Part shown: in pieces, positions 1 through 64,000 of the stretch
Layout: every line of letters starts with the position of its first letter
Position numbering within the stretch: the stretch's first letter is position 1
DNA from: a bacterium
GTDB lineage: Bacteria; NPL-UPA2; JAUVJM01
Direction of reading: 5' to 3'
Assembly (NCBI GenBank): GCA_030606215.1
Contig: JAUWGW010000006.1
Coordinates: 1 to 64,000, forward strand
Length of the DNA stretch: 64,000 bases
Notes under the pieces: model-generated
The model's database searches: none
What the model was told of the DNA's origin: nothing
The model's input: the letters and a program-made list of their open reading frames with translations, nothing else
Position numbers and translations under genes: made by a program

Positions 1-154
1 TATTTAGGAAAGTCTAAAGTTTGCTCCCAACTTTGCTCCCGAAGGTCGAAAACAACCATTAGTGCTAAAAATCCACTTCTTTATATTCCTACAGCGTCAA
101 TAAGATATCCTATGCGTAAAAAAAGTGGCGAAAAAGGCTTGACAATAATTTTTT

Positions 155-183
155 CTGACAGGGATAGAAGTGGATGATAGCAT
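155..183 (+). promoter_or_regulatory. Candidate promoter (ROK-leader copy 1)
   Basis: CTGACA (155-160) and TAGCAT (178-183) are separated by 17 bases and match, position for position, the promoter ahead of the ROK gene. It is weaker than the consensus promoter just downstream at 253-281. Confidence 0.4.
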
Positions 184-217
184 TAATACTGAACGGGTGT
201 ATTGTTAAAAACTTGAT

Positions 218-232
218 TTACTCAGTGAGTAA
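218..232. promoter_or_regulatory. Palindromic operator candidate TTACTCA-n-TGAGTAA
   Basis: This is a perfect 7-bp-arm inverted repeat around one central base. A closely related palindrome occurs at 1420-1435 over the start of the ROK regulator. Repetition of the same palindrome at both leaders suggests it is the binding site of that regulator; this is inference. Confidence 0.5.
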
Positions 233-252
233 GCTATGTTTGCATTTTTTAC

Positions 253-281
253 TTGACAAAGATAAGGGTATGTGTTAATAT
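253..281 (+). promoter_or_regulatory. Sigma70-type promoter of the PEP-CTERM gene
   Basis: TTGACA (253-258) and TAATAT (276-281) are separated by exactly 17 bases. The predicted start near 288 gives a leader of about 85 bases before the ATG at 373. The upstream palindrome ends only 20 bases before the -35 box. Confidence 0.6.
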
Positions 282-372
282 TTTAGTTGGTAATAAGCAA
301 GTGTCAGGTTTTGTAGAAAATTTGGGAAAGGGAGCGTGGAAAAAACTTAGAAAATAAAGAGAGGTGAGGAGA

Positions 373-1239
373 ATGAAGAGATTGATTTTGTTTACTAATT
401 TGGTGGTTATAGCAGTTGCATTAACCGGAGGGGGAATTTCTAAAGCTTATGCTATTACTTTCCCTGATATGGTTTTAATTTCTGGGGCTGACCCAGAAAG
501 TGTACCCGATTTCTATATCGGAAAATATGAGGTAACCTACAAGCAGTATACTGAGGTTAGGGCAAACCCTAATCAGGGTCATGTGGGAGATAATTATCCG
601 GTGGAGAAGGTCAGTTGGTGTGATGCTGCTGATTATTGCAACGCTTTGAGTGTTGAGGCAGGTCTTGCTCCTTATTACGACTCGGATAATGGCTATGCTG
701 AGTTGGGTACTTTAGGCTATCGTCTTCCTACAGAAGACGAGTTCTATAAGGCGGCCGCCTGGGATCCTGGTTGTGGCGGTGCTAATCCTCCCTATTGGAA
801 ATATAGCTTTGGAAGAGATGCCATAGATGGCCCTGATGCGAACTGGAAGAGTGGTGACGTGCATGCGTTTGGTGAGACAACAACGGTTGGTTACTACAAC
901 GGAATTAACAAGACGAAAGATGGAGTGACGCTGACCAATCCCGATACCAACAAGTATGGTCTCTATGACATGAGCGGCAATGTCTGGGAATGGAATAATG
1001 ATTGGTATGATGAGGAGAATCGGATTATCCGTGGTGGCTCCTTCAACGACTCCTGGGTGGGCAACTTAGCATCCAATGGCCGATTCTGGAACACCCCGGA
1101 CACAGAGTACGGCACATTCGGTTTTCGTATCGCCCGTTCCGGTTCCATCATCCCAGAACCCTCTACTCTTTTACTTTTTTCACCTTCTCTGCTTGCATTA
1201 TTCTTGTATGCAAGGCATGAGAAGAGAAGAAGGAGGTAG
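373..1239 (+). CDS. FGE-sulfatase-domain (SUMF1-like) protein with PEP-CTERM anchor
   Basis: This 288-residue protein is exported and probably surface-attached. Residues 1-27 look like a signal peptide ending AYA. The middle is a formylglycine-generating-enzyme fold, shown by FYIGKYEVTYKQY, YPVEKVSW, GYRLPTEDEFYKAA, YDMSGNVWEW and IIRGGSFND, ending GFRIAR. The C-terminus is a PEP-CTERM sorting tail: PEPST, a hydrophobic stretch, then ARHEKRRRR. The usual catalytic cysteine pair near the end of FGE enzymes is not visible (NLASNGRFWNTP lies there), so it is probably a binding or structural relative rather than an active oxidase. The ATG at 373 was chosen over the GTG at 364 because GAGGTG (361-366) lies six bases before it. 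No exosortase is present in the window. Confidence 0.85.
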   Translation: MKRLILFTNLVVIAVALTGGGISKAYAITFPDMVLISGADPESVPDFYIGKYEVTYKQYTEVRANPNQGHVGDNYPVEKVSWCDAADYCNALSVEAGLAPYYDSDNGYAELGTLGYRLPTEDEFYKAAAWDPGCGGANPPYWKYSFGRDAIDGPDANWKSGDVHAFGETTTVGYYNGINKTKDGVTLTNPDTNKYGLYDMSGNVWEWNNDWYDEENRIIRGGSFNDSWVGNLASNGRFWNTPDTEYGTFGFRIARSGSIIPEPSTLLLFSPSLLALFLYARHEKRRRR

Positions 1240-1363
1240 GGAGAAGGTTTAAGGCTCATCAGTGCTGTCCCCCTGCCATGACCTGGCGATATATCATTCC
1301 TTCTGCAATGTAATTGAGCCCCCCTTTGAGCCGAGTTCTATTTTAGAGCTGTCCCATATTTTC

Positions 1364-1392
1364 TTGACAGGGATGGATGGAGGTGATAGTAT
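1364..1392 (+). promoter_or_regulatory. Promoter of the ROK/MttB operon
   Basis: TTGACA (1364-1369), a 17-base spacer and TAGTAT (1387-1392). It is the only strong promoter I see before the long + strand run that continues to 18505. Confidence 0.6.
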
Positions 1393-1419
1393 AACAATGG
1401 ACGTGTTGTTAAAACTTAA

Positions 1420-1435
1420 TTCACTCAATGAGTAA
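1420..1435. promoter_or_regulatory. Operator candidate overlapping the ROK start
   Basis: TTCACTCAATGAGTAA has a perfect ACTCA-n-TGAGT core (1423-1433). It lies between the -10 box and the ATG at 1439, a natural place for autorepression by the ROK protein. A sister site is at 218-232. Confidence 0.5.
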
Positions 1436-1438
1436 ATT

Positions 1439-2683
1439 ATGTTTACATTGAACAACAGCAAAACTGCAAATAGAGAGTTGATGCGGGAGATGAACACAAA
1501 ACTGGTTCTAAACCTTCTTAAAGAGCAGGGTTTAATCTCCCAGGTAAATATCAGAAACAAGACGGGCTTAAGCTCTGGCACAGTTGTTAGTATAGTCAGG
1601 GAGTTAAAAGAGCAGGGTTTTATTAAGGAAGTTGGTTCTGGCGAATCCAGTGGAGGGAGAAAACCTACTGTACTTAGCTTCAATTCAGAAGCTTTCTATA
1701 TAGCTTCTGTAACATTCTTTGCTGATGAGACAACTGTGGCTGTGCTGGACCTATCAGGGAACATTAAGAAAAAGGTAAAATTTTCCACTGAGATTGAGAA
1801 AGGGAAAGAAGCATTATTTAAGAAGTTTGCCAGGCGTTTTGATTCTTTACTGAGCAAACTTCACATTGATAGAAGCAAAGTTTTAGGAGTAGGTGTCAGT
1901 TTTGAAGGTATAGTTGACTACAATAAAGGTGCGCTGATTTTATCTTCTCGATTTGGTTGGCGGGATGTTCCGGTTAATGAAATGATAGAAGATGAATGTG
2001 GGCTCAAGGCTTTCGTTGAGGGTGATGGTCGGGCAATGGCATTAGGGGAGTACTGGTATGGTGTGGGGAAAGGTACACATGAGATGATATGTATAGACAT
2101 TGATTCCGGGATTGGCGCCGCTATGATTTCTGGAGGAAATCTTTGTCATGGAATACATAGTATGGAGGGTGAGATTGGCCATAATTTGATGGTGGTAGAT
2201 GGACCAAGGTGCAGATGCGGCAGGAGAGGATGTCTTGAGGCAATTGCTTCAGGCTGGGCTATTCTTTCCCGTGTTAGGGAGGAGTTAAGGCAAGGTAGAG
2301 AATCTAAGATTTCAAAATTAGTCAACTCCCCACCAGAACATAAGGCAATCAGGTATGTCTTTCAAGCAGCAAGAGAAGGGGACAAATTTGCTCTTCAGGT
2401 TATTAATGAAGCAGGTCATTTCTTAGGGCTGGCAATAGCTAATGCGATAAATTATGCTGATCCGGGATTAGTTGTTCTTGCAGGTTATGTAACATATAAG
2501 AGTAGAGGAATGCTTCTACCCATCATCAGGGAAACTGTTAAGGAACATACGGTTAATGGCAGGTTAAGGACAATCAGGATAGAAGAAGGAAGCCTGGGGG
2601 AAAACAGCGCACTTATTGGGGCGGCAACGCTTGTTTATCAAGGTGTATTTGGTATAACTTCATCGTCCTGCATTTCACCTTAG
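1439..2683 (+). CDS. ROK-family transcriptional regulator
   Basis: This 414-residue sugar-responsive repressor has the NagC/XylR architecture. An N-terminal winged helix-turn-helix (about residues 15-75) reads LVLNLLKEQGLISQ, then NKTGLSSGTVVSIVREL and GGRKPTVLSF. The ROK sugar-kinase-like fold follows, with ICIDIDSGIGAAMISGG, GEIGHNLM and the zinc-binding CRCGRRGCLE near residue 257. It probably senses a sugar or sugar phosphate. It heads the catabolic operon, with only 23 bases before the next gene, and a palindrome sits over its own start, so autoregulation together with the operon is likely. The ligand cannot be read from sequence. Confidence 0.9.
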   Translation: MFTLNNSKTANRELMREMNTKLVLNLLKEQGLISQVNIRNKTGLSSGTVVSIVRELKEQGFIKEVGSGESSGGRKPTVLSFNSEAFYIASVTFFADETTVAVLDLSGNIKKKVKFSTEIEKGKEALFKKFARRFDSLLSKLHIDRSKVLGVGVSFEGIVDYNKGALILSSRFGWRDVPVNEMIEDECGLKAFVEGDGRAMALGEYWYGVGKGTHEMICIDIDSGIGAAMISGGNLCHGIHSMEGEIGHNLMVVDGPRCRCGRRGCLEAIASGWAILSRVREELRQGRESKISKLVNSPPEHKAIRYVFQAAREGDKFALQVINEAGHFLGLAIANAINYADPGLVVLAGYVTYKSRGMLLPIIRETVKEHTVNGRLRTIRIEEGSLGENSALIGAATLVYQGVFGITSSSCISP

Positions 2684-2706
2684 CTCTAGCTGCAGGGGAT
2701 ACACTC

Positions 2707-4170
2707 ATGTTATCCGTAGAAGACAGAGAGATACTCAGAGAAAAAGTTTATGCACTTCTTGAGGATGTTGGTATGAAAGTTGAGAATGAGGAAGTTTGCT
2801 CTTTCTTGCTTAAGAACGGTTGTTTTGAGACTCCCTCTAAAAGAATAAGAATACCCAAGAAGTTAATAGATGGAATGGCAATTTCACAGAAAAAAACTCA
2901 AAGTGAGGATGATAAAGACCAGGAGCTAATCTTTCCCTGTGGAGTGGATTGGGCGCATTCCATAATCTGGAATAAGAAACAAGATGATATGAGAGATGTA
3001 TTAAAAAAGAGATTTTTAATGTCTGCTTTTGATTGCGGTCCCACTAAATACTATGATTACAAAAAGAAGGAAAGTATTCCGGTGGATACGGAAATATTTA
3101 TTGAAATGAAGAAGTTTGCTCAGGCTACTCCTGAGATAGGTTATATCAGCACGTGGTACAGGCAGGGTGTCCCTGCGAAAATAGAAAGATTGGATTCTTT
3201 GATTCTTGGGCTTAAGCATACAGACAAGTTAGATGGTATTGAAGCTATATATCCAGAGGTAATAAAGTATTTAAAGGAGGCAAGTGAAATAATAACTGGT
3301 AGAGATGGTGATTCAAGTTATTTAGCCGGTTCGGAATGTATTACTTCTCCTCTTGTATTGGAGAGAAGGTCTGCTGAGGACATATTAGAAAGGAAGAAGA
3401 GAGGAATAAACAGGTACCATGTTGCTTCCATGCCTACCATAGGAGTATCCACTCCGGTTACCGTAGCGGGAGCTATTGTAATGTCAGCAGCAGAAATCTT
3501 AGGTGGTATGGCTATCTGTTTCCTTCTTGACCCCAAATCAGACCTCTCCGGCAGGATGATTTCAATGGTTACTGATATGAAGACGGGGAATTCTCTCAGT
3601 AGTGGACCGGAGGTAAGTCTGGTTAATATAGGGGTGAAAGAACTGTTTGATGCTTTCTGGGGAGGGCATCTCTGGGTTGAGGTATTTTTCAGTCCTTCAG
3701 CAAAAGAGCCAGGTTTAATGACAGTATATGAAAACCTTTATGGAGCTTATCGCTATTCTAAGCTAACCAGGAACCCGGATATTCCCTACCCGGGAATGGG
3801 AACTTTAGGCGATGGAGGAATAGGTTCTCCAACTCAATTTATTCTGGATATGGAGATAAGGAAATCTGAGTTTGCTCTCAAAGACAGTATAGATGTTGAT
3901 GAAGAAACCCTCCCTTTCGTCGATATTTGTAAAATGACTGAGGAAAGAAAAGAATTCTTAAGCAGTGAACATACCTTGAAACATTTCCGGGAACTCTGGT
4001 CATCAGACATACTTAATTTTAAAGGAGATGGAAAAAATATTCTAAATAGATGTGATGAGGTGTGGAGAGAGAATGTCAAAAAATGGGAACCTCCTGAATG
4101 GCCGGAGGATAAAATCAAAGCCCTGAACAATTTATTGGAAAGGGCAAAAGAGGAGCTTTTAAATGCCTGA
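2707..4170 (+). CDS. MttB-family (trimethylamine methyltransferase-like) protein, copy 1
   Basis: This 487-residue protein belongs to the MttB superfamily, whose members move a methyl group from a quaternary or tertiary amine to a corrinoid protein. Recognisable parts are the N-terminal LEDVGMKVENEEV helix and the core segment PTIGVSTPVTVAGAIV followed by AAEILGG, which is shared with the second copy at 8570. There is no in-frame TAG, so it is of the non-pyrrolysine type (as in glycine betaine demethylases), and its substrate is unknown. No MttC-like corrinoid protein is in the window. It overlaps the following Gfo/Idh-like gene by 8 bases, suggesting translational coupling and joint action. 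The start ATG at 2707 follows a GGGGA box. Confidence 0.8.
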   Translation: MLSVEDREILREKVYALLEDVGMKVENEEVCSFLLKNGCFETPSKRIRIPKKLIDGMAISQKKTQSEDDKDQELIFPCGVDWAHSIIWNKKQDDMRDVLKKRFLMSAFDCGPTKYYDYKKKESIPVDTEIFIEMKKFAQATPEIGYISTWYRQGVPAKIERLDSLILGLKHTDKLDGIEAIYPEVIKYLKEASEIITGRDGDSSYLAGSECITSPLVLERRSAEDILERKKRGINRYHVASMPTIGVSTPVTVAGAIVMSAAEILGGMAICFLLDPKSDLSGRMISMVTDMKTGNSLSSGPEVSLVNIGVKELFDAFWGGHLWVEVFFSPSAKEPGLMTVYENLYGAYRYSKLTRNPDIPYPGMGTLGDGGIGSPTQFILDMEIRKSEFALKDSIDVDEETLPFVDICKMTEERKEFLSSEHTLKHFRELWSSDILNFKGDGKNILNRCDEVWRENVKKWEPPEWPEDKIKALNNLLERAKEELLNA

Positions 4171-5218
4171 GAAGATTCGGCTTGGTTTAGTTCGGTGTGA
4201 CACACACAGCTATTATTTTGGCGCAATGCTTAACAAATGCGACCCTCTGCTCTTACAGAAAAATAATTATGTTGTTCATCACTATCTCACCAATATATAT
4301 AACCCGAAGCGCTTAACTATGCCAAAGGTCACAGGGTTCAGATTGGTCAAGGTGTACGACTATAATCCAGAGGAGGCAAAAAAGTTTTCTGAAACCTTCC
4401 TGAGTAAGCCTCAAATATGCGAGACCTTAGAGAAAATGACAGAGGGTATTGATGCAGTCTTCATCGCTGACTGTGATGGAGGAGGTGGAGACCATTTAAA
4501 GTTGGCGACCCCTTTCTTGAAGAAAGGCATCCCCGCTTTTGTTGATAAACCATTCGCATCAACTTTAAGAGATGCAAAAGCAGTTGTTGCATTGGGGAAG
4601 AAATATAATGCTCCAATTTTCAATTCTTCAATTCTAAGTGTTGTTCCTGCTGCAGACCAATTCAAAAATAGGATTAATGAAATTGTCAGAGCATATTGGC
4701 CCGTTCCCTCTTCACTCCCTCCTGCAGGGAGTATTTTGGGTGTGGTGAAGGGTGTTGGAGGTGCCTTTTCCCAGGAACTTAAAGGTAAAGCGATTACTGG
4801 CGGGTTAGAAGAGCGGTTAGCCTATGTCATTCATGGTATTGCGCTCGGGCTAAACCTTTTTGGAAGAAGTGTGGAATGGGTGGAGTGTATGGGGACCCTT
4901 CCCCTTGAATATCTGCATATGCATCTTAAGAGCGGAGTTGAAATCTTGGTAATGAATACTTCCATAGATTTCTTTCCGGAATCTTGCTCCTTCTATGCCG
5001 CGGCATATAGTAAATTTGGCACTATCCACTCTCAACCTATAGGTGACCCCGAATTCATTGGAGGAGGTGCGAAGATTCTGCGGCTCTTCAAGAAGATGAT
5101 TTTAACAGGAAAACCACCTGTTCCATATGAGGACATCCTTGAACACATTGCTGTTGTAGAAGCCGGTCAATTAGCACAGAAGACGGGGAAGCGGGTTTAT
5201 CTAAAAGATATCACGTAG
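4163..5218 (+). CDS. Gfo/Idh/MocA-like oxidoreductase, copy 1
   Basis: This 351-residue protein resembles Gfo/Idh/MocA dehydrogenases: an N-terminal nucleotide-fold half, a sheet with DAVFIADCDGGGGDHL, then [12 protein letters not shown], matching the family's EKP motif with the lysine kept. The usual glycine-rich GxGxxG turn is replaced by GLVRCDTHSYYFGAM, a signature shared with copy 2 at 10053 ([15 protein letters not shown]). It may therefore bind NAD(P) atypically, or have another role. It overlaps the upstream MttB gene by 8 bases, with AGAGGAGC as ribosome-binding site. The pairing with MttB is repeated downstream, so the two proteins probably act on the same or successive intermediates. 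Confidence 0.75.
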   Translation: MPEKIRLGLVRCDTHSYYFGAMLNKCDPLLLQKNNYVVHHYLTNIYNPKRLTMPKVTGFRLVKVYDYNPEEAKKFSETFLSKPQICETLEKMTEGIDAVFIADCDGGGGDHLKLATPFLKKGIPAFVDKPFASTLRDAKAVVALGKKYNAPIFNSSILSVVPAADQFKNRINEIVRAYWPVPSSLPPAGSILGVVKGVGGAFSQELKGKAITGGLEERLAYVIHGIALGLNLFGRSVEWVECMGTLPLEYLHMHLKSGVEILVMNTSIDFFPESCSFYAAAYSKFGTIHSQPIGDPEFIGGGAKILRLFKKMILTGKPPVPYEDILEHIAVVEAGQLAQKTGKRVYLKDIT

Positions 5219-5227
5219 GGAAGACAT

Positions 5228-6187
5228 ATGCTTAATAAAATTAATATGTTAAGGTCGATGTATCGGATACGTTTCTTTGAAGAGAAAGCAAAGAAACTTT
5301 ATAAAGAGGGTATGATGGCTGGCGATTCCTTAGGAGCGCTTCATTCCTATATTGGTGAGGAAGCCATAGCAGTTGGTGCTTGCGCTACACTTAAAAAAGG
5401 TGACTATGTATTAAGCACTCATAGAGGTCATGGTCACTGTATTGCTAAAGGTGGTAACATAAAGAGGATTATGGCTGAACTTCAAGGGAAAGAAACAGGT
5501 TACTCCCGAGGGAGAGGCGGTTCAATGCACCTTTTTGCTCCTGAGATAGGATTCATGGGTGGGAATGGGATTGTAGGAGGTGGTATTCCAATTGCAGTTG
5601 GCACGTCTTACTCAGCCAGCTACAGAGAGACAGATCAGGTTACAATATGTTTCTTTGGTGATGGAGCTGCAACTCAAGGGACATTCCACGAATCCTTAAA
5701 CATAGCTTCGCTATGGAAGTTACCGGTTATATTCGTCTGTGAAAACAATCTTTACGCTGTTACTACCCCTGTGTCAGAGACGATATCTATACCAAATATT
5801 GGAGATAGAGCATGTGCTTATGGTATGCCAGGGAAGGTCGTAGATGGTAACGATGTTTTGCAGGTTTATGAAACTGTCTTAGAAGCTGTAAATAGAGCAC
5901 GAGCTAAAGAATGGCCAACATTAATTGAATGCAGGACATATCGCTGGGACCCTCATTGTTTTGTTATCCCTGAAACGAGGGGAGGAGATGAGATAAAAGA
6001 TTGGAAGACCAAGGACCCAATTGCCCGCTTTGAGAAGATTCTTTTAGATGAAGGCGCTATAACAGGAGAGCAAGTGGGAAAGATAAGGTCAGAGATTATT
6101 AAAGAGATAGATGAGGCAGAGGAATTTGCCAGAAATAGCCCGTATCCAGATGTTGTGGAATTCAAAAGAGAGGTAGATGTTTACTGA
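5228..6187 (+). CDS. TPP-dependent 2-oxoacid (pyruvate/acetoin-type) dehydrogenase E1, alpha subunit
   Basis: This 319-residue alpha chain has the usual length for the alpha2-beta2 E1 family. The thiamine-diphosphate motif runs from GDGAATQGTFHESLN (about residue 143) to ENN about 28 residues later. STHRGHGHCIAKG and GRGGSMHLF are other family landmarks. E1 decarboxylates a 2-oxoacid or acetoin and passes the acyl group to a lipoyl E2. No E2 or E3 gene is present in this cluster, so it must share E2/E3 from elsewhere or work with another acceptor. It follows the Gfo gene by 9 bases and is separated from E1 beta by a dispersed repeat. Confidence 0.9.
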   Translation: MLNKINMLRSMYRIRFFEEKAKKLYKEGMMAGDSLGALHSYIGEEAIAVGACATLKKGDYVLSTHRGHGHCIAKGGNIKRIMAELQGKETGYSRGRGGSMHLFAPEIGFMGGNGIVGGGIPIAVGTSYSASYRETDQVTICFFGDGAATQGTFHESLNIASLWKLPVIFVCENNLYAVTTPVSETISIPNIGDRACAYGMPGKVVDGNDVLQVYETVLEAVNRARAKEWPTLIECRTYRWDPHCFVIPETRGGDEIKDWKTKDPIARFEKILLDEGAITGEQVGKIRSEIIKEIDEAEEFARNSPYPDVVEFKREVDVY

Positions 6188-6193
6188 ACCCCG

Positions 6194-6232
6194 TGTCATT
6201 CTGACCCTGAGTGAAGCGAAGGGGAAGAATCT
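6194..6232 (+). repeat. Dispersed intergenic repeat of the GTCATTCTGA...AAGAATCT type
   Basis: TGTCATTCTGA and AAGAATCT flank a GAGTGAAGCGAAGGGG core. I recognise this as a short palindromic element common between genes in many bacterial genomes (family knowledge, not searched). It is inserted between the two E1 subunit genes and reaches the first possible ATG of the beta subunit (6233). Confidence 0.6.
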
Positions 6233-6244
6233 ATGGAAGGCAGC

Positions 6245-7237
6245 ATGCGAGAAATAAGGTATGTTGATGCTTTAAATGAAGCACTATGTGAAGAAATGGA
6301 GAGAGATAAAAATGTCTTTCTCATTGGAGAAGATATAGGTCCCTTAGGAGGAGGTTTTGGAGTAAGCAAAGGGCTCTTTGATAAGTTTGGTGAGAAGAGA
6401 GTGAGACAAACACCAATCTCAGAGTCAGCCATCATAGGAACGGCAGTTGGAACCGCAATGACAGGTTTGAAGCCAATTGCTGAGATAATGTATATAGATT
6501 TTATCACCTGCGGGATGGATCAGGTAATAAATCAGGCGGCAAAACTTTCTTTCATGTCCGGAGGCGGTATAAAAATTCCTCTGGTTATCAGGACACAACA
6601 GGGAATTGGAACGAGGGAAGCCGCCCAGCATAGCCAGAACTTAGAAGCCTGGTTTGTCCACACTCCAGGTCTTAAGGTTGTGATGCCTGCAACTCCCTAT
6701 GATGCGAAAGGATTGCTCAAAGCAAGTATCAGGGATGATTCGCCTGTAGTCTTTATTGAGAATAGACTCCTGTATTTCAAGAAAGATACTGTGCCTGAAG
6801 GTGAGTGGTTAGTTCCCTTAGGAGAAGCTGAAATTAAAAGAGAAGGGAATGATATTACTGTAATTGCTACTTCTCTTATGGTACATAAGGCATTGGAAAC
6901 CGCAGCTACTCTTTCGCCGGAAATAAGTGTAGAGGTAATTGATTTAAAAACTTTGGTGCCACTTGATATAAAGAGAATAATTGAGTCAGTGAAGAAAACA
7001 GGCAAAATTTTGGTTCTTCATGAGGCACCTACAAGAGGAGGAGTAGGGGCAGAGATATTAAGAGAAGTAATGAAGGAAGCATTTAGGTATTTAGTTACTC
7101 CACCAAGAGTTCTTGGAGGTTTAAATACACCTATTCCCTTCTCTCCTCCTCTGGAGGACGTTTGTGTACCCCAGACAAAAGATATTGTCAAAATGGTGAG
7201 AGAGATTATAAAGGAGAAATGGAATGAGCGAAATTGA
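6245..7237 (+). CDS. TPP-dependent 2-oxoacid dehydrogenase E1, beta subunit
   Basis: This 330-residue transketolase-type beta chain partners the alpha subunit upstream. Family landmarks are REIRYVDALNEAL, VFLIGEDIGPLGGGFGV, RVRQTPISESAIIGTAVG, PLVIRTQQGIGTREAAQHSQ and the C-terminal transketolase domain with VEVIDLKTLVPLD. The start was set at ATG 6245 (MREIRYVDAL) because GGAAGG (6235-6240) precedes it; the ATG at 6233 belongs to the edge of an inserted repeat. The gene overlaps the next aminotransferase by 14 bases, so the E1 and aminotransferase are likely translated together. Confidence 0.88.
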   Translation: MREIRYVDALNEALCEEMERDKNVFLIGEDIGPLGGGFGVSKGLFDKFGEKRVRQTPISESAIIGTAVGTAMTGLKPIAEIMYIDFITCGMDQVINQAAKLSFMSGGGIKIPLVIRTQQGIGTREAAQHSQNLEAWFVHTPGLKVVMPATPYDAKGLLKASIRDDSPVVFIENRLLYFKKDTVPEGEWLVPLGEAEIKREGNDITVIATSLMVHKALETAATLSPEISVEVIDLKTLVPLDIKRIIESVKKTGKILVLHEAPTRGGVGAEILREVMKEAFRYLVTPPRVLGGLNTPIPFSPPLEDVCVPQTKDIVKMVREIIKEKWNERN

Positions 7238-8573
7238 AGATTTAAAAAAAGATGCTCTGGCTTACATTTGCCCGCATTTTGCATCTAACACAGAACTTTC
7301 TAAAGGACCAAAGATATTTGTCAAAGGAGAAGGCTGTTACGTTTATGATATAGAAGGAAACTGCTATCTGGATACCTTTGCATCTCTTCTCACCACAATA
7401 TGCGGTCATAATCGCTCTGAGATAGCGAAGGTGGTTCAGGAACAAATGAAGCAGTTAGAGTTTTTCCCAAATTATGTGGATACTTTCACCGTGCCGCTTA
7501 TAAAGTTGGCAAAGAAATTAGCTGAGATTACTCCAGGAGACCTTTCGGTCTCCTTCTTTGTTAACAGCGGTTCTGAAGCCTGTGAGACTGCCATAAAGAT
7601 GGCAAGACAGTACCACTTAGAAAAAGGAGAACGTTCAAGATATAAGATTATTGCAAGGAGATATTCTTATCATGGGACAACCCTGGGTGGCGTATCAGCC
7701 ACTGGGATACCATGGTTCAGGGAATATTTCGAGCCTCTACTTCCTGGATTTATCCATGTAATTGCTCCACATTGTTTCAGGATGGGACTTGAGCCAGATG
7801 AATGTAAAGAAATCTGCTTAAAGGCAATGGAGGAGACAATTCTCTGGGAGGGGCCTGAGTCAGTTGCGGCAGTTATCCTTGACCCTATTCCTGGTTCAAA
7901 TATGGGTTATCCACTTCCTCCTGATGGGTATCTTCAGGGCATAAGAAAGATATGTAATAAATATGGGATTTTGCTTATTTTTGATGAAGTGCAGACTGGT
8001 TTTGGTAAGACAGGAAAAATGTTTGCTTGTGAACACTGGGATGTGACACCGGACATTATGGCTATTGGTAAAGGGTTTACTGGTGGATATATACCTCTGG
8101 CTGCAACCATAACCACACCCGGGATATATGAAGTATTCAAGAAACCCGGTTCTGAATTCCGCAGCGGCAGCACATATGGAGGGCATACGACTGCATGTGC
8201 TGCTACTCTTACTAATATAGATATAATTGAGAAGGAAAATCTTGTAGAAAAAGCGGCGGAGATGGGAAAGTATTTAAAAAGTAAATTGGAGGAACTATAT
8301 AAGTACAGAATAGTTGCAGATTTTCGTGGTATAGGGATGCTCTGGGCAATAGAACTGATGGCGGATAGAGAAAAGAGAAAGCCGCTTGATACAAAGCTCA
8401 ATGTAGGCAGCTGGATAAGAGAATGGTGCTGGAAGAATAAGATGATTCTCAGGAATAATGCCGATATTCTCGTTATTGCACCTGCGCTTGTGATGACAAA
8501 AGACCAGATAGATGAAATGCTTGGCAAAATTGACCAGGCTATAGGAGAAGCAATTAAACAATTCAATCTGTGA
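7224..8573 (+). CDS. Class III (omega-type) PLP aminotransferase
   Basis: This 449-residue aminotransferase has the class III fold. DEVQTGFGKTGKMFACEHW lies at about residues 254-272, and the PLP lysine is in AIGKGFTGGY at about residue 282. FFVNSGSEACETAIKMAR is the cofactor phosphate region. Relatives use 2-aminobutyrate, beta-amino acids, taurine or ornithine as donors; the substrate here is unknown. The gene starts inside the end of E1 beta (14-base overlap) with AAGGAG at 7211-7216, and its stop overlaps the second MttB start. That position suggests it delivers the oxoacid used by E1 or removes nitrogen from a demethylated amine. Confidence 0.88.
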   Translation: MSEIEDLKKDALAYICPHFASNTELSKGPKIFVKGEGCYVYDIEGNCYLDTFASLLTTICGHNRSEIAKVVQEQMKQLEFFPNYVDTFTVPLIKLAKKLAEITPGDLSVSFFVNSGSEACETAIKMARQYHLEKGERSRYKIIARRYSYHGTTLGGVSATGIPWFREYFEPLLPGFIHVIAPHCFRMGLEPDECKEICLKAMEETILWEGPESVAAVILDPIPGSNMGYPLPPDGYLQGIRKICNKYGILLIFDEVQTGFGKTGKMFACEHWDVTPDIMAIGKGFTGGYIPLAATITTPGIYEVFKKPGSEFRSGSTYGGHTTACAATLTNIDIIEKENLVEKAAEMGKYLKSKLEELYKYRIVADFRGIGMLWAIELMADREKRKPLDTKLNVGSWIREWCWKNKMILRNNADILVIAPALVMTKDQIDEMLGKIDQAIGEAIKQFNL

Positions 8574-10033
8574 TGACAATGGCACTCAACTATGCTTATC
8601 CTACTTATAAAATGGATATAACGAGTGAAATACTTGATGAATGCTGTGATATTGCTGTGAGATTATTGAAAGAAGTTGGCATGGAGGTAGGGCATGAAAG
8701 ATTCCTGGATACAATAAAAAGGAGAAGTGGAATAAAAATTGAAGGGAAGAAGGTTCGTTTTGAAGAAGCCCTCGTGCGAAAAAATTTAGAGAGATGCATT
8801 GCTGAGAGTAAAGAGGTGTTGAAGCAGAAAGAAGAAGGGCGAGATAACAAGTGGAGGCTGATGTCAAATGGATATTCTATGTGTGTTATTGATATTGAAA
8901 CTGATGAAATCAGGCCTGCGACCTGTCAGGATTTAAGAGACCTGATTAAACTGAAGGATTCTTTTGGAATAGTTGGGTCCTACCCGGTTATGCCACAAGA
9001 CCTTCCTCCTTTAATGAGAGCTATCGCTTGTTTTAAAATCTGCTGTGAGGCAAGTGACAAAACCAGGCCATATGATTACCAGAATATAAAACAAACAAGA
9101 TACATATACGAAATGTGTAAAGTAATGGGGAAAAGTTTTGAGATAGTATTAAATATCTCACGAACAATGGCGATAGACAGGAATGACATGGATGTTTTCT
9201 TTGATTTTTATCCTGATTGGAAAAAGGGTGGTGATATATCTCTGACAGCTAATAGTTACCCCATGCTTGGAATAAATAAGCCTATCACTGCAACAGGGTG
9301 TATTGCATTACACATGGCTGAGATGCTTGGAGTACAGGTTTTGTTTAACTTATTTGACCCGGAAATAAAATTAGCGTTTAAGGTTCGAGCTGGGTATCCT
9401 ACTGATATGAGACACACATGCTGGGCATTTGGTTCTCCCAAAGCTCATCTTTATGCATACTTGAATTCCAGGATTTTTCCCAACCTATGCAAATGTGATA
9501 ATGGAAATTATACGCCTGACACTGTTCGGTTAGAAACAAGCTCAAGCGCAGTGGATGAACAGGCTGCTCTGGAAAAAATAGGGGTGGCAATGGTGGCGGC
9601 TCTTCAAGGATGCAAAAGTTTCTCATATGCTGGAAATCTCTGTGTGGATGACCTTTTTAGCGGTGTGCAGTTTGTAATAGATGTGGAGATATTTAATTAT
9701 ATCAAGGAAACGATAGAATCTTTCGATCCCCATCCGGACATTTTCAGTATGGACGGGTTATATGAAATGCTGAGGGATGTAAGCATAGGAAAGGAGCAGT
9801 TCCTATCCCATCCGGACACAGCCGCAAAGTTAAGGAATATTCTACCGTCATCGGAGCGGATTCATCGTGAGAAACTGAGCTCATGGTTTGAGCATAGAAA
9901 GACACTCAAAGATAGGGCAAGGGAAGAATGTATAGAAAGGATAAAAAATTTCCCTGAGTATCATTTGCCTGAGGATAAGCAGAAAGAGCTGGATGCGATA
10001 TACAAGAGAGCAAACGCTGACCTTGTGAAATAA
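8570..10033 (+). CDS. MttB-family methyltransferase-like protein, copy 2
   Basis: This 487-residue paralogue of the protein at 2707 has exactly the same length but considerable divergence. The shared core reads YPMLGINKPITATGCIAL followed by MAEMLGV, against PTIGVSTPVTVAGAIV in copy 1. There is no in-frame amber codon. It begins at an ATGA overlap with the aminotransferase stop. ATG 8579 (MALNYAYPTY) is an alternative start. Like copy 1, it is followed directly by a Gfo/Idh-like gene. The two copies may handle different methylated substrates or successive demethylations. Confidence 0.8.
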   Translation: MMTMALNYAYPTYKMDITSEILDECCDIAVRLLKEVGMEVGHERFLDTIKRRSGIKIEGKKVRFEEALVRKNLERCIAESKEVLKQKEEGRDNKWRLMSNGYSMCVIDIETDEIRPATCQDLRDLIKLKDSFGIVGSYPVMPQDLPPLMRAIACFKICCEASDKTRPYDYQNIKQTRYIYEMCKVMGKSFEIVLNISRTMAIDRNDMDVFFDFYPDWKKGGDISLTANSYPMLGINKPITATGCIALHMAEMLGVQVLFNLFDPEIKLAFKVRAGYPTDMRHTCWAFGSPKAHLYAYLNSRIFPNLCKCDNGNYTPDTVRLETSSSAVDEQAALEKIGVAMVAALQGCKSFSYAGNLCVDDLFSGVQFVIDVEIFNYIKETIESFDPHPDIFSMDGLYEMLRDVSIGKEQFLSHPDTAAKLRNILPSSERIHREKLSSWFEHRKTLKDRAREECIERIKNFPEYHLPEDKQKELDAIYKRANADLVK

Positions 10034-10052
10034 AAATTGGGAGGGGTTGGGG

Positions 10053-11084
10053 ATGAAAAAGTTTCGTATTGGGATGATTCGTTGTGATACACATTCCTAC
10101 TGGTATGGAGCATTTATGGCAAAATGCGATATTGCGCTCTTGCAGAAAAACAGTGTTGCTGTCCATGATTACTTTTGCAGATTTAACGAACTGGCCATTT
10201 CGCTTGTTCCGGGACTTGAAATCGTCAGGGTATGGGATTATGATTCCGCTACGGCACAGAAATTCTCCGAGACATTTCTTGGCAAACCACAGGTCTGCGA
10301 AACAGTGGAGGAAATGACAGATGGTATTGATGCGGTGTTTATTGCTGATTCCACTGGAGATGGATCAGACCATCTGGAACTTGCTTCGCCTTTTTTGAAG
10401 AAGGGGATACCTGCCTTTGTTGATAAGCCATTTGCTTCGAGGTTTAAAGATGCAAAGGCAATGGTGAGGCTGGCGAAGAAGAATGATGTGCCGCTTATGT
10501 CAGCATCTTTATTGCAAGGATATACCGATACGGCGATAGAGTTTCGCCGTCGGTTCAAAGAGATCGGCCCTATCCAACTTGCGGTGAAAAAGGAAATAGA
10601 ATTTCGCCGACGATTTAGAGAAACTAGCCCTATCCGACTTGCGGTGGTGAAAGGACTGACAAGCCTTGCCGGTGTCATTCACGGTATATCCATGGTGCAG
10701 GGCTTTTTCGGAGATGGTGTAGAGTGGGTGGAATGTATGGGTTCGCTTCCTCTGGAGTTCCTACTTCTGCATTATAAGAACGGGTTGCAAGCCATTGTGA
10801 TGAGTCCTTCGAATGAGAGTTTTCACTACACCTGCTCCTTCCATTGTTCCGTCTATAGTAGGTTCGGTAAGATCCATAATCGTGGAGTTCTCCATATGCC
10901 ACCCATAGGTGATTTTGAATTTCCCACGGGCACACGGCGAATCGTACTTCAGTTTAAGCAGATGCTAAAAATACGTAAGCCTCCCATCCCTTATGAATTT
11001 CTACTTGAACTGATTGCTATCATGGATGCCGGAAGGATGGCTCAACAAAAAGGAAGGCGAATATATTTGAAGGATGTAAAATAA
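10053..11084 (+). CDS. Gfo/Idh/MocA-like oxidoreductase, copy 2
   Basis: This 343-residue paralogue of the protein at 4163 shares [15 protein letters not shown] at the N-terminus, [16 protein letters not shown] and [12 protein letters not shown], and ends with GRRIYLKDV like copy 1 (GKRVYLKDI). The start was set at ATG 10053, six bases after GGGAGGGG; the upstream TTG 10047 falls too close to that box. Around residues 163-200 it contains a recent 20-residue tandem duplication (EFRRRF..GPIQLAV / EFRRRF..SPIRLAV) not present in copy 1. It sits 19 bases behind MttB copy 2. Confidence 0.75.
10535..10650 (+). repeat. 60-bp in-frame tandem duplication inside the Gfo-like gene
   Basis: Two copies about 56-60 bases long (10535-10590 and 10595-10650) are offset by exactly 60 bases and share GATAGA/AATAGA, TTTCGCCG and CCCTATCC.ACTTGCGGTG. 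The period is a multiple of three, so the frame is kept and 20 residues are repeated. Confidence 0.85.
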
Positions 11085-11101
11085 GAAAGGGGGAATCAGG
11101 A

Positions 11102-11734
11102 ATGTTAAAGAGGATGACTGACAAATTGCATGGTTTTACCCTCATAGAGTTACTTGTCGTAGTTGCCATAATTGCTGTCCTGGCGGCAATGCTTTTGCCA
11201 GCATTAAGCCAGGCAAGGGAGAAAGCAAGGCAGGCAAAATGCATCAGTAATTTGAGACAACTTGGCACTATACTTATTATGTATAGCATTGATCGTGGGG
11301 GATGGATGGTACCCTGGTACGATGGTAGTAAAACCTGGACTAAGATATTAGACGATGAAAATTATGTTAGTAATACCTCTATTTACCTTTGTCCTTCCTA
11401 TCCTCCCACGGAACACTCTTCACCTGTATACGCTTATGGGTATAATACAAAGGATCCGACAAAAGCTGATTTGGGTATAGGGGAAACTTATCGACTGGAT
11501 ACCGTGAGTTCTTCCAGCTCATACTTTATCCTGGCAGATAGTATAGAGATAGCCGTGAAAAAACAAACCTACTATATACCTAGTGGAAATACTAGGGAAA
11601 TACATTGTCGGCACAACGGAATGGCAGATTTACTTTATGCAGATGGTCATGTAGAAATTGAGAGTCCTGAGGAAATAGATGCCGCCGATAATGGATACTA
11701 CTTGGCTTGGGGCCACATATATGTGGGAGAGTAA
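11102..11734 (+). CDS. Type II secretion-like pseudopilin, H-X9-DG type
   Basis: This 210-residue prepilin has the methylation/cleavage motif [20 protein letters not shown] near residue 12, a single N-terminal hydrophobic helix, and [20 protein letters not shown] after it. The C-terminal part has [15 protein letters not shown], the H-X9-DG motif typical of PVC-group pseudopilins. These proteins form short pili or secretion pseudopili, or bind surface polysaccharide. It is placed between the enzyme genes and a large secreted glycosidase-like protein, fitting a role in substrate capture. ATG 11102 follows AAGGGGGAATCAGGA. Confidence 0.9.
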
Positions 11735-11829
11735 AATTTAACATCGGACAGAGTGAAATTTAGCACTTAGTGTGGAATATTTCTGAAAAGGGGCAAAAAC
11801 ATGGAAATGAAAGTAAAGGAGGGTTTGTC

Positions 11830-14580
11830 GTGCTTATAAAATCTGTATTGTTTGTTTGGTTAGCTCTTTGTTTTTCTTCTTTGGGTATCGCTGAAGAACA
11901 GGGGCTGGTAGCCTATTACGATTTTAACGAAGGCTCGGAGCTAATAGCACATGATAGGAGTGGAAATAAGAATGATGGGAAGATAATAGGAGCTACCTGG
12001 GTAAAGGGTAGATATGGCACTGCTTTAGAGTTTGATGGGATAAATGACTATGTTGACTGCGGGGAGAAACCAAGTTTTGATGTTAAAAATGTAGTTACCC
12101 TTGAGGCTTGGGTTTTACCTACGAAGGCCCCTTCTGGAGAACCAGCAATAGTAGGCAAAAAAATCTCCAGATATGCATTGACCTATTACAAAAATGGGAA
12201 CTGTTACTTCTATATATCTGCTGGTGTTAATCATTGTGTAGCTCGCCACCTTGCCGTTGGTGTTTGGCATCACATTGTAGCAACATTTGATGGAACAACA
12301 ATGAATCTGTACGTTGATGGAGATTTAAAGGACACTCGCACCTCACTTTACAAAACGATAGATAGTCGTGGTGGAAATCTTTTTATTGGCAAGCGGGATA
12401 ACGATTATTTCTGCGGCATAATTGACGAAGTTAGAATATATAATCGTACTTTATCCGAAGAAGAAATTCAAACCCATTATCAGTCAGATGCAAGAATGAA
12501 AAAAGCTGTAGTAAATAATAAAACCGGAACAGATACCATGACAAAATTCAGATATAGTCCTGATCAGAGAAGTGAACCCCTTCCACCCTGGCCGCCTGTA
12601 GAAGTGAGGAAGAGAAAAGTTATTGTATGGGGAAGAGAATACACCTTTTCTAATCTCCCTATCCCGGTCTCTATTATTTCTCAGGGGCAAGAGTTATTAG
12701 CTAGTTCTCCAAAGCTTGAAGTTCTGGTAGAGGGAAAACCGCTGGTATGGCAGCCAGTGCGAATTGAAAGAATTTCACCTGCGGTTGCCAAAGTAATTTC
12801 TCAGGGGAAAGCAGGAGACTTTCTAATTCAAGGAGAGAGCTTCGTTGAATTCGATGGGCTGGTCTGGGTTCAACTAAGGCTCAGTTGTACCCAGGAAAAG
12901 TTAGTCTCTATCAAAAATTTGAGCCTCAAAATTCCTCTGAAATCACCCCCAGTTCAGCTTTTTTCCCATCAGCTCGTTAGGACAGCTAATTTTCAAAGCT
13001 CGTTTCAGTTATTGACTACTCCAGAACAGTTCTATTACACTGGCGCATTGCCTCATGAAGGTTGGAAAGGAGAATTTACCCCACAGGTCTGGGTAGGAAA
13101 TGTCGATCGGGGACTGGCATGGATTAGTGAATCTCCACATTCATGGGAAATCGGTCATAAAGAAGCCGTATTGGAACTGATCCCAGACAGCAAAAAAGTG
13201 TGGCTGAACGTGACATTTGTATCAATTCCCATTAGATTGGAAAAGGAAAGGAATATAGAATTCGGACTAATGGCGACCCCTGTGAAACCTTGGCCAACTG
13301 ATAGATCTCTTTTGCGGGTATCCCATACTGGTGGGGGGGCTTTTGAAAAGCTCCGGGATACCTACATTATTCCGCGAAAGGAAGATGGAAAGACCGGACT
13401 TGACGACTTTGCCAAGGAGGGGGTTCGTACGCTCGTCCTGTGGGACTACTACTCGGATGTCTGGGGGTTTCCAAAGATTGTCAGCTCTAAGAATAGAGAG
13501 TTTGCTAAGGCATTTGTACAGAAGGCACATAAGCTGGGTATTCGTGTCATGCCATATCAGGCTACGTTGCAGATCCTGCCCGAAAGACATCCTGAATTTG
13601 AGGAACTCAAAAAGCGGTTTCAAGTTTATCCTCAGTGTGAAGAGAAGGGATATCACAAAGTTAAGCTAACAGATGACTTTATAATGTGGTATGCATCGCA
13701 AGCGGCAGCACATATGCGTGAATTTGACCTGGACGGTTACTACTTGGATACCTTTAATGACCCAGACCGTTTTAACCACAGTGATGTCGTAATGTATGAT
13801 ATACTGCAAACCCGAAAATTATACAAAGCCTTATATGAGATAGTTTACAAGGAAAAGGGTAAGCATGGCATTATTTTCCTTCATGATTCTGCACCGCCTC
13901 TATTTCCCCTGGCAAGTTTTTCTGACCTCCGCCTAACAGGTGAAATGCAATACTGGAGATTGGCTTTCCAGCACCTGACAAGAAGTAGCAATCCTTTGCT
14001 GCAGGCTATTCCACTTGAACAGATTCAGGTATGGGATATGGGGGAGGTTGTAGGGGTGCCAACGGTTTGGTGCTGGAAGCATCCCGACAAAGAGTATAGG
14101 GTGAGAACCGGGTTGGATTTGCTAACATATAAGACTGGGGAGTTATTCGATACGGAGGAAGTGTTTAGCATTATGGGACTTTTTCACATACCAATTTTTG
14201 CTCGACCTCTCTGGTGGCGATCCCCCAGCCCAGTGCCGAGAATGTCTCAGATATGGAAGCTGGAGGATGAATTTGGATTGCAGAATGCCAGATGGTACCC
14301 CTATTGGGAAAACGCAGGTCTCATTTCTGTCTCTCCCCCAGAAGTAAAAGTAAGCTTCTATCTCAAAGAAGACTGTTCATTACTAATGCATGTTGCTAAT
14401 CTGGGAGAGAAGGAGAACATAACTCAGATTAAATTTACTAGCTCCTCCGGCCTGAAGAGCAAACGGTTTGAGATAATAAATGCTGTGGGAAGTTATCATG
14501 TTAGAGGAAGATTGGGGGGAGTGGAATTGAGATTACCTCCAGGTCAATCCACACTCTTGATGCTTCGGGTGAAGAAATAA
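11830..14580 (+). CDS. Secreted LamG-domain, glycoside-hydrolase-like protein
   Basis: This 916-residue protein was started at GTG 11830, because AAAGGAGGG (11815-11823) lies six bases before it and a signal peptide follows (LIKSVLFVWLALCFSSLGIA). Residues of about 25-215 form a concanavalin/LamG domain (GLVAYYDFNEGS, ALEFDGINDYVDCG, WHHIVATFDGTTMNLYVDG, IDEVRIYNRTLSEEEI). The rest looks like a TIM-barrel glycosidase of the DUF6067 kind, with VRTLVLWDYYSDVWG, HKLGIRVMPYQATLQ and LDGYYLDTFNDPDRF. The acidic residues in the last motif are candidate catalytic groups. It probably attacks an extracellular glycan feeding this operon; the family assignment is moderately sure and the substrate unknown. 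Confidence 0.7.
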   Translation: MLIKSVLFVWLALCFSSLGIAEEQGLVAYYDFNEGSELIAHDRSGNKNDGKIIGATWVKGRYGTALEFDGINDYVDCGEKPSFDVKNVVTLEAWVLPTKAPSGEPAIVGKKISRYALTYYKNGNCYFYISAGVNHCVARHLAVGVWHHIVATFDGTTMNLYVDGDLKDTRTSLYKTIDSRGGNLFIGKRDNDYFCGIIDEVRIYNRTLSEEEIQTHYQSDARMKKAVVNNKTGTDTMTKFRYSPDQRSEPLPPWPPVEVRKRKVIVWGREYTFSNLPIPVSIISQGQELLASSPKLEVLVEGKPLVWQPVRIERISPAVAKVISQGKAGDFLIQGESFVEFDGLVWVQLRLSCTQEKLVSIKNLSLKIPLKSPPVQLFSHQLVRTANFQSSFQLLTTPEQFYYTGALPHEGWKGEFTPQVWVGNVDRGLAWISESPHSWEIGHKEAVLELIPDSKKVWLNVTFVSIPIRLEKERNIEFGLMATPVKPWPTDRSLLRVSHTGGGAFEKLRDTYIIPRKEDGKTGLDDFAKEGVRTLVLWDYYSDVWGFPKIVSSKNREFAKAFVQKAHKLGIRVMPYQATLQILPERHPEFEELKKRFQVYPQCEEKGYHKVKLTDDFIMWYASQAAAHMREFDLDGYYLDTFNDPDRFNHSDVVMYDILQTRKLYKALYEIVYKEKGKHGIIFLHDSAPPLFPLASFSDLRLTGEMQYWRLAFQHLTRSSNPLLQAIPLEQIQVWDMGEVVGVPTVWCWKHPDKEYRVRTGLDLLTYKTGELFDTEEVFSIMGLFHIPIFARPLWWRSPSPVPRMSQIWKLEDEFGLQNARWYPYWENAGLISVSPPEVKVSFYLKEDCSLLMHVANLGEKENITQIKFTSSSGLKSKRFEIINAVGSYHVRGRLGGVELRLPPGQSTLLMLRVKK

Positions 14581-14599
14581 GATCGTTAAAAATGATCGG

Positions 14600-15916
14600 A
14601 TGATGTTAAAGAAGAAGTTTGCAGACATCAAATCACAGTCCTATTTTGACAGTGCCATTAGAACTCTATTCATAATACTGACAGCAAGCTCCATTTTTCT
14701 TTCTGGTTGTGGGAGGAAAGAGGAAGGCAAGGTCAGGTTAAAATATGCCATTTTCTCAACTCCGAAGTACATTCAGCTCGAGAAAGAACTGATTAAGGAT
14801 TTTGAGAGTAAAAACCCTGACATAAAAGTAGAGTTGAGGACAGCGGGGTACGGGCTCCATCATGAAAAAATCCAGGTTGAGATAGTAGCCGGTATGGCTC
14901 CCGACCTCTGGCTTACTGATGGAGTTTATATCATGGAGTGGGCTGAACGCGGTGTCATAGAAGAACTGACAGAACTTTTTAATTCCAAGATGAAATCAGA
15001 AGAATATTTCGGGCTGCAGGCATTAAGAGATCCGGAAGGTAGATTGTGGGGTATTCCAAAAGAAATCCAAACCTTCGGATTATTCTATAATAAGGACATT
15101 TTTGACCGTTTCGGAGTCCAGTATCCGGACGATTCCTGGACATGGGATGAGGTTGTATGTGCCGCCAAATCGCTCACCAAGGATACAGATGGTGATGGAA
15201 GGGTAGATATTTATGGATTTGGACAGGGAGTAGTTACTCTTATTTCAAACCTGATTTATCAATACGGTGGGTCCATACTGGATGAGAAACGCAGAAACTC
15301 GCTTCTCAATACACTTCCTGCACGACAAGCCATTGAATTTGGTCTCTCATTGTGTAAGCAAAAAGTCATGCCAACCCTTGCAGACAAGAGTACATTCAGC
15401 GAGCTAGAGATGTTTCGAATGGGAAAACTTGCCATGTGCATAGGAAATTATGCTTATGTAAATGAAATAGAGACGACTTTCAATTACTCAGTGGCCTTAC
15501 CTCCAAAGAAGGTGAATCGCCGGTGCTACTATGACCCAAATGCTCTTGTCATAAGCCGGGGAAAATCCCAGGTTGTGAAGGATGCCGCCTGGAGGTATAT
15601 TGAATATCACTCCAGTTTGGAGGCGCAGATTAAACTCGGGAGGAGAGGAGAAGGACTGCCTTTTAACCGGAGAGCCGCCCTCTCAGTAGTAGATACTGAG
15701 GAAGCGAGGAAGCATAACCTCAAAGTATTTTATGATATGGTTGATGAGTCAGTTGACTATGATGTGAATGGATGCTGGAGGAAATGGAGAAGAGATGCAT
15801 TTCAAAAAGAAATTGAAAAGGGGGCATTGGGAATAGTTCCTATAGAGGAGGTGCCAGATAACGCCCACAGGGAAGTGCAAAAGGTCCTTGATGCGTATTA
15901 TGGAAGTGATTCATGA
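14600..15916 (+). CDS. Extracellular solute-binding lipoprotein (ABC sugar type)
   Basis: This 438-residue protein has a lipobox LSGC with cysteine at about residue 37, then a family 1 solute-binding fold: AIFSTPKYIQLEKELIKDFE, then PDIKVELRTAGY, APDLWLTDGVYIMEWAERG, GIPKEIQTFGLFYNKDIF and KSLTKDTDGDGRVDIYGFG. It would capture an oligosaccharide at the outer face of the inner membrane. No permease or ATPase genes are adjacent, so it is an orphan that must use transport components coded elsewhere. It ends with an ATGA overlap into the DUF3604 gene. Confidence 0.88.
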   Translation: MMLKKKFADIKSQSYFDSAIRTLFIILTASSIFLSGCGRKEEGKVRLKYAIFSTPKYIQLEKELIKDFESKNPDIKVELRTAGYGLHHEKIQVEIVAGMAPDLWLTDGVYIMEWAERGVIEELTELFNSKMKSEEYFGLQALRDPEGRLWGIPKEIQTFGLFYNKDIFDRFGVQYPDDSWTWDEVVCAAKSLTKDTDGDGRVDIYGFGQGVVTLISNLIYQYGGSILDEKRRNSLLNTLPARQAIEFGLSLCKQKVMPTLADKSTFSELEMFRMGKLAMCIGNYAYVNEIETTFNYSVALPPKKVNRRCYYDPNALVISRGKSQVVKDAAWRYIEYHSSLEAQIKLGRRGEGLPFNRRAALSVVDTEEARKHNLKVFYDMVDESVDYDVNGCWRKWRRDAFQKEIEKGALGIVPIEEVPDNAHREVQKVLDAYYGSDS

Positions 15917-17451
15917 ACGAATACAAGTTATATTGGGGTGATTTACATACACATCTTGAGGATTTCGACAACAGCGATGCAATCCTTCGTGATGCCCAAG
16001 AGAACATCGACTTTTGTGCCGTGCTCTGCTACCCATTTGCCTGGGAAAGAAAACGCGGATTGCTAGTTGAAAGTGTCAGGCAACGGCCGGAATTTCTTCA
16101 ATGGTGGGAAAAACTCCGGGAGTTGGCTCGCACGCACCATCACCCCGGCCGCTTTGTCACCTTTCTGGGTTATGAATGGCATGGAAATCGAACACATTAT
16201 GGTGACCACAATGTGATCTATTTTGATGAAAATAATCCATTGGATGATGCATGGGCGTTAGAGGATCTGTACAGAAATCTACAGAAGCGCAGGGCAATTG
16301 CCATCCCTCACCACACGGGTTATTGTCGGGGATGGCGCGGTAAGAACTGGGATGTTTTTGACGAAAAGTTATCCCCTGTGATGGAGGTATTCTCTATACA
16401 TGGCTCATCCGAAGGTTGCAACACACCGTTTCCCCTGGAGCAGAATAGTAGCATGGGGCCCCGGACCACAGGCGGTACGCTTCACGATGCCCTCGCGCGG
16501 GGTTATCAGGTTGGTGTTATTGGATCAAACGATGGTTCTGGACTTCCAGGTCGGTGGGGGATTGGACGGGCAGGTGTTTGGGCACGCGAGTGCACACGAG
16601 AAGCCATCTGGGAGGCATTGCTGGCGCGCCGCACATATGCTACGACCGGAGATCGAATTAAGCTTGATTTTCAAATAAATGGTGCACCTATGGGATCAGT
16701 AATACAAAGAGATAGTTCAATAGATGCCGATGTAATCATTGAAGGCTCTCACGCCATTGACCGAGTAGAGTTATTGCAAAATGGATACGTTATTGATACA
16801 TACTGCCACAGTGGTTGCTGGGAAGACCAAGTACAAAAATCCGGACGGTTCAAGGTTTTTATAGAAGCTGGCTGGGGACCTGCGGCACACTATGGATATC
16901 AGCCGATGAATTGGAAGTGGTCGTGTCGTCTTGATGTTGAATTGGGTCGTTTAGTGAGTGTGGAGAGATGCTTTTCGCTTTTAGGTCAGAGAGTTAAGTC
17001 ACATAGTGAGAGCCACTGTACTTGGGAGCTGACTACGGCAGGTCGTACAATCCGTAACAACCCCTTTGGAATGTGCCAGGGGATTGTCTTTGAGCTGGAG
17101 GGCGACCTCAAGACACGGCTTCGTTTGCAGATGGAGGGGGTGACACTCGAGCTGTCAGTCGGGGATCTCATAAGAGGATCCCATGTGGTTCCGCTCGTGG
17201 AAGAATCAAAACGCAGGGTGCAGGAGACCTTCGGCCTGGAGGAAAAGGAGTTGGGTAACTGTGATACATACTACTCCAATGCCCGAAAAATTAAACTGCA
17301 CAAGGCAATTCCGGAGAGAGGTTACCGGGTCGCTCACACGTTTCGCAATCTCAATCTGACTAAGGGTCGCAATTACTTCTATGTAAGAGTGTCGCAGCTC
17401 AATGGGCAGTTGGCATGGTCATCGCCGATTTGGATGGACTCTAAGTCATGA
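15913..17451 (+). CDS. DUF3604/PHP-like metal-dependent hydrolase
   Basis: This 512-residue protein begins with YWGDLHTHLE, the metal-binding HxH of the PHP/DUF3604 group. Further candidate metal ligands are in GYEWHGNRTHYGDHNVIYF, AIPHHTGYCRG, EVFSIHGSSE and GVIGSNDGSG. The C-terminal third is an all-beta region. DUF3604 proteins have no firmly assigned reaction. The start overlaps the preceding stop (ATGA). The middle of the gene is visibly richer in G+C and in CGC/GCC codons than its neighbours, which could mean separate acquisition. Confidence 0.8.
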   Translation: MNEYKLYWGDLHTHLEDFDNSDAILRDAQENIDFCAVLCYPFAWERKRGLLVESVRQRPEFLQWWEKLRELARTHHHPGRFVTFLGYEWHGNRTHYGDHNVIYFDENNPLDDAWALEDLYRNLQKRRAIAIPHHTGYCRGWRGKNWDVFDEKLSPVMEVFSIHGSSEGCNTPFPLEQNSSMGPRTTGGTLHDALARGYQVGVIGSNDGSGLPGRWGIGRAGVWARECTREAIWEALLARRTYATTGDRIKLDFQINGAPMGSVIQRDSSIDADVIIEGSHAIDRVELLQNGYVIDTYCHSGCWEDQVQKSGRFKVFIEAGWGPAAHYGYQPMNWKWSCRLDVELGRLVSVERCFSLLGQRVKSHSESHCTWELTTAGRTIRNNPFGMCQGIVFELEGDLKTRLRLQMEGVTLELSVGDLIRGSHVVPLVEESKRRVQETFGLEEKELGNCDTYYSNARKIKLHKAIPERGYRVAHTFRNLNLTKGRNYFYVRVSQLNGQLAWSSPIWMDSKS

Positions 17452-17452
17452 A

Positions 17453-18505
17453 ATGAAACAGGCAGAGGTCAAAAAAGCTTGGTTAACTGCAGGTAATCGA
17501 GCACGTGTCATAGCCACATTGAGTCATAAGAAATCAGACAAGGTGCCTTATAATGTAAGTTTTACCCGAAAGGCACGTGCTAAGATGATTGAATCTTATG
17601 GAGATCCTGATTTCGAATCAAAATTGGGAAATTGTCTGACAGTGATGCGTTGTGAGCCCAAAGATAGTTGGAAAGAGGTAAACCCCAATATTTGGGAGGA
17701 CCAATTCAGAGTCCAGTGGAATCGGACCGTAGATAAAGATATAGGTGTGGTTTGTAATTGTTTAGTAACACCGGATAATATCAATGAATATGAATTTCCT
17801 GACCCAGATGATCCGTTAAGATATGATGATTATAACGAGATTATTAAAACAAAGAAAGATGGATTTTTTGTAGTAGCTCTCGGATTTAGCCTATTTGAAA
17901 GAGCTTGGACTCTCACCGGTATGGAGAATTTACTTATGGCGATGATCTCCGATAAGGATTTTGCCAATTCTTTGCTGGATAAGATTTTGGATTTCAATCT
18001 AAGAATAATCGAAAATGCTTGCCTCTTTGATATTGATGCGATGATGTTTGGAGATGATTGGGGGCAGCAGACTGGTCTTATCATGGGCCCAAAACTTTGG
18101 CGGGAATTTATCAAGCCTCGTATCAAACAGATGTATGAGTTAGTAAAATCAAAGGGCAAATTCGTCTTCATCCATTCTTGCGGCAAAGTGGATGAAATAT
18201 TTCCAGATTTGATAGATTGTGGTGTGGATGTATTTAATCCGTTTCAACCTGAGGTAATGAATGTATTTGAGATGAAGAAGAGATATGGTAGTTCACTAAG
18301 TTTCTATGGTGGTATCAGCACCCAGCGGACTTTACCCTATGGGACTGTCACTGAGGTGAAAGACGAAGTCAAGCGACTGCTCGATGTTATCGGGGAAAAT
18401 GGGGGTTACATTGCAGCTCCTGCACACGCTATACCAGCTGATGCAAAGCCCGAAAACATTGCTGCCATGATAGAAGTTTTACAACATCAATTTCCACAAA
18501 TATGA
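17453..18505 (+). CDS. UroD/MtaA-like methyltransferase family protein
   Basis: This 350-residue protein belongs to the uroporphyrinogen-decarboxylase fold that includes corrinoid-to-acceptor methyltransferases. The HSCGKV motif gives the His/Cys zinc site typical of the methyltransferase branch, and the end reads PAHAIPADAKPENI. The start was set at ATG 17453, one base after the previous stop; the ATG at 17402 would overlap DUF3604 by 50 bases. With two MttB-like proteins upstream, a role in passing methyl groups from a corrinoid protein to tetrahydrofolate is plausible but unproven. It is the last gene of the long + strand run. Confidence 0.78.
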   Translation: MKQAEVKKAWLTAGNRARVIATLSHKKSDKVPYNVSFTRKARAKMIESYGDPDFESKLGNCLTVMRCEPKDSWKEVNPNIWEDQFRVQWNRTVDKDIGVVCNCLVTPDNINEYEFPDPDDPLRYDDYNEIIKTKKDGFFVVALGFSLFERAWTLTGMENLLMAMISDKDFANSLLDKILDFNLRIIENACLFDIDAMMFGDDWGQQTGLIMGPKLWREFIKPRIKQMYELVKSKGKFVFIHSCGKVDEIFPDLIDCGVDVFNPFQPEVMNVFEMKKRYGSSLSFYGGISTQRTLPYGTVTEVKDEVKRLLDVIGENGGYIAAPAHAIPADAKPENIAAMIEVLQHQFPQI

Positions 18506-18619
18506 AGATTGGATTAGCTTGAAGTTTGATAGATGACATTTTTGACTTGCAATAACAGTAATGTCATTTACTACTTGTGATGAGAGGAAAAAGCTACATC
18601 AAGTTTCGAAACATGATGG

Positions 18620-18688
18620 GTTAATGATGATGTTGTCTATCAATCTTGTTTTGCCGATCCACACGGCGAGAGCTATGAGCACAGCTTC
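18620..18688 (-). pseudogene. panC: Relic of the panC 3' end
   Basis: Read on the minus strand this gives VLIALAVWIGKTRLID followed by NIIIN, almost identical to the C-terminus of the intact PanC at 20642 (VLIAIAVWIGKTRLID, then NIIVNL). DNA at 18626-18680 aligns with 20654-20708 with scattered substitutions, in the same orientation. The rest of panC is missing here. The nagB-like and deacetylase genes lie between the two copies. Confidence 0.85.
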
Positions 18689-18786
18689 AAAGTGTAGTAA
18701 AGTAAACTATTCTTGATTATTCATTATTTAAATCTAACACAGGAATTCCGCAACTAAAAAACTTTTCTTGTAATCCACCATAAACT

Positions 18787-18800
18787 GGCACTTAAGTGCC
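18787..18800. promoter_or_regulatory. Perfect palindrome GGCACTTAAGTGCC
   Basis: This 14-bp perfect palindrome lies about 50 bases upstream of the nagB promoter -35 box. It could be an operator; no second copy was noticed. Confidence 0.3.
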
Positions 18801-18851
18801 CAATCTGTTGGAGGAGCAAATCCGCATTGATTTTTTTCTAACAGGATTTTC

Positions 18852-18881
18852 TTGACGGGGGGTGGGAGTGAGTGATAATAT
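18852..18881 (+). promoter_or_regulatory. Promoter of the nagB-like/deacetylase pair
   Basis: TTGACG (18852-18857), 18-base spacer and TAATAT (18876-18881). The surrounding bases resemble the ROK-operon promoter at 1359-1392 (ATTTTCTTGAC...GTGATA), hinting at common origin or control. It overlaps the GTG at 18872 and so argues for the downstream ATG start. Confidence 0.55.
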
Positions 18882-18952
18882 CAGTTACTGGGGAAGACGG
18901 TCTCTGGAGTCAAAAGGTGGTATTAGCCTGCGTTAATTTGGAGGGAAGAGAC

Positions 18953-19903
18953 ATGGATTTAGTTTCTACGATAGAAGGTTCACTATTAGAAGGGTTTTTC
19001 CCTGAAGGTTGGGATTTGAAAAAATTGGATGAGTGCTGTAACAATGCACCTGAATCCATCACAGAATCTCAGGAATGGTGGCATTCTGATTTCAGACCTG
19101 TTCCCTGTGAGGATTTATCAGAGTTTAACACACTGATGGGACATGAAATAGCTCTCAGAATAAAGGAGAGTAAAGAGGAGGGAAAGAAGATAATTTTTAT
19201 TCTTCCGGTAGGTCCAATGGGAATGTATAAATGGGCGGTATACTTCTTAAAAGAGTGGGGAGTGGATTGTAAACATGTCTATGGATTCAATATGGATGAA
19301 TGGAGTGATGGGAAGGGAAATACTTTGCCTTCTGATAATCCCGGCGCATTTCAAAATGCTATGGAGGCGGCTTTCTATGGACCTTTAGGGGAATTAACTG
19401 TGCCGGCGGAACAGCGGCATTTTGCTGCTAAAGATGTTTTGCCTGCCTATCCGGAGAAAATAGCAAAACTCAAGCAGGAAGGAGCGCAACTCGTAGTTGT
19501 CTTTGGTATAGGCAGAATTTTCCATATTGCTTTCTGGGAACCACATTTTGCCGCTGAGTTTAAAACGGAAGAGGAGTGGAAGAACCAGAGTTACAGATTG
19601 GGCGCCAAGCTCCATCCATTAACTATAGAGCAGAATGCTATTACCAGTTTCAAAAGTAGAACTACACTGGTTCCCTGTTTTGCCAATACCATAGGTCCCG
19701 GTATATTTCTTGAGGCGGATTGGATTATAGGGGGTTGTGATGGTAGTTTAGGTCGTGGTATGATGTGGCAGGGGTTATCGTTATGGGTAACCTTAAGGCA
19801 TGGTCCAAGTATCTGGATACCGTCAAGTTTTATGCCGACATTACCAGGCAAACTCTTCTTCCTCAAGGAATTGGCAGGTCCATTAGAAGCAGAATGTAAC
19901 TAA
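18953..19903 (+). CDS. NagB-like glucosamine-6-phosphate deaminase/isomerase family protein
   Basis: This 316-residue protein resembles the NagB/RpiA/SugE fold of sugar-phosphate isomerases: [17 protein letters not shown] (phosphate-binding loop), [15 protein letters not shown] (counterpart of the NagB NMDEY segment), [18 protein letters not shown] (in place of GIGxDGHIAFNEP) and a long C-terminal region. It probably converts an amino-sugar phosphate, though the altered active-site loop and extra length leave the substrate open. ATG 18953 is preceded by TTTGGAGGGA; the upstream GTG 18872 lies inside the promoter. It is followed 13 bases later by an LmbE-like deacetylase, which fits amino-sugar breakdown. 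Confidence 0.75.
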
Positions 19904-19916
19904 TGGAGGATTACGC

Positions 19917-20618
19917 ATGAACATCTTAGCTGTGGGGGCTCATCCTGATGATCTGGAGATTCTTTGTGCCGGGACGCTGGCGAAGTATTCCCGGGATGGA
20001 CATAGGGTAAGCATGGCACATCTCTGTAATGGTAACAAGGGACATCACCATATTCCACCAGATGAGCTGGCTAAAATTAGAGATAAAGAAGCTGCTTCTT
20101 CCGCTAAGATAATTGGGGCTGAGCACATCAACCTTGGTATAGAAGACCTGGATGTTTATCTGGAGCGGGAGCAGGTCTTAGCGTGTGTGGAATTGATTAG
20201 AAGGACAAAACCGGATGTGATTATTACCCATTCGCCAGATGATTATATGCCTGACCACACTGTGACTTCAAGTTTGATATTTAATGCCAGTTTCATTGCT
20301 ACCTTGCCTCATACGAAGACTGAAAGTAAGTATTTTGAAAAAATAACCCCGCTTTATTATATGGATACCGTGGCCGGGGCTAAATTTCATCCTACTGAGT
20401 ATGTGGATACCTCTGATACCTTTGCCATCAAGAAAAAGATGCTTTCCTGTCACCAGAGCCAGTTAAAGTGGCTTAGCGAGCATGATAAGGTTGACATACT
20501 GGAGTTTATAGAAGTAGTTGCCAGGTTTAGAGGATTGCAATGTGGTGTTTTGTATGCAGAAGGTTTTCGGAAAGCTGAAGTTTGGGGTAGGAATGTTACA
20601 AAAAGGTTCCTGCCATAG
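19917..20618 (+). CDS. LmbE/PIG-L family N-acetylglucosamine deacetylase-like protein
   Basis: This 233-residue protein has the LmbE signature VGAHPDDLEI near the N-terminus and HSPDDYMPDH in the middle, giving the zinc ligands and catalytic aspartate of the family. Members remove acetyl groups from N-acetylglucosamine conjugates. It has a good ribosome-binding site (GGAGG 8 bases before ATG) and follows the NagB-like gene, so the pair may release and then isomerise or deaminate an amino sugar. It converges on panC with only 23 bases between the stops. Confidence 0.85.
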   Translation: MNILAVGAHPDDLEILCAGTLAKYSRDGHRVSMAHLCNGNKGHHHIPPDELAKIRDKEAASSAKIIGAEHINLGIEDLDVYLEREQVLACVELIRRTKPDVIITHSPDDYMPDHTVTSSLIFNASFIATLPHTKTESKYFEKITPLYYMDTVAGAKFHPTEYVDTSDTFAIKKKMLSCHQSQLKWLSEHDKVDILEFIEVVARFRGLQCGVLYAEGFRKAEVWGRNVTKRFLP

Positions 20619-20641
20619 AAGTCTTCACATCCAAATGACTA

Positions 20642-21487
20642 TTATAAATTGACGATAATGTTGTCTATCAGTCTTGTTTTACCAATCCACACGGCAATGG
20701 CGATGAGGACAGGTTTATCTATACCGGCTATCTCCTGAAGATTTTCAGGGTCAACTATTGTAATATAATCAATCCGTGCGAGTTTTTCACTCTCTATCAT
20801 TTCGGTTATTTCTTTTCTTATGAATTTCAATAACTTGTCTCCCCTAATTATTTCATCCTTCGCTTTGAGGAGCGCTCTGTATAAAACTGTCGCGGCTTTT
20901 CTCTCCTCCTCATTCAGATACGCATTTCTGGAACTCATCGCAAGTCCATCTTTCTCCCGAACAGTTGGACAAACGTGTATTTCCACACCCATATTCAAAT
21001 CGGATACCATCTTTTTGATAATAACGACCTGCTGTGCATCTTTCTGCCCGAAATAGGCAGTGTCAGGTTCAATCAGATTGAATAATTTCGCAACAACGGT
21101 TGTTACGCCGCGAAAATGTGCCGGGCGGTTCTTCCCGCACATTACCTTGCTTAGACCTTCCACTTCAACAAAGGTAGAATAACCAGATGAATACATCTCC
21201 GAAACATCCGGAGCAAAGATAAAATCAACCTTTCCCCTTTCTGCTATTACTTCATCTCTATTCAAATCTCTCGGGTAACGTTCATAGTCCTCGCTTGGGT
21301 CAAACTGGGTTGGGTTGACAAATATGCTAACTATGAGAACATCACACTTCTTTCTTGCTTCTCTAATTAAACTTAAGTGACCTTCGTGAAAATACCCCAT
21401 TGTTGGAACCAGAGCGATAGATTTCCCGTCTCTTTTAGCTTCACGCACAATTCCTCTCATCTCAGCGGCTGTTTTGACTGTCTTCAC
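20642..21487 (-). CDS. panC: Pantothenate synthetase
   Basis: This 281-residue enzyme joins pantoate and beta-alanine with ATP, the last step of pantothenate synthesis. The nucleotidyltransferase motif PTMGYFHEGHLSL, FVNPTQFDPSEDYERYPR, YFGQKDAQQ and MSSRNAYLN are visible. GTG 21487 was taken as the start because GGAGGAGG (21490-21497) directly precedes it; the longer reading from 21514 adds residues not typical of PanC. It is the last gene of the 15-gene minus-strand operon. A relic of its 3' end lies 2 kb away at 18620-18688. Confidence 0.93.
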   Translation of the reverse strand: MKTVKTAAEMRGIVREAKRDGKSIALVPTMGYFHEGHLSLIREARKKCDVLIVSIFVNPTQFDPSEDYERYPRDLNRDEVIAERGKVDFIFAPDVSEMYSSGYSTFVEVEGLSKVMCGKNRPAHFRGVTTVVAKLFNLIEPDTAYFGQKDAQQVVIIKKMVSDLNMGVEIHVCPTVREKDGLAMSSRNAYLNEEERKAATVLYRALLKAKDEIIRGDKLLKFIRKEITEMIESEKLARIDYITIVDPENLQEIAGIDKPVLIAIAVWIGKTRLIDNIIVNL

Positions 21488-22226
21488 TTTCCTCCTCCGA
21501 TTCAAGAGCGGCAATTACAATCTCAACCTCGTGGATTCTGTCTTCTATTGGCGGGTGAGTACTCAAAAAAGTTATCTGCACACCCCTTGCCTGCTCCCCG
21601 AGCTTTTCAAGAACACTTATCATTGCGTGGGGGTCATACCCGCTTTGGTGTGTATAAATTGTCCCGAGACGGTCAGCTTGAAATTCATCTTTTCTGCTGT
21701 ATCCAAGAATGATTAGTGTGAAGATGTCATCTGCAATTTGTTGTACTTGCCTTGCTTCAGTTTTGTCGCCAAGAACAGCTAAGGCAAGGGTAGCCGCAAG
21801 CTGGTATCCGAAAACAGACTGGATTCTCTTAATCCCATGTCTTGCTGCTACATGTCCAGTCTCGTGACCGAGAATAGCGGCGAGTTCCGGTTCATCAACA
21901 ATATCCAGGAGCCCTTTGTATATATAGATAAAGCCGCCTGGCAGGGCAAAGGCATTGATTTCAGGTGAATTTATTGCTTTGAAACTGTAAGGTATGTCGG
22001 GACGGTGAGAATTACTTGCCACAAGTTGACCAATTCTATTGACTCTACTATCCTCGTATGCCTCATTTTCCTTTTCAATCTGTTCAGCGACCTTTTTCCC
22101 GAGTGCAATTTCCTGCTCAACGGTATATAGAGTCCGCTCTTCTCTCCTGGTGACTGGATTGTAGACAGTAGCGCAACCGAGGAGGGAGATGAGGAGGAGG
22201 GATACGATGCAATTTGCAGTTTTCAT
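21462..22226 (-). CDS. M48-family metalloprotease lipoprotein
   Basis: This 254-residue protein has a lipobox ending LLGC (cysteine 18), then an M48 peptidase domain with the zinc motif HETGH in ELAAILGHETGHVAARHG and the downstream EFQADRLG glutamate. It resembles short BepA/LoiP-like periplasmic proteases that act in envelope quality control. It starts at an ATGA overlap with DUF151 and overlaps the panC start by 26 bases. Confidence 0.9.
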   Translation of the reverse strand: MKTANCIVSLLLISLLGCATVYNPVTRREERTLYTVEQEIALGKKVAEQIEKENEAYEDSRVNRIGQLVASNSHRPDIPYSFKAINSPEINAFALPGGFIYIYKGLLDIVDEPELAAILGHETGHVAARHGIKRIQSVFGYQLAATLALAVLGDKTEARQVQQIADDIFTLIILGYSRKDEFQADRLGTIYTHQSGYDPHAMISVLEKLGEQARGVQITFLSTHPPIEDRIHEVEIVIAALESEEESEDSQNSR

Positions 22227-22621
22227 GGAACTGTACTCAGTTCAAGAAGGCTTTCTTCAGCGAAAATTGGAGCCTCAGCACGAAGTGCGAGAGCTATACC
22301 ATCACTTGGACGAGCGTCAACTTCCTTGCTTCGTCCATCGCCTGTCCTCAATATAAGTTTTGCGAAAAATGTCCCCTGACGGAGTTTATGAATTACTACC
22401 ATTTCAAGTTCGGCTTCAAGTTCCCTGATGGTATTCCGCAAAAGGTCGTGTGTCAGAGGACGCGGCAGTTCTACTCCGCTTATCTTAAGTCTTATAGCAT
22501 CAGCTTCGTGCACACCAATGACGATAGGGAGGACCCGGCTGCCATTCTTCTCTCTCAGTATGATAAGCTGGTCTCTCCTCTTATCATCTATCCTGATTCT
22601 GAAAAGTTCCATTTTAACCAC
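22223..22621 (-). CDS. Bifunctional nuclease-type (DUF151) protein
   Basis: This 132-residue protein matches the DUF151/bifunctional nuclease family: LPIVIGVHEADAIRL, RPLTHDLLRNTI, GTFFAKLIL and the hallmark DARPSDGIALALRAEAPIF. The biochemical role in bacteria is uncertain. It begins at GTG 22621 behind GGGAGGTGGG; ATG 22612 is an alternative. It overlaps folK by 34 bases. Confidence 0.88.
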   Translation of the reverse strand: MVKMELFRIRIDDKRRDQLIILREKNGSRVLPIVIGVHEADAIRLKISGVELPRPLTHDLLRNTIRELEAELEMVVIHKLRQGTFFAKLILRTGDGRSKEVDARPSDGIALALRAEAPIFAEESLLELSTVP

Positions 22622-23100
22622 TTTTTCCCACCTCCCTTCTCAATTAGCAATTCTCTAATTGTCTGCCCTGACAGGGGTGAGCGCAAATCAGGAGCAATTT
22701 CTGCCAGAGGCACAAGGACAAAACTTCTTCTCTCAAGTTCCCGATGGGGGACCTGAAGTTCTTCCTCTTTTACGAGAAGGTCGCCGTAGAGGAGAATATC
22801 AAGGTCAATTATTCTTGGGCCAAAGTGCCTCCCTTCAGTCCTGCCAAGTTTTTTCTCCAATTTCTTCACGCAGTCCAGAAGTTCCGCGGGCGTGAGAACC
22901 GTTTCTATCTCAGCCGCGCAATTCACAAACTTTGGCTGGTTGAGCACTTCCTCAGGTTCTGTCTCATAGAGAGAAGAAACTCTGCATACCTTAATCTTGA
23001 CTGTCTCGCGCAGTGATTTAATTGCATTTCTGATATTTTCTATACGATTCCCGAGATTTGACCCAAGTCCAAGATATACTTTCACCCACTTCTCTTCCAC
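22588..23100 (-). CDS. folK: 2-amino-4-hydroxy-6-hydroxymethyldihydropteridine pyrophosphokinase
   Basis: This 170-residue HPPK transfers pyrophosphate from ATP to the pterin precursor of folate. Key segments are YLGLGSNLGNR, SSLYETEPEE, FVNCAAEIET and GRHFGPRIIDLDILLYGD. It is read from a GTG at 23100 inside the end of dapL (19-base overlap); a second GTG five codons later is possible. No folB or folP is adjacent. Confidence 0.92.
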   Translation of the reverse strand: MEEKWVKVYLGLGSNLGNRIENIRNAIKSLRETVKIKVCRVSSLYETEPEEVLNQPKFVNCAAEIETVLTPAELLDCVKKLEKKLGRTEGRHFGPRIIDLDILLYGDLLVKEEELQVPHRELERRSFVLVPLAEIAPDLRSPLSGQTIRELLIEKGGGKKWLKWNFSESG

Positions 23101-24254
23101 ACAGCAATCCTTTCCACTGCTTCCTCTAATTTTTTCTTATCTATCGTCAAACTCATTCGTATGAATCCATCGCCATTTTCACCAAATCCTACTCCTGGTG
23201 TTGTGGCAACTCCTGCTCTCTCAAGGAGAGATAACACCAAACGCATGGAGCTATATCCTAAGAGAACAGGAGCCCATATGTAAAATGTAGCTTTTGGTTT
23301 TGGAATATCCCATCCTATTCTCTTCAACCCGTTGACAAATGTGTCTCTACGTTCCTGATAAATTTTCAGAGTCCTCTTTATCTCTTCCTGGGAACCGTTC
23401 AGAGCTTCTATCCCTGCCCATTGAATTGCCTGAAATATGCCTGAATCAAGATTGGTTTTAACTTTTCCGAGCCCGCTGATGATTTTGCTGTTGCCAACGA
23501 TAAACCCTATCCGCCAGCCGGTCATATTATATGTTTTAGAAAGAGAATGAAATTCCACTCCAATTTCTTTTGCCCCATCCACCTCAAGGAAACTCGGAGC
23601 GATGTAACCATCATAACAGATTTCAGAATAAGCCGCATCATGACATACGATTATGTTGTGTCTTTCAGCAAAATTCCGAACCTCCGAGAAAAAAGTTCTG
23701 TCTGCAATCGCAGATGTTGGATTGTTTGGATAATTGAGAAACATCATCTTTGCTTTCTTCGCTATCGTTTCAGGGATACTGCTCAAATCTGGCAGGAAAT
23801 TGTTTCCCGGGAGTAGAGGCATTGAGAAACATTTCCCACCGGCAAGTGTAATGCCTGCGCGATATACAGGATAACCCGGATCCGGAATAAGAGCAATATC
23901 CCCCTCGTTTATTACGGCAAGTGGAATATGCCCGATCCCTTCCTTTGACCCTATAAGAGGGAGAATTTCAAGTTCCGGGTCAAGCTCTACTCCAAACCTC
24001 TTTTTATACCATGCGGCAAGACTTATTCTCAACTCTAACAAACCTTTGTAAGACGCATAACGGTGATTTTCATGCCTGGTGGAGAATTTCTGAAGAGAGC
24101 TTACAATGTGTTCAGGAGTAGCTATGTCAGGGTCACCTACACCGAGATCAATAATGTCAACTCCCTTCCCTCTAACTTCTCTCTTCATCTCATCAAGTTT
24201 GGCAAAAAGATAGGGGGGCAGTTTTTTAAGCTTGTCTGAAAACTCAATATTCAT
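23082..24254 (-). CDS. dapL: LL-diaminopimelate aminotransferase
   Basis: This 390-residue class I/II aminotransferase fits DapL, which turns tetrahydrodipicolinate directly into LL-diaminopimelate. N-terminal LPPYLFAKLDEMKREVRGKG, DLGVGDPDIATPEHI and the PLP-lysine region FHSLSKTYNMTGWRIGF are typical. Its place after dapB, with no dapC, dapD or dapE in the operon, supports the aminotransferase route of lysine synthesis. ATGA overlap with dapB. Confidence 0.92.
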   Translation of the reverse strand: MNIEFSDKLKKLPPYLFAKLDEMKREVRGKGVDIIDLGVGDPDIATPEHIVSSLQKFSTRHENHRYASYKGLLELRISLAAWYKKRFGVELDPELEILPLIGSKEGIGHIPLAVINEGDIALIPDPGYPVYRAGITLAGGKCFSMPLLPGNNFLPDLSSIPETIAKKAKMMFLNYPNNPTSAIADRTFFSEVRNFAERHNIIVCHDAAYSEICYDGYIAPSFLEVDGAKEIGVEFHSLSKTYNMTGWRIGFIVGNSKIISGLGKVKTNLDSGIFQAIQWAGIEALNGSQEEIKRTLKIYQERRDTFVNGLKRIGWDIPKPKATFYIWAPVLLGYSSMRLVLSLLERAGVATTPGVGFGENGDGFIRMSLTIDKKKLEEAVERIAVWKRSG

Positions 24255-25051
24255 TGTTTTATAACATCCTGCATGTCATATAGTCCAGAACCTGCACCTG
24301 CTATAAATCTTATTGCTTTTATCACTCCTCTAACGAAAACCTCCCGACTTTCTGCACGATGTATCAATTCCACTCTTTCACCTGCTCCAGCAAAAATTAC
24401 ATTGTGTTCGCCGGTGACACTTCCGCCACGCACAGCATGTATTCCAATTGCCCCTGTTTTTCTCTCTCCTGTAGTTCCCTTGCGACCATATACTGCAATT
24501 TCTTTCAAGCTTTTGCCTCTTGCCTCTGCAATAATTCCTGCCAACTTCAACGCTGTCCCACTCGGAGCATCTTTTTTCATACGATGATGGGTTTCCACAA
24601 TTTCTACATCATATTCAGTCCCGAGGATTTTTGCCGCCTCACCTGCTATCTTAAATAGGAGGTTCACCCCGATACTCATATTTGGTGAAAGAAGCACCGG
24701 GATTTTTGAACTAAAATTTTTTATCCTCTCCTTTTCTTCGTCACTAAAACCTGTTGTCCCGATAACAACCCCATTATTTTTCTCCACTGCTGCTGGTAGA
24801 TGGGAGAGTGCTGCACGAGGGGTGCTGAACTCAACAAGAATATCCCCGCCACTTATAACTTTCTCCATGTCATCCACAAGCAAGATACCAGATTTAACCA
24901 AACCTATTACTTCTCCAACATCCTTATTGAGAAACGGGTGTTCTTTCTTTTCAACTGCTCCGGCAAGTTCCATGTCGTCTTCTTCAGTCACTGCTTGCAG
25001 GAGCAGTTTCCCCATCTGTCCACCTGCTCCGCTTATAACTACCCTTACCAT
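24251..25051 (-). CDS. dapB: 4-hydroxy-tetrahydrodipicolinate reductase
   Basis: This 266-residue reductase has VVISGAGGQMGKLLL at the N-terminus for NAD(P) binding, GTTGFSDEE, SPNMSIGVNLLFK and HHRMKKDAPSGTALKLA, which carries the catalytic His/Lys residues. It reduces the DapA product and supplies DapL encoded next. Nine bases separate it from dapA. Confidence 0.95.
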   Translation of the reverse strand: MVRVVISGAGGQMGKLLLQAVTEEDDMELAGAVEKKEHPFLNKDVGEVIGLVKSGILLVDDMEKVISGGDILVEFSTPRAALSHLPAAVEKNNGVVIGTTGFSDEEKERIKNFSSKIPVLLSPNMSIGVNLLFKIAGEAAKILGTEYDVEIVETHHRMKKDAPSGTALKLAGIIAEARGKSLKEIAVYGRKGTTGERKTGAIGIHAVRGGSVTGEHNVIFAGAGERVELIHRAESREVFVRGVIKAIRFIAGAGSGLYDMQDVIKQ

Positions 25052-25060
25052 TTTCCCTCC

Positions 25061-26119
25061 TCACTTATATGCAAGCGTATCCCAGTATGCGTCATTTGCG
25101 AGTCTTTCCCCAATATCCACTTCATAAGCTTTCTCTATCGGTTCTAATATCTGCGGATTTTTCTCCCAGACCAGCTTTGCGGCATTGCGGACAATCTCTA
25201 CACCAGCGCGGGTCATTTTGCCGAGAGGCGGACGACACAGCCCCGCAGGCATTCCAAGACCGTTCATCAATGTTTTTATTGGAAGCGGGTTCCTGAATTT
25301 ATCTTCAACAGCTACTTTTCTTTTCCGCGATAGAGTTCTCTCATTCTTGCATTTGACAGTCACTATTCCGAATAGCGGCTGAAGCGCTTCTTGAATTGCT
25401 CTTGCTTCAGCCTGTTCGCCGGCAATGACCTTCCTTGTCATTTCCTCAATAGCCCCCGGGACAACATTTGAAATTACAGAGATAACACCTGAAGATTTAA
25501 TCTTTGGATTAATCATCATCTCAAATGTCAGGTCATCATCACCTGAGAGAATGTCAAAATCTTCCCCTATAAGTTCTCTTGTCCTCTTCATCCGCTGCAG
25601 ATTACCTGTTGCCTCTTTCACAGCCCGTACATTTGGGCATTCCTGTGAAAGAATTGCAAGGTCCTCGGGACTAATGGCAGTTCCAGTCCGCCCAGGGATT
25701 ACATAAGGTATAATGTAGATCTCAGGGCAGGTTTGAGCTATTTTCGCATAGTACTCCCTACGGAGTTCTATAGATGATGGTCCATTATAGTAACAATCTA
25801 TGAGAAGCACAGATTCAATTCCTACCTCCTTTGCTTTCCTTGTCGCTTTGAGTGCTTCTTCCGTAGAATTACTCCCAGCCCCTGCTATAACACCACACCT
25901 TTTCTGGGAAAGGTCCAAACAGTTACTTATCACCTGCGTATGCTCCTCCCAGATAAGTGTTGGAGATTCTCCGGTTGTCCCTACAGGAAGGACCCCGGTT
26001 ATGCTCTGTGAAATCTGGAACTCAATGTTCTTTTGAAACCCCTCCCAATCAATTTCATTCTCCTCTGTGAATGGTGTCACAAGAGCAGTCCATGCCCCTT
26101 CAAACTTCAATCTGCTCAT
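25061..26119 (-). CDS. dapA: 4-hydroxy-tetrahydrodipicolinate synthase, long form
   Basis: This 352-residue lyase condenses pyruvate with aspartate semialdehyde. VTPFTEENEIDWEG, LPVGTTGESPTL, IIPYVIPGRTG and the Schiff-base lysine in VRAVKEATGN are present. It is longer than the usual 290 residues: a basic linker around SRKRKVAVEDKFRNP and a C-terminal tail of about 50 residues are added. Such long forms are known in related uncultivated phyla; an effect on oligomer state or lysine feedback is only a guess. ATGA overlap with dapF. Confidence 0.92.
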   Translation of the reverse strand: MSRLKFEGAWTALVTPFTEENEIDWEGFQKNIEFQISQSITGVLPVGTTGESPTLIWEEHTQVISNCLDLSQKRCGVIAGAGSNSTEEALKATRKAKEVGIESVLLIDCYYNGPSSIELRREYYAKIAQTCPEIYIIPYVIPGRTGTAISPEDLAILSQECPNVRAVKEATGNLQRMKRTRELIGEDFDILSGDDDLTFEMMINPKIKSSGVISVISNVVPGAIEEMTRKVIAGEQAEARAIQEALQPLFGIVTVKCKNERTLSRKRKVAVEDKFRNPLPIKTLMNGLGMPAGLCRPPLGKMTRAGVEIVRNAAKLVWEKNPQILEPIEKAYEVDIGERLANDAYWDTLAYK

Positions 26120-26937
26120 CTATTTACCTCCATGATTAGTTCCCCTTCATATACAAATGTAGCGTTGCCTTGCAGGTAAACATCTGTGACTTTTCCATCT
26201 TCAGGTTTGAAGTGGACTACTAATGTAGAGTTCCCTCCCGTCTCAACACTAGTAGGAGGGTTAACCTTCCCCAATAAATGCCCCACAATAGCTCCTGCCA
26301 CAGCTCCTGTCCCGCAGGCAAGAGTTTCAGCTTCAACGCCTCTCTCATAGGTTCTCAGACGGATTTTTCTCCTGCCGACTACCTCAACAAAATCCACATT
26401 TGTTCCCTCTGGCTGAAACATTTTATGATAGCGTATTTTCCTGCCAAGCTCAATATCTATTGCTTCAAGATTTTCCACAATAAGCACAGTATGCGGGACG
26501 CCTGTATTTATGGAACTTGCGGAGTATTCCCTGTTATCTATTAAAAGTTTAAAGGAGAGCTTAATCCCGGTGGGTTCATACATTTTCAATTTGACTTCAG
26601 TGCCGATAACTTCAGCAGAAACCAATCCTGCAAGTGTTTCAAGGTTTACCTTCCTGCCGCTGATACCTTTACGGCTCGCAAATGCGGCAATACATCCGGC
26701 TCCGTTCCCGCACATCTCTGCTTCACTTCCATCAGGATTGAAAATACGCATTTTTAATTGGTCGGGTTTCCTGCTTTTTTCAAGAAGAAGCAATCCGTCT
26801 GCTCCAACTGAATATGAGCGCTTGCATAACTTAAGGGCAAGGGAAGCTCTATCATGACAAGTCCCGAATCGGTTATCAATGACAATGAAATCATTTCCGC
26901 CTGCACACATTTTAGTAAACTTTAACCCTGATTGCAT
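26116..26937 (-). CDS. dapF: Diaminopimelate epimerase
   Basis: This 273-residue epimerase interconverts LL- and meso-diaminopimelate with two cysteines, seen in AEMCGNGAGC and TLACGTGAVAGA. The N-terminal KMCAGGNDFIVID replaces the usual H-G-x-G-N-D pattern, and VPHTVLIVE is also diagnostic. It lies two bases after lysA, and its stop overlaps the dapA start. Confidence 0.95.
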   Translation of the reverse strand: MQSGLKFTKMCAGGNDFIVIDNRFGTCHDRASLALKLCKRSYSVGADGLLLLEKSRKPDQLKMRIFNPDGSEAEMCGNGAGCIAAFASRKGISGRKVNLETLAGLVSAEVIGTEVKLKMYEPTGIKLSFKLLIDNREYSASSINTGVPHTVLIVENLEAIDIELGRKIRYHKMFQPEGTNVDFVEVVGRRKIRLRTYERGVEAETLACGTGAVAGAIVGHLLGKVNPPTSVETGGNSTLVVHFKPEDGKVTDVYLQGNATFVYEGELIMEVNR

Positions 26938-26939
26938 AT

Positions 26940-28172
26940 TTAATATATTTCTCCACGTATTAAATCTTCATATTGTTCTCTTTCCCGTATAAGACGGAAT
27001 TTATCCCCTTCTACAAGAAATTCAGAACACCTGGGACGCGAATTGTAGGTTGAAGCCATTGAAAACCCGTAGGCACCTGCACTGAATATAGCCAAGAAAT
27101 CCCCCGACTTCACTTTGAGGATTTTTCTATCACGTGCAAAAAAATCTCCTGTTTCACATATCGGTCCCACAATGTCTGCTGCAATTTCTTCAGACTCTCT
27201 CATTTGCACAGGTTTTATCTCATGGTACGCCCCATAAAGCGAAGGGCGGATAAGGTCATTCATACCAGCGTCTACTACAATGAATGTCCGTGAACCGGAT
27301 TCTTTGACGTACAGGACTTTTGTAACAAGTATACCGGCATTCCCGACAATAAATCGTCCTGGTTCTAAAATAATCTTCAAGCCTCTTTCCTTAACAAGCG
27401 GGATGACTGCCTGTGCAAATTCTTCTGCAGTAGAAGGCTTTTCATCCCTGTAGATTATCCCGAGCCCCCCGCCAATATTGAGCCATTTTAATTCAAAATT
27501 TAGCGCCTCTATAAAACCGACCACTTTCCTTATGCTTTCAGTGAACGGAGTGACACTTGTAATCTGAGACCCGATATGAAGATGGACACCTTTTAGCTCA
27601 ACATTGTGGAAACTATCCCTCTTCTTGAAAATGTTATCTGCTATATCAATTGTTAAACCAAACTTATCTTCACTTTTCCCTGTTCTGATATAAGCATGAG
27701 TTTCAACTTCCACGTCAGGATTCACACGAATTGCAACCGCGGCTTTCTTCTTCATCCTGCCTGCTATTTCGTTTATGAGATGTAATTCTTGAATTGATTC
27801 CACATTGAACATGAGAATGCCTTTATTCAGAGCGTATGTTATCTCGTCTTGAGTCTTCCCAACTCCTGCATAGACTATTTTCCCGGGAGCTATACCTGAA
27901 AGAAGTGCTTTGAAAAGTTCCCCGCCTGAGGTTACATCCGCACCTGCTTCCATTTCAGCAAGGAGCTTCAGGAGATAGATGTTAGAATTTGCTTTCAAAG
28001 AATAGCAGATGAGATGTGGTATTGATGAGAAAGCAGTATTTAACTTCCTGTAATGGTCGCTGACCGTCTTTCTGCTGTAGAGGTACAGTGGGGTTTTACT
28101 CTGAGAGGCAATATCATTAACTTTCACCTTCTCACAGATAAGCTCCCCATTTAGATAGTGGAAATCATGCAT
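26940..28172 (-). CDS. lysA: Diaminopimelate decarboxylase
   Basis: This 410-residue PLP enzyme makes lysine from meso-diaminopimelate. CYSLKANSNIYLLKLL holds the PLP lysine, followed by GADVTSGGEL, VHLHIGSQ, LNIGGGLGI, EPGRFIVGNAG and GPICETGDFFARD. An 8-base overlap with argH joins the arginine and lysine halves of the operon. Confidence 0.95.
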   Translation of the reverse strand: MHDFHYLNGELICEKVKVNDIASQSKTPLYLYSRKTVSDHYRKLNTAFSSIPHLICYSLKANSNIYLLKLLAEMEAGADVTSGGELFKALLSGIAPGKIVYAGVGKTQDEITYALNKGILMFNVESIQELHLINEIAGRMKKKAAVAIRVNPDVEVETHAYIRTGKSEDKFGLTIDIADNIFKKRDSFHNVELKGVHLHIGSQITSVTPFTESIRKVVGFIEALNFELKWLNIGGGLGIIYRDEKPSTAEEFAQAVIPLVKERGLKIILEPGRFIVGNAGILVTKVLYVKESGSRTFIVVDAGMNDLIRPSLYGAYHEIKPVQMRESEEIAADIVGPICETGDFFARDRKILKVKSGDFLAIFSAGAYGFSMASTYNSRPRCSEFLVEGDKFRLIREREQYEDLIRGEIY

Positions 28173-29514
28173 TTAGGGTTTTCCTTGCCTTTTCAATTAA
28201 CCGCCTGACTTCTCGTGGAGATGTTGATTTTCTTCTTTTAACGGAAACCTCGGGTTTTAGAAGTTTCTTTACATCTGAGCCAAAACCGAAGGAATGAAAA
28301 TCTTTGTCTGAGAGGTCAGTAAAGTTTTTCTTATTCTTAATACAGTGCAGAACCAGCTTCCCGACTTTCTCATGAGCTTTGCGGAAAGGAATACCCTTGG
28401 TCACAAGATATTCTGCTAAATCAGTCGCGGTAGTAAAACCTTCCTGAGCAAGGCTCGTAATCCTTTCAACATTCAAGTGTAGAGCCTTCAGAAACACTGG
28501 ATAAACTTCAAGAGACCTTTTCAAAGTATCAACTGTATCAAAGAGAGGCTCTTTATCCTCCTGCATATCACGGTTATAGGAGAGCGGTAAACCTTTCATC
28601 ATAGTAAGTGTATTCACAAGGTTCCCATATACCCTTCCACATTTGCCGCGGATAAGTTCTGCGATATCGGGGTTTTTCTTCTGCGGCATCATACTGCTGC
28701 CGGTGAGGACAGTTTCATCAAGAGTTATGAAATCAAATTCAGGGGATGCCCACATAATGAGCTCCTCACTCAACCTTGAAAGATGCATCATTAATATGGC
28801 ACCGGCAGAAAGGAATTCCAGGATAAAATCTCTATCGCTTACCGCATCTATGCTGTGTTCGCATACTCTTGAGAAGTTCAGGAGACGAGCGACGAATCTC
28901 GGCTCTATCGGTAGAGTTGAGCCGGCGAGTGCTCCTGCACCGAGAGGCAAACAGTCAACTTCTAAAAGAGCATTTCTTAACCTCTTCTTATCCCGTTCAA
29001 GCATATAGAAATACGTCATGATATGATGTGAGAAAAGTACCGGTTGAGCATGCTGAAGATGGGTAAAACCTGGCATTACTACATCAAGATTTCCTTCAGC
29101 TAAATTCAGGATACTTTTTTCCAGAGCTTTTAAAAGGTTCAAGATAGCCTTGATTTCATCGCGCAGGTATAGTCTCATATCAAGGGCGATCTGGTCATTC
29201 CTGCTTCTCGCAGTATGAAGTTTACCCGCTACCTTACCTATCTTCTTATGTAAACGCTTCTCAATTGAGAGGTGGATATCTTCCTCCGGTGCGAGTTTAC
29301 CGACTTCATCCGCAATTTTCTTCAGACCCTTTATTATAATGTCTCTCTCCTTTAGCTTTATGATTTTGCATTTTGCAAGCATCTTTACATGCGCAATACT
29401 ACCTTCTATATCATATTTAGCAAGCCGTATGTCAAATGATATTGAGGCCGCGAAATCATCTATAACGGAACTTCTCGCATCTTGAAAAGCTCCCCCCCAT
29501 AGTTTATCACTCAT
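28165..29514 (-). CDS. argH: Argininosuccinate lyase
   Basis: This 449-residue lyase of the fumarase superfamily has LWGGAFQDARSS, HTARSRNDQIALDMRL, PGFTHLQHAQPVLFSHH and the signature GSSMMPQKKNPD. It splits argininosuccinate into arginine and fumarate. ATGA overlap with argG. Confidence 0.96.
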   Translation of the reverse strand: MSDKLWGGAFQDARSSVIDDFAASISFDIRLAKYDIEGSIAHVKMLAKCKIIKLKERDIIIKGLKKIADEVGKLAPEEDIHLSIEKRLHKKIGKVAGKLHTARSRNDQIALDMRLYLRDEIKAILNLLKALEKSILNLAEGNLDVVMPGFTHLQHAQPVLFSHHIMTYFYMLERDKKRLRNALLEVDCLPLGAGALAGSTLPIEPRFVARLLNFSRVCEHSIDAVSDRDFILEFLSAGAILMMHLSRLSEELIMWASPEFDFITLDETVLTGSSMMPQKKNPDIAELIRGKCGRVYGNLVNTLTMMKGLPLSYNRDMQEDKEPLFDTVDTLKRSLEVYPVFLKALHLNVERITSLAQEGFTTATDLAEYLVTKGIPFRKAHEKVGKLVLHCIKNKKNFTDLSDKDFHSFGFGSDVKKLLKPEVSVKRRKSTSPREVRRLIEKARKTLNA

Positions 29515-30692
29515 TTCTTATACCCCCTGAAAGGTAGTCCCCAGAGTTTAATAAATCCTTTTGCCAGAGTCCTGTCAAACTTATCTCCTTCTTCATATGT
29601 GGCAAGAGACAAATCATAGAGTGAGTTAGGAGATTTCCTGCCAACAGCTTCACACACACCTCTGTAAAGTTTAATTCTGACAGTTCCGGTTACTTTCTCC
29701 TGCGTCTTTCTGGTAAAGGCATCAAGCGCCTCTCTAAGAGGAGAATACCACATCCCATAATACACGACTTCCCCGAACTTCTGGCTGACCAACTCCTTGA
29801 AATGCGCTGTCTCCCTGTCAAGAATAAGGTTTTCAAGTTCCCTGTGAGATATATGGAGAATGGTAGCAGCCGGAGCTTCGTACACTTCCCTCGATTTAAT
29901 CCCTACTACCCGGTTTTCTACAAGGTCAACCCTTCCAACACCGTTTTCCCCTCCGAGTTTATTCAACTGCTCAACAAGTTCTACAATCCCGTATTCTTTC
30001 CCGTTGATTTTCTTCGGAACGCCGCTCTCAAAGTATATCTCTAAATATAACGGTTCATCTGGTGCGTCCTGTGGATTAACAGTCAATTGATAGGCTTTCT
30101 CCGGCACCTCTTTCCATGGATCCTCTAATTCACCACACTCAATACTTACTCCCCATATATTTCTGTCAATACTGTATGGGTTTTCCTTTGTTGCAGAGAC
30201 AGGGATATTATGTTCCTTCGCATAATCAACCTCATCGGACCTTGTCTTTAAAGACCACTCCCTTAGCGGTGCTATTGCCTCAAGAGATGGGTTGAGAGCG
30301 CTGAAAGCAAGTTCAAACCTCACTTGGTCATTCCCCTTACCTGTGCAGCCGTGAGCTACAAATTGCGCACCAACTTTTTCTGCAATCTCGGTAACTTTCT
30401 TTGCAATGAGGGGTCGTCCCAGAGCAGTTGCAAGGAGATATTTCCCTTCATAAGAGGCTCCCGCCATGAGGGCAGGGAATACCCAGTCTTTCAAGAAACT
30501 CTCCCTCAAATCTTCAATATAGGCCTTTTTTGCTCCGCTTCTGAGAGCTTTATTCTTTAACTCATCCTGATTCAACCCCTGACCGAGTTCAGCAGAAAAA
30601 GTGATTACATCAAGTCCCTTCTCTTCCTGCAGCCATTTAACACAGACTGAAGTATCCAACCCTCCGGAATAAGCAAGAACGACTTTAGCCAT
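29511..30692 (-). CDS. argG: Argininosuccinate synthase
   Basis: This 393-residue ATP-dependent enzyme joins citrulline and aspartate. VLAYSGGLDTSVCVKWL carries the PP-loop, and HGCTGKGNDQVRFE and SIDRNIWGVSIECGELEDP are typical. One base separates it from argF. Confidence 0.96.
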   Translation of the reverse strand: MAKVVLAYSGGLDTSVCVKWLQEEKGLDVITFSAELGQGLNQDELKNKALRSGAKKAYIEDLRESFLKDWVFPALMAGASYEGKYLLATALGRPLIAKKVTEIAEKVGAQFVAHGCTGKGNDQVRFELAFSALNPSLEAIAPLREWSLKTRSDEVDYAKEHNIPVSATKENPYSIDRNIWGVSIECGELEDPWKEVPEKAYQLTVNPQDAPDEPLYLEIYFESGVPKKINGKEYGIVELVEQLNKLGGENGVGRVDLVENRVVGIKSREVYEAPAATILHISHRELENLILDRETAHFKELVSQKFGEVVYYGMWYSPLREALDAFTRKTQEKVTGTVRIKLYRGVCEAVGRKSPNSLYDLSLATYEEGDKFDRTLAKGFIKLWGLPFRGYKK

Positions 30693-30693
30693 T

Positions 30694-31602
30694 TTATCCC
30701 CCTAATAATAGTAAAAGAATTGCTTTCTGGACATGTAGTCTATTTTCTGCCTGGTCAAGCACAACTGACGCCGGACCATCTATCACACCCTCTGTTATTT
30801 CTTCTCCCCTGTGTGCAGGTAAGCAGTGCATCACAAGTGTATCTTTCCCTGTTTTTTTGATAAGTTTCTCAGTAACACGGAAATTACCGAAAATTTCCTT
30901 TCTTTTCTCTTTCTCTTCCTCCTTACCCATACTTGCCCACACGTCTGTATATACGATATCGGCATCCACAACTGCTTCAAAAGCATCTCCAAGGACTTCA
31001 ATTTTAGAACCGGTTTTCTTCGCCGTCTCTATCGCAGACTGGACAATTTCAGGTAGTGGTTCATATCCCGGAGGTGTCGCAATTGCCAGATCAAATCCAA
31101 CTTTCGCTGCTCCATACAGCCAGGAATGAGCAACATTATTTCCATCTCCGATAAAAGCCACTTTTATTTTTCTCATCCCCGCCTTCTCCCGTATGGTGTA
31201 AATGTCACTTAATACCTGACATGGATGCAACTTATCTGAAAGTCCGTTAATCACAGGGACATCTGCCGCCTCAGCCATTTCTACAATTCTCTCATGAGCA
31301 AATGTCCTCATAACAATTCCATCAACATAGCGAGAGAGAACCTTCCCAACATCCTTGACTTGCTCTCTCACACCGAGCTGTATATCATCCTGCCCTAAAT
31401 AAATACTGGAGCCTCCAAGTTGAAACATTGCCACTTCAAAAGAGACCCGGGTCCTGGTGGATGGTTTCTCAAAAATAAGTGCCAGGGTCTTCCCCGAAAG
31501 TGGTTCTTTTTTAGGGAAGCCTCCTTCTTTTAGAAGAGAAGTTTTTGAGAAAATCTCTTCTATGAAATCCCTTTCAAGTTCATGAATGGAGATTAAATTC
31601 AT
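30694..31602 (-). CDS. argF: Ornithine carbamoyltransferase
   Basis: This 302-residue enzyme forms citrulline from ornithine and carbamoyl phosphate. The carbamoyl-phosphate motif EKPSTRTRVSFE, the HPCQVLSD loop and MHCLPAHRGEEIT mark it as ornithine rather than aspartate carbamoyltransferase. It starts inside the end of argD (23-base overlap). Confidence 0.95.
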   Translation of the reverse strand: MNLISIHELERDFIEEIFSKTSLLKEGGFPKKEPLSGKTLALIFEKPSTRTRVSFEVAMFQLGGSSIYLGQDDIQLGVREQVKDVGKVLSRYVDGIVMRTFAHERIVEMAEAADVPVINGLSDKLHPCQVLSDIYTIREKAGMRKIKVAFIGDGNNVAHSWLYGAAKVGFDLAIATPPGYEPLPEIVQSAIETAKKTGSKIEVLGDAFEAVVDADIVYTDVWASMGKEEEKEKRKEIFGNFRVTEKLIKKTGKDTLVMHCLPAHRGEEITEGVIDGPASVVLDQAENRLHVQKAILLLLLGG

Positions 31603-32773
31603 TTAGAACCTCACCCAGCACTTTTATACCTGCGTCAATTTCTTCCTCAGTAACGATTAGAGGAGGAAGAAAACGGATAACGGTTTCAACTGTACAGTTC
31701 AGTAAAACTCCCCGCAAGGCACATTCTTTAACAATTTCTTTGCATGGTGTATTCAATTCAATCCCGACCATCAGACCTTTCCCGCGAACATCAGAAATTA
31801 GATTGTGTTTTTCTTTGAGCCGGCAGAGTTTTTCAAAAAGGTATTTCCCGGTAGTTTTTGCTCTTTCAGCAAGATTTTCCTTAAGTATCACTTCAAGAGT
31901 TGCGGCACCGGCAGAACATGCAACTGGATTACCACCGAATGTTGAGGCATGGCTCCCAGGAGTGAAAACTTCAGAAACTCTCTCAGTTGCAAGTGCCGCT
32001 CCGAGAGGGAGACCTCCACCAAGAGGCTTGGCTAGGGTCATTATATCAGGTTCTATCCCGTAATGCTCATACGCAAAAAGTTTGCCTGTTCTTCCAAGAC
32101 CGCATTGAATTTCATCAAGAATCAAGAGTAAATTCCTCTCGTCACATAATCTGCGAAGGCCAACAATGAATTCTGCCTCAGCTGCTCTGACCCCGCCTTC
32201 CCCCTGCACAGGCTCAATCATAACTGCTATGGTTTTGTCCCCTATTACCTTCTCTACAGCAGAAAGGTCATTGAATGGGACATGTTTAAATCCTGGTATA
32301 AGTGGTGCAAATCCTTTTTTGATTTTCTCCTGTCCTGTTGCGGTCAGAGTAACAATGGTTCTCCCGTGAAATGAACCTTCCATTGTGATTATCTCATATT
32401 TCCCATTACCAAACTTCCTGCTAAGTTTTATAGCTGCTTCATTTGCTTCAGCTCCGCTGTTACAGAAGAAAACCTTATCAGCAAAAGAATTCTCAATCAA
32501 TTTTTTACCGAGTTCTGCCTGAGGTCTGGTATAGTAAAGGTTTGAAGCGTGAATAAGTATCTCTGCCTGTTTCCTGATGGCATCCACAATTTCGGGATGG
32601 CAATGTCCCAGTGTGCTCACAGCTATACCTGCTATTAAATCCAGATATTCTTTCCCGTGCGAATCCCATACCTTTGTTCCTTTCCCCCTGACGATACTTA
32701 TTACGCGCTCGCCATATGTATTCATCAAAAAATCATTAGAAAGCTTTTCAAAATCTACTCCGTCGGGGGTCAC
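31580..32773 (-). CDS. argD: Acetylornithine aminotransferase
   Basis: This 397-residue class III aminotransferase has MNTYGERV near the start, LIAGIAVSTLGHCHP, FFCNSGAEANEAAIKL, DEIQCGLGRTGKLFAYEHYG and the PLP lysine in LAKPLGGGLPLG. GTG 32773 overlaps the argB stop. Since DapL handles the diaminopimelate step, a dual role in lysine synthesis need not be invoked. Confidence 0.94.
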   Translation of the reverse strand: MTPDGVDFEKLSNDFLMNTYGERVISIVRGKGTKVWDSHGKEYLDLIAGIAVSTLGHCHPEIVDAIRKQAEILIHASNLYYTRPQAELGKKLIENSFADKVFFCNSGAEANEAAIKLSRKFGNGKYEIITMEGSFHGRTIVTLTATGQEKIKKGFAPLIPGFKHVPFNDLSAVEKVIGDKTIAVMIEPVQGEGGVRAAEAEFIVGLRRLCDERNLLLILDEIQCGLGRTGKLFAYEHYGIEPDIMTLAKPLGGGLPLGAALATERVSEVFTPGSHASTFGGNPVACSAGAATLEVILKENLAERAKTTGKYLFEKLCRLKEKHNLISDVRGKGLMVGIELNTPCKEIVKECALRGVLLNCTVETVIRFLPPLIVTEEEIDAGIKVLGEVLNEFNLHS

Positions 32774-33585
32774 TTTACGATCTCCGTCCCTACACCTTTA
32801 TCTGTAAATATCTCGAGGAGAAGGGAATGGTCGATTCTTCCATCGATGATATGCGCTTTCCTGACACCTGCTTTCAAAGCTTTCACACAGGCAAGCACTT
32901 TCGGAATCATACCACTGCTTATCACCCTTCCCCTTATCAGGACTTCACAATCATCAATTTTTAATGTTGAAATGATAGATTGCTCATTCATTATACCAGG
33001 AACATCCGTCATAAGAATAAGTTTTTCAGCCCCTAATTTGGCGGCAATTCCTGATGCGGCCTCATCTGCATTTATATTGAATGTTTCATCATTTTCTCCC
33101 TTACCGAGAGGAGCAATTACTGGTATAACTTTCTCCTGTATTATGCTCAAAAGTTTACTGTCTATCCCACCCACCTCACCTACAAATCCGAAATCTTGAC
33201 TTAGTTTCTTCGCTTTGATAAATTCCTTTCCATTCAACCCAACTGCTTTCCCGCCCGCTTCTTCAATCAACCCTATAATTTCCCTGTTTATATTCATCAA
33301 AGTATTCTCTACAATAGCGAGTGTTTCTCTGTCAGTCACTCTTAACCCATTTATAAACTTTGACTTCTTCCCCCTCGCTTTCATTTCTTCATTTATGGCT
33401 GTGCCTCCGCCGTGGATAAGAATTGGTCTTAGCCCGACAAATTTCATAAATACGACATCCTTAACAAAATCTTTTCTGAGCTTCTCTCCTCCTCCATACT
33501 TAATAACCACAAATTTGTCATGGAAACGCCTGATATATGGCAGTGCTTCCATTAATACATTTACTTTTTCTATCGCTCTTTTCAT
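32770..33585 (-). CDS. argB: Acetylglutamate kinase
   Basis: This 271-residue kinase phosphorylates N-acetylglutamate. VVIKYGGGEKLRKDFVKD, then ILIHGGGTAINEEM, FINGLRVTDRETL, NINADEAASGIAAKL and KVLACVKALKAGVRKAHIIDG are family landmarks. It lacks the long N-terminal helix seen in some arginine-inhibited forms. It lies 27 bases after argJ. Confidence 0.95.
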   Translation of the reverse strand: MKRAIEKVNVLMEALPYIRRFHDKFVVIKYGGGEKLRKDFVKDVVFMKFVGLRPILIHGGGTAINEEMKARGKKSKFINGLRVTDRETLAIVENTLMNINREIIGLIEEAGGKAVGLNGKEFIKAKKLSQDFGFVGEVGGIDSKLLSIIQEKVIPVIAPLGKGENDETFNINADEAASGIAAKLGAEKLILMTDVPGIMNEQSIISTLKIDDCEVLIRGRVISSGMIPKVLACVKALKAGVRKAHIIDGRIDHSLLLEIFTDKGVGTEIVK

Positions 33586-33612
33586 TTTATGAACCAGGCT
33601 CTTGTAGTTTTG

Positions 33613-34800
33613 CTATGTATTAGTTCGCACGTACTCTTCAGTCAAATCACTCGTCCACACAGTATAGTCTTTCTTGCCAAGATTCAGGTAAATAGATACC
33701 TTTATCTCTCCGTCTGCTAAAACTTCTTTCACTTTTCTTTCATCGTAATCTGTCGCACATCCATTCTTCATAACCCGCACATCTCCCATAAAAATTGACA
33801 ATTTCCGTTCCATTACATTGACTCCTGCGCTGCCAGCAGCAGATGCTATTCTTCCCCAGTTAGGGTTCTCCCCTCCCAATGCAATCTTGACCAGACTTGA
33901 ATTAGCGATATTGAAACCTATTTTCTTTGCATCCTCCTGGCTTTGGGCACCAGCTACTTTTATCTCAATGAACTTTTTTGCTCCCTCGCCATCCTTTACA
34001 ATCATTTTCGCCATTTTATGCGTTACATAGTTAAGAGCTTTCTGAAACTCATTAAAGGATTCACTGCCGCTGTGGATTTTTCTGTTACCTGCAATTCCAT
34101 TTGCAAGGATGAAGACACTATCATTTGTGCTCCTATCTCCGTCTACTGTAATTCTGTGAAATGATTTATCAACGGAATCTCTAAAAGCTTTCTCAAGTGC
34201 GGATTTGCTTATTGACGCATCGGTTGTTATGAAACATAGCATTGTAGCCATTGATGGGCATATCATACCCGCTCCTTTACCCATAGCGCCAATTGACACA
34301 CTTTTCCCGCTAACTTCAAAGCTCACGGCTGCTTCCTTGTGGAAAGTATCAGTGGTCATTATTGCCTGAGCCGCTGAAGTATTTCCCTTGCAGTTAAGGC
34401 TTTTCACAAGATACCTGATTCTTGACCTTATTTTAGCCACTGGCAGGAACTGGCCAATGATTCCTGTTGAGGCGATAAGAATATCTTCCTTGCTTACCCC
34501 AAGTTCTCTTGCGACAAGAGCTGTTATGAGTTTTGCATCTTTATATCCCCTCGCTCCTGTACAGGCATTTGCATTACCGCTATTTACAATAATTGCCCTT
34601 GCTTTTGCATCTTGCAGATGTTCCCGGCTGAGTTTCACAGATGCTGACTGAATTTTGTTTGTTGTAAATACGGCTGAAGCCAGTGTTTCCCCTTCTGAAT
34701 AAATTAGAGCAAGATCTTTCCCCCTCCTTTTTATTCCACAGTGGATACCACATGCAGAAACCCCGGCTGGTGCTGTAATTCCTCCAGAAATTTCTTTCAT
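33613..34800 (-). CDS. argJ: Bifunctional ornithine acetyltransferase/N-acetylglutamate synthase
   Basis: This 395-residue Ntn-type enzyme self-cleaves before the threonine of MATMLCFITTD. TAPAGVSACGIHCGIKRRG, VNSGNANACTG, GKGAGMICPSM and VDGDRSTNDS are characteristic. Having ArgJ means acetyl groups are recycled and no argE is needed; argC, expected for the pathway, is not in the window. The promoter -10 box ends only ten bases before this ATG and no ribosome-binding site fits, so the operon mRNA may be leaderless. Confidence 0.94.
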   Translation of the reverse strand: MKEISGGITAPAGVSACGIHCGIKRRGKDLALIYSEGETLASAVFTTNKIQSASVKLSREHLQDAKARAIIVNSGNANACTGARGYKDAKLITALVARELGVSKEDILIASTGIIGQFLPVAKIRSRIRYLVKSLNCKGNTSAAQAIMTTDTFHKEAAVSFEVSGKSVSIGAMGKGAGMICPSMATMLCFITTDASISKSALEKAFRDSVDKSFHRITVDGDRSTNDSVFILANGIAGNRKIHSGSESFNEFQKALNYVTHKMAKMIVKDGEGAKKFIEIKVAGAQSQEDAKKIGFNIANSSLVKIALGGENPNWGRIASAAGSAGVNVMERKLSIFMGDVRVMKNGCATDYDERKVKEVLADGEIKVSIYLNLGKKDYTVWTSDLTEEYVRTNT

Positions 34801-34810
34801 ATGCTTAAGA

Positions 34811-34840
34811 ATTATACCTCTTAAGAAGCTAAAAAGTCAA
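34811..34840 (-). promoter_or_regulatory. Promoter of the arg/lys operon
   Basis: On the minus strand TTGACT (34835-34840) and TATAAT (34811-34816) are 18 bases apart. Transcription should begin near 34804, leaving a leader of only about four bases before argJ. The -35 box lies in the T-tract of the upstream terminator. Confidence 0.6.
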
Positions 34841-34874
34841 AAACAAAAAGTGAGCAGGATGCAATCCCGCTCAC
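34831..34874 (-). terminator. Rho-independent terminator of rplM-rpsI
   Basis: On the minus strand a stem GTGAGC(G)GGAT / ATCC(T)GCTCAC with a short loop (34850-34874) is followed by TTTTTGTTTTTGACTTTTT. It ends the operon that finishes with rpsI. Confidence 0.85.
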
Positions 34875-34930
34875 CCAATGGATAACTACTCTTCTACTTG
34901 TAAATATTCGGTGGCCTGTGTTTGAGTCCC

Positions 34931-34957
34931 TGTCATTCCTGCGGAAGCAGGAATCCA
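34931..34957 (+). repeat. Dispersed hairpin repeat, GTCATTCC family, copy 1
   Basis: ATTCCTGC-GGAA-GCAGGAAT forms an 8-bp stem with a tetraloop, flanked by TGTC and CCAG. Two related units occur at 47852-47920. It lies between rpsI and its terminator. Confidence 0.75.
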
Positions 34958-34987
34958 GAGTAGATGACCGACATAGATTCTCGCTTG

Positions 34988-35374
34988 TTATCTCTTTGAA
35001 AACTGGAAGCGCGCTCTTGCTCCACGCTGGCCGTACTTCTTTCGCTCTTTCATACGCGAGTCACGGGTCAAAAAACCACCTTTCCTGAGCGTTAATCCGA
35101 GAGCATCATCTGATTGGAGAAGTGCTCGAGCTGTTCCCAGTCTTATTGCTCCAGCCTGCCCTGAGATTCCACCTCCTCTAACTTTTGCCATGACATTGAA
35201 CTTACTGACTGTTCCTGTTGCCTCAAGAGGTTCTCTTGTAACCTTCTCGAGGATTTTGCTGCTGAAATATTTTTCAGGGGGAAATCCGTTTACAGATATT
35301 CCTCCATTACCGGGCAATAACCACACCCGGGCAACAGATTCTTTTCTTCGCCCAGTTCCGTAGTAACTAACCAT
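34988..35374 (-). CDS. rpsI: Ribosomal protein S9 (uS9)
   Basis: This 128-residue small-subunit protein starts with [14 protein letters not shown] and ends with the basic tail [17 protein letters not shown], whose last residues contact tRNA in the P site. [19 protein letters not shown] is conserved. It overlaps rplM by 8 bases. Confidence 0.97.
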
Positions 35375-35756
35375 TAACCACCACCGGTTTCTGCGCAGAA
35401 TGCGGGTGCTCCTCCCCGCGATACACCCTGAGCCTGCACAACATTCTCCGACTTAGGCGATTCTTTGGCATCATCCCTTTTACAGCTTTCATCAAAACTT
35501 TTTCCGGTCTCTCAGCAATTAGTTTCTGGAAACTAACAAGTTTCACCCCGCCAGGGAAACCGCTATGGGAGAAATATTCTTTGTTCTCCCTTTTCTTCCC
35601 CGTAAGCACAATTTTCTCGGCGTTTATTACAATAACGTGGTCCCCGGCATCCAGGTTTGGTGCATAACTTGCCCTATGTTTCCCGCGCAGTAAACTTACA
35701 ATCCCTGTAGCTAACCGCCCGAGGACTTTCCCCTTAGCGTCAATCAGATACCACAT
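35367..35756 (-). CDS. rplM: Ribosomal protein L13 (uL13)
   Basis: This 129-residue large-subunit protein has [30 protein letters not shown] and [15 protein letters not shown]. It is a little shorter than the usual 140-150 residues at the N-terminus. The rplM-rpsI order is the usual one, but here the pair sits downstream of envelope genes. Confidence 0.97.
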
Positions 35757-35757
35757 C

Positions 35758-36006
35758 TCATTCTTCTTTCTTCTCTTCTCCAGGCTTTTGTTCTTCCTTC
35801 TTCTCCTCTTTCTTGCTTCTTATCTTGTCTTTGATTGACCCAAGCCCTGCTCCAATTGCGACACAACCACCGAGAATCAGTAATGCCGGGACAGTAGCCA
35901 CAAGCCCTTTCAACAAAAAGATTATCCCTCTCTGTCCAAACCACTCAAGAATCAACCCGGCTATCCCGAGCACAATCGCCACTATTCCACCAAGTAGACT
36001 AAGCAC
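35758..36006 (-). CDS. Small membrane protein with Lys/Glu tail
   Basis: This 82-residue protein of unknown function has two hydrophobic segments (about residues 4-22 and 28-55) and a highly charged C-terminus of alternating lysine and glutamate (SKKEEKKEEQKPGEEKKEE). GTG 36006 follows AGGGGGTGG by eight bases; an ATG further upstream is in a frame that closes at once. It fits tightly between the ligase and rplM (one base), so it is probably a real gene. Confidence 0.65.
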   Translation of the reverse strand: MLSLLGGIVAIVLGIAGLILEWFGQRGIIFLLKGLVATVPALLILGGCVAIGAGLGSIKDKIRSKKEEKKEEQKPGEEKKEE

Positions 36007-36009
36007 TGT

Positions 36010-37686
36010 TCATCCACCCCCTTTCAATGTTTTCGGTGAATTATACAATTGCAATTTTTCCCTGTCAACTCTTTTTTCCTCTTGAATAGCTTTAAGAAGA
36101 GAAAAACTCTCTTCATCATATGGATTCTGATTTAAAGCTTCCCTCAGATGATGGATAGCTTCTCTCTTTCTCCCCATAGAAGCTGAGACAACTGCAATAT
36201 TGTAGTGAGCCCTGGCAAAGTTCGGGGATAACTTCAAAATCTCATTGTAAATAAAGAGAGATTCTCCCGGTCTATTTGAAATAGCGTAGAGATATCCGAG
36301 TTTATAGAGAGTACTAAGGTTAGATGGAAAATGTTTCAGGCTTCTTTCCAAAAAATAAATTGCCCCATCTACTTCCCCTTTATTCTGGCAATCCATCCCT
36401 TTTTTGTAATAAATCTGACTTTTTATCTCTCTCAAACCAGATGGGATAGATATGAGAATAGTTATAGAGAGAAAGATTGGAATAAAATAAGAGAGAACCT
36501 GACTCACTTTTCTATTCCCGGGGAGAGAGCTTGATGCCAGACCAAGACTCAAATAAAAAAAAGGCGGGACGGAATATGTTCTTAAGTTTGTGGAAAAGAG
36601 GTTATCTGCGAGGACAGCTAAAACCCCCGCTCCGAGACCGGTTAAGATATGCCAGTTTTCACCTTCCCGTAACTTCTTATTAAGAAGGAAGAAGAAGAAG
36701 ACAATAAAGAGGATGAAAAAAAATAAGGAAGGGATACCGGTCTCAGCCGCCATTTCAAGATATTCATTGTGAGCGTGGTCAGTTATTGCAACTGTCTCTT
36801 CTCTTCCAAAATATTCTCTTGGTCGGAACTTTTGAAAAGAAGTCTCAAATTTACCAGGACCAAATCCTAAGAGAGGTTTTTCTTTAATCATTCTTATTGT
36901 ACCGGTATAATACTGGCAGCGAATATTTTCTTGAAGCTCTGAAATTGAAGATGGTATGAAAAGTGTTGCAATGAGGAAAATAAATGAGAAAATAAAAAAA
37001 AGAGCTTTTCTACCCATCTTTATTTTATCTCTCAGGAAATAGTATAGAACAAATAGAACTGAGGCAGAAAAACCGAAGAAAGCCGCCTGGGACTTACTGA
37101 TATAGAGGCTGAAGAGGAAAAGAAACAGCGCGGGGATAAGAAATGGCATGTCTTTTCTCTTTTCAAGGATAAGGGAAATTAAAATGGGTATTGGCAGAAT
37201 TATGTAACCTGCGAAAAAATTTCTATTTCCGAAAGATGCAATTATTCTGCCTTCCCTGAAATACTGTGAAATTACCCAGGTGGAAGCAATGCTGGCGGAA
37301 ATGAGCCAGGCGTAAATTACCCATCGTTCCCTCAAAACCTCTTTCAGATTAAATCCTATGAGAAAAATGGCAAGAAAGGTGATAGAAATATTTAACTGTT
37401 TGAAAGAAACAAGCGGGGAAGATGAAAAAGCTAAGGAGATGAGAAATAAAATATAATAAAGGAAAAGGGGAAAGAAAAGTAAAGAATTAAAAAATAGATT
37501 CCTTCTCTTTATGAGAAAATAAAATAAAAAAAGAAGTACAAAACATTGACATAAAGGAAATTTTATTAATGTGTAATCATAAGCCGCCCGCAGTCTAAAA
37601 AGAGTCCCCACTAAAAAAAATAGGGAGAGGATAAAGAAAGGAGGGAAAATTTTCTTCCCTCCCTTAGAAGAGAAACGAACTGCCAT
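36010..37686 (-). CDS. O-antigen ligase/polymerase (Wzy_C) family protein with TPR tail
   Basis: This 558-residue protein has about ten membrane helices, the Wzy_C region with GFGPGKFETSFQKF and TDHAHNEYLEMAAETGIPSL, and then at least three TPR units from about residue 435 (QNKGEVDGAIYFLERSLKHF, ARAHYNIAVVSASMGRKREA). It should join polysaccharide to lipid A core or to glycoprotein in the periplasm. It follows the pseudopilin by nine bases, so a role in modifying pili is possible, though not shown. Confidence 0.85.
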   Translation of the reverse strand: MAVRFSSKGGKKIFPPFFILSLFFLVGTLFRLRAAYDYTLIKFPLCQCFVLLFLFYFLIKRRNLFFNSLLFFPLFLYYILFLISLAFSSSPLVSFKQLNISITFLAIFLIGFNLKEVLRERWVIYAWLISASIASTWVISQYFREGRIIASFGNRNFFAGYIILPIPILISLILEKRKDMPFLIPALFLFLFSLYISKSQAAFFGFSASVLFVLYYFLRDKIKMGRKALFFIFSFIFLIATLFIPSSISELQENIRCQYYTGTIRMIKEKPLLGFGPGKFETSFQKFRPREYFGREETVAITDHAHNEYLEMAAETGIPSLFFFILFIVFFFFLLNKKLREGENWHILTGLGAGVLAVLADNLFSTNLRTYSVPPFFYLSLGLASSSLPGNRKVSQVLSYFIPIFLSITILISIPSGLREIKSQIYYKKGMDCQNKGEVDGAIYFLERSLKHFPSNLSTLYKLGYLYAISNRPGESLFIYNEILKLSPNFARAHYNIAVVSASMGRKREAIHHLREALNQNPYDEESFSLLKAIQEEKRVDREKLQLYNSPKTLKGGG

Positions 37687-37695
37687 GTTAAGCCA

Positions 37696-38286
37696 CTACG
37701 GATTTACAAGAGCACCCTTTGTTGTCGTGCTACCATAACCATCATTAGGAATCTCGGAACTTATATCTGCCTTCTTCACCCAATCTGAATGCCCATCCAT
37801 GTAGAGTGCATTTATTCCGTCGGTGGAATGGTTGGTACCAGTAGTTAACTCATCTGCCCAAACCGATGCCGCGCTGCCAGACTGGTCAACTGCCATGGCA
37901 GTATCATTCTCTGTGCTGGCATCGATGGCACTCAGGTTGTAAGCCAGTGCATAGGAAATGTTCCCTGCTGCAAGACTTAAATTATCCGTATCCTTGGTGT
38001 CAGTACTGCTCGGGCAAAAGAGAACACCACCTGAACAATATGTTCCATCAGTTACCAGGACCTGGAAGTCATTCACTGTGTTTTGGGTAGAACCAGCAGG
38101 GTACTCCTCATCATAGTCCATCGAATACATTGCCAATCCCAAGGCAATCTGCTTCTGGTTGCTCATACAGACGGCTCTTCTTGCCTGCTCTCTTGCTCTG
38201 CTCAATGCCGGCAGGAGCATTGCCGCCAAAATCGCAATAATTGCGATAACAACTAACAACTCTATCAACGTAAAACCTCTTTTCAT
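37696..38286 (-). CDS. Type II secretion-like pseudopilin
   Basis: This 196-residue pseudopilin begins [20 protein letters not shown] with cleavage expected after the glycine, followed by [26 protein letters not shown] motif occurs near the end ([17 protein letters not shown]), with one residue more than the usual H-X9-DG spacing. ATG 38286 was chosen eight bases behind AGGGGGTGA; GTG 38298 is the longer option. The gene is expressed from the divergent promoter region at 38324-38353. Confidence 0.9.
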
Positions 38287-38323
38287 TTTTGTTGTCACCC
38301 CCTTTCAACTTTGGTCTATTCAA

Positions 38324-38353
38324 TTTATAACATACCTCACTTTATCTTGTCAA
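38324..38353 (-). promoter_or_regulatory. Divergent promoter for the pseudopilin-ligase-rplM run
   Basis: On the minus strand TTGACA (38348-38353) and TATAAA (38324-38329) are 18 bases apart. Its -35 box overlaps the -35 box of the promoter running the other way. Confidence 0.6.
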
Positions 38354-38375
38354 GCCCAAAATTAAATGATATAAT
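38347..38375 (+). promoter_or_regulatory. Promoter of the hydratase-icd operon
   Basis: TTGTCA (38347-38352), 17-base spacer and TATAAT (38370-38375). The sequence CTTGTCAAG serves as -35 in both directions. Confidence 0.65.
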
Positions 38376-38413
38376 TGCATAGATTTTTGATGAGGCAATT
38401 TTGGGGGAGAACA

Positions 38414-39673
38414 GTGGGCAGGACTGTTGTTGAGAAGATACTGAGTGAGCACAGCGGGAGAGAGGTTTGCGCTGGAGAATTTACTGTAGCAGCTGTTGAT
38501 TTAATCCTTGCCCAGGATGGAACAGCGCCGCTTGCAATTGACGTTTTCAATCAGCTTGGGGTGGGGAAACTGGCAATTCCCGGGAAGTCAGCATTTTTCA
38601 TAGACCATGCTTCCCCTCCACCGCGTAGAGAACTTGCAAATGACCATGCGAAAATACGAAAGTTTGTCTCTGAGCATAGTGCAGTTATTTTTGATATAGG
38701 GGACGGAGTTTGTCATCAGGTGATGACGGAAAAGTGTACCTCACCAGGCGATATTCTTATTGGTGCTGATTCACATACAGTAACAGGTGGAGCTGTTGGG
38801 GCATTTGCTGTTGGAATGGGTTCAACTGATGTTGCTGTAGGGCTCGCATATGGCAAGAACTGGTTTCGTGTGCCCGAAACTTTTAAGATTCTTCTAAAGG
38901 GAATGTTCAGCAAAGCTGTTTTCCCGAAAGATTTAATTCTTCACCTGATTGGTCTCATCAAAGCGGATGGTGCAAACTATAAATGTCTTGAGTTTACAGG
39001 AGAATCTCTCAGGCATATGAGTATTCCGGATAGGATGACAGTTGCAAATATGTCGGTGGAAGCAGGTGCAAAATGTGGAATATTTCCGTCAGATGAGAGG
39101 ACAAAAATGTTCCTGACTGAACTCGGCAGGGAAGATAAATTCAGAAGAATTGAAGCTGATAAGGATGCTGAGTATGAAGAAACAATTGAAATTGACCTTT
39201 CAACTTTAAGACCTATGGTCTCGCTCCCTCACAGAGTGGATAGAGTTCTGCCTGTAGACGCTCCTGAATTAAAGGAAATAGAAATCAACCAGATTTTTAT
39301 TGGTAGTTGCACAAACGGGAGAATTGAAGATTTGAGAATCGCATCCTCCATCATAAAAGGGAAGAGGAAACATGAGAATGTTCGTCTCATTGTAATTCCG
39401 GCCTCCCGCCTCACTTTCAAGCAGGCGATGGATGAAGGGATTCTTGAAATATTCAATGAATTTGGGGCATCTATAAATAATCCTGGTTGTGGTCCGTGCT
39501 GTGGAGTTCATCAGGGCATTCCTTCTGATGGAGAAAATGTCCTTTCTACCTCAAACAGGAATTTCAAGGGCAGAATGGGTAATCCTGAGGCTTTTGTCTA
39601 TCTGTCCTCACCGGCTACAGCCGCCGCTTCGGCAATAACAGGTAGAATTACTGACCCAAGGGAGGGGATGTGA
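38414..39673 (+). CDS. LeuC/HacA-type hydro-lyase, large subunit (probable aconitase)
   Basis: This 419-residue [4Fe-4S] hydro-lyase belongs to the two-subunit 3-isopropylmalate dehydratase/homoaconitase group. The iron-sulphur cysteines are in GSCTNGRIEDL and NPGCGPCCGVHQG, and DSHTVTGGAVGAFAVGMGSTD is conserved. GTG 38414 (GRTVVEKILSEHSG) was chosen behind GGGGGAGA; the TTG at 38375 lies in the -10 box. Its neighbours are the small subunit and isocitrate dehydrogenase, not leucine genes, so it more likely acts on citrate as aconitase. Confidence 0.85.
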   Translation: MGRTVVEKILSEHSGREVCAGEFTVAAVDLILAQDGTAPLAIDVFNQLGVGKLAIPGKSAFFIDHASPPPRRELANDHAKIRKFVSEHSAVIFDIGDGVCHQVMTEKCTSPGDILIGADSHTVTGGAVGAFAVGMGSTDVAVGLAYGKNWFRVPETFKILLKGMFSKAVFPKDLILHLIGLIKADGANYKCLEFTGESLRHMSIPDRMTVANMSVEAGAKCGIFPSDERTKMFLTELGREDKFRRIEADKDAEYEETIEIDLSTLRPMVSLPHRVDRVLPVDAPELKEIEINQIFIGSCTNGRIEDLRIASSIIKGKRKHENVRLIVIPASRLTFKQAMDEGILEIFNEFGASINNPGCGPCCGVHQGIPSDGENVLSTSNRNFKGRMGNPEAFVYLSSPATAAASAITGRITDPREGM

Positions 39674-40167
39674 AACCTACAGGGAGAGTATGGAAATTTG
39701 GGGATAGCATCAGCACTGACCTCATCTGCCCTGGAAGGTATTACCACCTTCGTTCAAATTTGAATGAGCTTGCAAAACATGTTCTTGAAGACGCTCGCAG
39801 TGAATTTGCTGGTTGTGTCAAGAAAGGGGATTTTATTGTTGCGGGAGCAAATTTTGGTCTTGGTTCAAGCAGAGAGCATGCCGCAATAATAATTAAGATG
39901 GCAGGAATCTCAGTGGTTTTGGCAAAATCCTGCGCGCGGATCTTTTATCGCAATGCGTATAATATTGGGCTTCCCGTAATTTTGTGCGATACTGTTAAAA
40001 TAAATGACAGGGATGAACTTCGTATAGAGATGGAGAGCGGAGAGATAAAAAACTGTACCACGGGCGAGACTCTGCATTTCTCTCCAATCCCGCAGATAAT
40101 GGCAGATATTTTAAAAGAAGGCGGGTTGGTTTCATATTTAAAGAAATATGGGGATATCAAGATATGA
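39670..40167 (+). CDS. LeuD/HacB-type hydro-lyase, small subunit
   Basis: This 165-residue swivel-domain subunit completes the hydratase. [19 protein letters not shown] and [12 protein letters not shown] are diagnostic. In archaeal relatives a loop reading YLRT marks homoaconitase and YLVY isopropylmalate isomerase; here the loop reads YHLRS, closer to the arginine-containing type that binds an extra carboxylate. It starts at a GTGA overlap with the large subunit. Confidence 0.85.
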
Positions 40168-41354
40168 AATTTGACCGTGTAAAGCCGCCATCAAATGGTG
40201 AGAAAATATCCTTCCACGGCGGTAAACTTCAGGTGCCGCAGAACCCTGTAATTCCTTATATTGAAGGAGATGGTGTGGGGCCGGACATTATGAAGGCTGC
40301 AAGGCGGGTTTTTGATTCTGCAGTCGCTAAAGCATATGGCGGCAGGAGAAAAATTATATGGTTTGAAATTTTCGCAGGTGAAAAAGCGAACAACTCCTGT
40401 GGAGAATATCTCCCAAAGGATACTCTTGAAGCTATAGAGAATTATGTTGTTGCAATAAAAGGCCCTCTGACAACACCTGTTGGAGGCGGATATAGAAGTC
40501 TGAATGTTACAATCAGGCAGGAACTTGACCTCTATGCCTGTGTGCGTCCTGTGAGATATTTTAAGGGTGTTCCTTCACCTCTTAAACATCCGGAGAAATT
40601 AAATGTTGTCATATTTCGTGAGAATACTGAAGATGTCTATGTTGGAAACGAGTGGGAAGCAGGAACAGGGGAAGCAAAGACGATAATAGAGTATCTGAAC
40701 ACTAAATTCGGAACGAAGATAAGAGAGGCTTCGGGAATTGGAATTAAGCCGATGAGTGAGTTTGCAACAAAAAGGCTTATGAGGAAAGCTATAAAGTATG
40801 CAATTGAGGAGGGCAGGAATTCTATCACTATAATGCATAAAGGGAATATAATGAAATATACTGAAGGCGCTTTCAGAGAATGGGCGTATGAGGTGGCAAG
40901 AGAAGAGTTCCCTGGCCTTAAAATCATAATTAAAGATAGAATTGCAGATAGTATGTTCCAGCAAATTCTGACAAGACCTGATGAATATGATATTATTGTT
41001 GCGCCCAATCTGAATGGAGATTATATCTCTGATGCGTGTGCGGCACAGGTAGGAGGTCTTGGCATTGCGCCGGGTGCAAATATGGGGGATTTCGTAGCTC
41101 TCTTTGAAGCAACACATGGAACTGCACCAAAATATGCTAACCAGGATAAAGTTAACCCGGGCTCTCTTATTCTGTCAGGGGTGATGATGTTTGATTATAT
41201 AGGGTTGAAAGAAGCATCAAAGATAATTATAGATGCTTTTCAAGAAACAATTCTGCAGAAAAAGGTCACCTACGATTTAGCGCGCCAGATGGAGGGGGCT
41301 GTAGAGCTTAAAACTTCTGAGTTCGCCTCCGCAATTATAGAAAATATGAGTTAG
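40164..41354 (+). CDS. icd: Isocitrate dehydrogenase, NADP-type
   Basis: This 396-residue enzyme closely resembles the E. coli Icd type: [34 protein letters not shown] (substrate serine in RSLN), [20 protein letters not shown] and [18 protein letters not shown]. The lysine-tyrosine pair after HGTAP favours NADP. It oxidises isocitrate to 2-oxoglutarate. An ATGA overlap links it to the hydratase, and the 2-oxoglutarate oxidoreductase genes are 2 kb downstream on the other strand. Confidence 0.95.
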
Positions 41355-41367
41355 AGGAGTAACTATC

Positions 41368-42927
41368 ATGCGAAAGATGAAAATTGCCTGCCTTGTTATT
41401 GCCATTTTATTAGTAGTAGCTGGTGTGGCACTGATGCACATTGAGTTTTCCCATCCAGAGCTCAGAAACGCAGTTGCTTCAAGATTGAGCGCTTCTCTCG
41501 GGATACCTGTGAGAATGGAGAAACTTTCTCTCAGACTCTCGCAGGGAATAAAAGTCAAAAATCTCTCATTGGGCGCTGAGGACGCAGAAATTCTCTCTGC
41601 AAAAGGGATAATTCTCCAGTGTAATTTCCTTCAAATGCTTCGCAGACAATTCAATGTGCGAAGTGTAGTTGTTGAAAAGCCAGTTCTCACATTGCGAAAA
41701 GAGCAGATTGGATTCCTGCTCCTTCCACTGATTGCCACCAGTCAGCATTCTTCTTCCAGTAACTCGGAATTCCAGTTTCAGCTTGCGGAAGCTCGGGTGC
41801 GTAGTGGCAAAGTAAATGTTGAGCGTGAAGAAAGTGGTTCTCTCGCGGTTGATGAAATTGACCTTGAGGTGTCTTCGGAGGGAAAAGGAAAGCCTGTTAA
41901 GATTAAAGGAGCGGGGACAATGCAGGCATTTGACTTCTCCATGCTTGGTTCATATCAAGCAGGTGAGAAGAGCCCGGTCGATTTTAGAATAACTACTGAT
42001 GTAGACTGGAGCAGAATAAATGAGACACTTAGCAAACTAAATCTGAGAGCGCCAGCCAATCTCAAAGGGAGAGGAAAAAGCACAGTTGATATTATCCTCA
42101 CAGGCAGCCCCGGTGAATTGAATGTAGATGTAACCAGCGACCTCACAGAAAATGAGCTCTCCTATGGTAACCTGCATAAGCCAGGCGGATTTGTGACAAA
42201 ATTTAAGATGAGCTCTGTATATTCTTCTGGGAGCCTAAGAGTGGATGATATTGTTGTGATTATTGGTGAAGGTAGGTTGACCGGCTCGGGGGAGATTTTG
42301 CAGGGCGGGAAATATAAATTCTCCATAAAAGGCGAAAACATAGATATGGAGAAACTTTTGAGTATAAAGGAGAAAGATGAGGTAAAACTTAATATGAGTG
42401 GAAAAGCAAAGATGCAAGCGCAAATTGCTAATAGTGGCGGGGGCACGCAGGGGCTAAATGGAGGAGGTAGTCTACAAATTCAAAATGGTCTGGTTAAATC
42501 GTTTTCATGGCTTGAAGACCTTTTTTCAACAATTAATCTGCCTGAGCTTATGCCGTTTAAATATACAAAAATTATCGGAAGTTTTAATATTATAGATGGG
42601 AAAGTGGATATTACAGAAACTATAGTCCATGGGGAAGATGCTGTTCTTGCTACTGAAGAAGGGGAAATTGACCTTGTCAAAAAAACGAAGAATATCTCAG
42701 CTGACTTAGCACTTGCCCCGCATCTTGTGAAAAGGCAGCGTTTCAAATTCAAGGAGTTTGACAAATTTTTCTATGTGGATGAGAATGGTTTCGCACATTT
42801 AGCCGTTGTCTGGAGAGGACCGCTCTCAAAAGGAACTCCTGATTTAACAGCTTCCTTCCTCAAAACAGGAATAAAAAAATATGGCAGCGAGTTACTGGAG
42901 AAGTTATTTGGGGAAGATGAGGATTAG
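41368..42927 (+). CDS. AsmA-like envelope protein
   Basis: This 519-residue protein has an N-terminal membrane anchor (IACLVIAILLVVAGVALM) and then a long repetitive beta structure of the AsmA/TamB-like kind: LSASLGIPVRMEKLSLRL near the start and GSFNIIDGKVDITETIVHG near the end. AsmA-like proteins are thought to bridge the periplasm and help lipid or outer membrane protein transport. It lies 13 bases after icd, an unrelated function, so co-transcription may be incidental. Confidence 0.8.
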   Translation: MRKMKIACLVIAILLVVAGVALMHIEFSHPELRNAVASRLSASLGIPVRMEKLSLRLSQGIKVKNLSLGAEDAEILSAKGIILQCNFLQMLRRQFNVRSVVVEKPVLTLRKEQIGFLLLPLIATSQHSSSSNSEFQFQLAEARVRSGKVNVEREESGSLAVDEIDLEVSSEGKGKPVKIKGAGTMQAFDFSMLGSYQAGEKSPVDFRITTDVDWSRINETLSKLNLRAPANLKGRGKSTVDIILTGSPGELNVDVTSDLTENELSYGNLHKPGGFVTKFKMSSVYSSGSLRVDDIVVIIGEGRLTGSGEILQGGKYKFSIKGENIDMEKLLSIKEKDEVKLNMSGKAKMQAQIANSGGGTQGLNGGGSLQIQNGLVKSFSWLEDLFSTINLPELMPFKYTKIIGSFNIIDGKVDITETIVHGEDAVLATEEGEIDLVKKTKNISADLALAPHLVKRQRFKFKEFDKFFYVDENGFAHLAVVWRGPLSKGTPDLTASFLKTGIKKYGSELLEKLFGEDED

Positions 42928-42929
42928 TG

Positions 42930-43364
42930 ATGAACGTGAATATTGTATGGGGTGAAATTAATGTATCAACGGATAAACGGTTCAAGATAATAGATATAAC
43001 TCAGGACGTGAGAAAGATTGTCGAGAATGGAAAGGTGAAAGAGGGAACTGTAACAATTTTCAATCCCCATGTTACATGTGCCGTCTGTATTAATGAACAT
43101 GACACTGAACTCTGGGAAGATTTGTTAGAAGCGTATCAGAAACTTGCTCCTCTAAAAGGAAACTACCGGCACAACGCCAAATACAGCGGCATCCAGGGTG
43201 AGCAAAACACACACGCCCATATACTCAATACCCTGATTGGGGCAAGTGTGAATCTTCCTGTGAGAGATGGGAAACTGATTCTCGGAACCTGGCAATCAGT
43301 CCTGTTTGTAGAACTGGATGGCTGTAGAAGAAGAAAACTGACAGTGCAGGTTACCGGGAAATAG
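42930..43364 (+). CDS. YjbQ/UPF0047 family protein
   Basis: This 144-residue protein matches the YjbQ family, with HVTCAVCINEHD, then LKGNYRHNAKYSGIQGEQNTH and LILGTWQSVLFVELDG. Members have weak thiamine-phosphate synthase activity; the natural role is unclear. ATG 42930 was preferred to the GTG at 42927, which overlaps the previous stop. Confidence 0.9.
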   Translation: MNVNIVWGEINVSTDKRFKIIDITQDVRKIVENGKVKEGTVTIFNPHVTCAVCINEHDTELWEDLLEAYQKLAPLKGNYRHNAKYSGIQGEQNTHAHILNTLIGASVNLPVRDGKLILGTWQSVLFVELDGCRRRKLTVQVTGK

Positions 43365-43384
43365 ATAGTAGTTTCCGAGAAATT

Positions 43385-43404
43385 TTCCGAGGCCCTCCTC
43401 GGAA
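43385..43404. terminator. Hairpin between convergent genes
   Basis: TTCCGAGG-CCCT-CCTCGGAA forms an 8-bp stem between yjbQ and the korC-like gene, which converge here. No clear T-run follows on either strand, so it may end transcription only weakly. Confidence 0.45.
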
Positions 43405-43417
43405 CAGCTTCCACATC

Positions 43418-43957
43418 CTATCGCTGTGCAAAATCCCCCCCACTGATGAGGGATTTTCTATTTACTTCAAGTAATCCATGCCACCTTTCGGGAAGCACAT
43501 CTTGCAGAAGACGGCATGCTTTCTCGACTGATGTTAACTTTTTCAACGAGAGATACGCTCCAAGCATGACCATATTTGCAGAGCGGATGTTTCCGGCATC
43601 TTCAGCAAGTTTATTGGCAGGCAATTTTATCACCTTAATATCGCTGCGCTCCGGTTCTTTATCAATAAGGGAGGAATTGAGAATTAATAACCCTTCTTTC
43701 TTAAGCCTTGGGCAGAACTTATCAAGTGATGGTTTATTCATAACAACAATGGTTGATGGGCTGGAACTGAGAGGAGATGCAATTTCTTCTTTTGAGATAA
43801 TCACTGTGCAGTTAGCTGTTCCGCCTCTTACTTCAGCTCCGTATGATGGCATATAAGTGAGGCGATACCCTTCCTTCATTGCAATATAGGCAATGAATTT
43901 ACCCATAAACATTACACCCTGCCCGCCAAATCCGGAAATAACTATTTCTTCATGCAT
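43418..43957 (-). CDS. 2-oxoacid:ferredoxin oxidoreductase, gamma subunit
   Basis: This 179-residue gamma subunit has the opening [19 protein letters not shown] and [19 protein letters not shown]. It completes a three-subunit enzyme with the two genes upstream (alpha, beta, gamma order). It overlaps beta by 8 bases. Confidence 0.9.
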
Positions 43958-44693
43958 CTTTCAAATTTCCCTTTATAACGCCCAATGGGAAATTGGGTAT
44001 CATTTTTTCCTCAATCCATTCCTTTGCTTCTTTTGGCGAAAGTCTCCAGTAACTTGGACATGGGGAGAGAATCTCAACAAGAGAGAATCCTTTATTCTCA
44101 AGTTGAACCTGGAAAGCCTTCTTTATAGCCAGTTTGGTTTTCCTGATATTTGCAGGATTACTGATAGCTGTCCTGCAGAGAAAAACTGTTCCAGGGAGGA
44201 TAGCAAGTAATTCTGAAACTTTTAAAGGGTATCCTGCACTCGAATCTCGTCCGCCTGGAGTAGTAGCTGTTACCTGTCCGAGCATTGTAGTTGGTGCCAT
44301 CTGTCCGCCTGTCATTCCATATACTGCATTGTTAACAAAAATTACAGTTATCCTTTCCCCTCTATTTGCGGCATGGATTATTTCCGATGTCCCTATTGCG
44401 GCAAGGTCACCATCACCCTGGTAGGTAAAAACTACCCTCTCCGGAAGAATACGCTTTATTCCTGTAGCAACGGCGGGTGTTCGTCCATGTGCGGCTTCTG
44501 TCATATCTATATTGAAGTAATCATATGCAATAACGGCGCATCCTACAGGCGCAACTCCAATAGTCTTCTCCCTGATACCGAGTTCATCAATCACCTCTCC
44601 GAGCAGGCGGTGAATCACACCATGCCCGCAGCCAGGACAATAATGTGTCCAGACATCTTTCATTGATTCGGGAAGCGAGAAAACTTTTTTCAT
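43950..44693 (-). CDS. 2-oxoacid:ferredoxin oxidoreductase, beta subunit
   Basis: This 247-residue TPP-binding subunit has [15 protein letters not shown] (cluster cysteines), VAPVGCAVI and the TPP motif [19 protein letters not shown]. The start was set at ATG 44693, which overlaps the alpha stop by four bases (ATGA); the longer reading to 44774 runs through the alpha gene. Its closest functional match is 2-oxoglutarate or 2-oxoisovalerate oxidoreductase. Confidence 0.9.
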
Positions 44694-45742
44694 AGAAGTT
44701 CTCTTATCTTCCGACTGATTTCCTCTGCAGTAGGTACTCCACCACCTGTTCTTCCATAGAAATGAACAGGACATTTTCCACTGACAGCTAATCTAACATC
44801 TTCCACCATCTGCCCTGCGCTCATCTCAATAACGAGAAAACAATTTATCCGTGAGGATACATCTGCTATAACCTTTTCAGGAAATGGCCAGAGAGTTATC
44901 GGTCTTATAATTCCTGCTCTTATCCCTTCACTCTTTACCTGGTTTAGAGCCGCTTTTGCAATACGGGCTGAGGTCCCATAAGCAACAAGGATTATCTCAG
45001 CATCATCAATCCCTTCCTCTTCGTAGAGAATTTCCTTTTCCTTCATAACTCTGAATTTATCCTGAAGGTGTCTATTGTGTTTTTCAAGTTCCCCTTCTTT
45101 CAGAATAAGTGAGCGGATGATTCTGGGGGAACGGCCTTTTGCACCTGTTAGAATCCAGTCTTTCTCAGGGCAAGCAAGCTTGCCAACCCTTTTTTTGATT
45201 TTAACAGGTTCCATCATCTGTCCGAGGATACCATCTCCAAGAATAAGCACAGGATTTCTATATCTGTCAGCTAAATCAAAGGCAGCTCCCATGAGTTCAG
45301 CAAGTTCCTGGACATTAGCAGGTCCAAAAACTATCAAATTGTAATCTCCGTGTCCTCCTCCTTTTGTTGCCTGGAAATAATCGGATTGCGCAGGAGCGAT
45401 ATTACCAAGTCCCGGGCCTCCGCGCATCATGTTCACAATTACAGCAGGAAGTTCATTCCCTGCAAGGTAGGATATTCCCTCCTGTTTCAGACTTATGCCG
45501 GGACTTGAGGAGGAAGTCATGGCACGTGCGCCGGCAAGAGAAGCTCCAAACACCATACTAATAGCCGCCAGCTCACTTTCTGCTTGTATGAATACACCGC
45601 CCTCCTCAGGCATCCTTCTTGCCATATAGGCAGTCAACTCATTCTGAGGAGTTATTGGATACCCGGCGTAGAACCTGCATCCTGCCTGGATTGCAGCTTC
45701 CCCAACAACCTCATTCCCGCACATTAATACCTTTTCACTCAT
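44690..45742 (-). CDS. korA: 2-oxoacid:ferredoxin oxidoreductase, alpha subunit
   Basis: This 350-residue subunit has [38 protein letters not shown] and [19 protein letters not shown]. With beta and gamma it should oxidise a 2-oxoacid to acyl-CoA and reduce ferredoxin; 2-oxoglutarate is the likeliest substrate, given aconitase and Icd nearby. A separate ferredoxin-like delta subunit is not present. It overlaps the preceding glycosyltransferase gene by 8 bases. Confidence 0.88.
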
Positions 45743-47804
45743 GGACTATCTCGTAAACAAATACGCCTCTTTCAAGAAATAGTTGCCTGAGGTATTTTTC
45801 GGATGTCAGGAACTCAGCAAACATCTCACTTGCTTTCTCGCTTGCCCAGTTAAATGAGTGGTAATGTTGAGCTACCCTTTTGACTTCGGAGGCATTAAAC
45901 AGAATATGTGTGATTCCAAGTGTGTGGAGCTTATCGCAGATCTCTTTGCTTGATGAGCTTTCATTGACAATTTCAACAATGATGTTTGTATCAAGCGGAC
46001 TGTTTGATACAACCTCGCGATTACAGTAGTATGTCTGGTTCTCCCCTATGAAAAGGAGCTTTGCATCCTCTGGAAGTTCATTATTTATGTAACGAAAGGC
46101 AGGATACTGGTAGAGGGGTGAGTCAATCAGAAACTCATCCCGATTTTTTATGCCTGTAGCCACTTTCAGCAAATCATATTTAGCTATTGTCAGCGGTAGC
46201 CATGCTAAATTAAAAAGAAACACAAAAAGAATAACAAGATGTATGAACAAAGTCAACTGCTTGTTTCTTTTGTAGCTTTCCACAGCGTATGCTGAAGCTA
46301 TGCTCAGAGCCGGGAGACAGGGGATGAGGAATCTTGTATCCTGATGAGTAAAGAAAACCCAGAGCAAAAAATATATACCACCATAAATTAAAAAGAGTTT
46401 TACAACGGGTTTCACAGAACGGATGAATAAAAGACAGGGCAGTAATAATATAAATGCAGGGCCAATCTTTTTATCCATATTAATTCTCCAGAGGAGCGAG
46501 AGAATATGCCCTATCCCTAAGTTTTGCGGCTGGTGATGTTTCATAAATCTTTCAGGGTTAAAAGTCTCGCCGAACGGATGCCCGAAGAATTTATAAAAGA
46601 AATTGTGAAAAAAAGGATATACAGGGTTATGAGTGAAAAAGGCATTTTTTATAAGCCATGGGGATGCAACCAGTAAACTGATGAAAATAAAAAGAGCTAT
46701 TTTTTTAAAGCAAAGGATGGGAATTTCCTTATCGCTAAACTCTTTAATTACAATTGCTAAAAGCAGGATTGGAAGAAGGAGCAGTAAAGCTGTATACTTT
46801 GTTCCGATGGACAACCCGCAGAATATGGCTGATACAAATAACCAGGTTTTTTTCTTTGCTGAAAACCAGTTGAGAAATGCCGCTACAGCCAGAAATTCAT
46901 ACAGGGTTAACATCAGGTCATTAAAAGCCCATCCTGAGAGAAGACCAACAAACGGAATATTGTAGAAAATGAGCGAGGCGAGTAAACTTACCTTCTTATT
47001 AAAATGTTTCACTGAAAAGGAATAAATAGCAAGTATTATGAAGATGCCCATTGAAAAGTGAACTAATTTCGCAAGTGTATCTCCATAGAGAAGCAAGCTG
47101 AAAAGATAAAGAAATTCCGTTGTCATCGGGAAATTTGCGTATACATTGTGAGGTATGTAGAAAATCTGATGTTCTCCTGCATAAAGCTTCGGGATAGCAA
47201 GGTGATATGCGAGGCTGTCATAATTAAGTTCTGGAGTAAAAACCTGGATAAGGTAAAGACAAATGCTGATGATGAGGATAACGCCAAATATGACTACAAA
47301 TTGGGAATTGCCTTTTCCATTTTGAATTTCACACTTTTCTTGAGGAAAGTGCAAGTGCCCCGCTTTCTTTTGTTTCCCCTCCCTCGAGGGGAGGGGGTAA
47401 GGGGGAGGGTGATGGTTACGAAGTTTTCTTAAGAATGTGCGGAGTTGTGGGATGGAGAAGGCTAAGAGGATTACTAATAGTGTATAAGCAGCAGTTCTGT
47501 AAAGAAGGTGGAGAAAACCAAAAATAAAAATTAGAAAGCTCAAAATCCCAAATCCGAGTGAACTGGAAAAGACAAAAGTTTCCAGGGAAGAGCTAAAATA
47601 TATTTTCAAATAGCGAAATACTCTCTCACCAAGAGAAAATGCAATAATAATTATGGCAAAAAGTAATATGAAGTTGATTGAAGAGGAAACAATGTGGTGA
47701 AGGAGAAGGAAGTGTTCATTATAGTTGATAAAACGCAGGGCCACCCCAACCACCCATACAAGGACGAAGCATATTACGATAGGTGATTTAACCCTGTAAC
47801 TCAT
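45735..47804 (-). CDS. Membrane glycosyltransferase (ArnT/PMT-like)
   Basis: This 689-residue protein has about twelve membrane helices and resembles lipid-linked-sugar glycosyltransferases of the PMT/RgtA type: FTPELNYDSLAYHLAIPKLY early (acidic residues at the periplasmic active site), GTKYTALLLLLPILLL, and THQDTRFLIPCLPAL. About residues 130-170 are a low-complexity stretch (HHPPPYPLPSREGKQKKAGH) that looks like a translated intergenic repeat inserted in frame. ATG 47804 was preferred over GTG 47810. Confidence 0.8.
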   Translation of the reverse strand: MSYRVKSPIVICFVLVWVVGVALRFINYNEHFLLLHHIVSSSINFILLFAIIIIAFSLGERVFRYLKIYFSSSLETFVFSSSLGFGILSFLIFIFGFLHLLYRTAAYTLLVILLAFSIPQLRTFLRKLRNHHPPPYPLPSREGKQKKAGHLHFPQEKCEIQNGKGNSQFVVIFGVILIISICLYLIQVFTPELNYDSLAYHLAIPKLYAGEHQIFYIPHNVYANFPMTTEFLYLFSLLLYGDTLAKLVHFSMGIFIILAIYSFSVKHFNKKVSLLASLIFYNIPFVGLLSGWAFNDLMLTLYEFLAVAAFLNWFSAKKKTWLFVSAIFCGLSIGTKYTALLLLLPILLLAIVIKEFSDKEIPILCFKKIALFIFISLLVASPWLIKNAFFTHNPVYPFFHNFFYKFFGHPFGETFNPERFMKHHQPQNLGIGHILSLLWRINMDKKIGPAFILLLPCLLFIRSVKPVVKLFLIYGGIYFLLWVFFTHQDTRFLIPCLPALSIASAYAVESYKRNKQLTLFIHLVILFVFLFNLAWLPLTIAKYDLLKVATGIKNRDEFLIDSPLYQYPAFRYINNELPEDAKLLFIGENQTYYCNREVVSNSPLDTNIIVEIVNESSSSKEICDKLHTLGITHILFNASEVKRVAQHYHSFNWASEKASEMFAEFLTSEKYLRQLFLERGVFVYEIVHE
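47376..47412 (-). repeat. G/C-rich palindromic repeat inside a coding region
   Basis: On the minus strand TCACCCTCCCCCTTA, CCCCCTCCCCTCGAGGGAGGGG is a nearly perfect hairpin (CCCCTCCC/GGGAGGGG). A diverged relative lies at 53205-53275. Here it is translated as HHPPPYPLPSREG within the glycosyltransferase. Confidence 0.75.
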
Positions 47805-47851
47805 TCTCACTCTCTTTATGGATTAGTGTGAGTTCAGTGAATCCCATTTCT

Positions 47852-47920
47852 TGTCATTCCCGCGCAAGCGGGAATCCATCCCGGGCTCCAACTTTAGATT
47901 CCTGCTTCCGCAGGAATGAC
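47852..47920. repeat. Paired hairpin repeats, GTCATTCC family, copies 2 and 3
   Basis: TGTC-ATTCCCGC-GCAA-GCGGGAAT (47852-47875) and ATTCCTGC-TTCC-GCAGGAAT-GAC (47898-47920) face each other, making an outer inverted repeat GTCATTCC...GGAATGAC with inner stems. They lie between the MFS gene and the glycosyltransferase and may also act as a transcription block. Confidence 0.8.
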
Positions 47921-47925
47921 GTGGT

Positions 47926-49155
47926 TCAGTAAACTTTCTCGCGTAGTCTGCGCGCCCGGAGAGAAAGTCCGCTCTGGATAAGCACTCCTGTAAGCACCAC
48001 CGCTGAGCAAAACCAATATACAGTAGCCATTGAGTATCTCTGATAGATTATTCCGCCGATAGAGGAGCCGCAAATAAGACCGGCAGCAATAAGCGACTCG
48101 TGTATAGCCATACGTTTTGGTCTATCCGTGCTTCCAGATACACCGTGAAAAAGGCTGTACGTGTAGCCTAAGGCCATTAACAGTCCTATCCCTCCCAAAA
48201 TGAGCCCCAATAATAAAGGTGAATGAGTATAAACCATCAAGATCAATAAAATTGCAAGAGATACCTGTCCCAAAAGCATCGGTAAACTTCTAAAGTGCCA
48301 GAAAGTTGTTCTCCCCAGCATGATAAAACCGGAAGTTGTAAATAGAGCGCGTGATAAGAATAACAGACCGATGACACTTTTCCTCATAAATAAATCAGCC
48401 CTCGCAGAGACAGGGAAAATGTTGAGTATTACACCCATTATAACATAGGTAGTATAAAGACCGACCCACGCTGGATAACGAACTAGTGTATCCTGCCCTT
48501 TTTCAAGACTCCGCCTTTCAAGCGGTAATTTAGTGTCTCTGTCCTTCCGGATACGCGGCAGTGAGAGGATTGCCCCGATAATCATGAAACTGGTTAAGAG
48601 AAAGAGTGCGCTGCCGGCATAAATTGGCAGTTCTGTCCCCTTTTCGCTCAAGTATCCTGCCAGAAAAGGACCGATTATCATTCCTGCACTCCAGGAAAAG
48701 TTAAACTTAGATATTGTCTTACTCAGTTCAATCCCTTCAACCTTCTGTGAGAGCCAGCCCATTAGAGGTGGCCAGAAAAGAGAAGTCGAAAAACCGTACA
48801 AGCCGTAGAATATGTAGACCCAGATGAGTGAGTCAGAACTGTGTATTGCAAGAGTAAAAACACACATACAGGATGTGGCTATTACCAGAGTATACCGTGG
48901 CAGAATATGGTCAAAAAGCGGGCGTATGAATATGCAGCCTGAAATAAAACAGAGTGACCAAAATGCAACGAGGAGTCCGATCTGGCTTCCGGATGCATTG
49001 AAAATATCGCGCATATAAAAGACTATTCCAAGGGATACCAATCCTGCGCCAACAGCTGCGAGAAAGGCCGATGAAAAAATGACCGTTGTTTTCCCAATAC
49101 CAGTGTAGAATGACCTTATCAACTGGCGTCGTTGACTAATATATCGCGGTTTCAA
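47926..49155 (-). CDS. Major facilitator superfamily transporter
   Basis: This 409-residue protein has about twelve hydrophobic segments in two halves, with FNASGSQIGLLVAFWSL, SKTISKFNFSWSAGMIIGPFLAGYL and HGVSGSTDRPKRMAIHESLIAAG. The substrate cannot be told. It begins with TTG 49155; the nearest strong purine box (GGAAAGGAG) lies about 13 bases upstream, rather far, so the start is uncertain. Confidence 0.85.
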   Translation of the reverse strand: MKPRYISQRRQLIRSFYTGIGKTTVIFSSAFLAAVGAGLVSLGIVFYMRDIFNASGSQIGLLVAFWSLCFISGCIFIRPLFDHILPRYTLVIATSCMCVFTLAIHSSDSLIWVYIFYGLYGFSTSLFWPPLMGWLSQKVEGIELSKTISKFNFSWSAGMIIGPFLAGYLSEKGTELPIYAGSALFLLTSFMIIGAILSLPRIRKDRDTKLPLERRSLEKGQDTLVRYPAWVGLYTTYVIMGVILNIFPVSARADLFMRKSVIGLLFLSRALFTTSGFIMLGRTTFWHFRSLPMLLGQVSLAILLILMVYTHSPLLLGLILGGIGLLMALGYTYSLFHGVSGSTDRPKRMAIHESLIAAGLICGSSIGGIIYQRYSMATVYWFCSAVVLTGVLIQSGLSLRARRLREKVY

Positions 49156-49376
49156 AATAGATGTACACTCTCCTTTCCACTTCGGTTATGGGTCTTATTT
49201 TACAGTGCATTAAACCGAAAAACAATGGCTAAATAAGAAAGCGACAGGAGAAAGAAGTGAAGAAGTGAATGTGATTGACAGCACACTATCGAAGCTGTTA
49301 TCATTGAAATGTTTGGGGCATAAAAAAATATGTACAGTGGGGTCAATAATCCTTTACAAAACACAAATGGAGGCAC
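49156..49376. other. Divergent intergenic region (MFS / PIN toxin)
   Basis: It holds the start regions of the MFS and PIN genes. No other gene is visible. A candidate promoter for the PIN gene is given separately. Confidence 0.5.
49275..49304 (+). promoter_or_regulatory. Candidate promoter of the PIN toxin gene
   Basis: TTGACA (49275-49280) and TATCAT (49299-49304) are 18 bases apart, about 72 bases before the ATG. Confidence 0.45.
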
Positions 49377-49850
49377 ATGAGAAAAATTCGGATCTATGTT
49401 GATACTTCTGTGATTGGAGGTTGTTGTGATCCTGAATTTGAAGAATGGTCTGAAGGGCTCCTTTCAGATTTCAAAGTAGGCATATTCTCTTTAGTTCTCT
49501 CTTCGGTTACAGATGCAGAGATTGAAGATGGCCCCGAAGAAGTTAAAAAAGTATATCAGGAGTTTAAGGATTGCGAGCATGAATTTCTTGACCTGGACCC
49601 TGAAGCAATAGAACTTGCTGAGGTATACCTGAGACATGGTATTTTATCCTCAAATTATAGAGATGATGCCCGGCATATTGCTATGGCAACTGTGGCAGGT
49701 GTAGATATATTGGTAAGCTGGAACTTTCACCATATTGTGCATTTTGACAAAATTCGGCAATTCAATGCAGTCAATCTTGAGAAAGGTTATAGAACAATAT
49801 CAATCCATTCGCCAAGGGAGGTGACAACCCATGCCAGTGAAAGCAGTTGA
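49377..49850 (+). CDS. PIN-domain (VapC-like) ribonuclease toxin
   Basis: This 157-residue protein has a PIN fold: IYVDTSVIGGCCD (first acidic residue), SSVTDAEIEDGPEEV, and DDARHIAMATVAGVDILVSWNFHHIVH carrying the later acidic residues. PIN toxins cut RNA. The start follows GGAGG. Its stop lies inside the next small gene, giving a toxin-first pair, the reverse of classical vapBC. Confidence 0.85.
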   Translation: MRKIRIYVDTSVIGGCCDPEFEEWSEGLLSDFKVGIFSLVLSSVTDAEIEDGPEEVKKVYQEFKDCEHEFLDLDPEAIELAEVYLRHGILSSNYRDDARHIAMATVAGVDILVSWNFHHIVHFDKIRQFNAVNLEKGYRTISIHSPREVTTHASESS

Positions 49851-49998
49851 GATGGTTAGAAAGATACGCGATAAGCACTATGCAGAGACAAAAGACTTAT
49901 CAGCAGGGGAACAATTGGAATATATACGGAGGAAAGCTGAGAGACTATCCCGAGATTTCCAGGGCAGTCAGCATTCGGCAGCCGGCAAGGTAAGGTAG
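49831..49998 (+). CDS. Small partner (putative antitoxin) of the PIN protein
   Basis: This 55-residue protein begins MPVKAVEMVRKIRDKHYAET and continues with a charged helical stretch (KDLSAGEQLEYIRRKAERLS). It overlaps the PIN gene by 20 bases and has its own GGGAGGTGA eight bases before ATG. I recognise the pattern VEMVRKIRD...TK.LS..E as a type seen next to PIN genes; the antitoxin role is inferred from size and position. Confidence 0.7.
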   Translation: MPVKAVEMVRKIRDKHYAETKDLSAGEQLEYIRRKAERLSRDFQGSQHSAAGKVR

Positions 49999-50075
49999 AG
50001 AACTGTCCATGGCTACTCTATAGCAGCCATTTCGTCTTTGGACCCCAAAAGCGAAATAATATGCTAAAATAACCC

Positions 50076-50234
50076 ATGGAAATGCCAAAAATAAAGTCCA
50101 AATTGGTCCATGCCCTCTTGGACTGCATCCCCATCACCGAAGTCCAAAAACAAGTCGGCCACAAAAGATTGGCAACCACCCAGATTTACTCTAATCTTGC
50201 ACCAGAGTAGGTTAGGGAAGCGTATGAAAAATGA
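50076..50234 (+). pseudogene. Decayed tyrosine recombinase (XerC/D-like) C-terminus
   Basis: The reading frame gives IPITEVQKQVGHKRLATTQI, then YSNLAPE, the GH...TT..Y block of phage integrases with the catalytic tyrosine. An in-frame TAG at 50208 is followed by VREAYEK and a TGA at 50232; a CAG to TAG change would explain it. The catalytic core upstream is missing. It points to a past mobile element here. Confidence 0.8.
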
Positions 50235-50252
50235 TAGATGAAAGGGAGAAAA

Positions 50253-50624
50253 ATGAAAAAGTACAATAAAATAATGGACGTTTCTATTCCCATTCTTTAT
50301 TTGGGGATATGGCTCGCGTTTGTATTTTTTTGTAAACGTTCCGGCTTTTTTGATGCCATAGACGCAACCTCCTTCTTAATTGTCTCATTTCTTGTTATGT
50401 TTTTCAGTATGATAACGAAATCCACCTCGTGGGGAATTGGAAATAAGTTCTTTAATATCAAAGGTAGTTCGGAAAGGCACATAGAGTATAGTTGGCATGA
50501 AAACTGGGAAAATGGTAAGCAAAAAAGTGGCTACACAATCACAATTGACCATGATAATCCTGAGGTAATTAAGCAATTAATGACCCACCACCATTGCTTG
50601 GTTAGTAATAGAGAAGACAACTAG
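50253..50624 (+). CDS. Small membrane protein of unknown function
   Basis: This 123-residue protein has two hydrophobic segments (about residues 10-28 and 38-57) and a soluble C-terminal half rich in Trp/Glu/Lys (SWHENWENGKQKSGYTITID). I do not recognise a family. ATG 50253 follows AAAGGGAG; ATG 50238 adds five residues. It lies directly after the recombinase relic, so it may be cargo of that element. Confidence 0.5.
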   Translation: MKKYNKIMDVSIPILYLGIWLAFVFFCKRSGFFDAIDATSFLIVSFLVMFFSMITKSTSWGIGNKFFNIKGSSERHIEYSWHENWENGKQKSGYTITIDHDNPEVIKQLMTHHHCLVSNREDN

Positions 50625-50627
50625 AAA

Positions 50628-50765
50628 ATGAACCTTGAGTTTAATTGTCCATATTGCAATAAGGTACTCGTAGGTAAACTCCCTACCAAAAGCGCAGAAA
50701 AACCTCACCTTCAGAGCCCCAATTTCTATGTCCCAAAATCGCCTTCTAATTCACATTTTTGCTAA
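50628..50765 (+). CDS. Very short CxxC protein or gene fragment
   Basis: A 45-codon frame starts three bases after the previous stop and opens MNLEFNCPYCNKVLVGKLPT, half of a zinc-ribbon motif. No second CxxC is seen, so it may be a truncated remnant. There is no convincing ribosome-binding site. Confidence 0.3.
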   Translation: MNLEFNCPYCNKVLVGKLPTKSAEKPHLQSPNFYVPKSPSNSHFC

Positions 50766-50904
50766 TTTCAGCAAAATAAACTTGCAAGTTTTTAGTTTTT
50801 ATGTTTTAAATGGGGACAAGTGATAAGATATCCCATTATATTTTAGCGGAAATAATTTCCGAAACATCAGAAATGAAAAAGCTTTGAAATTGAGGGGGGG
50901 AGAG
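50766..50904. other. Leader of the macro-domain gene
   Basis: A short inverted repeat CGGAAAT-A-ATTTCCG lies at 50847-50861. No clear promoter stands out; TTGCAA and TTTAAA 17 bases apart (about 50789-50817) are a weak candidate. Confidence 0.3.
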
Positions 50905-51444
50905 ATGGAGGTAAGAATTAATCATTCAAAACTTGAACTTAAGGAAGGGGATATTACAGAGGCCGACACCGAAGCAGTTGTGAATGCGGCAAACAGGAGT
51001 CTTCTTGGAGGCGGTGGGGTTGATGGTGCAATTCACCGCGTGGGAGGTCCAGAAATTCTTGAAGAATGCAGGAAACTTGGTGGCTGTGAAACAGGTGATG
51101 CAAAGATTACAACCGGAGGGAATCTCAAAGCAAAATGTGTGATTCATACTGTTGGTCCGGTTTATCAAGGTGGAGGAAAGGGCGAAGCAGAATTACTTGC
51201 AAGCTGCTACCGCAGGAGTCTTGATGCTGCAAGAGAAAATGGTATAAAGAGTGTTTCTTTCCCGTCAATAAGCACAGGGGCGTATCGGTATCCTATGGAG
51301 GAAGCCGCTAAAATTGCTCTCAGGACTGTTACAGATTATCTGAAGAAACACCAGGAAGTTGAACTTGTCCGTTTTGTTCTATACGGCAAGTCAGCCTATG
51401 ATACATATTCACAAGCGCTCGCTGCACTCACCGAAAACACCTGA
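50905..51444 (+). CDS. Macro-domain ADP-ribose hydrolase
   Basis: This 179-residue protein is a stand-alone macro domain of the YmdB/O-acetyl-ADP-ribose deacetylase type: EGDITEADTEAVVNAANRSL, then GGGGVDGAIHRVGGP, GDAKITTGGNLKAKCVIHTVGP and FPSISTGAYRYPMEEAA. It removes ADP-ribose or acetyl-ADP-ribose. ATG 50905 was preferred to TTG 50884, which lies before the purine-rich GAGGGGGGG. Confidence 0.93.
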   Translation: MEVRINHSKLELKEGDITEADTEAVVNAANRSLLGGGGVDGAIHRVGGPEILEECRKLGGCETGDAKITTGGNLKAKCVIHTVGPVYQGGGKGEAELLASCYRRSLDAARENGIKSVSFPSISTGAYRYPMEEAAKIALRTVTDYLKKHQEVELVRFVLYGKSAYDTYSQALAALTENT

Positions 51445-51526
51445 AGGTACACCTCCACCCTTCCTTCCCCCTCTAAATCCTCTCGCCGAATAGTTTTGTC
51501 CCGATACGGACTATATTAGCTCCTTC

Positions 51527-52183
51527 TTACTCTTTCCTGAACAGCGGTATTAAAAAGAGTCCTGCGAAAAATCCGCCAATGTGAGCTAACCATGCGACAT
51601 TTGTCTGATGCAAAGAGTAAGCGTTTATGAACTGCAGGATAATCCATAAACTCAGGATAATGAGAGCAGGTATTTCTACAAGCCGTATAAAGAAACCAAA
51701 AGTGATAAGCGTAAGTATTTTGGCTTTTGGGGAAAGAATGAGATAAGCTCCAAGCACACCTGATATTGCGCCGCTTGCTCCTACCAGGGGAATTATTGAT
51801 TCGGGACTACTTCCTATATGAACAATACTTGCGACTACACCACATATTAAATAGAAAAAGATAAAACGCAAATGCCCGACTCTGTCTTCAACATTCCTGC
51901 CAAAGATCCAGAGATAAAGCATATTCCCAATAATGTGAAGGAGCCCGCCATGAAGGAACATTGATGACAGAAGTGTCAGTTGAACCGGGTGTCCAAGTAG
52001 CGGGGGCTTATCCACTCCGTGTGAGATTTCATAGGGAATCGCTCCGGCCTGCATGATAAGTTCTTCCCTTGCTTCCGGCTCCAGGGAGAGTTGATACATA
52101 AAAACAGCTATATTTATGAGAATAATTAAGATGGTAACAAATGGGAATGTCTCTGTAGGAATATTGTCTTTTAGCGGAATCAT
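51527..52183 (-). CDS. Rhomboid-family intramembrane serine protease
   Basis: This 218-residue protein has six or seven membrane segments. The catalytic serine is in VGASGAISGVLGAY and the histidine in AWLAHIGGFFAGLFL; HGGLLHIIGNMLYLWIFG is the usual helix 2 motif. It cleaves membrane proteins within the bilayer. ATGA overlap with the small zinc-ribbon gene makes it the last gene of the envelope operon. Confidence 0.93.
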   Translation of the reverse strand: MIPLKDNIPTETFPFVTILIILINIAVFMYQLSLEPEAREELIMQAGAIPYEISHGVDKPPLLGHPVQLTLLSSMFLHGGLLHIIGNMLYLWIFGRNVEDRVGHLRFIFFYLICGVVASIVHIGSSPESIIPLVGASGAISGVLGAYLILSPKAKILTLITFGFFIRLVEIPALIILSLWIILQFINAYSLHQTNVAWLAHIGGFFAGLFLIPLFRKE

Positions 52184-52401
52184 TCCTCCACTTTCTTATT
52201 TATACTACTGCAGCGGGGGCAGGTGGATAGGTCATCTTTAGCATCAATATAGACATATGTACATATAGAACAGCACCAGATATTTTCTGTGTTCAGTGAA
52301 GGAAGACTTTTCCTTCCTTCTGTGCGAATCCAGACAAACAGTAATATACAGCAGATTGTTAAGAGTTGTAATCCAACTGTAGAAGTGAAGCTACTTTCCA
52401 T
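52180..52401 (-). CDS. Small membrane-anchored zinc-ribbon protein
   Basis: This 73-residue protein has one N-terminal membrane helix (VGLQLLTICCILLFVWI) and a zinc-ribbon C-terminus with CSICTYVYIDAKDDLSTCPRC. Function unknown. It overlaps both neighbours by a few bases, supporting a real gene. Confidence 0.65.
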   Translation of the reverse strand: MESSFTSTVGLQLLTICCILLFVWIRTEGRKSLPSLNTENIWCCSICTYVYIDAKDDLSTCPRCSSINKKVEE

Positions 52402-52759
52402 CGCTGTCCTCCAACTCCTCAGTCAGCGGGGGAGTTTCCTTTTCATGAATTTCTATTTCCAGAAGCTCCTTATCCCCATTTTTCAGGAATGAACTAATAT
52501 TCTCAGGTTCTGGTAAAAACTCAATATCAATCACGGGCCACAAGACTTCCCAGACCTTTCTGCTCTTTAAAAGGTTTGATCTGGCAGGGGCTGTTCCAGA
52601 TAATTTTTCCCCAATCATTGAGAACTTTTCCCCGGGCATTCTTATGAATGAGATGGTTACTTTCTCCTGATGCTCTCTTCTCCCATTGAGGTTGAGGGCA
52701 GGATAGGTGGAAAGAATTGCAATATGCAATATGATGGATATAGGAATTGCTATTTTCAT
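52391..52759 (-). CDS. TonB-like N-terminal membrane protein lacking the C-terminal domain
   Basis: This 122-residue protein begins ISIILHIAILSTYPAL, like the SxxxH membrane helix of TonB, followed by a linker of mixed charge. The C-terminal beta domain that contacts outer membrane receptors is absent. It starts at an ATGA overlap with exbD. It may be a short energy-transducing adaptor or hand over to a separate protein; the assignment rests mainly on context. Confidence 0.55.
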   Translation of the reverse strand: MKIAIPISIILHIAILSTYPALNLNGRREHQEKVTISFIRMPGEKFSMIGEKLSGTAPARSNLLKSRKVWEVLWPVIDIEFLPEPENISSFLKNGDKELLEIEIHEKETPPLTEELEDSDGK

Positions 52760-53151
52760 TTCTCTGGTTCTGTTGCGATGGCAATTTGTTTGATCCCGCT
52801 ATCCCGTGCAATACCCATAATTTCAATAACATCCTTATGTGTAACATTCCCATCTGCCTCTATGATAAGCAGAGGGTTTCCCCCTTTCTTCCCCGCAAGT
52901 TTTGCTGTTAGTTGAAGAAGAATTGACAGCCCTTCTTTGCTGACCTTCCTGCGATTTAAAAAGATTACCCCGCCAGGTGTCAGAGTAACTGTTGGATTAT
53001 CCTTTGCCACAATATCCCCGCTGATTCTCGGAGGAAGTTCCACTTTCGCCGCAGATTGATAAAGAAAATTCCCTGAGAGAGTTAGAAAAGTTGCAATCAG
53101 AACGAAAATATCAATGAAAGGAATGAGAACCACACTCATATTTATTTTCAC
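52756..53151 (-). CDS. ExbD/TolR-like proton channel subunit
   Basis: This 131-residue protein has one membrane helix near the N-terminus (IPFIDIFVLIATFLTLSGNF) with the conserved aspartate, then a periplasmic domain with PTVTLTPGGVIFLNRRKVS and LLIIEADGNVTHKDVIEIM. GTG 53151 follows AGGGGGAAAGAA. It works with ExbB encoded upstream. Confidence 0.88.
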   Translation of the reverse strand: MKINMSVVLIPFIDIFVLIATFLTLSGNFLYQSAAKVELPPRISGDIVAKDNPTVTLTPGGVIFLNRRKVSKEGLSILLQLTAKLAGKKGGNPLLIIEADGNVTHKDVIEIMGIARDSGIKQIAIATEPEK

Positions 53152-53204
53152 TTCTTTCCCCCTTACTACTTAATTTTCTATTTTGTGAAGTCTGTGGCCT
53201 GCAT

Positions 53205-53275
53205 TCACCCTCTCCTTAATCCTCCCCCTTGAAGCCCGCCTGCCGGCGAGGCAGGGCGAAGGAGATAGGTGGGGG
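53205..53275 (-). repeat. Mosaic palindromic repeat between exbB and exbD
   Basis: It starts like the repeat inside the glycosyltransferase (TCACCCTC.CC.TTA..CCTCCCC) and continues with GCCTGCC-GGCGA-GGCAGG, a common small inverted repeat. It separates exbB and exbD by 125 bases, the only sizeable gap in this operon. Confidence 0.65.
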
Positions 53276-53276
53276 C

Positions 53277-53903
53277 TTATTGTTCAGGGAAAATGTCAGC
53301 AAGTTCGGATATAGTCCTGTCAGAATCTCGTCTGATTTCATCTATTCTGCTTAAGAAATAGTTATGAGCTAAAATGGTTGGTATCGCAACCATAAGGCCC
53401 GCCGCAGTGGTGAACAGTGCTTCTCCGAAACCAGCGTCTAAATTTCCTTGACCGATAAGTTCCATCTCGCTCTGCAATTGCATGAAAACTTCAATCATTC
53501 CTAGGACTGTTCCGAGGAAACCAAGCAGAGGCGCTATATAAGAAATGGTCGCAAGAACCGGGAGATATTTTTCGAACTGTGAAAGTTCAAGCTGTGCTCT
53601 TTCCTCCATTGCCTCGCAAATCTTCGTTTTCCCCCTGTCATGTTTCAATACACCGGATTTGATAATCCTTGTGATTGCAGAGGGATACTTATCACATAGA
53701 GAGATAGCTTCTATAATTTTTTCCCTTTTCAGGATTGGCGACAGTTTACTCATAAATTTTGCCCTGTTAAGTCCGCCCTTATGAAAACTTATGAAGCGGT
53801 CTATTATCATAGCAAACGACACAACGGAACAGAAAAGTATGAGATAGATAAGAACCTGTCCATGAAAAGCAAGGTCTTTTCCCATCTGAAATAGATTAAC
53901 CAT
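53277..53903 (-). CDS. ExbB/TolQ/MotA-like proton channel subunit
   Basis: This 208-residue protein has three membrane helices and the family core ISYIAPLLGFLGTVLGMIEV and ALFTTAAGLMVAIPTILAHN. It should use the proton gradient to drive ExbD and the TonB-like protein. Two bases separate its start from the TPR gene stop. Confidence 0.93.
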   Translation of the reverse strand: MVNLFQMGKDLAFHGQVLIYLILFCSVVSFAMIIDRFISFHKGGLNRAKFMSKLSPILKREKIIEAISLCDKYPSAITRIIKSGVLKHDRGKTKICEAMEERAQLELSQFEKYLPVLATISYIAPLLGFLGTVLGMIEVFMQLQSEMELIGQGNLDAGFGEALFTTAAGLMVAIPTILAHNYFLSRIDEIRRDSDRTISELADIFPEQ

Positions 53904-53904
53904 T

Positions 53905-56544
53905 TTATTCTCCCTTCATTATTTTTTCTATTCTCTGGCGTGCTAACTCTCCCTTCACCCCATCCGGGTCAGCAGACAGTATCTTCCTGTAAAAACTTAC
54001 CGCTTCCTCAATCTTGCCCTGTTTTTCAAAGCAGATTGCGGCAGATTCCGTAGCCTTAAGCACCAGATTAAAACAGGCAGGATAGAGATAGACAACCTTT
54101 AAATATTCAAAAATTGCTTCTTCAAATTCCCCGAGTTTATGGAAGCAGGAGGCTATTCTGAACTGTATCTCTGCAGACTGTTTTTCATCTCCTGTCTCCC
54201 CGATTTTTTCAAATGTCCGGACTGCTTCTCTATATCTACCTAATTTCTGTAAAGTTTTGCCCATCTGGAAGTATGTCTCTTGTGCAAATTCATCTTCGCC
54301 CTTCTTTACGATTTCACGATATATGCTCAATGCTTTATTATCCTTACCCTGAAGAGCTAATAGATTCCCAATTCGTAATTTCACTTCTGTAACTCTGGGA
54401 TTCTCAGGGAAATTTCTTATAATCTCATTGAATTCTCCCGCAGCTTGCTCATATTTATTTTCTTTCTCAAAACATCTTCCGAGCCAGTAGTGAGCATCAG
54501 CTTTCGCCTCTTCCTCAGGAGATTCAATCAGTGATAATAATATATCTTTTGCCTTACCAAATTCTTTCTTCTCATAGAAGCCCCTTCCAAGCCAGAGTTT
54601 CGCTTCCGTTGAGCTCCTCCCTTCAGGGGAGAACGAGATATATTTCCCGAATATAAGTTCTGCAGTATCTAAATTGCCGAGCTGGAGCTGGCATAACCCC
54701 ATCCTGAAATGAGATTCATGCGCTTCAACACTATCCGGGGAAAGTTTCCCGACCTTCTGGTAAGTGTTTATAGCTTCTTGATACAATTTTTTCTGGCATT
54801 GAATATTACCCAGATTGAAGAAGGCTCCTGACAGAAGCTCACTTTCCGGGAACTTTTCAATAAAGTTTTCATAATACTTTCCTGCCTCTTCTATTTTCCC
54901 TGAGTGAAGCATACATACTGCAAGCCAGTATTGCGCATCATCGCTGATGTAATTTTCTCCATTAATAAGAGGTTTAAAAACAACTCCTGCCTTTTGAAAC
55001 TTGCCTTCCTGATAAAGGAGCTTACCAGCCTGGAATTTTGCTAAGTTGGAAAGTTCCCCCTTAACATTATTATAACTTGCTATTGCTTCTTTGAGCAACC
55101 CTTCCTTAGTGAGACAATCCCCAGTCTTCATATATGAGAGGTCTTTATCTCCCACTTTCTCGAAAAATTTCCTTGCTTCCTGGTATTTGCCCATGTTTAA
55201 GAGTGACTGCCCGATGCAACAGGTTGCCTCGGGCGTCAATTCGCTATCTGGAAACTTCTCACAGAACTTCTTGAATGCATCAATTGCGTCTCTGTAATTT
55301 CCTCCTTTGAAGAGGCTTGCTCCTATATAGAAATGACCTTTCTCTTCCCATTCTCTTCCAAACTCTCCGTCTATCAATTTCTTATATTCCTGACTTGCCT
55401 GTATAAATTCCTCCCGGGAGAAGAAACTATTTCCCAATTGGTAAAGGATAACAGGTTGCGCTTTCTCCGCCCATTCACTTTGAGGGTAATTATTCAGCAA
55501 GTTTTCTAAAGTTGAGATAGCTTCCTTCTCCTTCTCAGGGTTTATTAAACATCTCCCGAGATGATACAGCGCAGGCGGCGTTACCTTGCTTGCGGGGAAT
55601 TTCTCCAGCAGCTCACGATAAAGAATAATTGCAGTATTGAGTTCACCGCAGGATTCATGAATATAGGCAATAGCGTATTGAGCTTCATCAACATACTCGC
55701 TCTCGGGAAATGAAGTGATAAGTTTTTTAAAACTTTCGATTGCCTCCTCACTATTCCCGAGCTTGAAGAAGGTCATCCCAGTTCCATATTGAGCGTCATC
55801 AGCATACTGGTTTTGGGGGAAATTCTTTAAGATCCTCTGAAAAGAGAATCGCGCTTCTTTCAATCTTCCAGATGAAAGATACACCTGGCCTAACCGGAAT
55901 TGGGCGGGCGCGATGAGTTTACTGTCAGGGAATTTTGCAATGATAGTCTTGAATGAAGATATTGCATCCCCTAACAGGTTCATTTTGATGAGGCAGATGC
56001 CTCTTGAAAAAAGTGCGTGTTCAATGTAAGGAGAGTCGGGATATTTTTTCTGTAATTGTAGATATATTTCGCATGCCTCCTCAAATTTATTAGCTTTGAT
56101 GAGCGCCTCAGCGAGCCAGTATGTAGCCGCTGGTGCAAACTCACTTTCTGGATAATCTCGCAGAAACTTTTCAAAAGTAGAGATGGTTTTAGCAAAATCA
56201 TTTTCTCCAAAGAAACATTTGCCAATCCGGTATACGGCTTTCTCTCTTACCTCATTAGATTTACTGGCAAGCGTATATTCCTCTCTTGCCTTTGAAAATT
56301 TTCCCTGTTTGAATTCACATTCTGCGAGAAAAAAATGAGCCAGTGGCACTTTTTTACTTCTGGGATATTTAATGATGAATTTCTCAAGCTGCTTCCCCGC
56401 TATTTCATAAAGTCCATCGGAATAAGCGCCTTCTGCCAGTGAGAAATCTTCTTCCTCCCCGGAGAAGGCAAACTGAGTTATTATGGAAAGAAATACAACA
56501 ACAAAAATGGGGAAAGGTCCTAATTCCTTATGCCGCATGGACAT
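53905..56544 (-). CDS. Large exported TPR protein
   Basis: This 879-residue protein has a signal peptide (PFPIFVVVFLSIITQFAFSG) and more than twenty TPR-like units of the YbgF/BamD kind, with recurring patterns such as YPRSKKVPLAHFFLAECEF, YPESEFAPAATYWLAEALIK and FPDSKLIAPAQFRLGQVYL. It is probably a periplasmic scaffold. It leads the operon with ExbB, ExbD and the TonB-like protein. ATG 56544 follows GGGAGGAG. Confidence 0.88.
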   Translation of the reverse strand: MSMRHKELGPFPIFVVVFLSIITQFAFSGEEEDFSLAEGAYSDGLYEIAGKQLEKFIIKYPRSKKVPLAHFFLAECEFKQGKFSKAREEYTLASKSNEVREKAVYRIGKCFFGENDFAKTISTFEKFLRDYPESEFAPAATYWLAEALIKANKFEEACEIYLQLQKKYPDSPYIEHALFSRGICLIKMNLLGDAISSFKTIIAKFPDSKLIAPAQFRLGQVYLSSGRLKEARFSFQRILKNFPQNQYADDAQYGTGMTFFKLGNSEEAIESFKKLITSFPESEYVDEAQYAIAYIHESCGELNTAIILYRELLEKFPASKVTPPALYHLGRCLINPEKEKEAISTLENLLNNYPQSEWAEKAQPVILYQLGNSFFSREEFIQASQEYKKLIDGEFGREWEEKGHFYIGASLFKGGNYRDAIDAFKKFCEKFPDSELTPEATCCIGQSLLNMGKYQEARKFFEKVGDKDLSYMKTGDCLTKEGLLKEAIASYNNVKGELSNLAKFQAGKLLYQEGKFQKAGVVFKPLINGENYISDDAQYWLAVCMLHSGKIEEAGKYYENFIEKFPESELLSGAFFNLGNIQCQKKLYQEAINTYQKVGKLSPDSVEAHESHFRMGLCQLQLGNLDTAELIFGKYISFSPEGRSSTEAKLWLGRGFYEKKEFGKAKDILLSLIESPEEEAKADAHYWLGRCFEKENKYEQAAGEFNEIIRNFPENPRVTEVKLRIGNLLALQGKDNKALSIYREIVKKGEDEFAQETYFQMGKTLQKLGRYREAVRTFEKIGETGDEKQSAEIQFRIASCFHKLGEFEEAIFEYLKVVYLYPACFNLVLKATESAAICFEKQGKIEEAVSFYRKILSADPDGVKGELARQRIEKIMKGE

Positions 56545-56589
56545 TTAACTCCTCCCTTGGAGAAAATGGGATGTGTCCCTATTTTGGGT

Positions 56590-57279
56590 CTACATTGCCA
56601 TCTTATGATCTTTCTGTCTGTTCACAACTTTTTTCCAGAGCCTATCATCAAGATGACTCACATCATTAATTGAAATGAGAACCGGGACTGCATCATTTTC
56701 TCCCTGGGATTTAAAAAGAATTCTCGCTATACCAGTTTCCAAAATTCCAATATGTGCATAGGCTAACGGAAGATGCCACTGGAGTAGATGAGACAGAATC
56801 ACAATACTCATGCCACCATGACATACAAGACAAATTGTTTTTTCTCTATTGGGTTCTTCTACTTTATATATAAATCCATCTCTTACATAACTGTATTGTG
56901 AGAGTAATTTATCAAGCCCCGAAGAGACTTCTTCATAAACCTCTCTCAACTCTTTCCCTGCCCAGTATCCATCCTCCCAGAAAATTGGGTCAGCAAATTT
57001 CCCTTTCTTGAGATATTCGTTATGGGGTTTCGCCCAGGGGTAATCTCCCTTATCAACTTCCCTGAGCCAGTGAAGGACTTCTGGCTTAATACCTGTAGCC
57101 TTAGAGATATGCTCTGCTGTCCTGATAGCCCTTCCAAGAGGACTCACATATAGGGCATCTATTTTTTCAAGTCTTGTGATTCTCTCCGCAAGTTGAACTG
57201 CCTGTTGTTCTCCTTCTTCAGTAATTGAATCTGTATCGTAGATTGGATTCGCATGCCTGACAATTAGGATTTGAAGCAT
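56590..57279 (-). CDS. Histidine phosphatase (phosphoglycerate mutase) family protein
   Basis: This 229-residue protein has the phosphohistidine motif ILIVRHANPIYD, with RHA in place of RHG, and the second histidine in CLVCHGGMSIV. SITEEGEQQAVQLAERI and YVSPLGRAIRTAEHIS are typical. The substrate is unknown. The start follows AAGGAG. Confidence 0.88.
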   Translation of the reverse strand: MLQILIVRHANPIYDTDSITEEGEQQAVQLAERITRLEKIDALYVSPLGRAIRTAEHISKATGIKPEVLHWLREVDKGDYPWAKPHNEYLKKGKFADPIFWEDGYWAGKELREVYEEVSSGLDKLLSQYSYVRDGFIYKVEEPNREKTICLVCHGGMSIVILSHLLQWHLPLAYAHIGILETGIARILFKSQGENDAVPVLISINDVSHLDDRLWKKVVNRQKDHKMAM

Positions 57280-57325
57280 TTTTTCACACTCCTTCCCTCA
57301 TACAATTATATGAACTAACGGGATG

Positions 57326-57346
57326 AAAATCAATAGAATTGATTTT
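57326..57346 (-). terminator. A/T-rich hairpin after the DUF4143 ATPase
   Basis: AAAATCAAT-AGA-ATTGATTTT forms a 9-bp stem just past the ATPase stop. No T-run follows on the minus strand, so termination is uncertain. Confidence 0.3.
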
Positions 57347-57354
57347 GCATCATT

Positions 57355-58671
57355 CTATTTTGGCGCCATACAAAAATCTTTTGCTTTCGCCAGGTCTTCG
57401 GGTATCAAAAATCTTACAGTTGTTCGTTCAATAGCACGCTCACCTCGGAGTGCTAAATTTAAGCAATAAGCTTTGTCAGGTTTATATGTGCCAATGAAAC
57501 TCCTAAGGGATTTGCTTATCTTGAATTCTCTTAAATCAACAGCTTTGACTTCAAAAGGAATGGGTTTGAGACTTGGAATCACAAAGTCTACTTCTGCGCC
57601 AGCCTTGGTCCGCCAAAAGTTTATGGGACTTGAATACTTCAAGCGCTCGCCCAAACAAAGGTAGGAGAAATTCTCAAAAAGGCTGCCCTTATCAGGGCGA
57701 AATTCGAAATCCCCAAAGCTTCCGATAGCAAAATTTCTTATACCGTGGTCACGAAAATAAACCTTAGGGCTTTTCAAGAGTTCTTTCCTGGGATTTCTAT
57801 GAAAAGGTTTTACAAAATCCAGGATAAAGGTTTGTTCCAAATAAAACAGGTAGTGTTCTAGTGTATTCTTATGGATACTCAAAGTGTTGGAGAGCTCATG
57901 CTTATTTACCAGATTTCCTATTTGCGAAGAAAGAATCTTAACAAGGTTGCGGAATGCCTCTTCGTTTTCGATGTTAAGAAAAGACTTGATATCCTTCTCG
58001 ATGTAACTTTGGAATATCTCTTTGAGAAGCTGCAGTTTTAAATCTTCTTCCTTGGCCAGAGCAACTGCAGGGTATCCTCCATATGTGACATAATGATTCA
58101 AAACTCTTCTAAAGTCCTCTTTTTTCTCTATGACTTCATTGACACTCTTCCTTGGGAATAGGGCCTGAGAAAGTTCTTCCAGGTTGAAAGGATTAAGACG
58201 AAAAACTACCTTTCTTCCAGTAAGAGCTTCATGAATTTTGCTTCTAATCTCCAGTGAACTTGAACCTGAGACTATCAGTTTAGCTGGTAGGTGAAGATCA
58301 TAAATACCTTTTAGAAATAAACCCGGTTCCTTTAAACGTTGAACTTCATCAATCAACACGTAGGACTTCCTTTTTGATTTGATTATTAAATCAACCAAAT
58401 AATCCGGATTATCAAAAAACTGAAGCTGATGAGGAACATCAAGGTTAAAATAGTATATGTTGTCAGTCTTCGGGAGAAGGGCATCGTTTATTAACTGATA
58501 AAGGAGAACACTTTTTCCGGTTTGGTGAGCACCAGTAACAATAATTATTTCTTCTCTCTCAATCCATGGTGCTATTTTCTCTTTTATCTTACGCTGAACT
58601 ACCTGGGGTGGCAGCTTTACCCCAAGCCTTTCCAACTCCTTTTTCTTTTTGCTATATCTCATTTTTGCCAT
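57355..58671 (-). CDS. AAA-type ATPase with DUF4143 domain
   Basis: This 438-residue protein has Walker A GAHQTGKSVLLYQL at about residue 46, Walker B SYVLIDEVQRLKE, sensor LIVSGSSSLEIRSK and the C-terminal DUF4143 nuclease-like part with TKAGAEVDFVIP and PIPFEVKAV, whose E..D and E-V-K resemble restriction-fold residues. Such proteins are abundant in variable genome regions; their role is poorly known. It has its own promoter and good ribosome-binding site (GAGGGAG). Confidence 0.88.
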   Translation of the reverse strand: MAKMRYSKKKKELERLGVKLPPQVVQRKIKEKIAPWIEREEIIIVTGAHQTGKSVLLYQLINDALLPKTDNIYYFNLDVPHQLQFFDNPDYLVDLIIKSKRKSYVLIDEVQRLKEPGLFLKGIYDLHLPAKLIVSGSSSLEIRSKIHEALTGRKVVFRLNPFNLEELSQALFPRKSVNEVIEKKEDFRRVLNHYVTYGGYPAVALAKEEDLKLQLLKEIFQSYIEKDIKSFLNIENEEAFRNLVKILSSQIGNLVNKHELSNTLSIHKNTLEHYLFYLEQTFILDFVKPFHRNPRKELLKSPKVYFRDHGIRNFAIGSFGDFEFRPDKGSLFENFSYLCLGERLKYSSPINFWRTKAGAEVDFVIPSLKPIPFEVKAVDLREFKISKSLRSFIGTYKPDKAYCLNLALRGERAIERTTVRFLIPEDLAKAKDFCMAPK

Positions 58672-58715
58672 GATGCAACTCCCTCACTATTTGCACATGT
58701 ACTTTTAGCAAGGTT

Positions 58716-58743
58716 ATTATAACATAGCAAAATAGTTAGTCAA
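58716..58743 (-). promoter_or_regulatory. Promoter of the DUF4143 ATPase gene
   Basis: On the minus strand TTGACT (58738-58743) and TATAAT (58716-58721) are 16 bases apart, 45 bases before the ATG. Confidence 0.65.
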
Positions 58744-58797
58744 GTACTTCTTGCCTTATCACGGAAATCCAGTTTGGTGTTCCTGCCCTTCCGTCGT

Positions 58798-58903
58798 TTA
58801 GACCTTGAGTCGTTTGTGAGGCGTTTATTAGGCATTTTAGGCATTTATTAGGCGTTTGAGCCCTTTGTGAGCCTTTCATGATTCCTTTGAGTCCTTTCAA
58901 TCA
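58798..58903. repeat. Degenerate 9/11-bp periodic array
   Basis: Successive units read TTTGTGAGGCG, TTTATTAGGCA, TTTTAGGCA, TTTATTAGGCG, TTTGAGCCC, TTTGTGAGCCT, TTCATGATTCC, TTTGAGTCC and TTTCAATCA, each 9 or 11 bases long. Every unit starts with a T-run about one helical turn from the next, which would put the T-tracts on one face of the DNA. It is too short and irregular for CRISPR. It lies just past the small HTH gene. Confidence 0.7.
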
Positions 58904-58950
58904 AATATTTTTGTCCGATATCTGTCCATTATTTGTCCTTTATCATTCAT

Positions 58951-59121
58951 TCATAAGCTCGTTGCTGCAAGAATATATAACCTTTTTCCTATTTTGCGCA
59001 GGGGACAGCCTGTTTTCTCCCTCCAGTTACGCCTTTGAATGGTATTTCTTGAAATTCCCAGGATCTCTGATATTTGTTCAACAGTTAAAATATCTTTACA
59101 CTCATACTCTGACTTTTCCAC
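58951..59121 (-). CDS. Small helix-turn-helix (excisionase-like) protein
   Basis: This 56-residue protein reads DILTVEQISEILGISRNTIQ followed by RRNWREKTGCPLRKIGKRLY, a complete MerR/excisionase-type HTH. Its GTG start overlaps the end of the hsdS gene by 20 bases, so it is probably translated with it. It could regulate the RM operon or bind the adjacent 9/11-bp array; both are inference. Confidence 0.65.
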   Translation of the reverse strand: MEKSEYECKDILTVEQISEILGISRNTIQRRNWREKTGCPLRKIGKRLYILAATSL

Positions 59122-59938
59122 TTAATAATACCTGCGTCAAACCTTTCTTGATATCTTCCAATCTTTCCTCATGAACAATTTCCTTATTTATTTCTTCATC
59201 AACAGATGACAAAATTTCAGCAATCTTTTCCTGTTCGGCAAGAGTGGGAAGAGGAATTTTTGTCTTCTTAAACTTCTTATGGCCGATTCCGCGGGTCAGC
59301 AATTCCTGCATCAACCCCCTTTTTAGCTCTTTCGTCTTTTCTATGATCTCCTTCCTTTTCTCAATTGCCTCATCTACGGTTGATAGGATCTTGGCGATCT
59401 TTTTTTGTTCGGGCAGAGGTGGAAGGGGTATTACAATTCTCTCAATGCTTTTTCCACTAACATTAGGCTGTGCTCCGCCGGCAGCATCTATGAGCAAATC
59501 TTCTTTGAACCTTTTCGTCAACACTACCTGTCCTAAATATCTCTTTGCAATACGGTTTGAATCTTCAATCATAAATCTGCCAACACGTTGGTTAAGCAAT
59601 GCTGGTAGGTCTTTCTTTGAAACAACCCCTATTTTTCCGGTTGTTGCACCGGACATAGCAACAAGTACATCCCCATCTTCAAGCAGAAAATCACTAAATT
59701 CCTTAGCAAAAGAGGCTGGAAGATATACACATTCATTTAACATAATCCCACTAGAGGTTACATTTGATATTCTGACTAAAGGCACACCTCTTCCTTTATA
59801 ATCGCTACTTTCAAAAGCGAATCCTCCCTGGAGACGTACTGTTTCCCCAAGATTGACAATTTCCCAATCCACTGGAATCTCGCCAATCTCCGTTTTCTTA
59901 AATTTGTCTTCGGTTCTTAAGCTATCTGCTTGTACCAC
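59102..59938 (-). CDS. hsdS: Type I RM specificity subunit HsdS, half-size (single TRD)
   Basis: This 278-residue protein has one target-recognition domain (about residues 15-165, starting KKTEIGEIPVDWEIVNLGE) and the first conserved helix (PPLPEQKKIAKILSTVDEAI). The sequence then goes from GIGHKKFKKT straight to KIPLPTLAEQEKIAEILSSV, the end of a second TRD and its helix. HKKFKKT normally opens TRD2, so TRD2 appears deleted in frame near 59258-59266. A half-HsdS can work as a dimer on a palindromic target. The start lies inside the upstream gene (17-base overlap). Confidence 0.88.
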   Translation of the reverse strand: MVQADSLRTEDKFKKTEIGEIPVDWEIVNLGETVRLQGGFAFESSDYKGRGVPLVRISNVTSSGIMLNECVYLPASFAKEFSDFLLEDGDVLVAMSGATTGKIGVVSKKDLPALLNQRVGRFMIEDSNRIAKRYLGQVVLTKRFKEDLLIDAAGGAQPNVSGKSIERIVIPLPPLPEQKKIAKILSTVDEAIEKRKEIIEKTKELKRGLMQELLTRGIGHKKFKKTKIPLPTLAEQEKIAEILSSVDEEINKEIVHEERLEDIKKGLTQVLLSGKVRV

Positions 59939-60974
59939 TTTTGGCTCCCAAGACCCTGGTTATAAAGTTCTGGAATTCTTTCTCATATTTTTCAGCAGTA
60001 ATATTGATGTACGGAGCAGGAGGTAAGTCAAGACCGCTTGCCAAAAATCCAATACTGATTCCCTCCATCGCCTGACGCAGCTTTGAACTCCTCATATAAT
60101 CTGACCCGGTTTTTTGAATATCGGCTAAGACATTCCACACATCTGTCAGCGCAGCGTAGAGTGAAATCCAATCAACCCAAAGCGGCTTTTTCGCATCTTC
60201 GTATTCCATTCCACAGAGAAATTCCCACCACCTTTTCTCTGGCAGCCAATACTCTATCTTCCGTTTACCTTTAATGCGCGTAAGCACTAAACCTGATTCT
60301 GCAAGTTCAATCAATGCATCCTGTGTTCCCCGAACAGACAGGCCGATTGCCTTAGCTACTTCGGAAGGATGTCCTGCGCCGTAGACTAAAAGATACAAAA
60401 TACATTCAGAGCGTGAACCTATACCAAACATTGCTCTCAACAGAAAACGGATGGTGTTTCCTGCCATGACCGGTACGGGCTTCGACGTTTTCCGCACCGT
60501 AAAACTTTCGCGCAAAAATCCGTATTCTTTGAATATGTTTGATTCCGTAACCGGTTTTGGGTAGGGCTTTCCTTCTTTCGTTTTGAAAAGCATTTCGTCC
60601 TGCGTACTTGTTTTAGCTCTATGGAGCAATGCTAAAGTCTTCCATTTACGCTGGTATGTTCCTGCCTCGCGCGACAGAAAACAAGCAACCGCGCTCATAA
60701 GTCGTTGCGTTCTTTCATCTTTCTGTTTCATAATTCCGCGCAGGCGCTGAATATCAATCCACTTTCCGTTTACAACAAGCCAGTCGAGTATCTCATCAAA
60801 GAAGCGTGGCTCGTACCGACCCATTTCCAGTGAAAAGAGAAGGAGAGCTTCCAGATCGATCGCCCATTCATGCTTTGAGCGCGCACCACCTGCTACACCC
60901 AGGGCAGACCACTGCCCCCAGAGAAAATCTAAAACTTCCTTCAGAAAGAATTCCCTAAAGTTTATCTGCGACAT
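59922..60974 (-). CDS. Winged-helix protein of the RM-linked pair
   Basis: This 350-residue protein has a winged HTH in the middle: FGIGSRSECILYLLVYGAGH, PSEVAKAIGLSVRGTQDAL and LVLTRIKGKRKIEYWL, about residues 183-245. The N- and C-terminal parts are helical and unassigned. It overlaps the nucleotidyltransferase by 20 bases and HsdS by 17, and resembles regulators paired with AbiEii-like nucleotidyltransferases. It could repress the operon through the palindrome at 63074 or act as antitoxin. Confidence 0.7.
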   Translation of the reverse strand: MSQINFREFFLKEVLDFLWGQWSALGVAGGARSKHEWAIDLEALLLFSLEMGRYEPRFFDEILDWLVVNGKWIDIQRLRGIMKQKDERTQRLMSAVACFLSREAGTYQRKWKTLALLHRAKTSTQDEMLFKTKEGKPYPKPVTESNIFKEYGFLRESFTVRKTSKPVPVMAGNTIRFLLRAMFGIGSRSECILYLLVYGAGHPSEVAKAIGLSVRGTQDALIELAESGLVLTRIKGKRKIEYWLPEKRWWEFLCGMEYEDAKKPLWVDWISLYAALTDVWNVLADIQKTGSDYMRSSKLRQAMEGISIGFLASGLDLPPAPYINITAEKYEKEFQNFITRVLGAKSGTSR

Positions 60975-61560
60975 CTTTGTAACCTATTTCTTTAAGAAAA
61001 TCCTTAAGGACTTTTCTGTAACCCTCGGAAATGTCATGTGTCATACTCCAACGAGCCGCTTTTTCTAATTCCTCTGCAATAGGTTTTAATGCAAGTAGGT
61101 CACCGTAATGAACATCACCTCTATCCCGATCTACTACAGCATAGAGCTTAAAATGAATCTGGTCATACCGGCTGAGAAAGTGAATTGTTAGATTCTTTCC
61201 ATAAGTACGGGTTTCCACCCTATCCATAAGACCGTCAGGCAATCCTAAATCCATAACAGACGCCGGTCCGGGATTAAGCCAGTTGTCGGTCAAATCAAAA
61301 TCTTTCTGCACTCTCGTGGCTGCATCCTCAACTGCAGGATTCATAGGTTTGGTGGCTTTGACTAAAGTAATAGAGCCGTCACTCTTCTTATCTACAAATG
61401 CGACAACATCCACGTCTTCGGTAACACGGCTCACGTACCCCAATATATTGAGAGCTGCCCCTCCGCACACAACCATTTCGCAGTGCATCACCCCCCGCAC
61501 TTCCAGTTGCTCGGCGAGTGCTGTGAGTACAGATTCTATTTGTTGTTTGCCTTCAAACAT
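60955..61560 (-). CDS. Nucleotidyltransferase-fold protein (AbiEii/DUF6036-like)
   Basis: This 201-residue protein has the nucleotidyltransferase signature VVCGGAALNILGYVSRVTED followed by VDVVAF: the GG turn and the DxD metal pair are intact. DRVETRTYGKNLTIHFLSRY and HFKLYAVVDRDRGDVHYGDL are also typical of the minimal-NTase/AbiEii-like group, which transfers nucleotides to RNA or protein. It lies between hsdM (2 bases) and the winged-helix gene (20-base overlap), so it is part of the RM operon. Confidence 0.75.
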   Translation of the reverse strand: MFEGKQQIESVLTALAEQLEVRGVMHCEMVVCGGAALNILGYVSRVTEDVDVVAFVDKKSDGSITLVKATKPMNPAVEDAATRVQKDFDLTDNWLNPGPASVMDLGLPDGLMDRVETRTYGKNLTIHFLSRYDQIHFKLYAVVDRDRGDVHYGDLLALKPIAEELEKAARWSMTHDISEGYRKVLKDFLKEIGYKDVADKL

Positions 61561-61562
61561 GC

Positions 61563-63050
61563 TTACACCCTATAACGCAATTCTCTTAAATAGCCTGACA
61601 CCTTCCTATCAATATTTTTATATTCTTCCTTGAGTTTCTTCAGGTCATCGATAGTTTTCTGAATATCAATGTTCTCTTCTTGTTCTGTAACATCAATATA
61701 TCGTGTGATGTTAAGGTTGTGGTCGTTCTCCCTTATTTCATTAATCCGTACAGGACGACAATACTTATCTATCGTGCTATATTCTCCAAAGGCTGATACA
61801 ATTTTCTCAATGTCTTCTTTACGCAGCTTATTCTGCTTCTTTCCCTCTTGATAGTCGCCTGCACCGTAAAGGAAGAACGCCTTTCCTCTCCTCTCTTTAG
61901 GCTTGTCTCTGTTGATTATGAACAAGCACGCAGGAATGCCCGCGCCATAGAATAACTTAGGTGGCAAGCCTATGACGCCTTCAAGGAGGTCTTCTTCGAC
62001 TATACCCTTTCTAATCTTTCCTTCTGCCCCTCCGCGGAATAAGACTCCATGCGGTAGGACAACACCGACTCTCCCTTTAGGGTTCGCAATAGCTATCATG
62101 TGCTGGACAAATGCGTAGTCACCGTATCCCTTCGGAGGTATCCCGAACCTGAACCTTTTGTAGGGGTCATTCTGAGCATTTTCATAGCCCCAATTCTTGA
62201 GTGAAAAAGGCGGATTTGCTATTACAATATCAAATTGCATTAGTTGTCCCTTGGTGAGCAGCTTAGGTTCCCGTAAGGTATCAGCTCTCCGGATCTTTGC
62301 ACTTTGTAATCCATGAAGGAGCAGATTCATCTTGCAGATTGCCCATGTCCCAACATTGATCTCCTGACCATACAGAGCAATGTTCTTAGGATTTTGCCCC
62401 TTTCCCTGTAAGTGGCACACGGATTGTATCAACATTCCACCTGAACCACACGCAGGGTCACAAATTCTCATTCCTTCTTTCGGATCCAGAATGTCTACTA
62501 ATAGCTCAACAACCTCCTTGGGTGTATAGAACTCCCCTCCTTTCTTGCCAGCGCTTGAAGCAAATTGGGCGATAAGATATTCATATGCATCACCCAGGAT
62601 ATCGGGTTTCTCCAAATCTTCATTTCTCAACCTAATTTTGGAGAAGTGGTTGATAAGCTGGGAAAGTATATGGTCCGGCAGCCGGTCTTTATCGTTAAAG
62701 TCAACAGCAGAAAGAACGCCTTCCAGAGTTTCCGGGTTTTCTTCTTCCAAGGAGTCGTTTGCTTTGTTGATAGCTTCACCTATGTTCTGGGTCAGTGATT
62801 TAAGATAATCCCATCGCGCCCTTTTGGGAACGAAAAAGTCGTGATAATCGCGGTCTTCATACGCAATCTTTTTGCTGCCTGTCTCATGTAGTATTCTCTC
62901 AACCTCTTCGTCAAACACGTCGGATAATCGCTTCAAAAACAAGAGCCCGAAAATGTAATTCTTGTAATCTGCGGCGTCAATATGACCCCGCAGAATGTCC
63001 GCGGATGCCCAGAGGTGATACTTCAGGGCTTGCGAGTTTACCTTTTCCAT
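61563..63050 (-). CDS. hsdM: Type I restriction-modification DNA methyltransferase subunit HsdM
   Basis: This 495-residue adenine methyltransferase has the N-terminal helical domain (ILRGHIDAADYKNYIFGLLF), GGEFYTPKEVVELLVDIL, SAM-binding PACGSGGMLIQSV and the catalytic NPPF in FDIVIANPPFSLKNWG. With HsdS it methylates DNA at the target. No hsdR gene follows in the operon; it could be beyond the window or absent. The promoter is controlled by a large palindrome. Confidence 0.95.
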   Translation of the reverse strand: MEKVNSQALKYHLWASADILRGHIDAADYKNYIFGLLFLKRLSDVFDEEVERILHETGSKKIAYEDRDYHDFFVPKRARWDYLKSLTQNIGEAINKANDSLEEENPETLEGVLSAVDFNDKDRLPDHILSQLINHFSKIRLRNEDLEKPDILGDAYEYLIAQFASSAGKKGGEFYTPKEVVELLVDILDPKEGMRICDPACGSGGMLIQSVCHLQGKGQNPKNIALYGQEINVGTWAICKMNLLLHGLQSAKIRRADTLREPKLLTKGQLMQFDIVIANPPFSLKNWGYENAQNDPYKRFRFGIPPKGYGDYAFVQHMIAIANPKGRVGVVLPHGVLFRGGAEGKIRKGIVEEDLLEGVIGLPPKLFYGAGIPACLFIINRDKPKERRGKAFFLYGAGDYQEGKKQNKLRKEDIEKIVSAFGEYSTIDKYCRPVRINEIRENDHNLNITRYIDVTEQEENIDIQKTIDDLKKLKEEYKNIDRKVSGYLRELRYRV

Positions 63051-63073
63051 GAGAGGTTCCTTTCCTTATGTGC

Positions 63074-63106
63074 TGTATATTTACTTACTACGTAAGTAAA
63101 TATACA
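63074..63106. promoter_or_regulatory. Large palindromic operator over the hsdM -10 box
   Basis: TGTATATTTACTTAC-TAC-GTAAGTAAATATACA: perfect 15-bp arms around three bases. It overlaps the -10 box, so a dimeric repressor bound here should block hsdM transcription. Confidence 0.75.
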
Positions 63107-63127
63107 ACATGTTAGGAGAGTTGTCAA
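63099..63127 (-). promoter_or_regulatory. Promoter of the hsdM operon
   Basis: On the minus strand TTGACA (63122-63127) and TATATT (63099-63104) are 17 bases apart. The leader to ATG 63050 is about 42 bases, with GGAAAGGA as ribosome-binding site. Confidence 0.65.
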
Positions 63128-63193
63128 GTTTTATTTCTTATCTGTATAGTTTGACTGCACTAACAGTGAGGATAAACTATAATAAGAGGGATA

Positions 63194-63313
63194 TTATTCG
63201 CTTTGAAAAATACCGCTCTTCTCTCTTAGGCTAATATGACCATGCGGTGTAACTATGATGTGGTCTATCGCCGTAATACCAACCGCAAGGCATGCTGAAA
63301 TGATAAACTTAAT
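63194..63313 (-). pseudogene. RadC/JAB-domain C-terminal relic
   Basis: The minus-strand frame reads FIISACLAVGITAIDHIIV, then TPHGHISLREKSGIFQSE and stop. DHIIV...SLRE..G is the end of the RadC MPN/JAB domain. An in-frame TAG stands two codons before, and the rest of the gene is missing. RadC-like genes travel with mobile and defence islands. Confidence 0.75.
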
Positions 63314-63519
63314 CTAAGAGATAAAAATACTTTTTCTTACATAAAACGAGCCTTTCCATAGTAAAGGTTAGTAGTGACTACCTTCTACGAAAATTGTTCT
63401 GACGAGAAAATTTCATTTACCGTCTAAGCAATTTCCGGAAAGTCCCGCGACGGTAATTATAGGGATTTGTGGATATGCATTGGATTCGGGGTCCGGGACG
63501 ACCCCGACTACCTGTGATG
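63314..63519. other. Gap between the radC relic and tRNA-Ser
   Basis: No gene is seen. A strong hairpin TCGGGGTC-CGGGAC-GACCCCGA (63486-63507) lies 13 bases past the tRNA 3' end and may terminate it, although no T-run follows. Confidence 0.5.
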
Positions 63520-63609
63520 TGGCGGAGAGGCCGGGATTCGAACCCGGGGTGGAGTTGCCCCCACAACTGCTTAGCAGGCAGCTGCCTTCAACCGCTCGGC
63601 CACCTCTCC
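63520..63609 (-). tRNA. tRNA-Ser (GCU)
   Basis: On the minus strand the acceptor GGAGAGG (63603-63609) pairs with CCTCTCC (63524-63530), with discriminator G and encoded CCA (63520-63522). The anticodon stem GCTGC / GCAGT frames the loop CTGCTAA with anticodon GCT. A long variable arm (TGGGGGCAACTCCA) and GGTTCGAATCC T loop confirm a class II serine tRNA. Confidence 0.95.
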
Positions 63610-63876
63610 TGATCTGGTTACCAAGTAGGCTGTGTTATTCTCCCACATTTAACTTACGTCTGTCAAACAAAATTTATTGGAAGTGTGGGAAGTGAGTTAT
63701 GGTTGGTGGCAGGATTCAGTACAGATGATTATGGAGAGGATAGCTCAGGCAATTGTTAGATTAGGCTAATAAAGGACCGATTATTGTATTTGACATAAAG
63801 CCGAAGGTAAATTTAAGTTGACAAAATTATATTTGTATGTTTTAATTCTTAATAGATACCTAAGGGGGGTATGTAA
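63610..63876. other. Intergenic region before the last gene
   Basis: No intact gene is seen between the tRNA and the partial gene at 63877 except its promoter. Confidence 0.5.
63818..63846 (+). promoter_or_regulatory. Promoter of the partial AbiEi-like gene
   Basis: TTGACA (63818-63823), 17-base spacer and TTTAAT (63841-63846); AAGGGGGGT lies just before the ATG at 63877. Confidence 0.6.
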
Positions 63877-64000
63877 ATGGCTTCAAAAAATACTATTTTA
63901 ACGGAAAAACGGCTCAAAGATATTGAGGATATTATTGCTTCTTTTGGTCGAATTGTATCCACTGACGATGTTTATAAGACTTTAGGCGGAAAATACTCAA
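63877..64000 (+). CDS. Partial gene, AbiEi-like HTH N-terminus
   Basis: The 41 visible codons read KRLKDIEDIIASFGRIVSTD followed by DVYKTLGGKYS. They look like the N-terminal HTH of AbiEi-type antitoxins or related regulators (a helix, G-R-I-V-S-T, then a second helix). The gene runs off the window. If it is AbiEi, a nucleotidyltransferase partner should follow. Confidence 0.45.
   Translation, partial: MASKNTILTEKRLKDIEDIIASFGRIVSTDDVYKTLGGKYS

Follow-up and report, generated by a model that had tools for sequence, protein, structure and literature searches.

The quaternary-amine enzymes covered by PMC8604678 and PMC12155760 each take off a single methyl, so that a tertiary amine remains. 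In E. limosum, the MttB-family enzymes are encoded apart from the corrinoid protein, activator and THF methyltransferase that they share (PMC8604678). For another set of clusters, the type 1 mlp gene clusters, the physiology is open (PMC10418091). Our partial coverage of the literature yielded no description of an MttB cluster with an aminotransferase, E1 or Gfo gene. Here we analyzed such a cluster at positions 1439–18505 of a 64,000-nucleotide stretch of DNA (the window). An earlier note on this DNA had described an uncharacterised regulated catabolic operon in which demethylation and transamination are joined with an E1 of the 2-oxoacid-dehydrogenase type and which differs from known operons for methylamines or betaine, and our results agree with that description.

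Layout of the window locus

The host is an uncultured anaerobic bacterium, and the operon genes are co-directed. All of the ORFs listed previously are present on the + strand where they had been placed, with overlaps of exactly 8, 14 and 4 bases; additional overlaps of 4 and 50 bases occur within 1439–18505. Pfam profiles support each gene assignment, with scores well over the gathering score. The gene order given before holds for the listed genes, but it had left out a pilin-like gene in the interval between Gfo2 and the glycosidase-like gene. The features, including sites and genes on either side, are as follows.

1364–1392, + strand: promoter-like site TTGACA-17-TAGTAT, with TG ahead of the second hexamer (10/12 consensus positions)
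1417–1439, unstranded: imperfect palindrome TAATTCACTCAATGAGTAAATTA, candidate ROK operator (10/11 arm pairs match)
1439–2683, + strand: ROK-family transcriptional repressor, NagC/Mlc-like (PF00480 184.6 bits, plus HTH)
2707–4170, + strand: MttB1, methyltransferase of the MttB superfamily, non-pyrrolysine type, the gene that anchors the core (PF06253 79.4 bits)
4163–5218, + strand: Gfo1, Gfo/Idh/MocA-type dehydrogenase (PF01408 40.8 bits)
5228–6187, + strand: E1alpha of a pyruvate-dehydrogenase-like complex, core (PF00676, E1_dh, 274 bits)
6233–7237, + strand: E1beta, core (PF02779/PF02780)
7224–8573, + strand: class III omega-aminotransferase, core (PF00202, Aminotran_3, 344 bits)
8570–10033, + strand: MttB2, second divergent MttB-superfamily protein (PF06253 97 bits)
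10047–11084, + strand: Gfo2 (PF01408 52 bits)
11102–11734, + strand: DUF1559 type IV pilin-like protein (PF07963/PF07596)
11770–14580, + strand: secreted LamG + GH123_N-like protein, tail (PF13385, PF19543)
14600–15916, + strand: ABC-type sugar-binding lipoprotein (SBP), tail (PF01547 93 bits)
15913–17451, + strand: DUF3604 protein, tail (PF12228 58 bits)
17402–18505, + strand: UroD-superfamily protein, MtaA/CmuA-like, tail (PF01208 100 bits)
18872–19903, + strand: NagB-like glucosamine-6-phosphate deaminase homologue (TIGR00502 41.7 bits, weak)
19917–20618, + strand: PIG-L/BshB1-like de-N-acetylase (PF02585 97 bits; TIGR04001 138 bits, below cut-off)

The promoter-like site is the joint best consensus match within 1000–20900, a region where the total number of such matches, as a class, is at chance level. 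A ROK orthologue lies directly 5' of MttB1 in three other genomes (G009, G010 and G302). Within 212 loci, the half-site ATRAGTAAATWA occurs only 5' of ROK, in four genomes belonging to two phyla, as counted with a pattern built from the same four sites. At the other end of the locus, a 366-base gap separates the UroD gene from the NagB-like gene. The UroD protein scores 78.6 bits against TIGR01463, under the cut-off of 235; it has HxC at 258–260, with Ala/His at the usual C-terminal Cys position. The arrangement of a pilin-like gene with a GH123-like one behind it is seen again elsewhere in the window genome.

MttB proteins and the corrinoid hub

MttB1 and MttB2 belong to PF06253 (79.4 and 97.2 bits; gathering score 25), with the N-terminal 110 residues of MttB1 outside the Pfam match, and both are remote in sequence from characterised MttB members. 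Against TIGR02369, the model of pyrrolysine trimethylamine methyltransferase, they score 101.6 and 103.6 bits, far under the equivalog cut-off of 525. Like pyrrolysine MttB (PDB 7xcl), a member of the same superfamily, MttB1 keeps the counterparts of Tyr364 and Gly372 in the M. barkeri enzyme MttB, residues whose roles we take from PMC9842639. Unlike that enzyme, it has Phe328 at the Pyl334 position, and no in-frame stop (pyrrolysine codon) was found in the MttB ORFs. The glycine betaine methyltransferase MtgB (PDB 2qne, 9yce), likewise of the PF06253 superfamily, aligns locally over the barrel, with weak similarity (E 3e-4 for MttB1, 5e-10 for MttB2). The nearest MttB1 homologue off the branch (42%) sits in an ACS/CODH-CFeSP-RACo operon. 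The predicted structure of MttB1 (pLDDT 51, shallow alignment) was left out of the analysis. A third MttB in the window genome sits amid Gfo and GH123-like genes.

The cluster itself is without genes for a permease, E2, E3 or a corrinoid protein. The earlier note was therefore right that these partners are missing from the operon, but the corrinoid protein, activators and E2 are encoded elsewhere in the genome. A single MtgC/MtbC-like corrinoid protein with a DLHDIG motif lies outside the operon, and there are two RACo activators, a MetF-like reductase and a formate transporter found together, and a methyl-H4folate:corrinoid methyltransferase above its curated cut-off. Thus, the corrinoid protein, activator and THF methyltransferase of a quaternary-amine:THF system (MtqABC/RamQ type) are all encoded. 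RACo and corrinoid genes adjoin in about 17 related genomes, and the hub genes co-occur in nearly all genomes that carry MttB1. Given these hub genes, we rejected the missing corrinoid gene as a sign of a corrinoid-free pathway; its absence from the operon, previously taken as an oddity, matches the arrangement in E. limosum (PMC8604678).

The E1 subunits score as pyruvate-dehydrogenase-like. E1alpha reaches 363 bits against TIGR03182, below the cut-off of 393.85, as is, narrowly, the E1alpha of the genome's own pyruvate dehydrogenase (392.7); E1beta exceeds the NF006667 cut-off (374 versus 321 bits) and does not reach that of equivalog NF008854. The operon E1alpha is 54–65% identical to operon E1alphas of other phyla, versus 51% to the genome's own PDH E1alpha. 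One pyruvate-dehydrogenase E1/E2 set is encoded elsewhere in the genome, with its E2 on another contig. E2 was found in 22 of the 24 genomes searched, with none seen in the MAGs G010 and G011, and it adjoins E1alpha in one relative (L090). The aminotransferase matches PF00202 over its full length (343.9 bits, profile 12–403 of 403), and its nearest solved structures are omega-transaminases.

A four-gene core in three phyla

Three phyla (window genome/Ca. Ratteibacteria, Latescibacterota and Armatimonadota) yielded a total of 23 genomes with MttB1 orthologues, 47–74% identical. At least one of E1alpha, E1beta and the omega-aminotransferase lies beside MttB1 in 17 of the 22 other loci, versus none of 25 control loci of other MttB paralogues (Fisher 9.6e-9). 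The core of the cluster described earlier recurs in other phyla, so that it withstands the check by conservation elsewhere that the earlier note had proposed, and the cluster is more than a product of chance. Two Latescibacterota loci with MttB1 and without E1 or aminotransferase (L088, L089) are on short contigs. Core gene order is shuffled among loci. Pairwise distances co-vary with those of MttB1 (r 0.80 for E1alpha, 0.92 for E1beta and 0.75 for the aminotransferase), partly through shared phylogeny. The conserved unit is therefore MttB1 with E1alpha, E1beta and the omega-aminotransferase. Since the same four are also found side by side, in changed order, in two further phyla, they probably constitute a real, uncharacterised pathway for consuming a methylated compound. 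MttB1 was not found in eight other genomes of the window's phylum, which fits horizontal acquisition or loss. Viral contigs gave no MttB1 homologues, and plasmids gave remote matches alone (20–24% identity).

Gfo1 has the PF01408 Rossmann domain, the (E/D)KP lysine in an invariant DKP, an invariant His224, and the whole Gfo/Idh/MocA fold: its model (pLDDT 81) matches sugar dehydrogenases over the whole length (Z up to 31; about 31 across about 295 residues) and is nearest GenD2, KanD2 and inositol dehydrogenases. Gfo2 is 52% identical to Gfo1. The comparative loci led us to reject the two MttB-Gfo modules once proposed as a conserved unit, since among the loci compared MttB1-Gfo1 adjacency is confined to the window and MttB2-Gfo2 recurs in one other locus (L026). 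Instead, Gfo1 keeps company with the aminotransferase, and so does a cyclase/lactonase-like hydrolase; Gfo1 accompanies the aminotransferase in G009 and in four Armatimonadota loci, the latter with the order aminotransferase-cyclase-Gfo1.

Genes of the GH123-like, UroD, SBP and DUF3604 types show no enrichment around MttB1 over the control MttB paralogues and are therefore likely to be generic neighbours, which argues against treating them as specific partners or glycan release as a specific part of the pathway, as had been suggested. The DUF1559 pilin-like gene possibly marks the start of a separate tail.

Candidate pathways and known systems

From the computed gene identities, core conservation and hub genes, we infer the reactions, their order and the substrate. 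We are evenly divided on the resulting preferred reading, a ROK-regulated catabolic operon whose core (MttB1, E1alpha, E1beta and omega-aminotransferase) would degrade one methylated, amine-bearing compound. MttB1 would transfer the substrate methyl to the one corrinoid protein that the genome encodes, at its Co(I), and the RACo proteins would keep that protein reduced; the methyl-H4folate:corrinoid methyltransferase would hand the methyl to H4folate, and the MetF-like enzyme would oxidise it towards formate. The aminotransferase would take off the amino group, and the resulting oxo compound would be oxidatively decarboxylated to an acyl-CoA by E1alpha/beta with E2/E3 from elsewhere. Gfo1 (with the hydrolase in relatives) and MttB2-Gfo2 may provide accessory oxidation and demethylation of substrate variants. 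The known chemistry counts against this route: a tertiary-amine product would be unsuited to transamination, unless the amine acted on is another group of the compound. More tentatively, and with some doubt, we suggest that MttB1 represents a new functional MttB branch, starting a complete anaerobic pathway (shared-hub demethylation, transamination, 2-oxoacid-dehydrogenase oxidation) on a methylated, perhaps sugar-like compound without a known MttB enzyme.

The NagC-like ROK, the sugar SBP and the NagB- and PIG-L-like genes nearby point to a sugar-type pathway, in which MttB1 would demethylate (O- or N-) a methylated amino sugar, a possible substrate proposed in the earlier note, or an amino-cyclitol, with Gfo1 and the cyclase as dehydrogenase and lactonase. 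The aminotransferase would act on a keto or aldehyde sugar, and E1alpha/beta, in the manner of AcoAB or a transketolase, would cleave a ketose or a hydroxyketone. The nearest structures of Gfo1, the Armatimonadota gene order, the neighbours of the third MttB and the several loci in which a split transketolase separates MttB1 from E1alpha fit this scheme. Yet specificity does not follow from fold similarity, the sugar-tail genes are not enriched relative to control MttB loci, and the E1 scores are pyruvate-dehydrogenase-like; we consider it rather unlikely.

The very low similarity to characterised MttBs, the unmatched N-terminus of MttB1 and the lack of a corrinoid gene in the cluster would also suit repurposed TIM barrels without corrinoid use, in an operon for non-methylotrophic degradation of amino compounds. 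That is improbable in view of the hub genes in nearly all genomes concerned, the relative in an ACS/CODH operon and the conserved corrinoid-contact positions. E1-like TPP enzymes and class III aminotransferases are known from biosynthesis too, so the cluster might make an amino-ketone, with the MttB-like proteins in methyl transfer; the ROK repressor with its conserved operator-like site, the binding protein and hydrolases nearby, and E2 beside E1 in L090 make this very improbable. Accidental juxtaposition in a small genome, which would suit the non-specific pilin, DUF3604, UroD and GH123-like neighbours, is scarcely credible for the core, already contradicted by its recurrence across three phyla versus 0/25 controls.

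Conservation of the four-gene core across three mostly uncultured phyla gives one MttB branch a specific, testable context and hints that the cell goes on to consume what demethylation leaves. Such a pathway would give anaerobic sediment and groundwater bacteria a further way of using methylated organic matter, in competition for methyl groups on which methanogens might otherwise draw.

Among known systems, the type 1 mlp clusters, with their UroD-type SCMT homologues (PMC10418091), are likewise bacterial corrinoid methyltransferase clusters with a UroD-type protein; unlike them, the window cluster is without a corrinoid protein, and its UroD protein is without the His-Cys-Cys zinc set of S-methyltransferases. 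As in pyruvate/acetoin dehydrogenase E1, of the TPP-binding family, both subunits (alpha and beta) are present, but no E2/E3 adjoins them; they are linked instead to MttB and an aminotransferase. The layout with a separate hub is the same as for E. limosum MtpB, MtcB and MtyB with MtqC/RamQ/MtqA, also non-pyrrolysine MttB-family systems. In contrast to those, the sequences of MttB1 and MttB2 are far removed from solved MttB-family enzymes, and the MttB1 gene is linked to genes for an aminotransferase and E1alpha/beta, which suggests use of the substrate's skeleton besides its methyl group.

The gene run in the window

Re-reading of the window bore out every gene, coordinate and overlap in the earlier note. 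Thirteen genes lie on one strand, from a ROK repressor (starting at 1439) to a UroD-superfamily protein (ending at 18505), and no intergenic gap among them exceeds 45 bases. They include a pilin-like gene absent from that note. A gap of 366 bases follows, then a NagB-like and a PIG-L-like gene. The following members, all on the same strand, concern us most:

2707–4170, MttB1
4163–5218, Gfo1
5228–6187, E1alpha
6233–7237, E1beta
7224–8573, aminotransferase
8570–10033, MttB2
10047–11084, Gfo2
11102–11734, pilin-like gene

The genome is a 1.52-Mb draft (completeness 93%), its phylum was sampled by nine genomes, and the best named homologue came from Ca. Ratteibacteria. An FGE-sulfatase-type protein with a C-terminal PEP-type sorting tail (364–1239) is encoded immediately 5' of the operon. 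The NagB-like and PIG-L/BshB1-like pair shortly 3' (18872–20618) is of amino-sugar type and possibly unrelated. The UroD-type protein (17402–18505) retains HxC, but has Ala/His at the usual C-terminal Cys zinc-ligand position, unlike S-methyltransferases.

A promoter-like TTGACA-17-TAGTAT lies upstream of ROK, with the palindrome TAATTCACTCAATGAGTAAATTA after it. Across the 1.35 Mb of loci examined, the half-site ATRAGTAAATWA was confined to the region 5' of ROK in four genomes, which belong to two phyla. This recurrence is suggestive only, since the pattern was derived from those same four sites and most loci searched are G+C-rich.

A conserved core around MttB1

Searching with Gfo1 and Gfo2 as queries returned loci in Ratteibacteria (L024), Latescibacterota (L025) and Ca. 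Zipacnadia (L026), a class of Armatimonadota by taxonomy look-up. L026 has MttB1, E1alpha, E1beta, aminotransferase, Gfo1, Gfo2 and MttB2, in an order different from the window's. Whole-genome searches of the Gfo-scan genomes and their phyla then gave MttB1 orthologues, most scoring 470–830 bits against MttB1; other MttB paralogues scored <200 bits, and one homologue was intermediate (G292, 370 bits).

We compared the neighbourhoods of 22 MttB1 loci (247 kb) against a control set of 25 loci, for which more sequence was covered (353 kb), built around other MttB paralogues that the Armatimonadota searches had returned. E1alpha, E1beta or aminotransferase lay near MttB1 in 17 of the 22 loci (14, 12 and 13, respectively), versus none of the 25 controls (Fisher p 9.6e-9, a guide only, because the loci share ancestry and are not independent samples). 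Of the five partnerless loci, two (L064, L065) have MttB1 near contig ends, with aminotransferase/Gfo1 or E1beta/Gfo1 on other short contigs (L024, L025); two (L088, L089) are short contigs lacking all three partners; and one contig spans only 3.7 kb. Pairwise distances for MttB1 rise and fall with those of its partners (r 0.75 to 0.92), an agreement to which shared ancestry contributes.

Split transketolase N-terminal proteins are encoded between or near MttB1 and E1alpha at L071, L073, L076 and L082, and a glycyl-radical enzyme (PFL-like, Gly_radical domain) directly 3' of an operon-type E1alpha at L070:16891–19050.

Gfo pairs and the tail genes

The two MttB-Gfo modules proposed earlier did not hold up as units. 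Among the loci compared, MttB1 and Gfo1 are adjacent in the window only, and MttB2 and Gfo2 are paired only there and in L026. Gfo1 directly follows aminotransferase in G009; in L026, L074, L080 and L081 a cyclase/lactonase-like hydrolase (PF04199) lies between them. The Gfo1 model (pLDDT 81) spans the whole Gfo/Idh fold, with Z scores of 31 to GenD2 and 30 to KanD2 and a resemblance to inositol dehydrogenases as well. These predicted-structure matches indicate fold, not specificity.

GH123-like, UroD, DUF3604 and SBP genes showed no enrichment near MttB1, being equally common near control MttB genes. The sugar-like tail is therefore unfit for inferring the core's substrate, and the specific glycan release suggested earlier is not supported. 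On C17 (region L095:2554–14607), the window genome's third MttB, which shares 26% identity with MttB1, neighbours Gfo dehydrogenases, a protein resembling GH4 by eye, a gene of pilin type and a large LamG/GH123-like protein.

Proposed pathway and corrinoid hub

By alignment, MttB1 is a non-pyrrolysine member, with Phe328 at the Pyl334 position and equivalents of Tyr364 and Gly372 kept (residue roles from PMC9842639). The intermediate homologue mentioned above (42% identical) ends an operon elsewhere:

L085, 1–10647: CdhC, CFeSP subunits, RACo, methyltransferase, CooC-like ATPases and, last, the MttB1 homologue

This ACS/CODH-CFeSP-RACo context supports a probable corrinoid role for the MttB1 branch.

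We infer each step of a chemically coherent chain. MttB1 would transfer a methyl group to the corrinoid hub; H4folate would next accept this group, which would then be oxidised. The aminotransferase, most similar among solved structures to omega-transaminases, would turn an amine into a carbonyl. An acyl-CoA would be made by E1alpha/beta acting with the shared E2/E3. One difficulty is that the MttB-family enzymes characterised so far take a single methyl group off a quaternary amine (PMC8604678, PMC12155760), so the amine that is transaminated may be a different group in the substrate.

The earlier note regarded the corrinoid partner as missing and proposed seeking it, with E2, in the same genome. 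Both are present: an MtgC/MtbC-like corrinoid protein with a DxHxxG motif on C18, and on C9 an E2 adjoining its own E1alpha/E1beta. A methyl-H4folate:corrinoid methyltransferase (270 residues) scored above its curated cut-off, and C13 encodes two RACo/AcsV-type activators, the second adjoining a MetF-like reductase and a formate transporter. The C13 grouping (L135:5225–15345: two RACo/AcsV-type proteins, MetF-like reductase, formate/nitrite transporter) suggests that methyl groups are oxidised and formate exported. E2 was present in 22 of 24 genomes searched, and lies directly beside the operon E1alpha at a Latescibacterota locus (L090). The operon E1alpha resembles its counterparts in operons of other phyla more than it does the PDH E1alpha of its own genome.

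RACo and corrinoid protein genes are adjacent in about 17 related Armatimonadota genomes. In Armatimonadota genomes (e.g. G277:C96, G011:C192, G271:C110), a single such pair per genome occurs together with numerous MttB candidates (as many as 18 on first inspection), an arrangement in which one hub apparently serves many enzymes.

The earlier observation is confirmed and its interpretation supported in part: the evidence favours an uncharacterised catabolic operon, but not two MttB-Gfo modules, the lack of a corrinoid partner or specific glycan release. The operon appears to be a novel variant among corrinoid-dependent MttB systems. In Eubacterium limosum, several MttB-family enzymes rely jointly on a single corrinoid protein, a single activator and a single THF methyltransferase whose genes lie elsewhere (PMC8604678); the window genome shows this layout too, its hub genes lying apart from the MttB operon.
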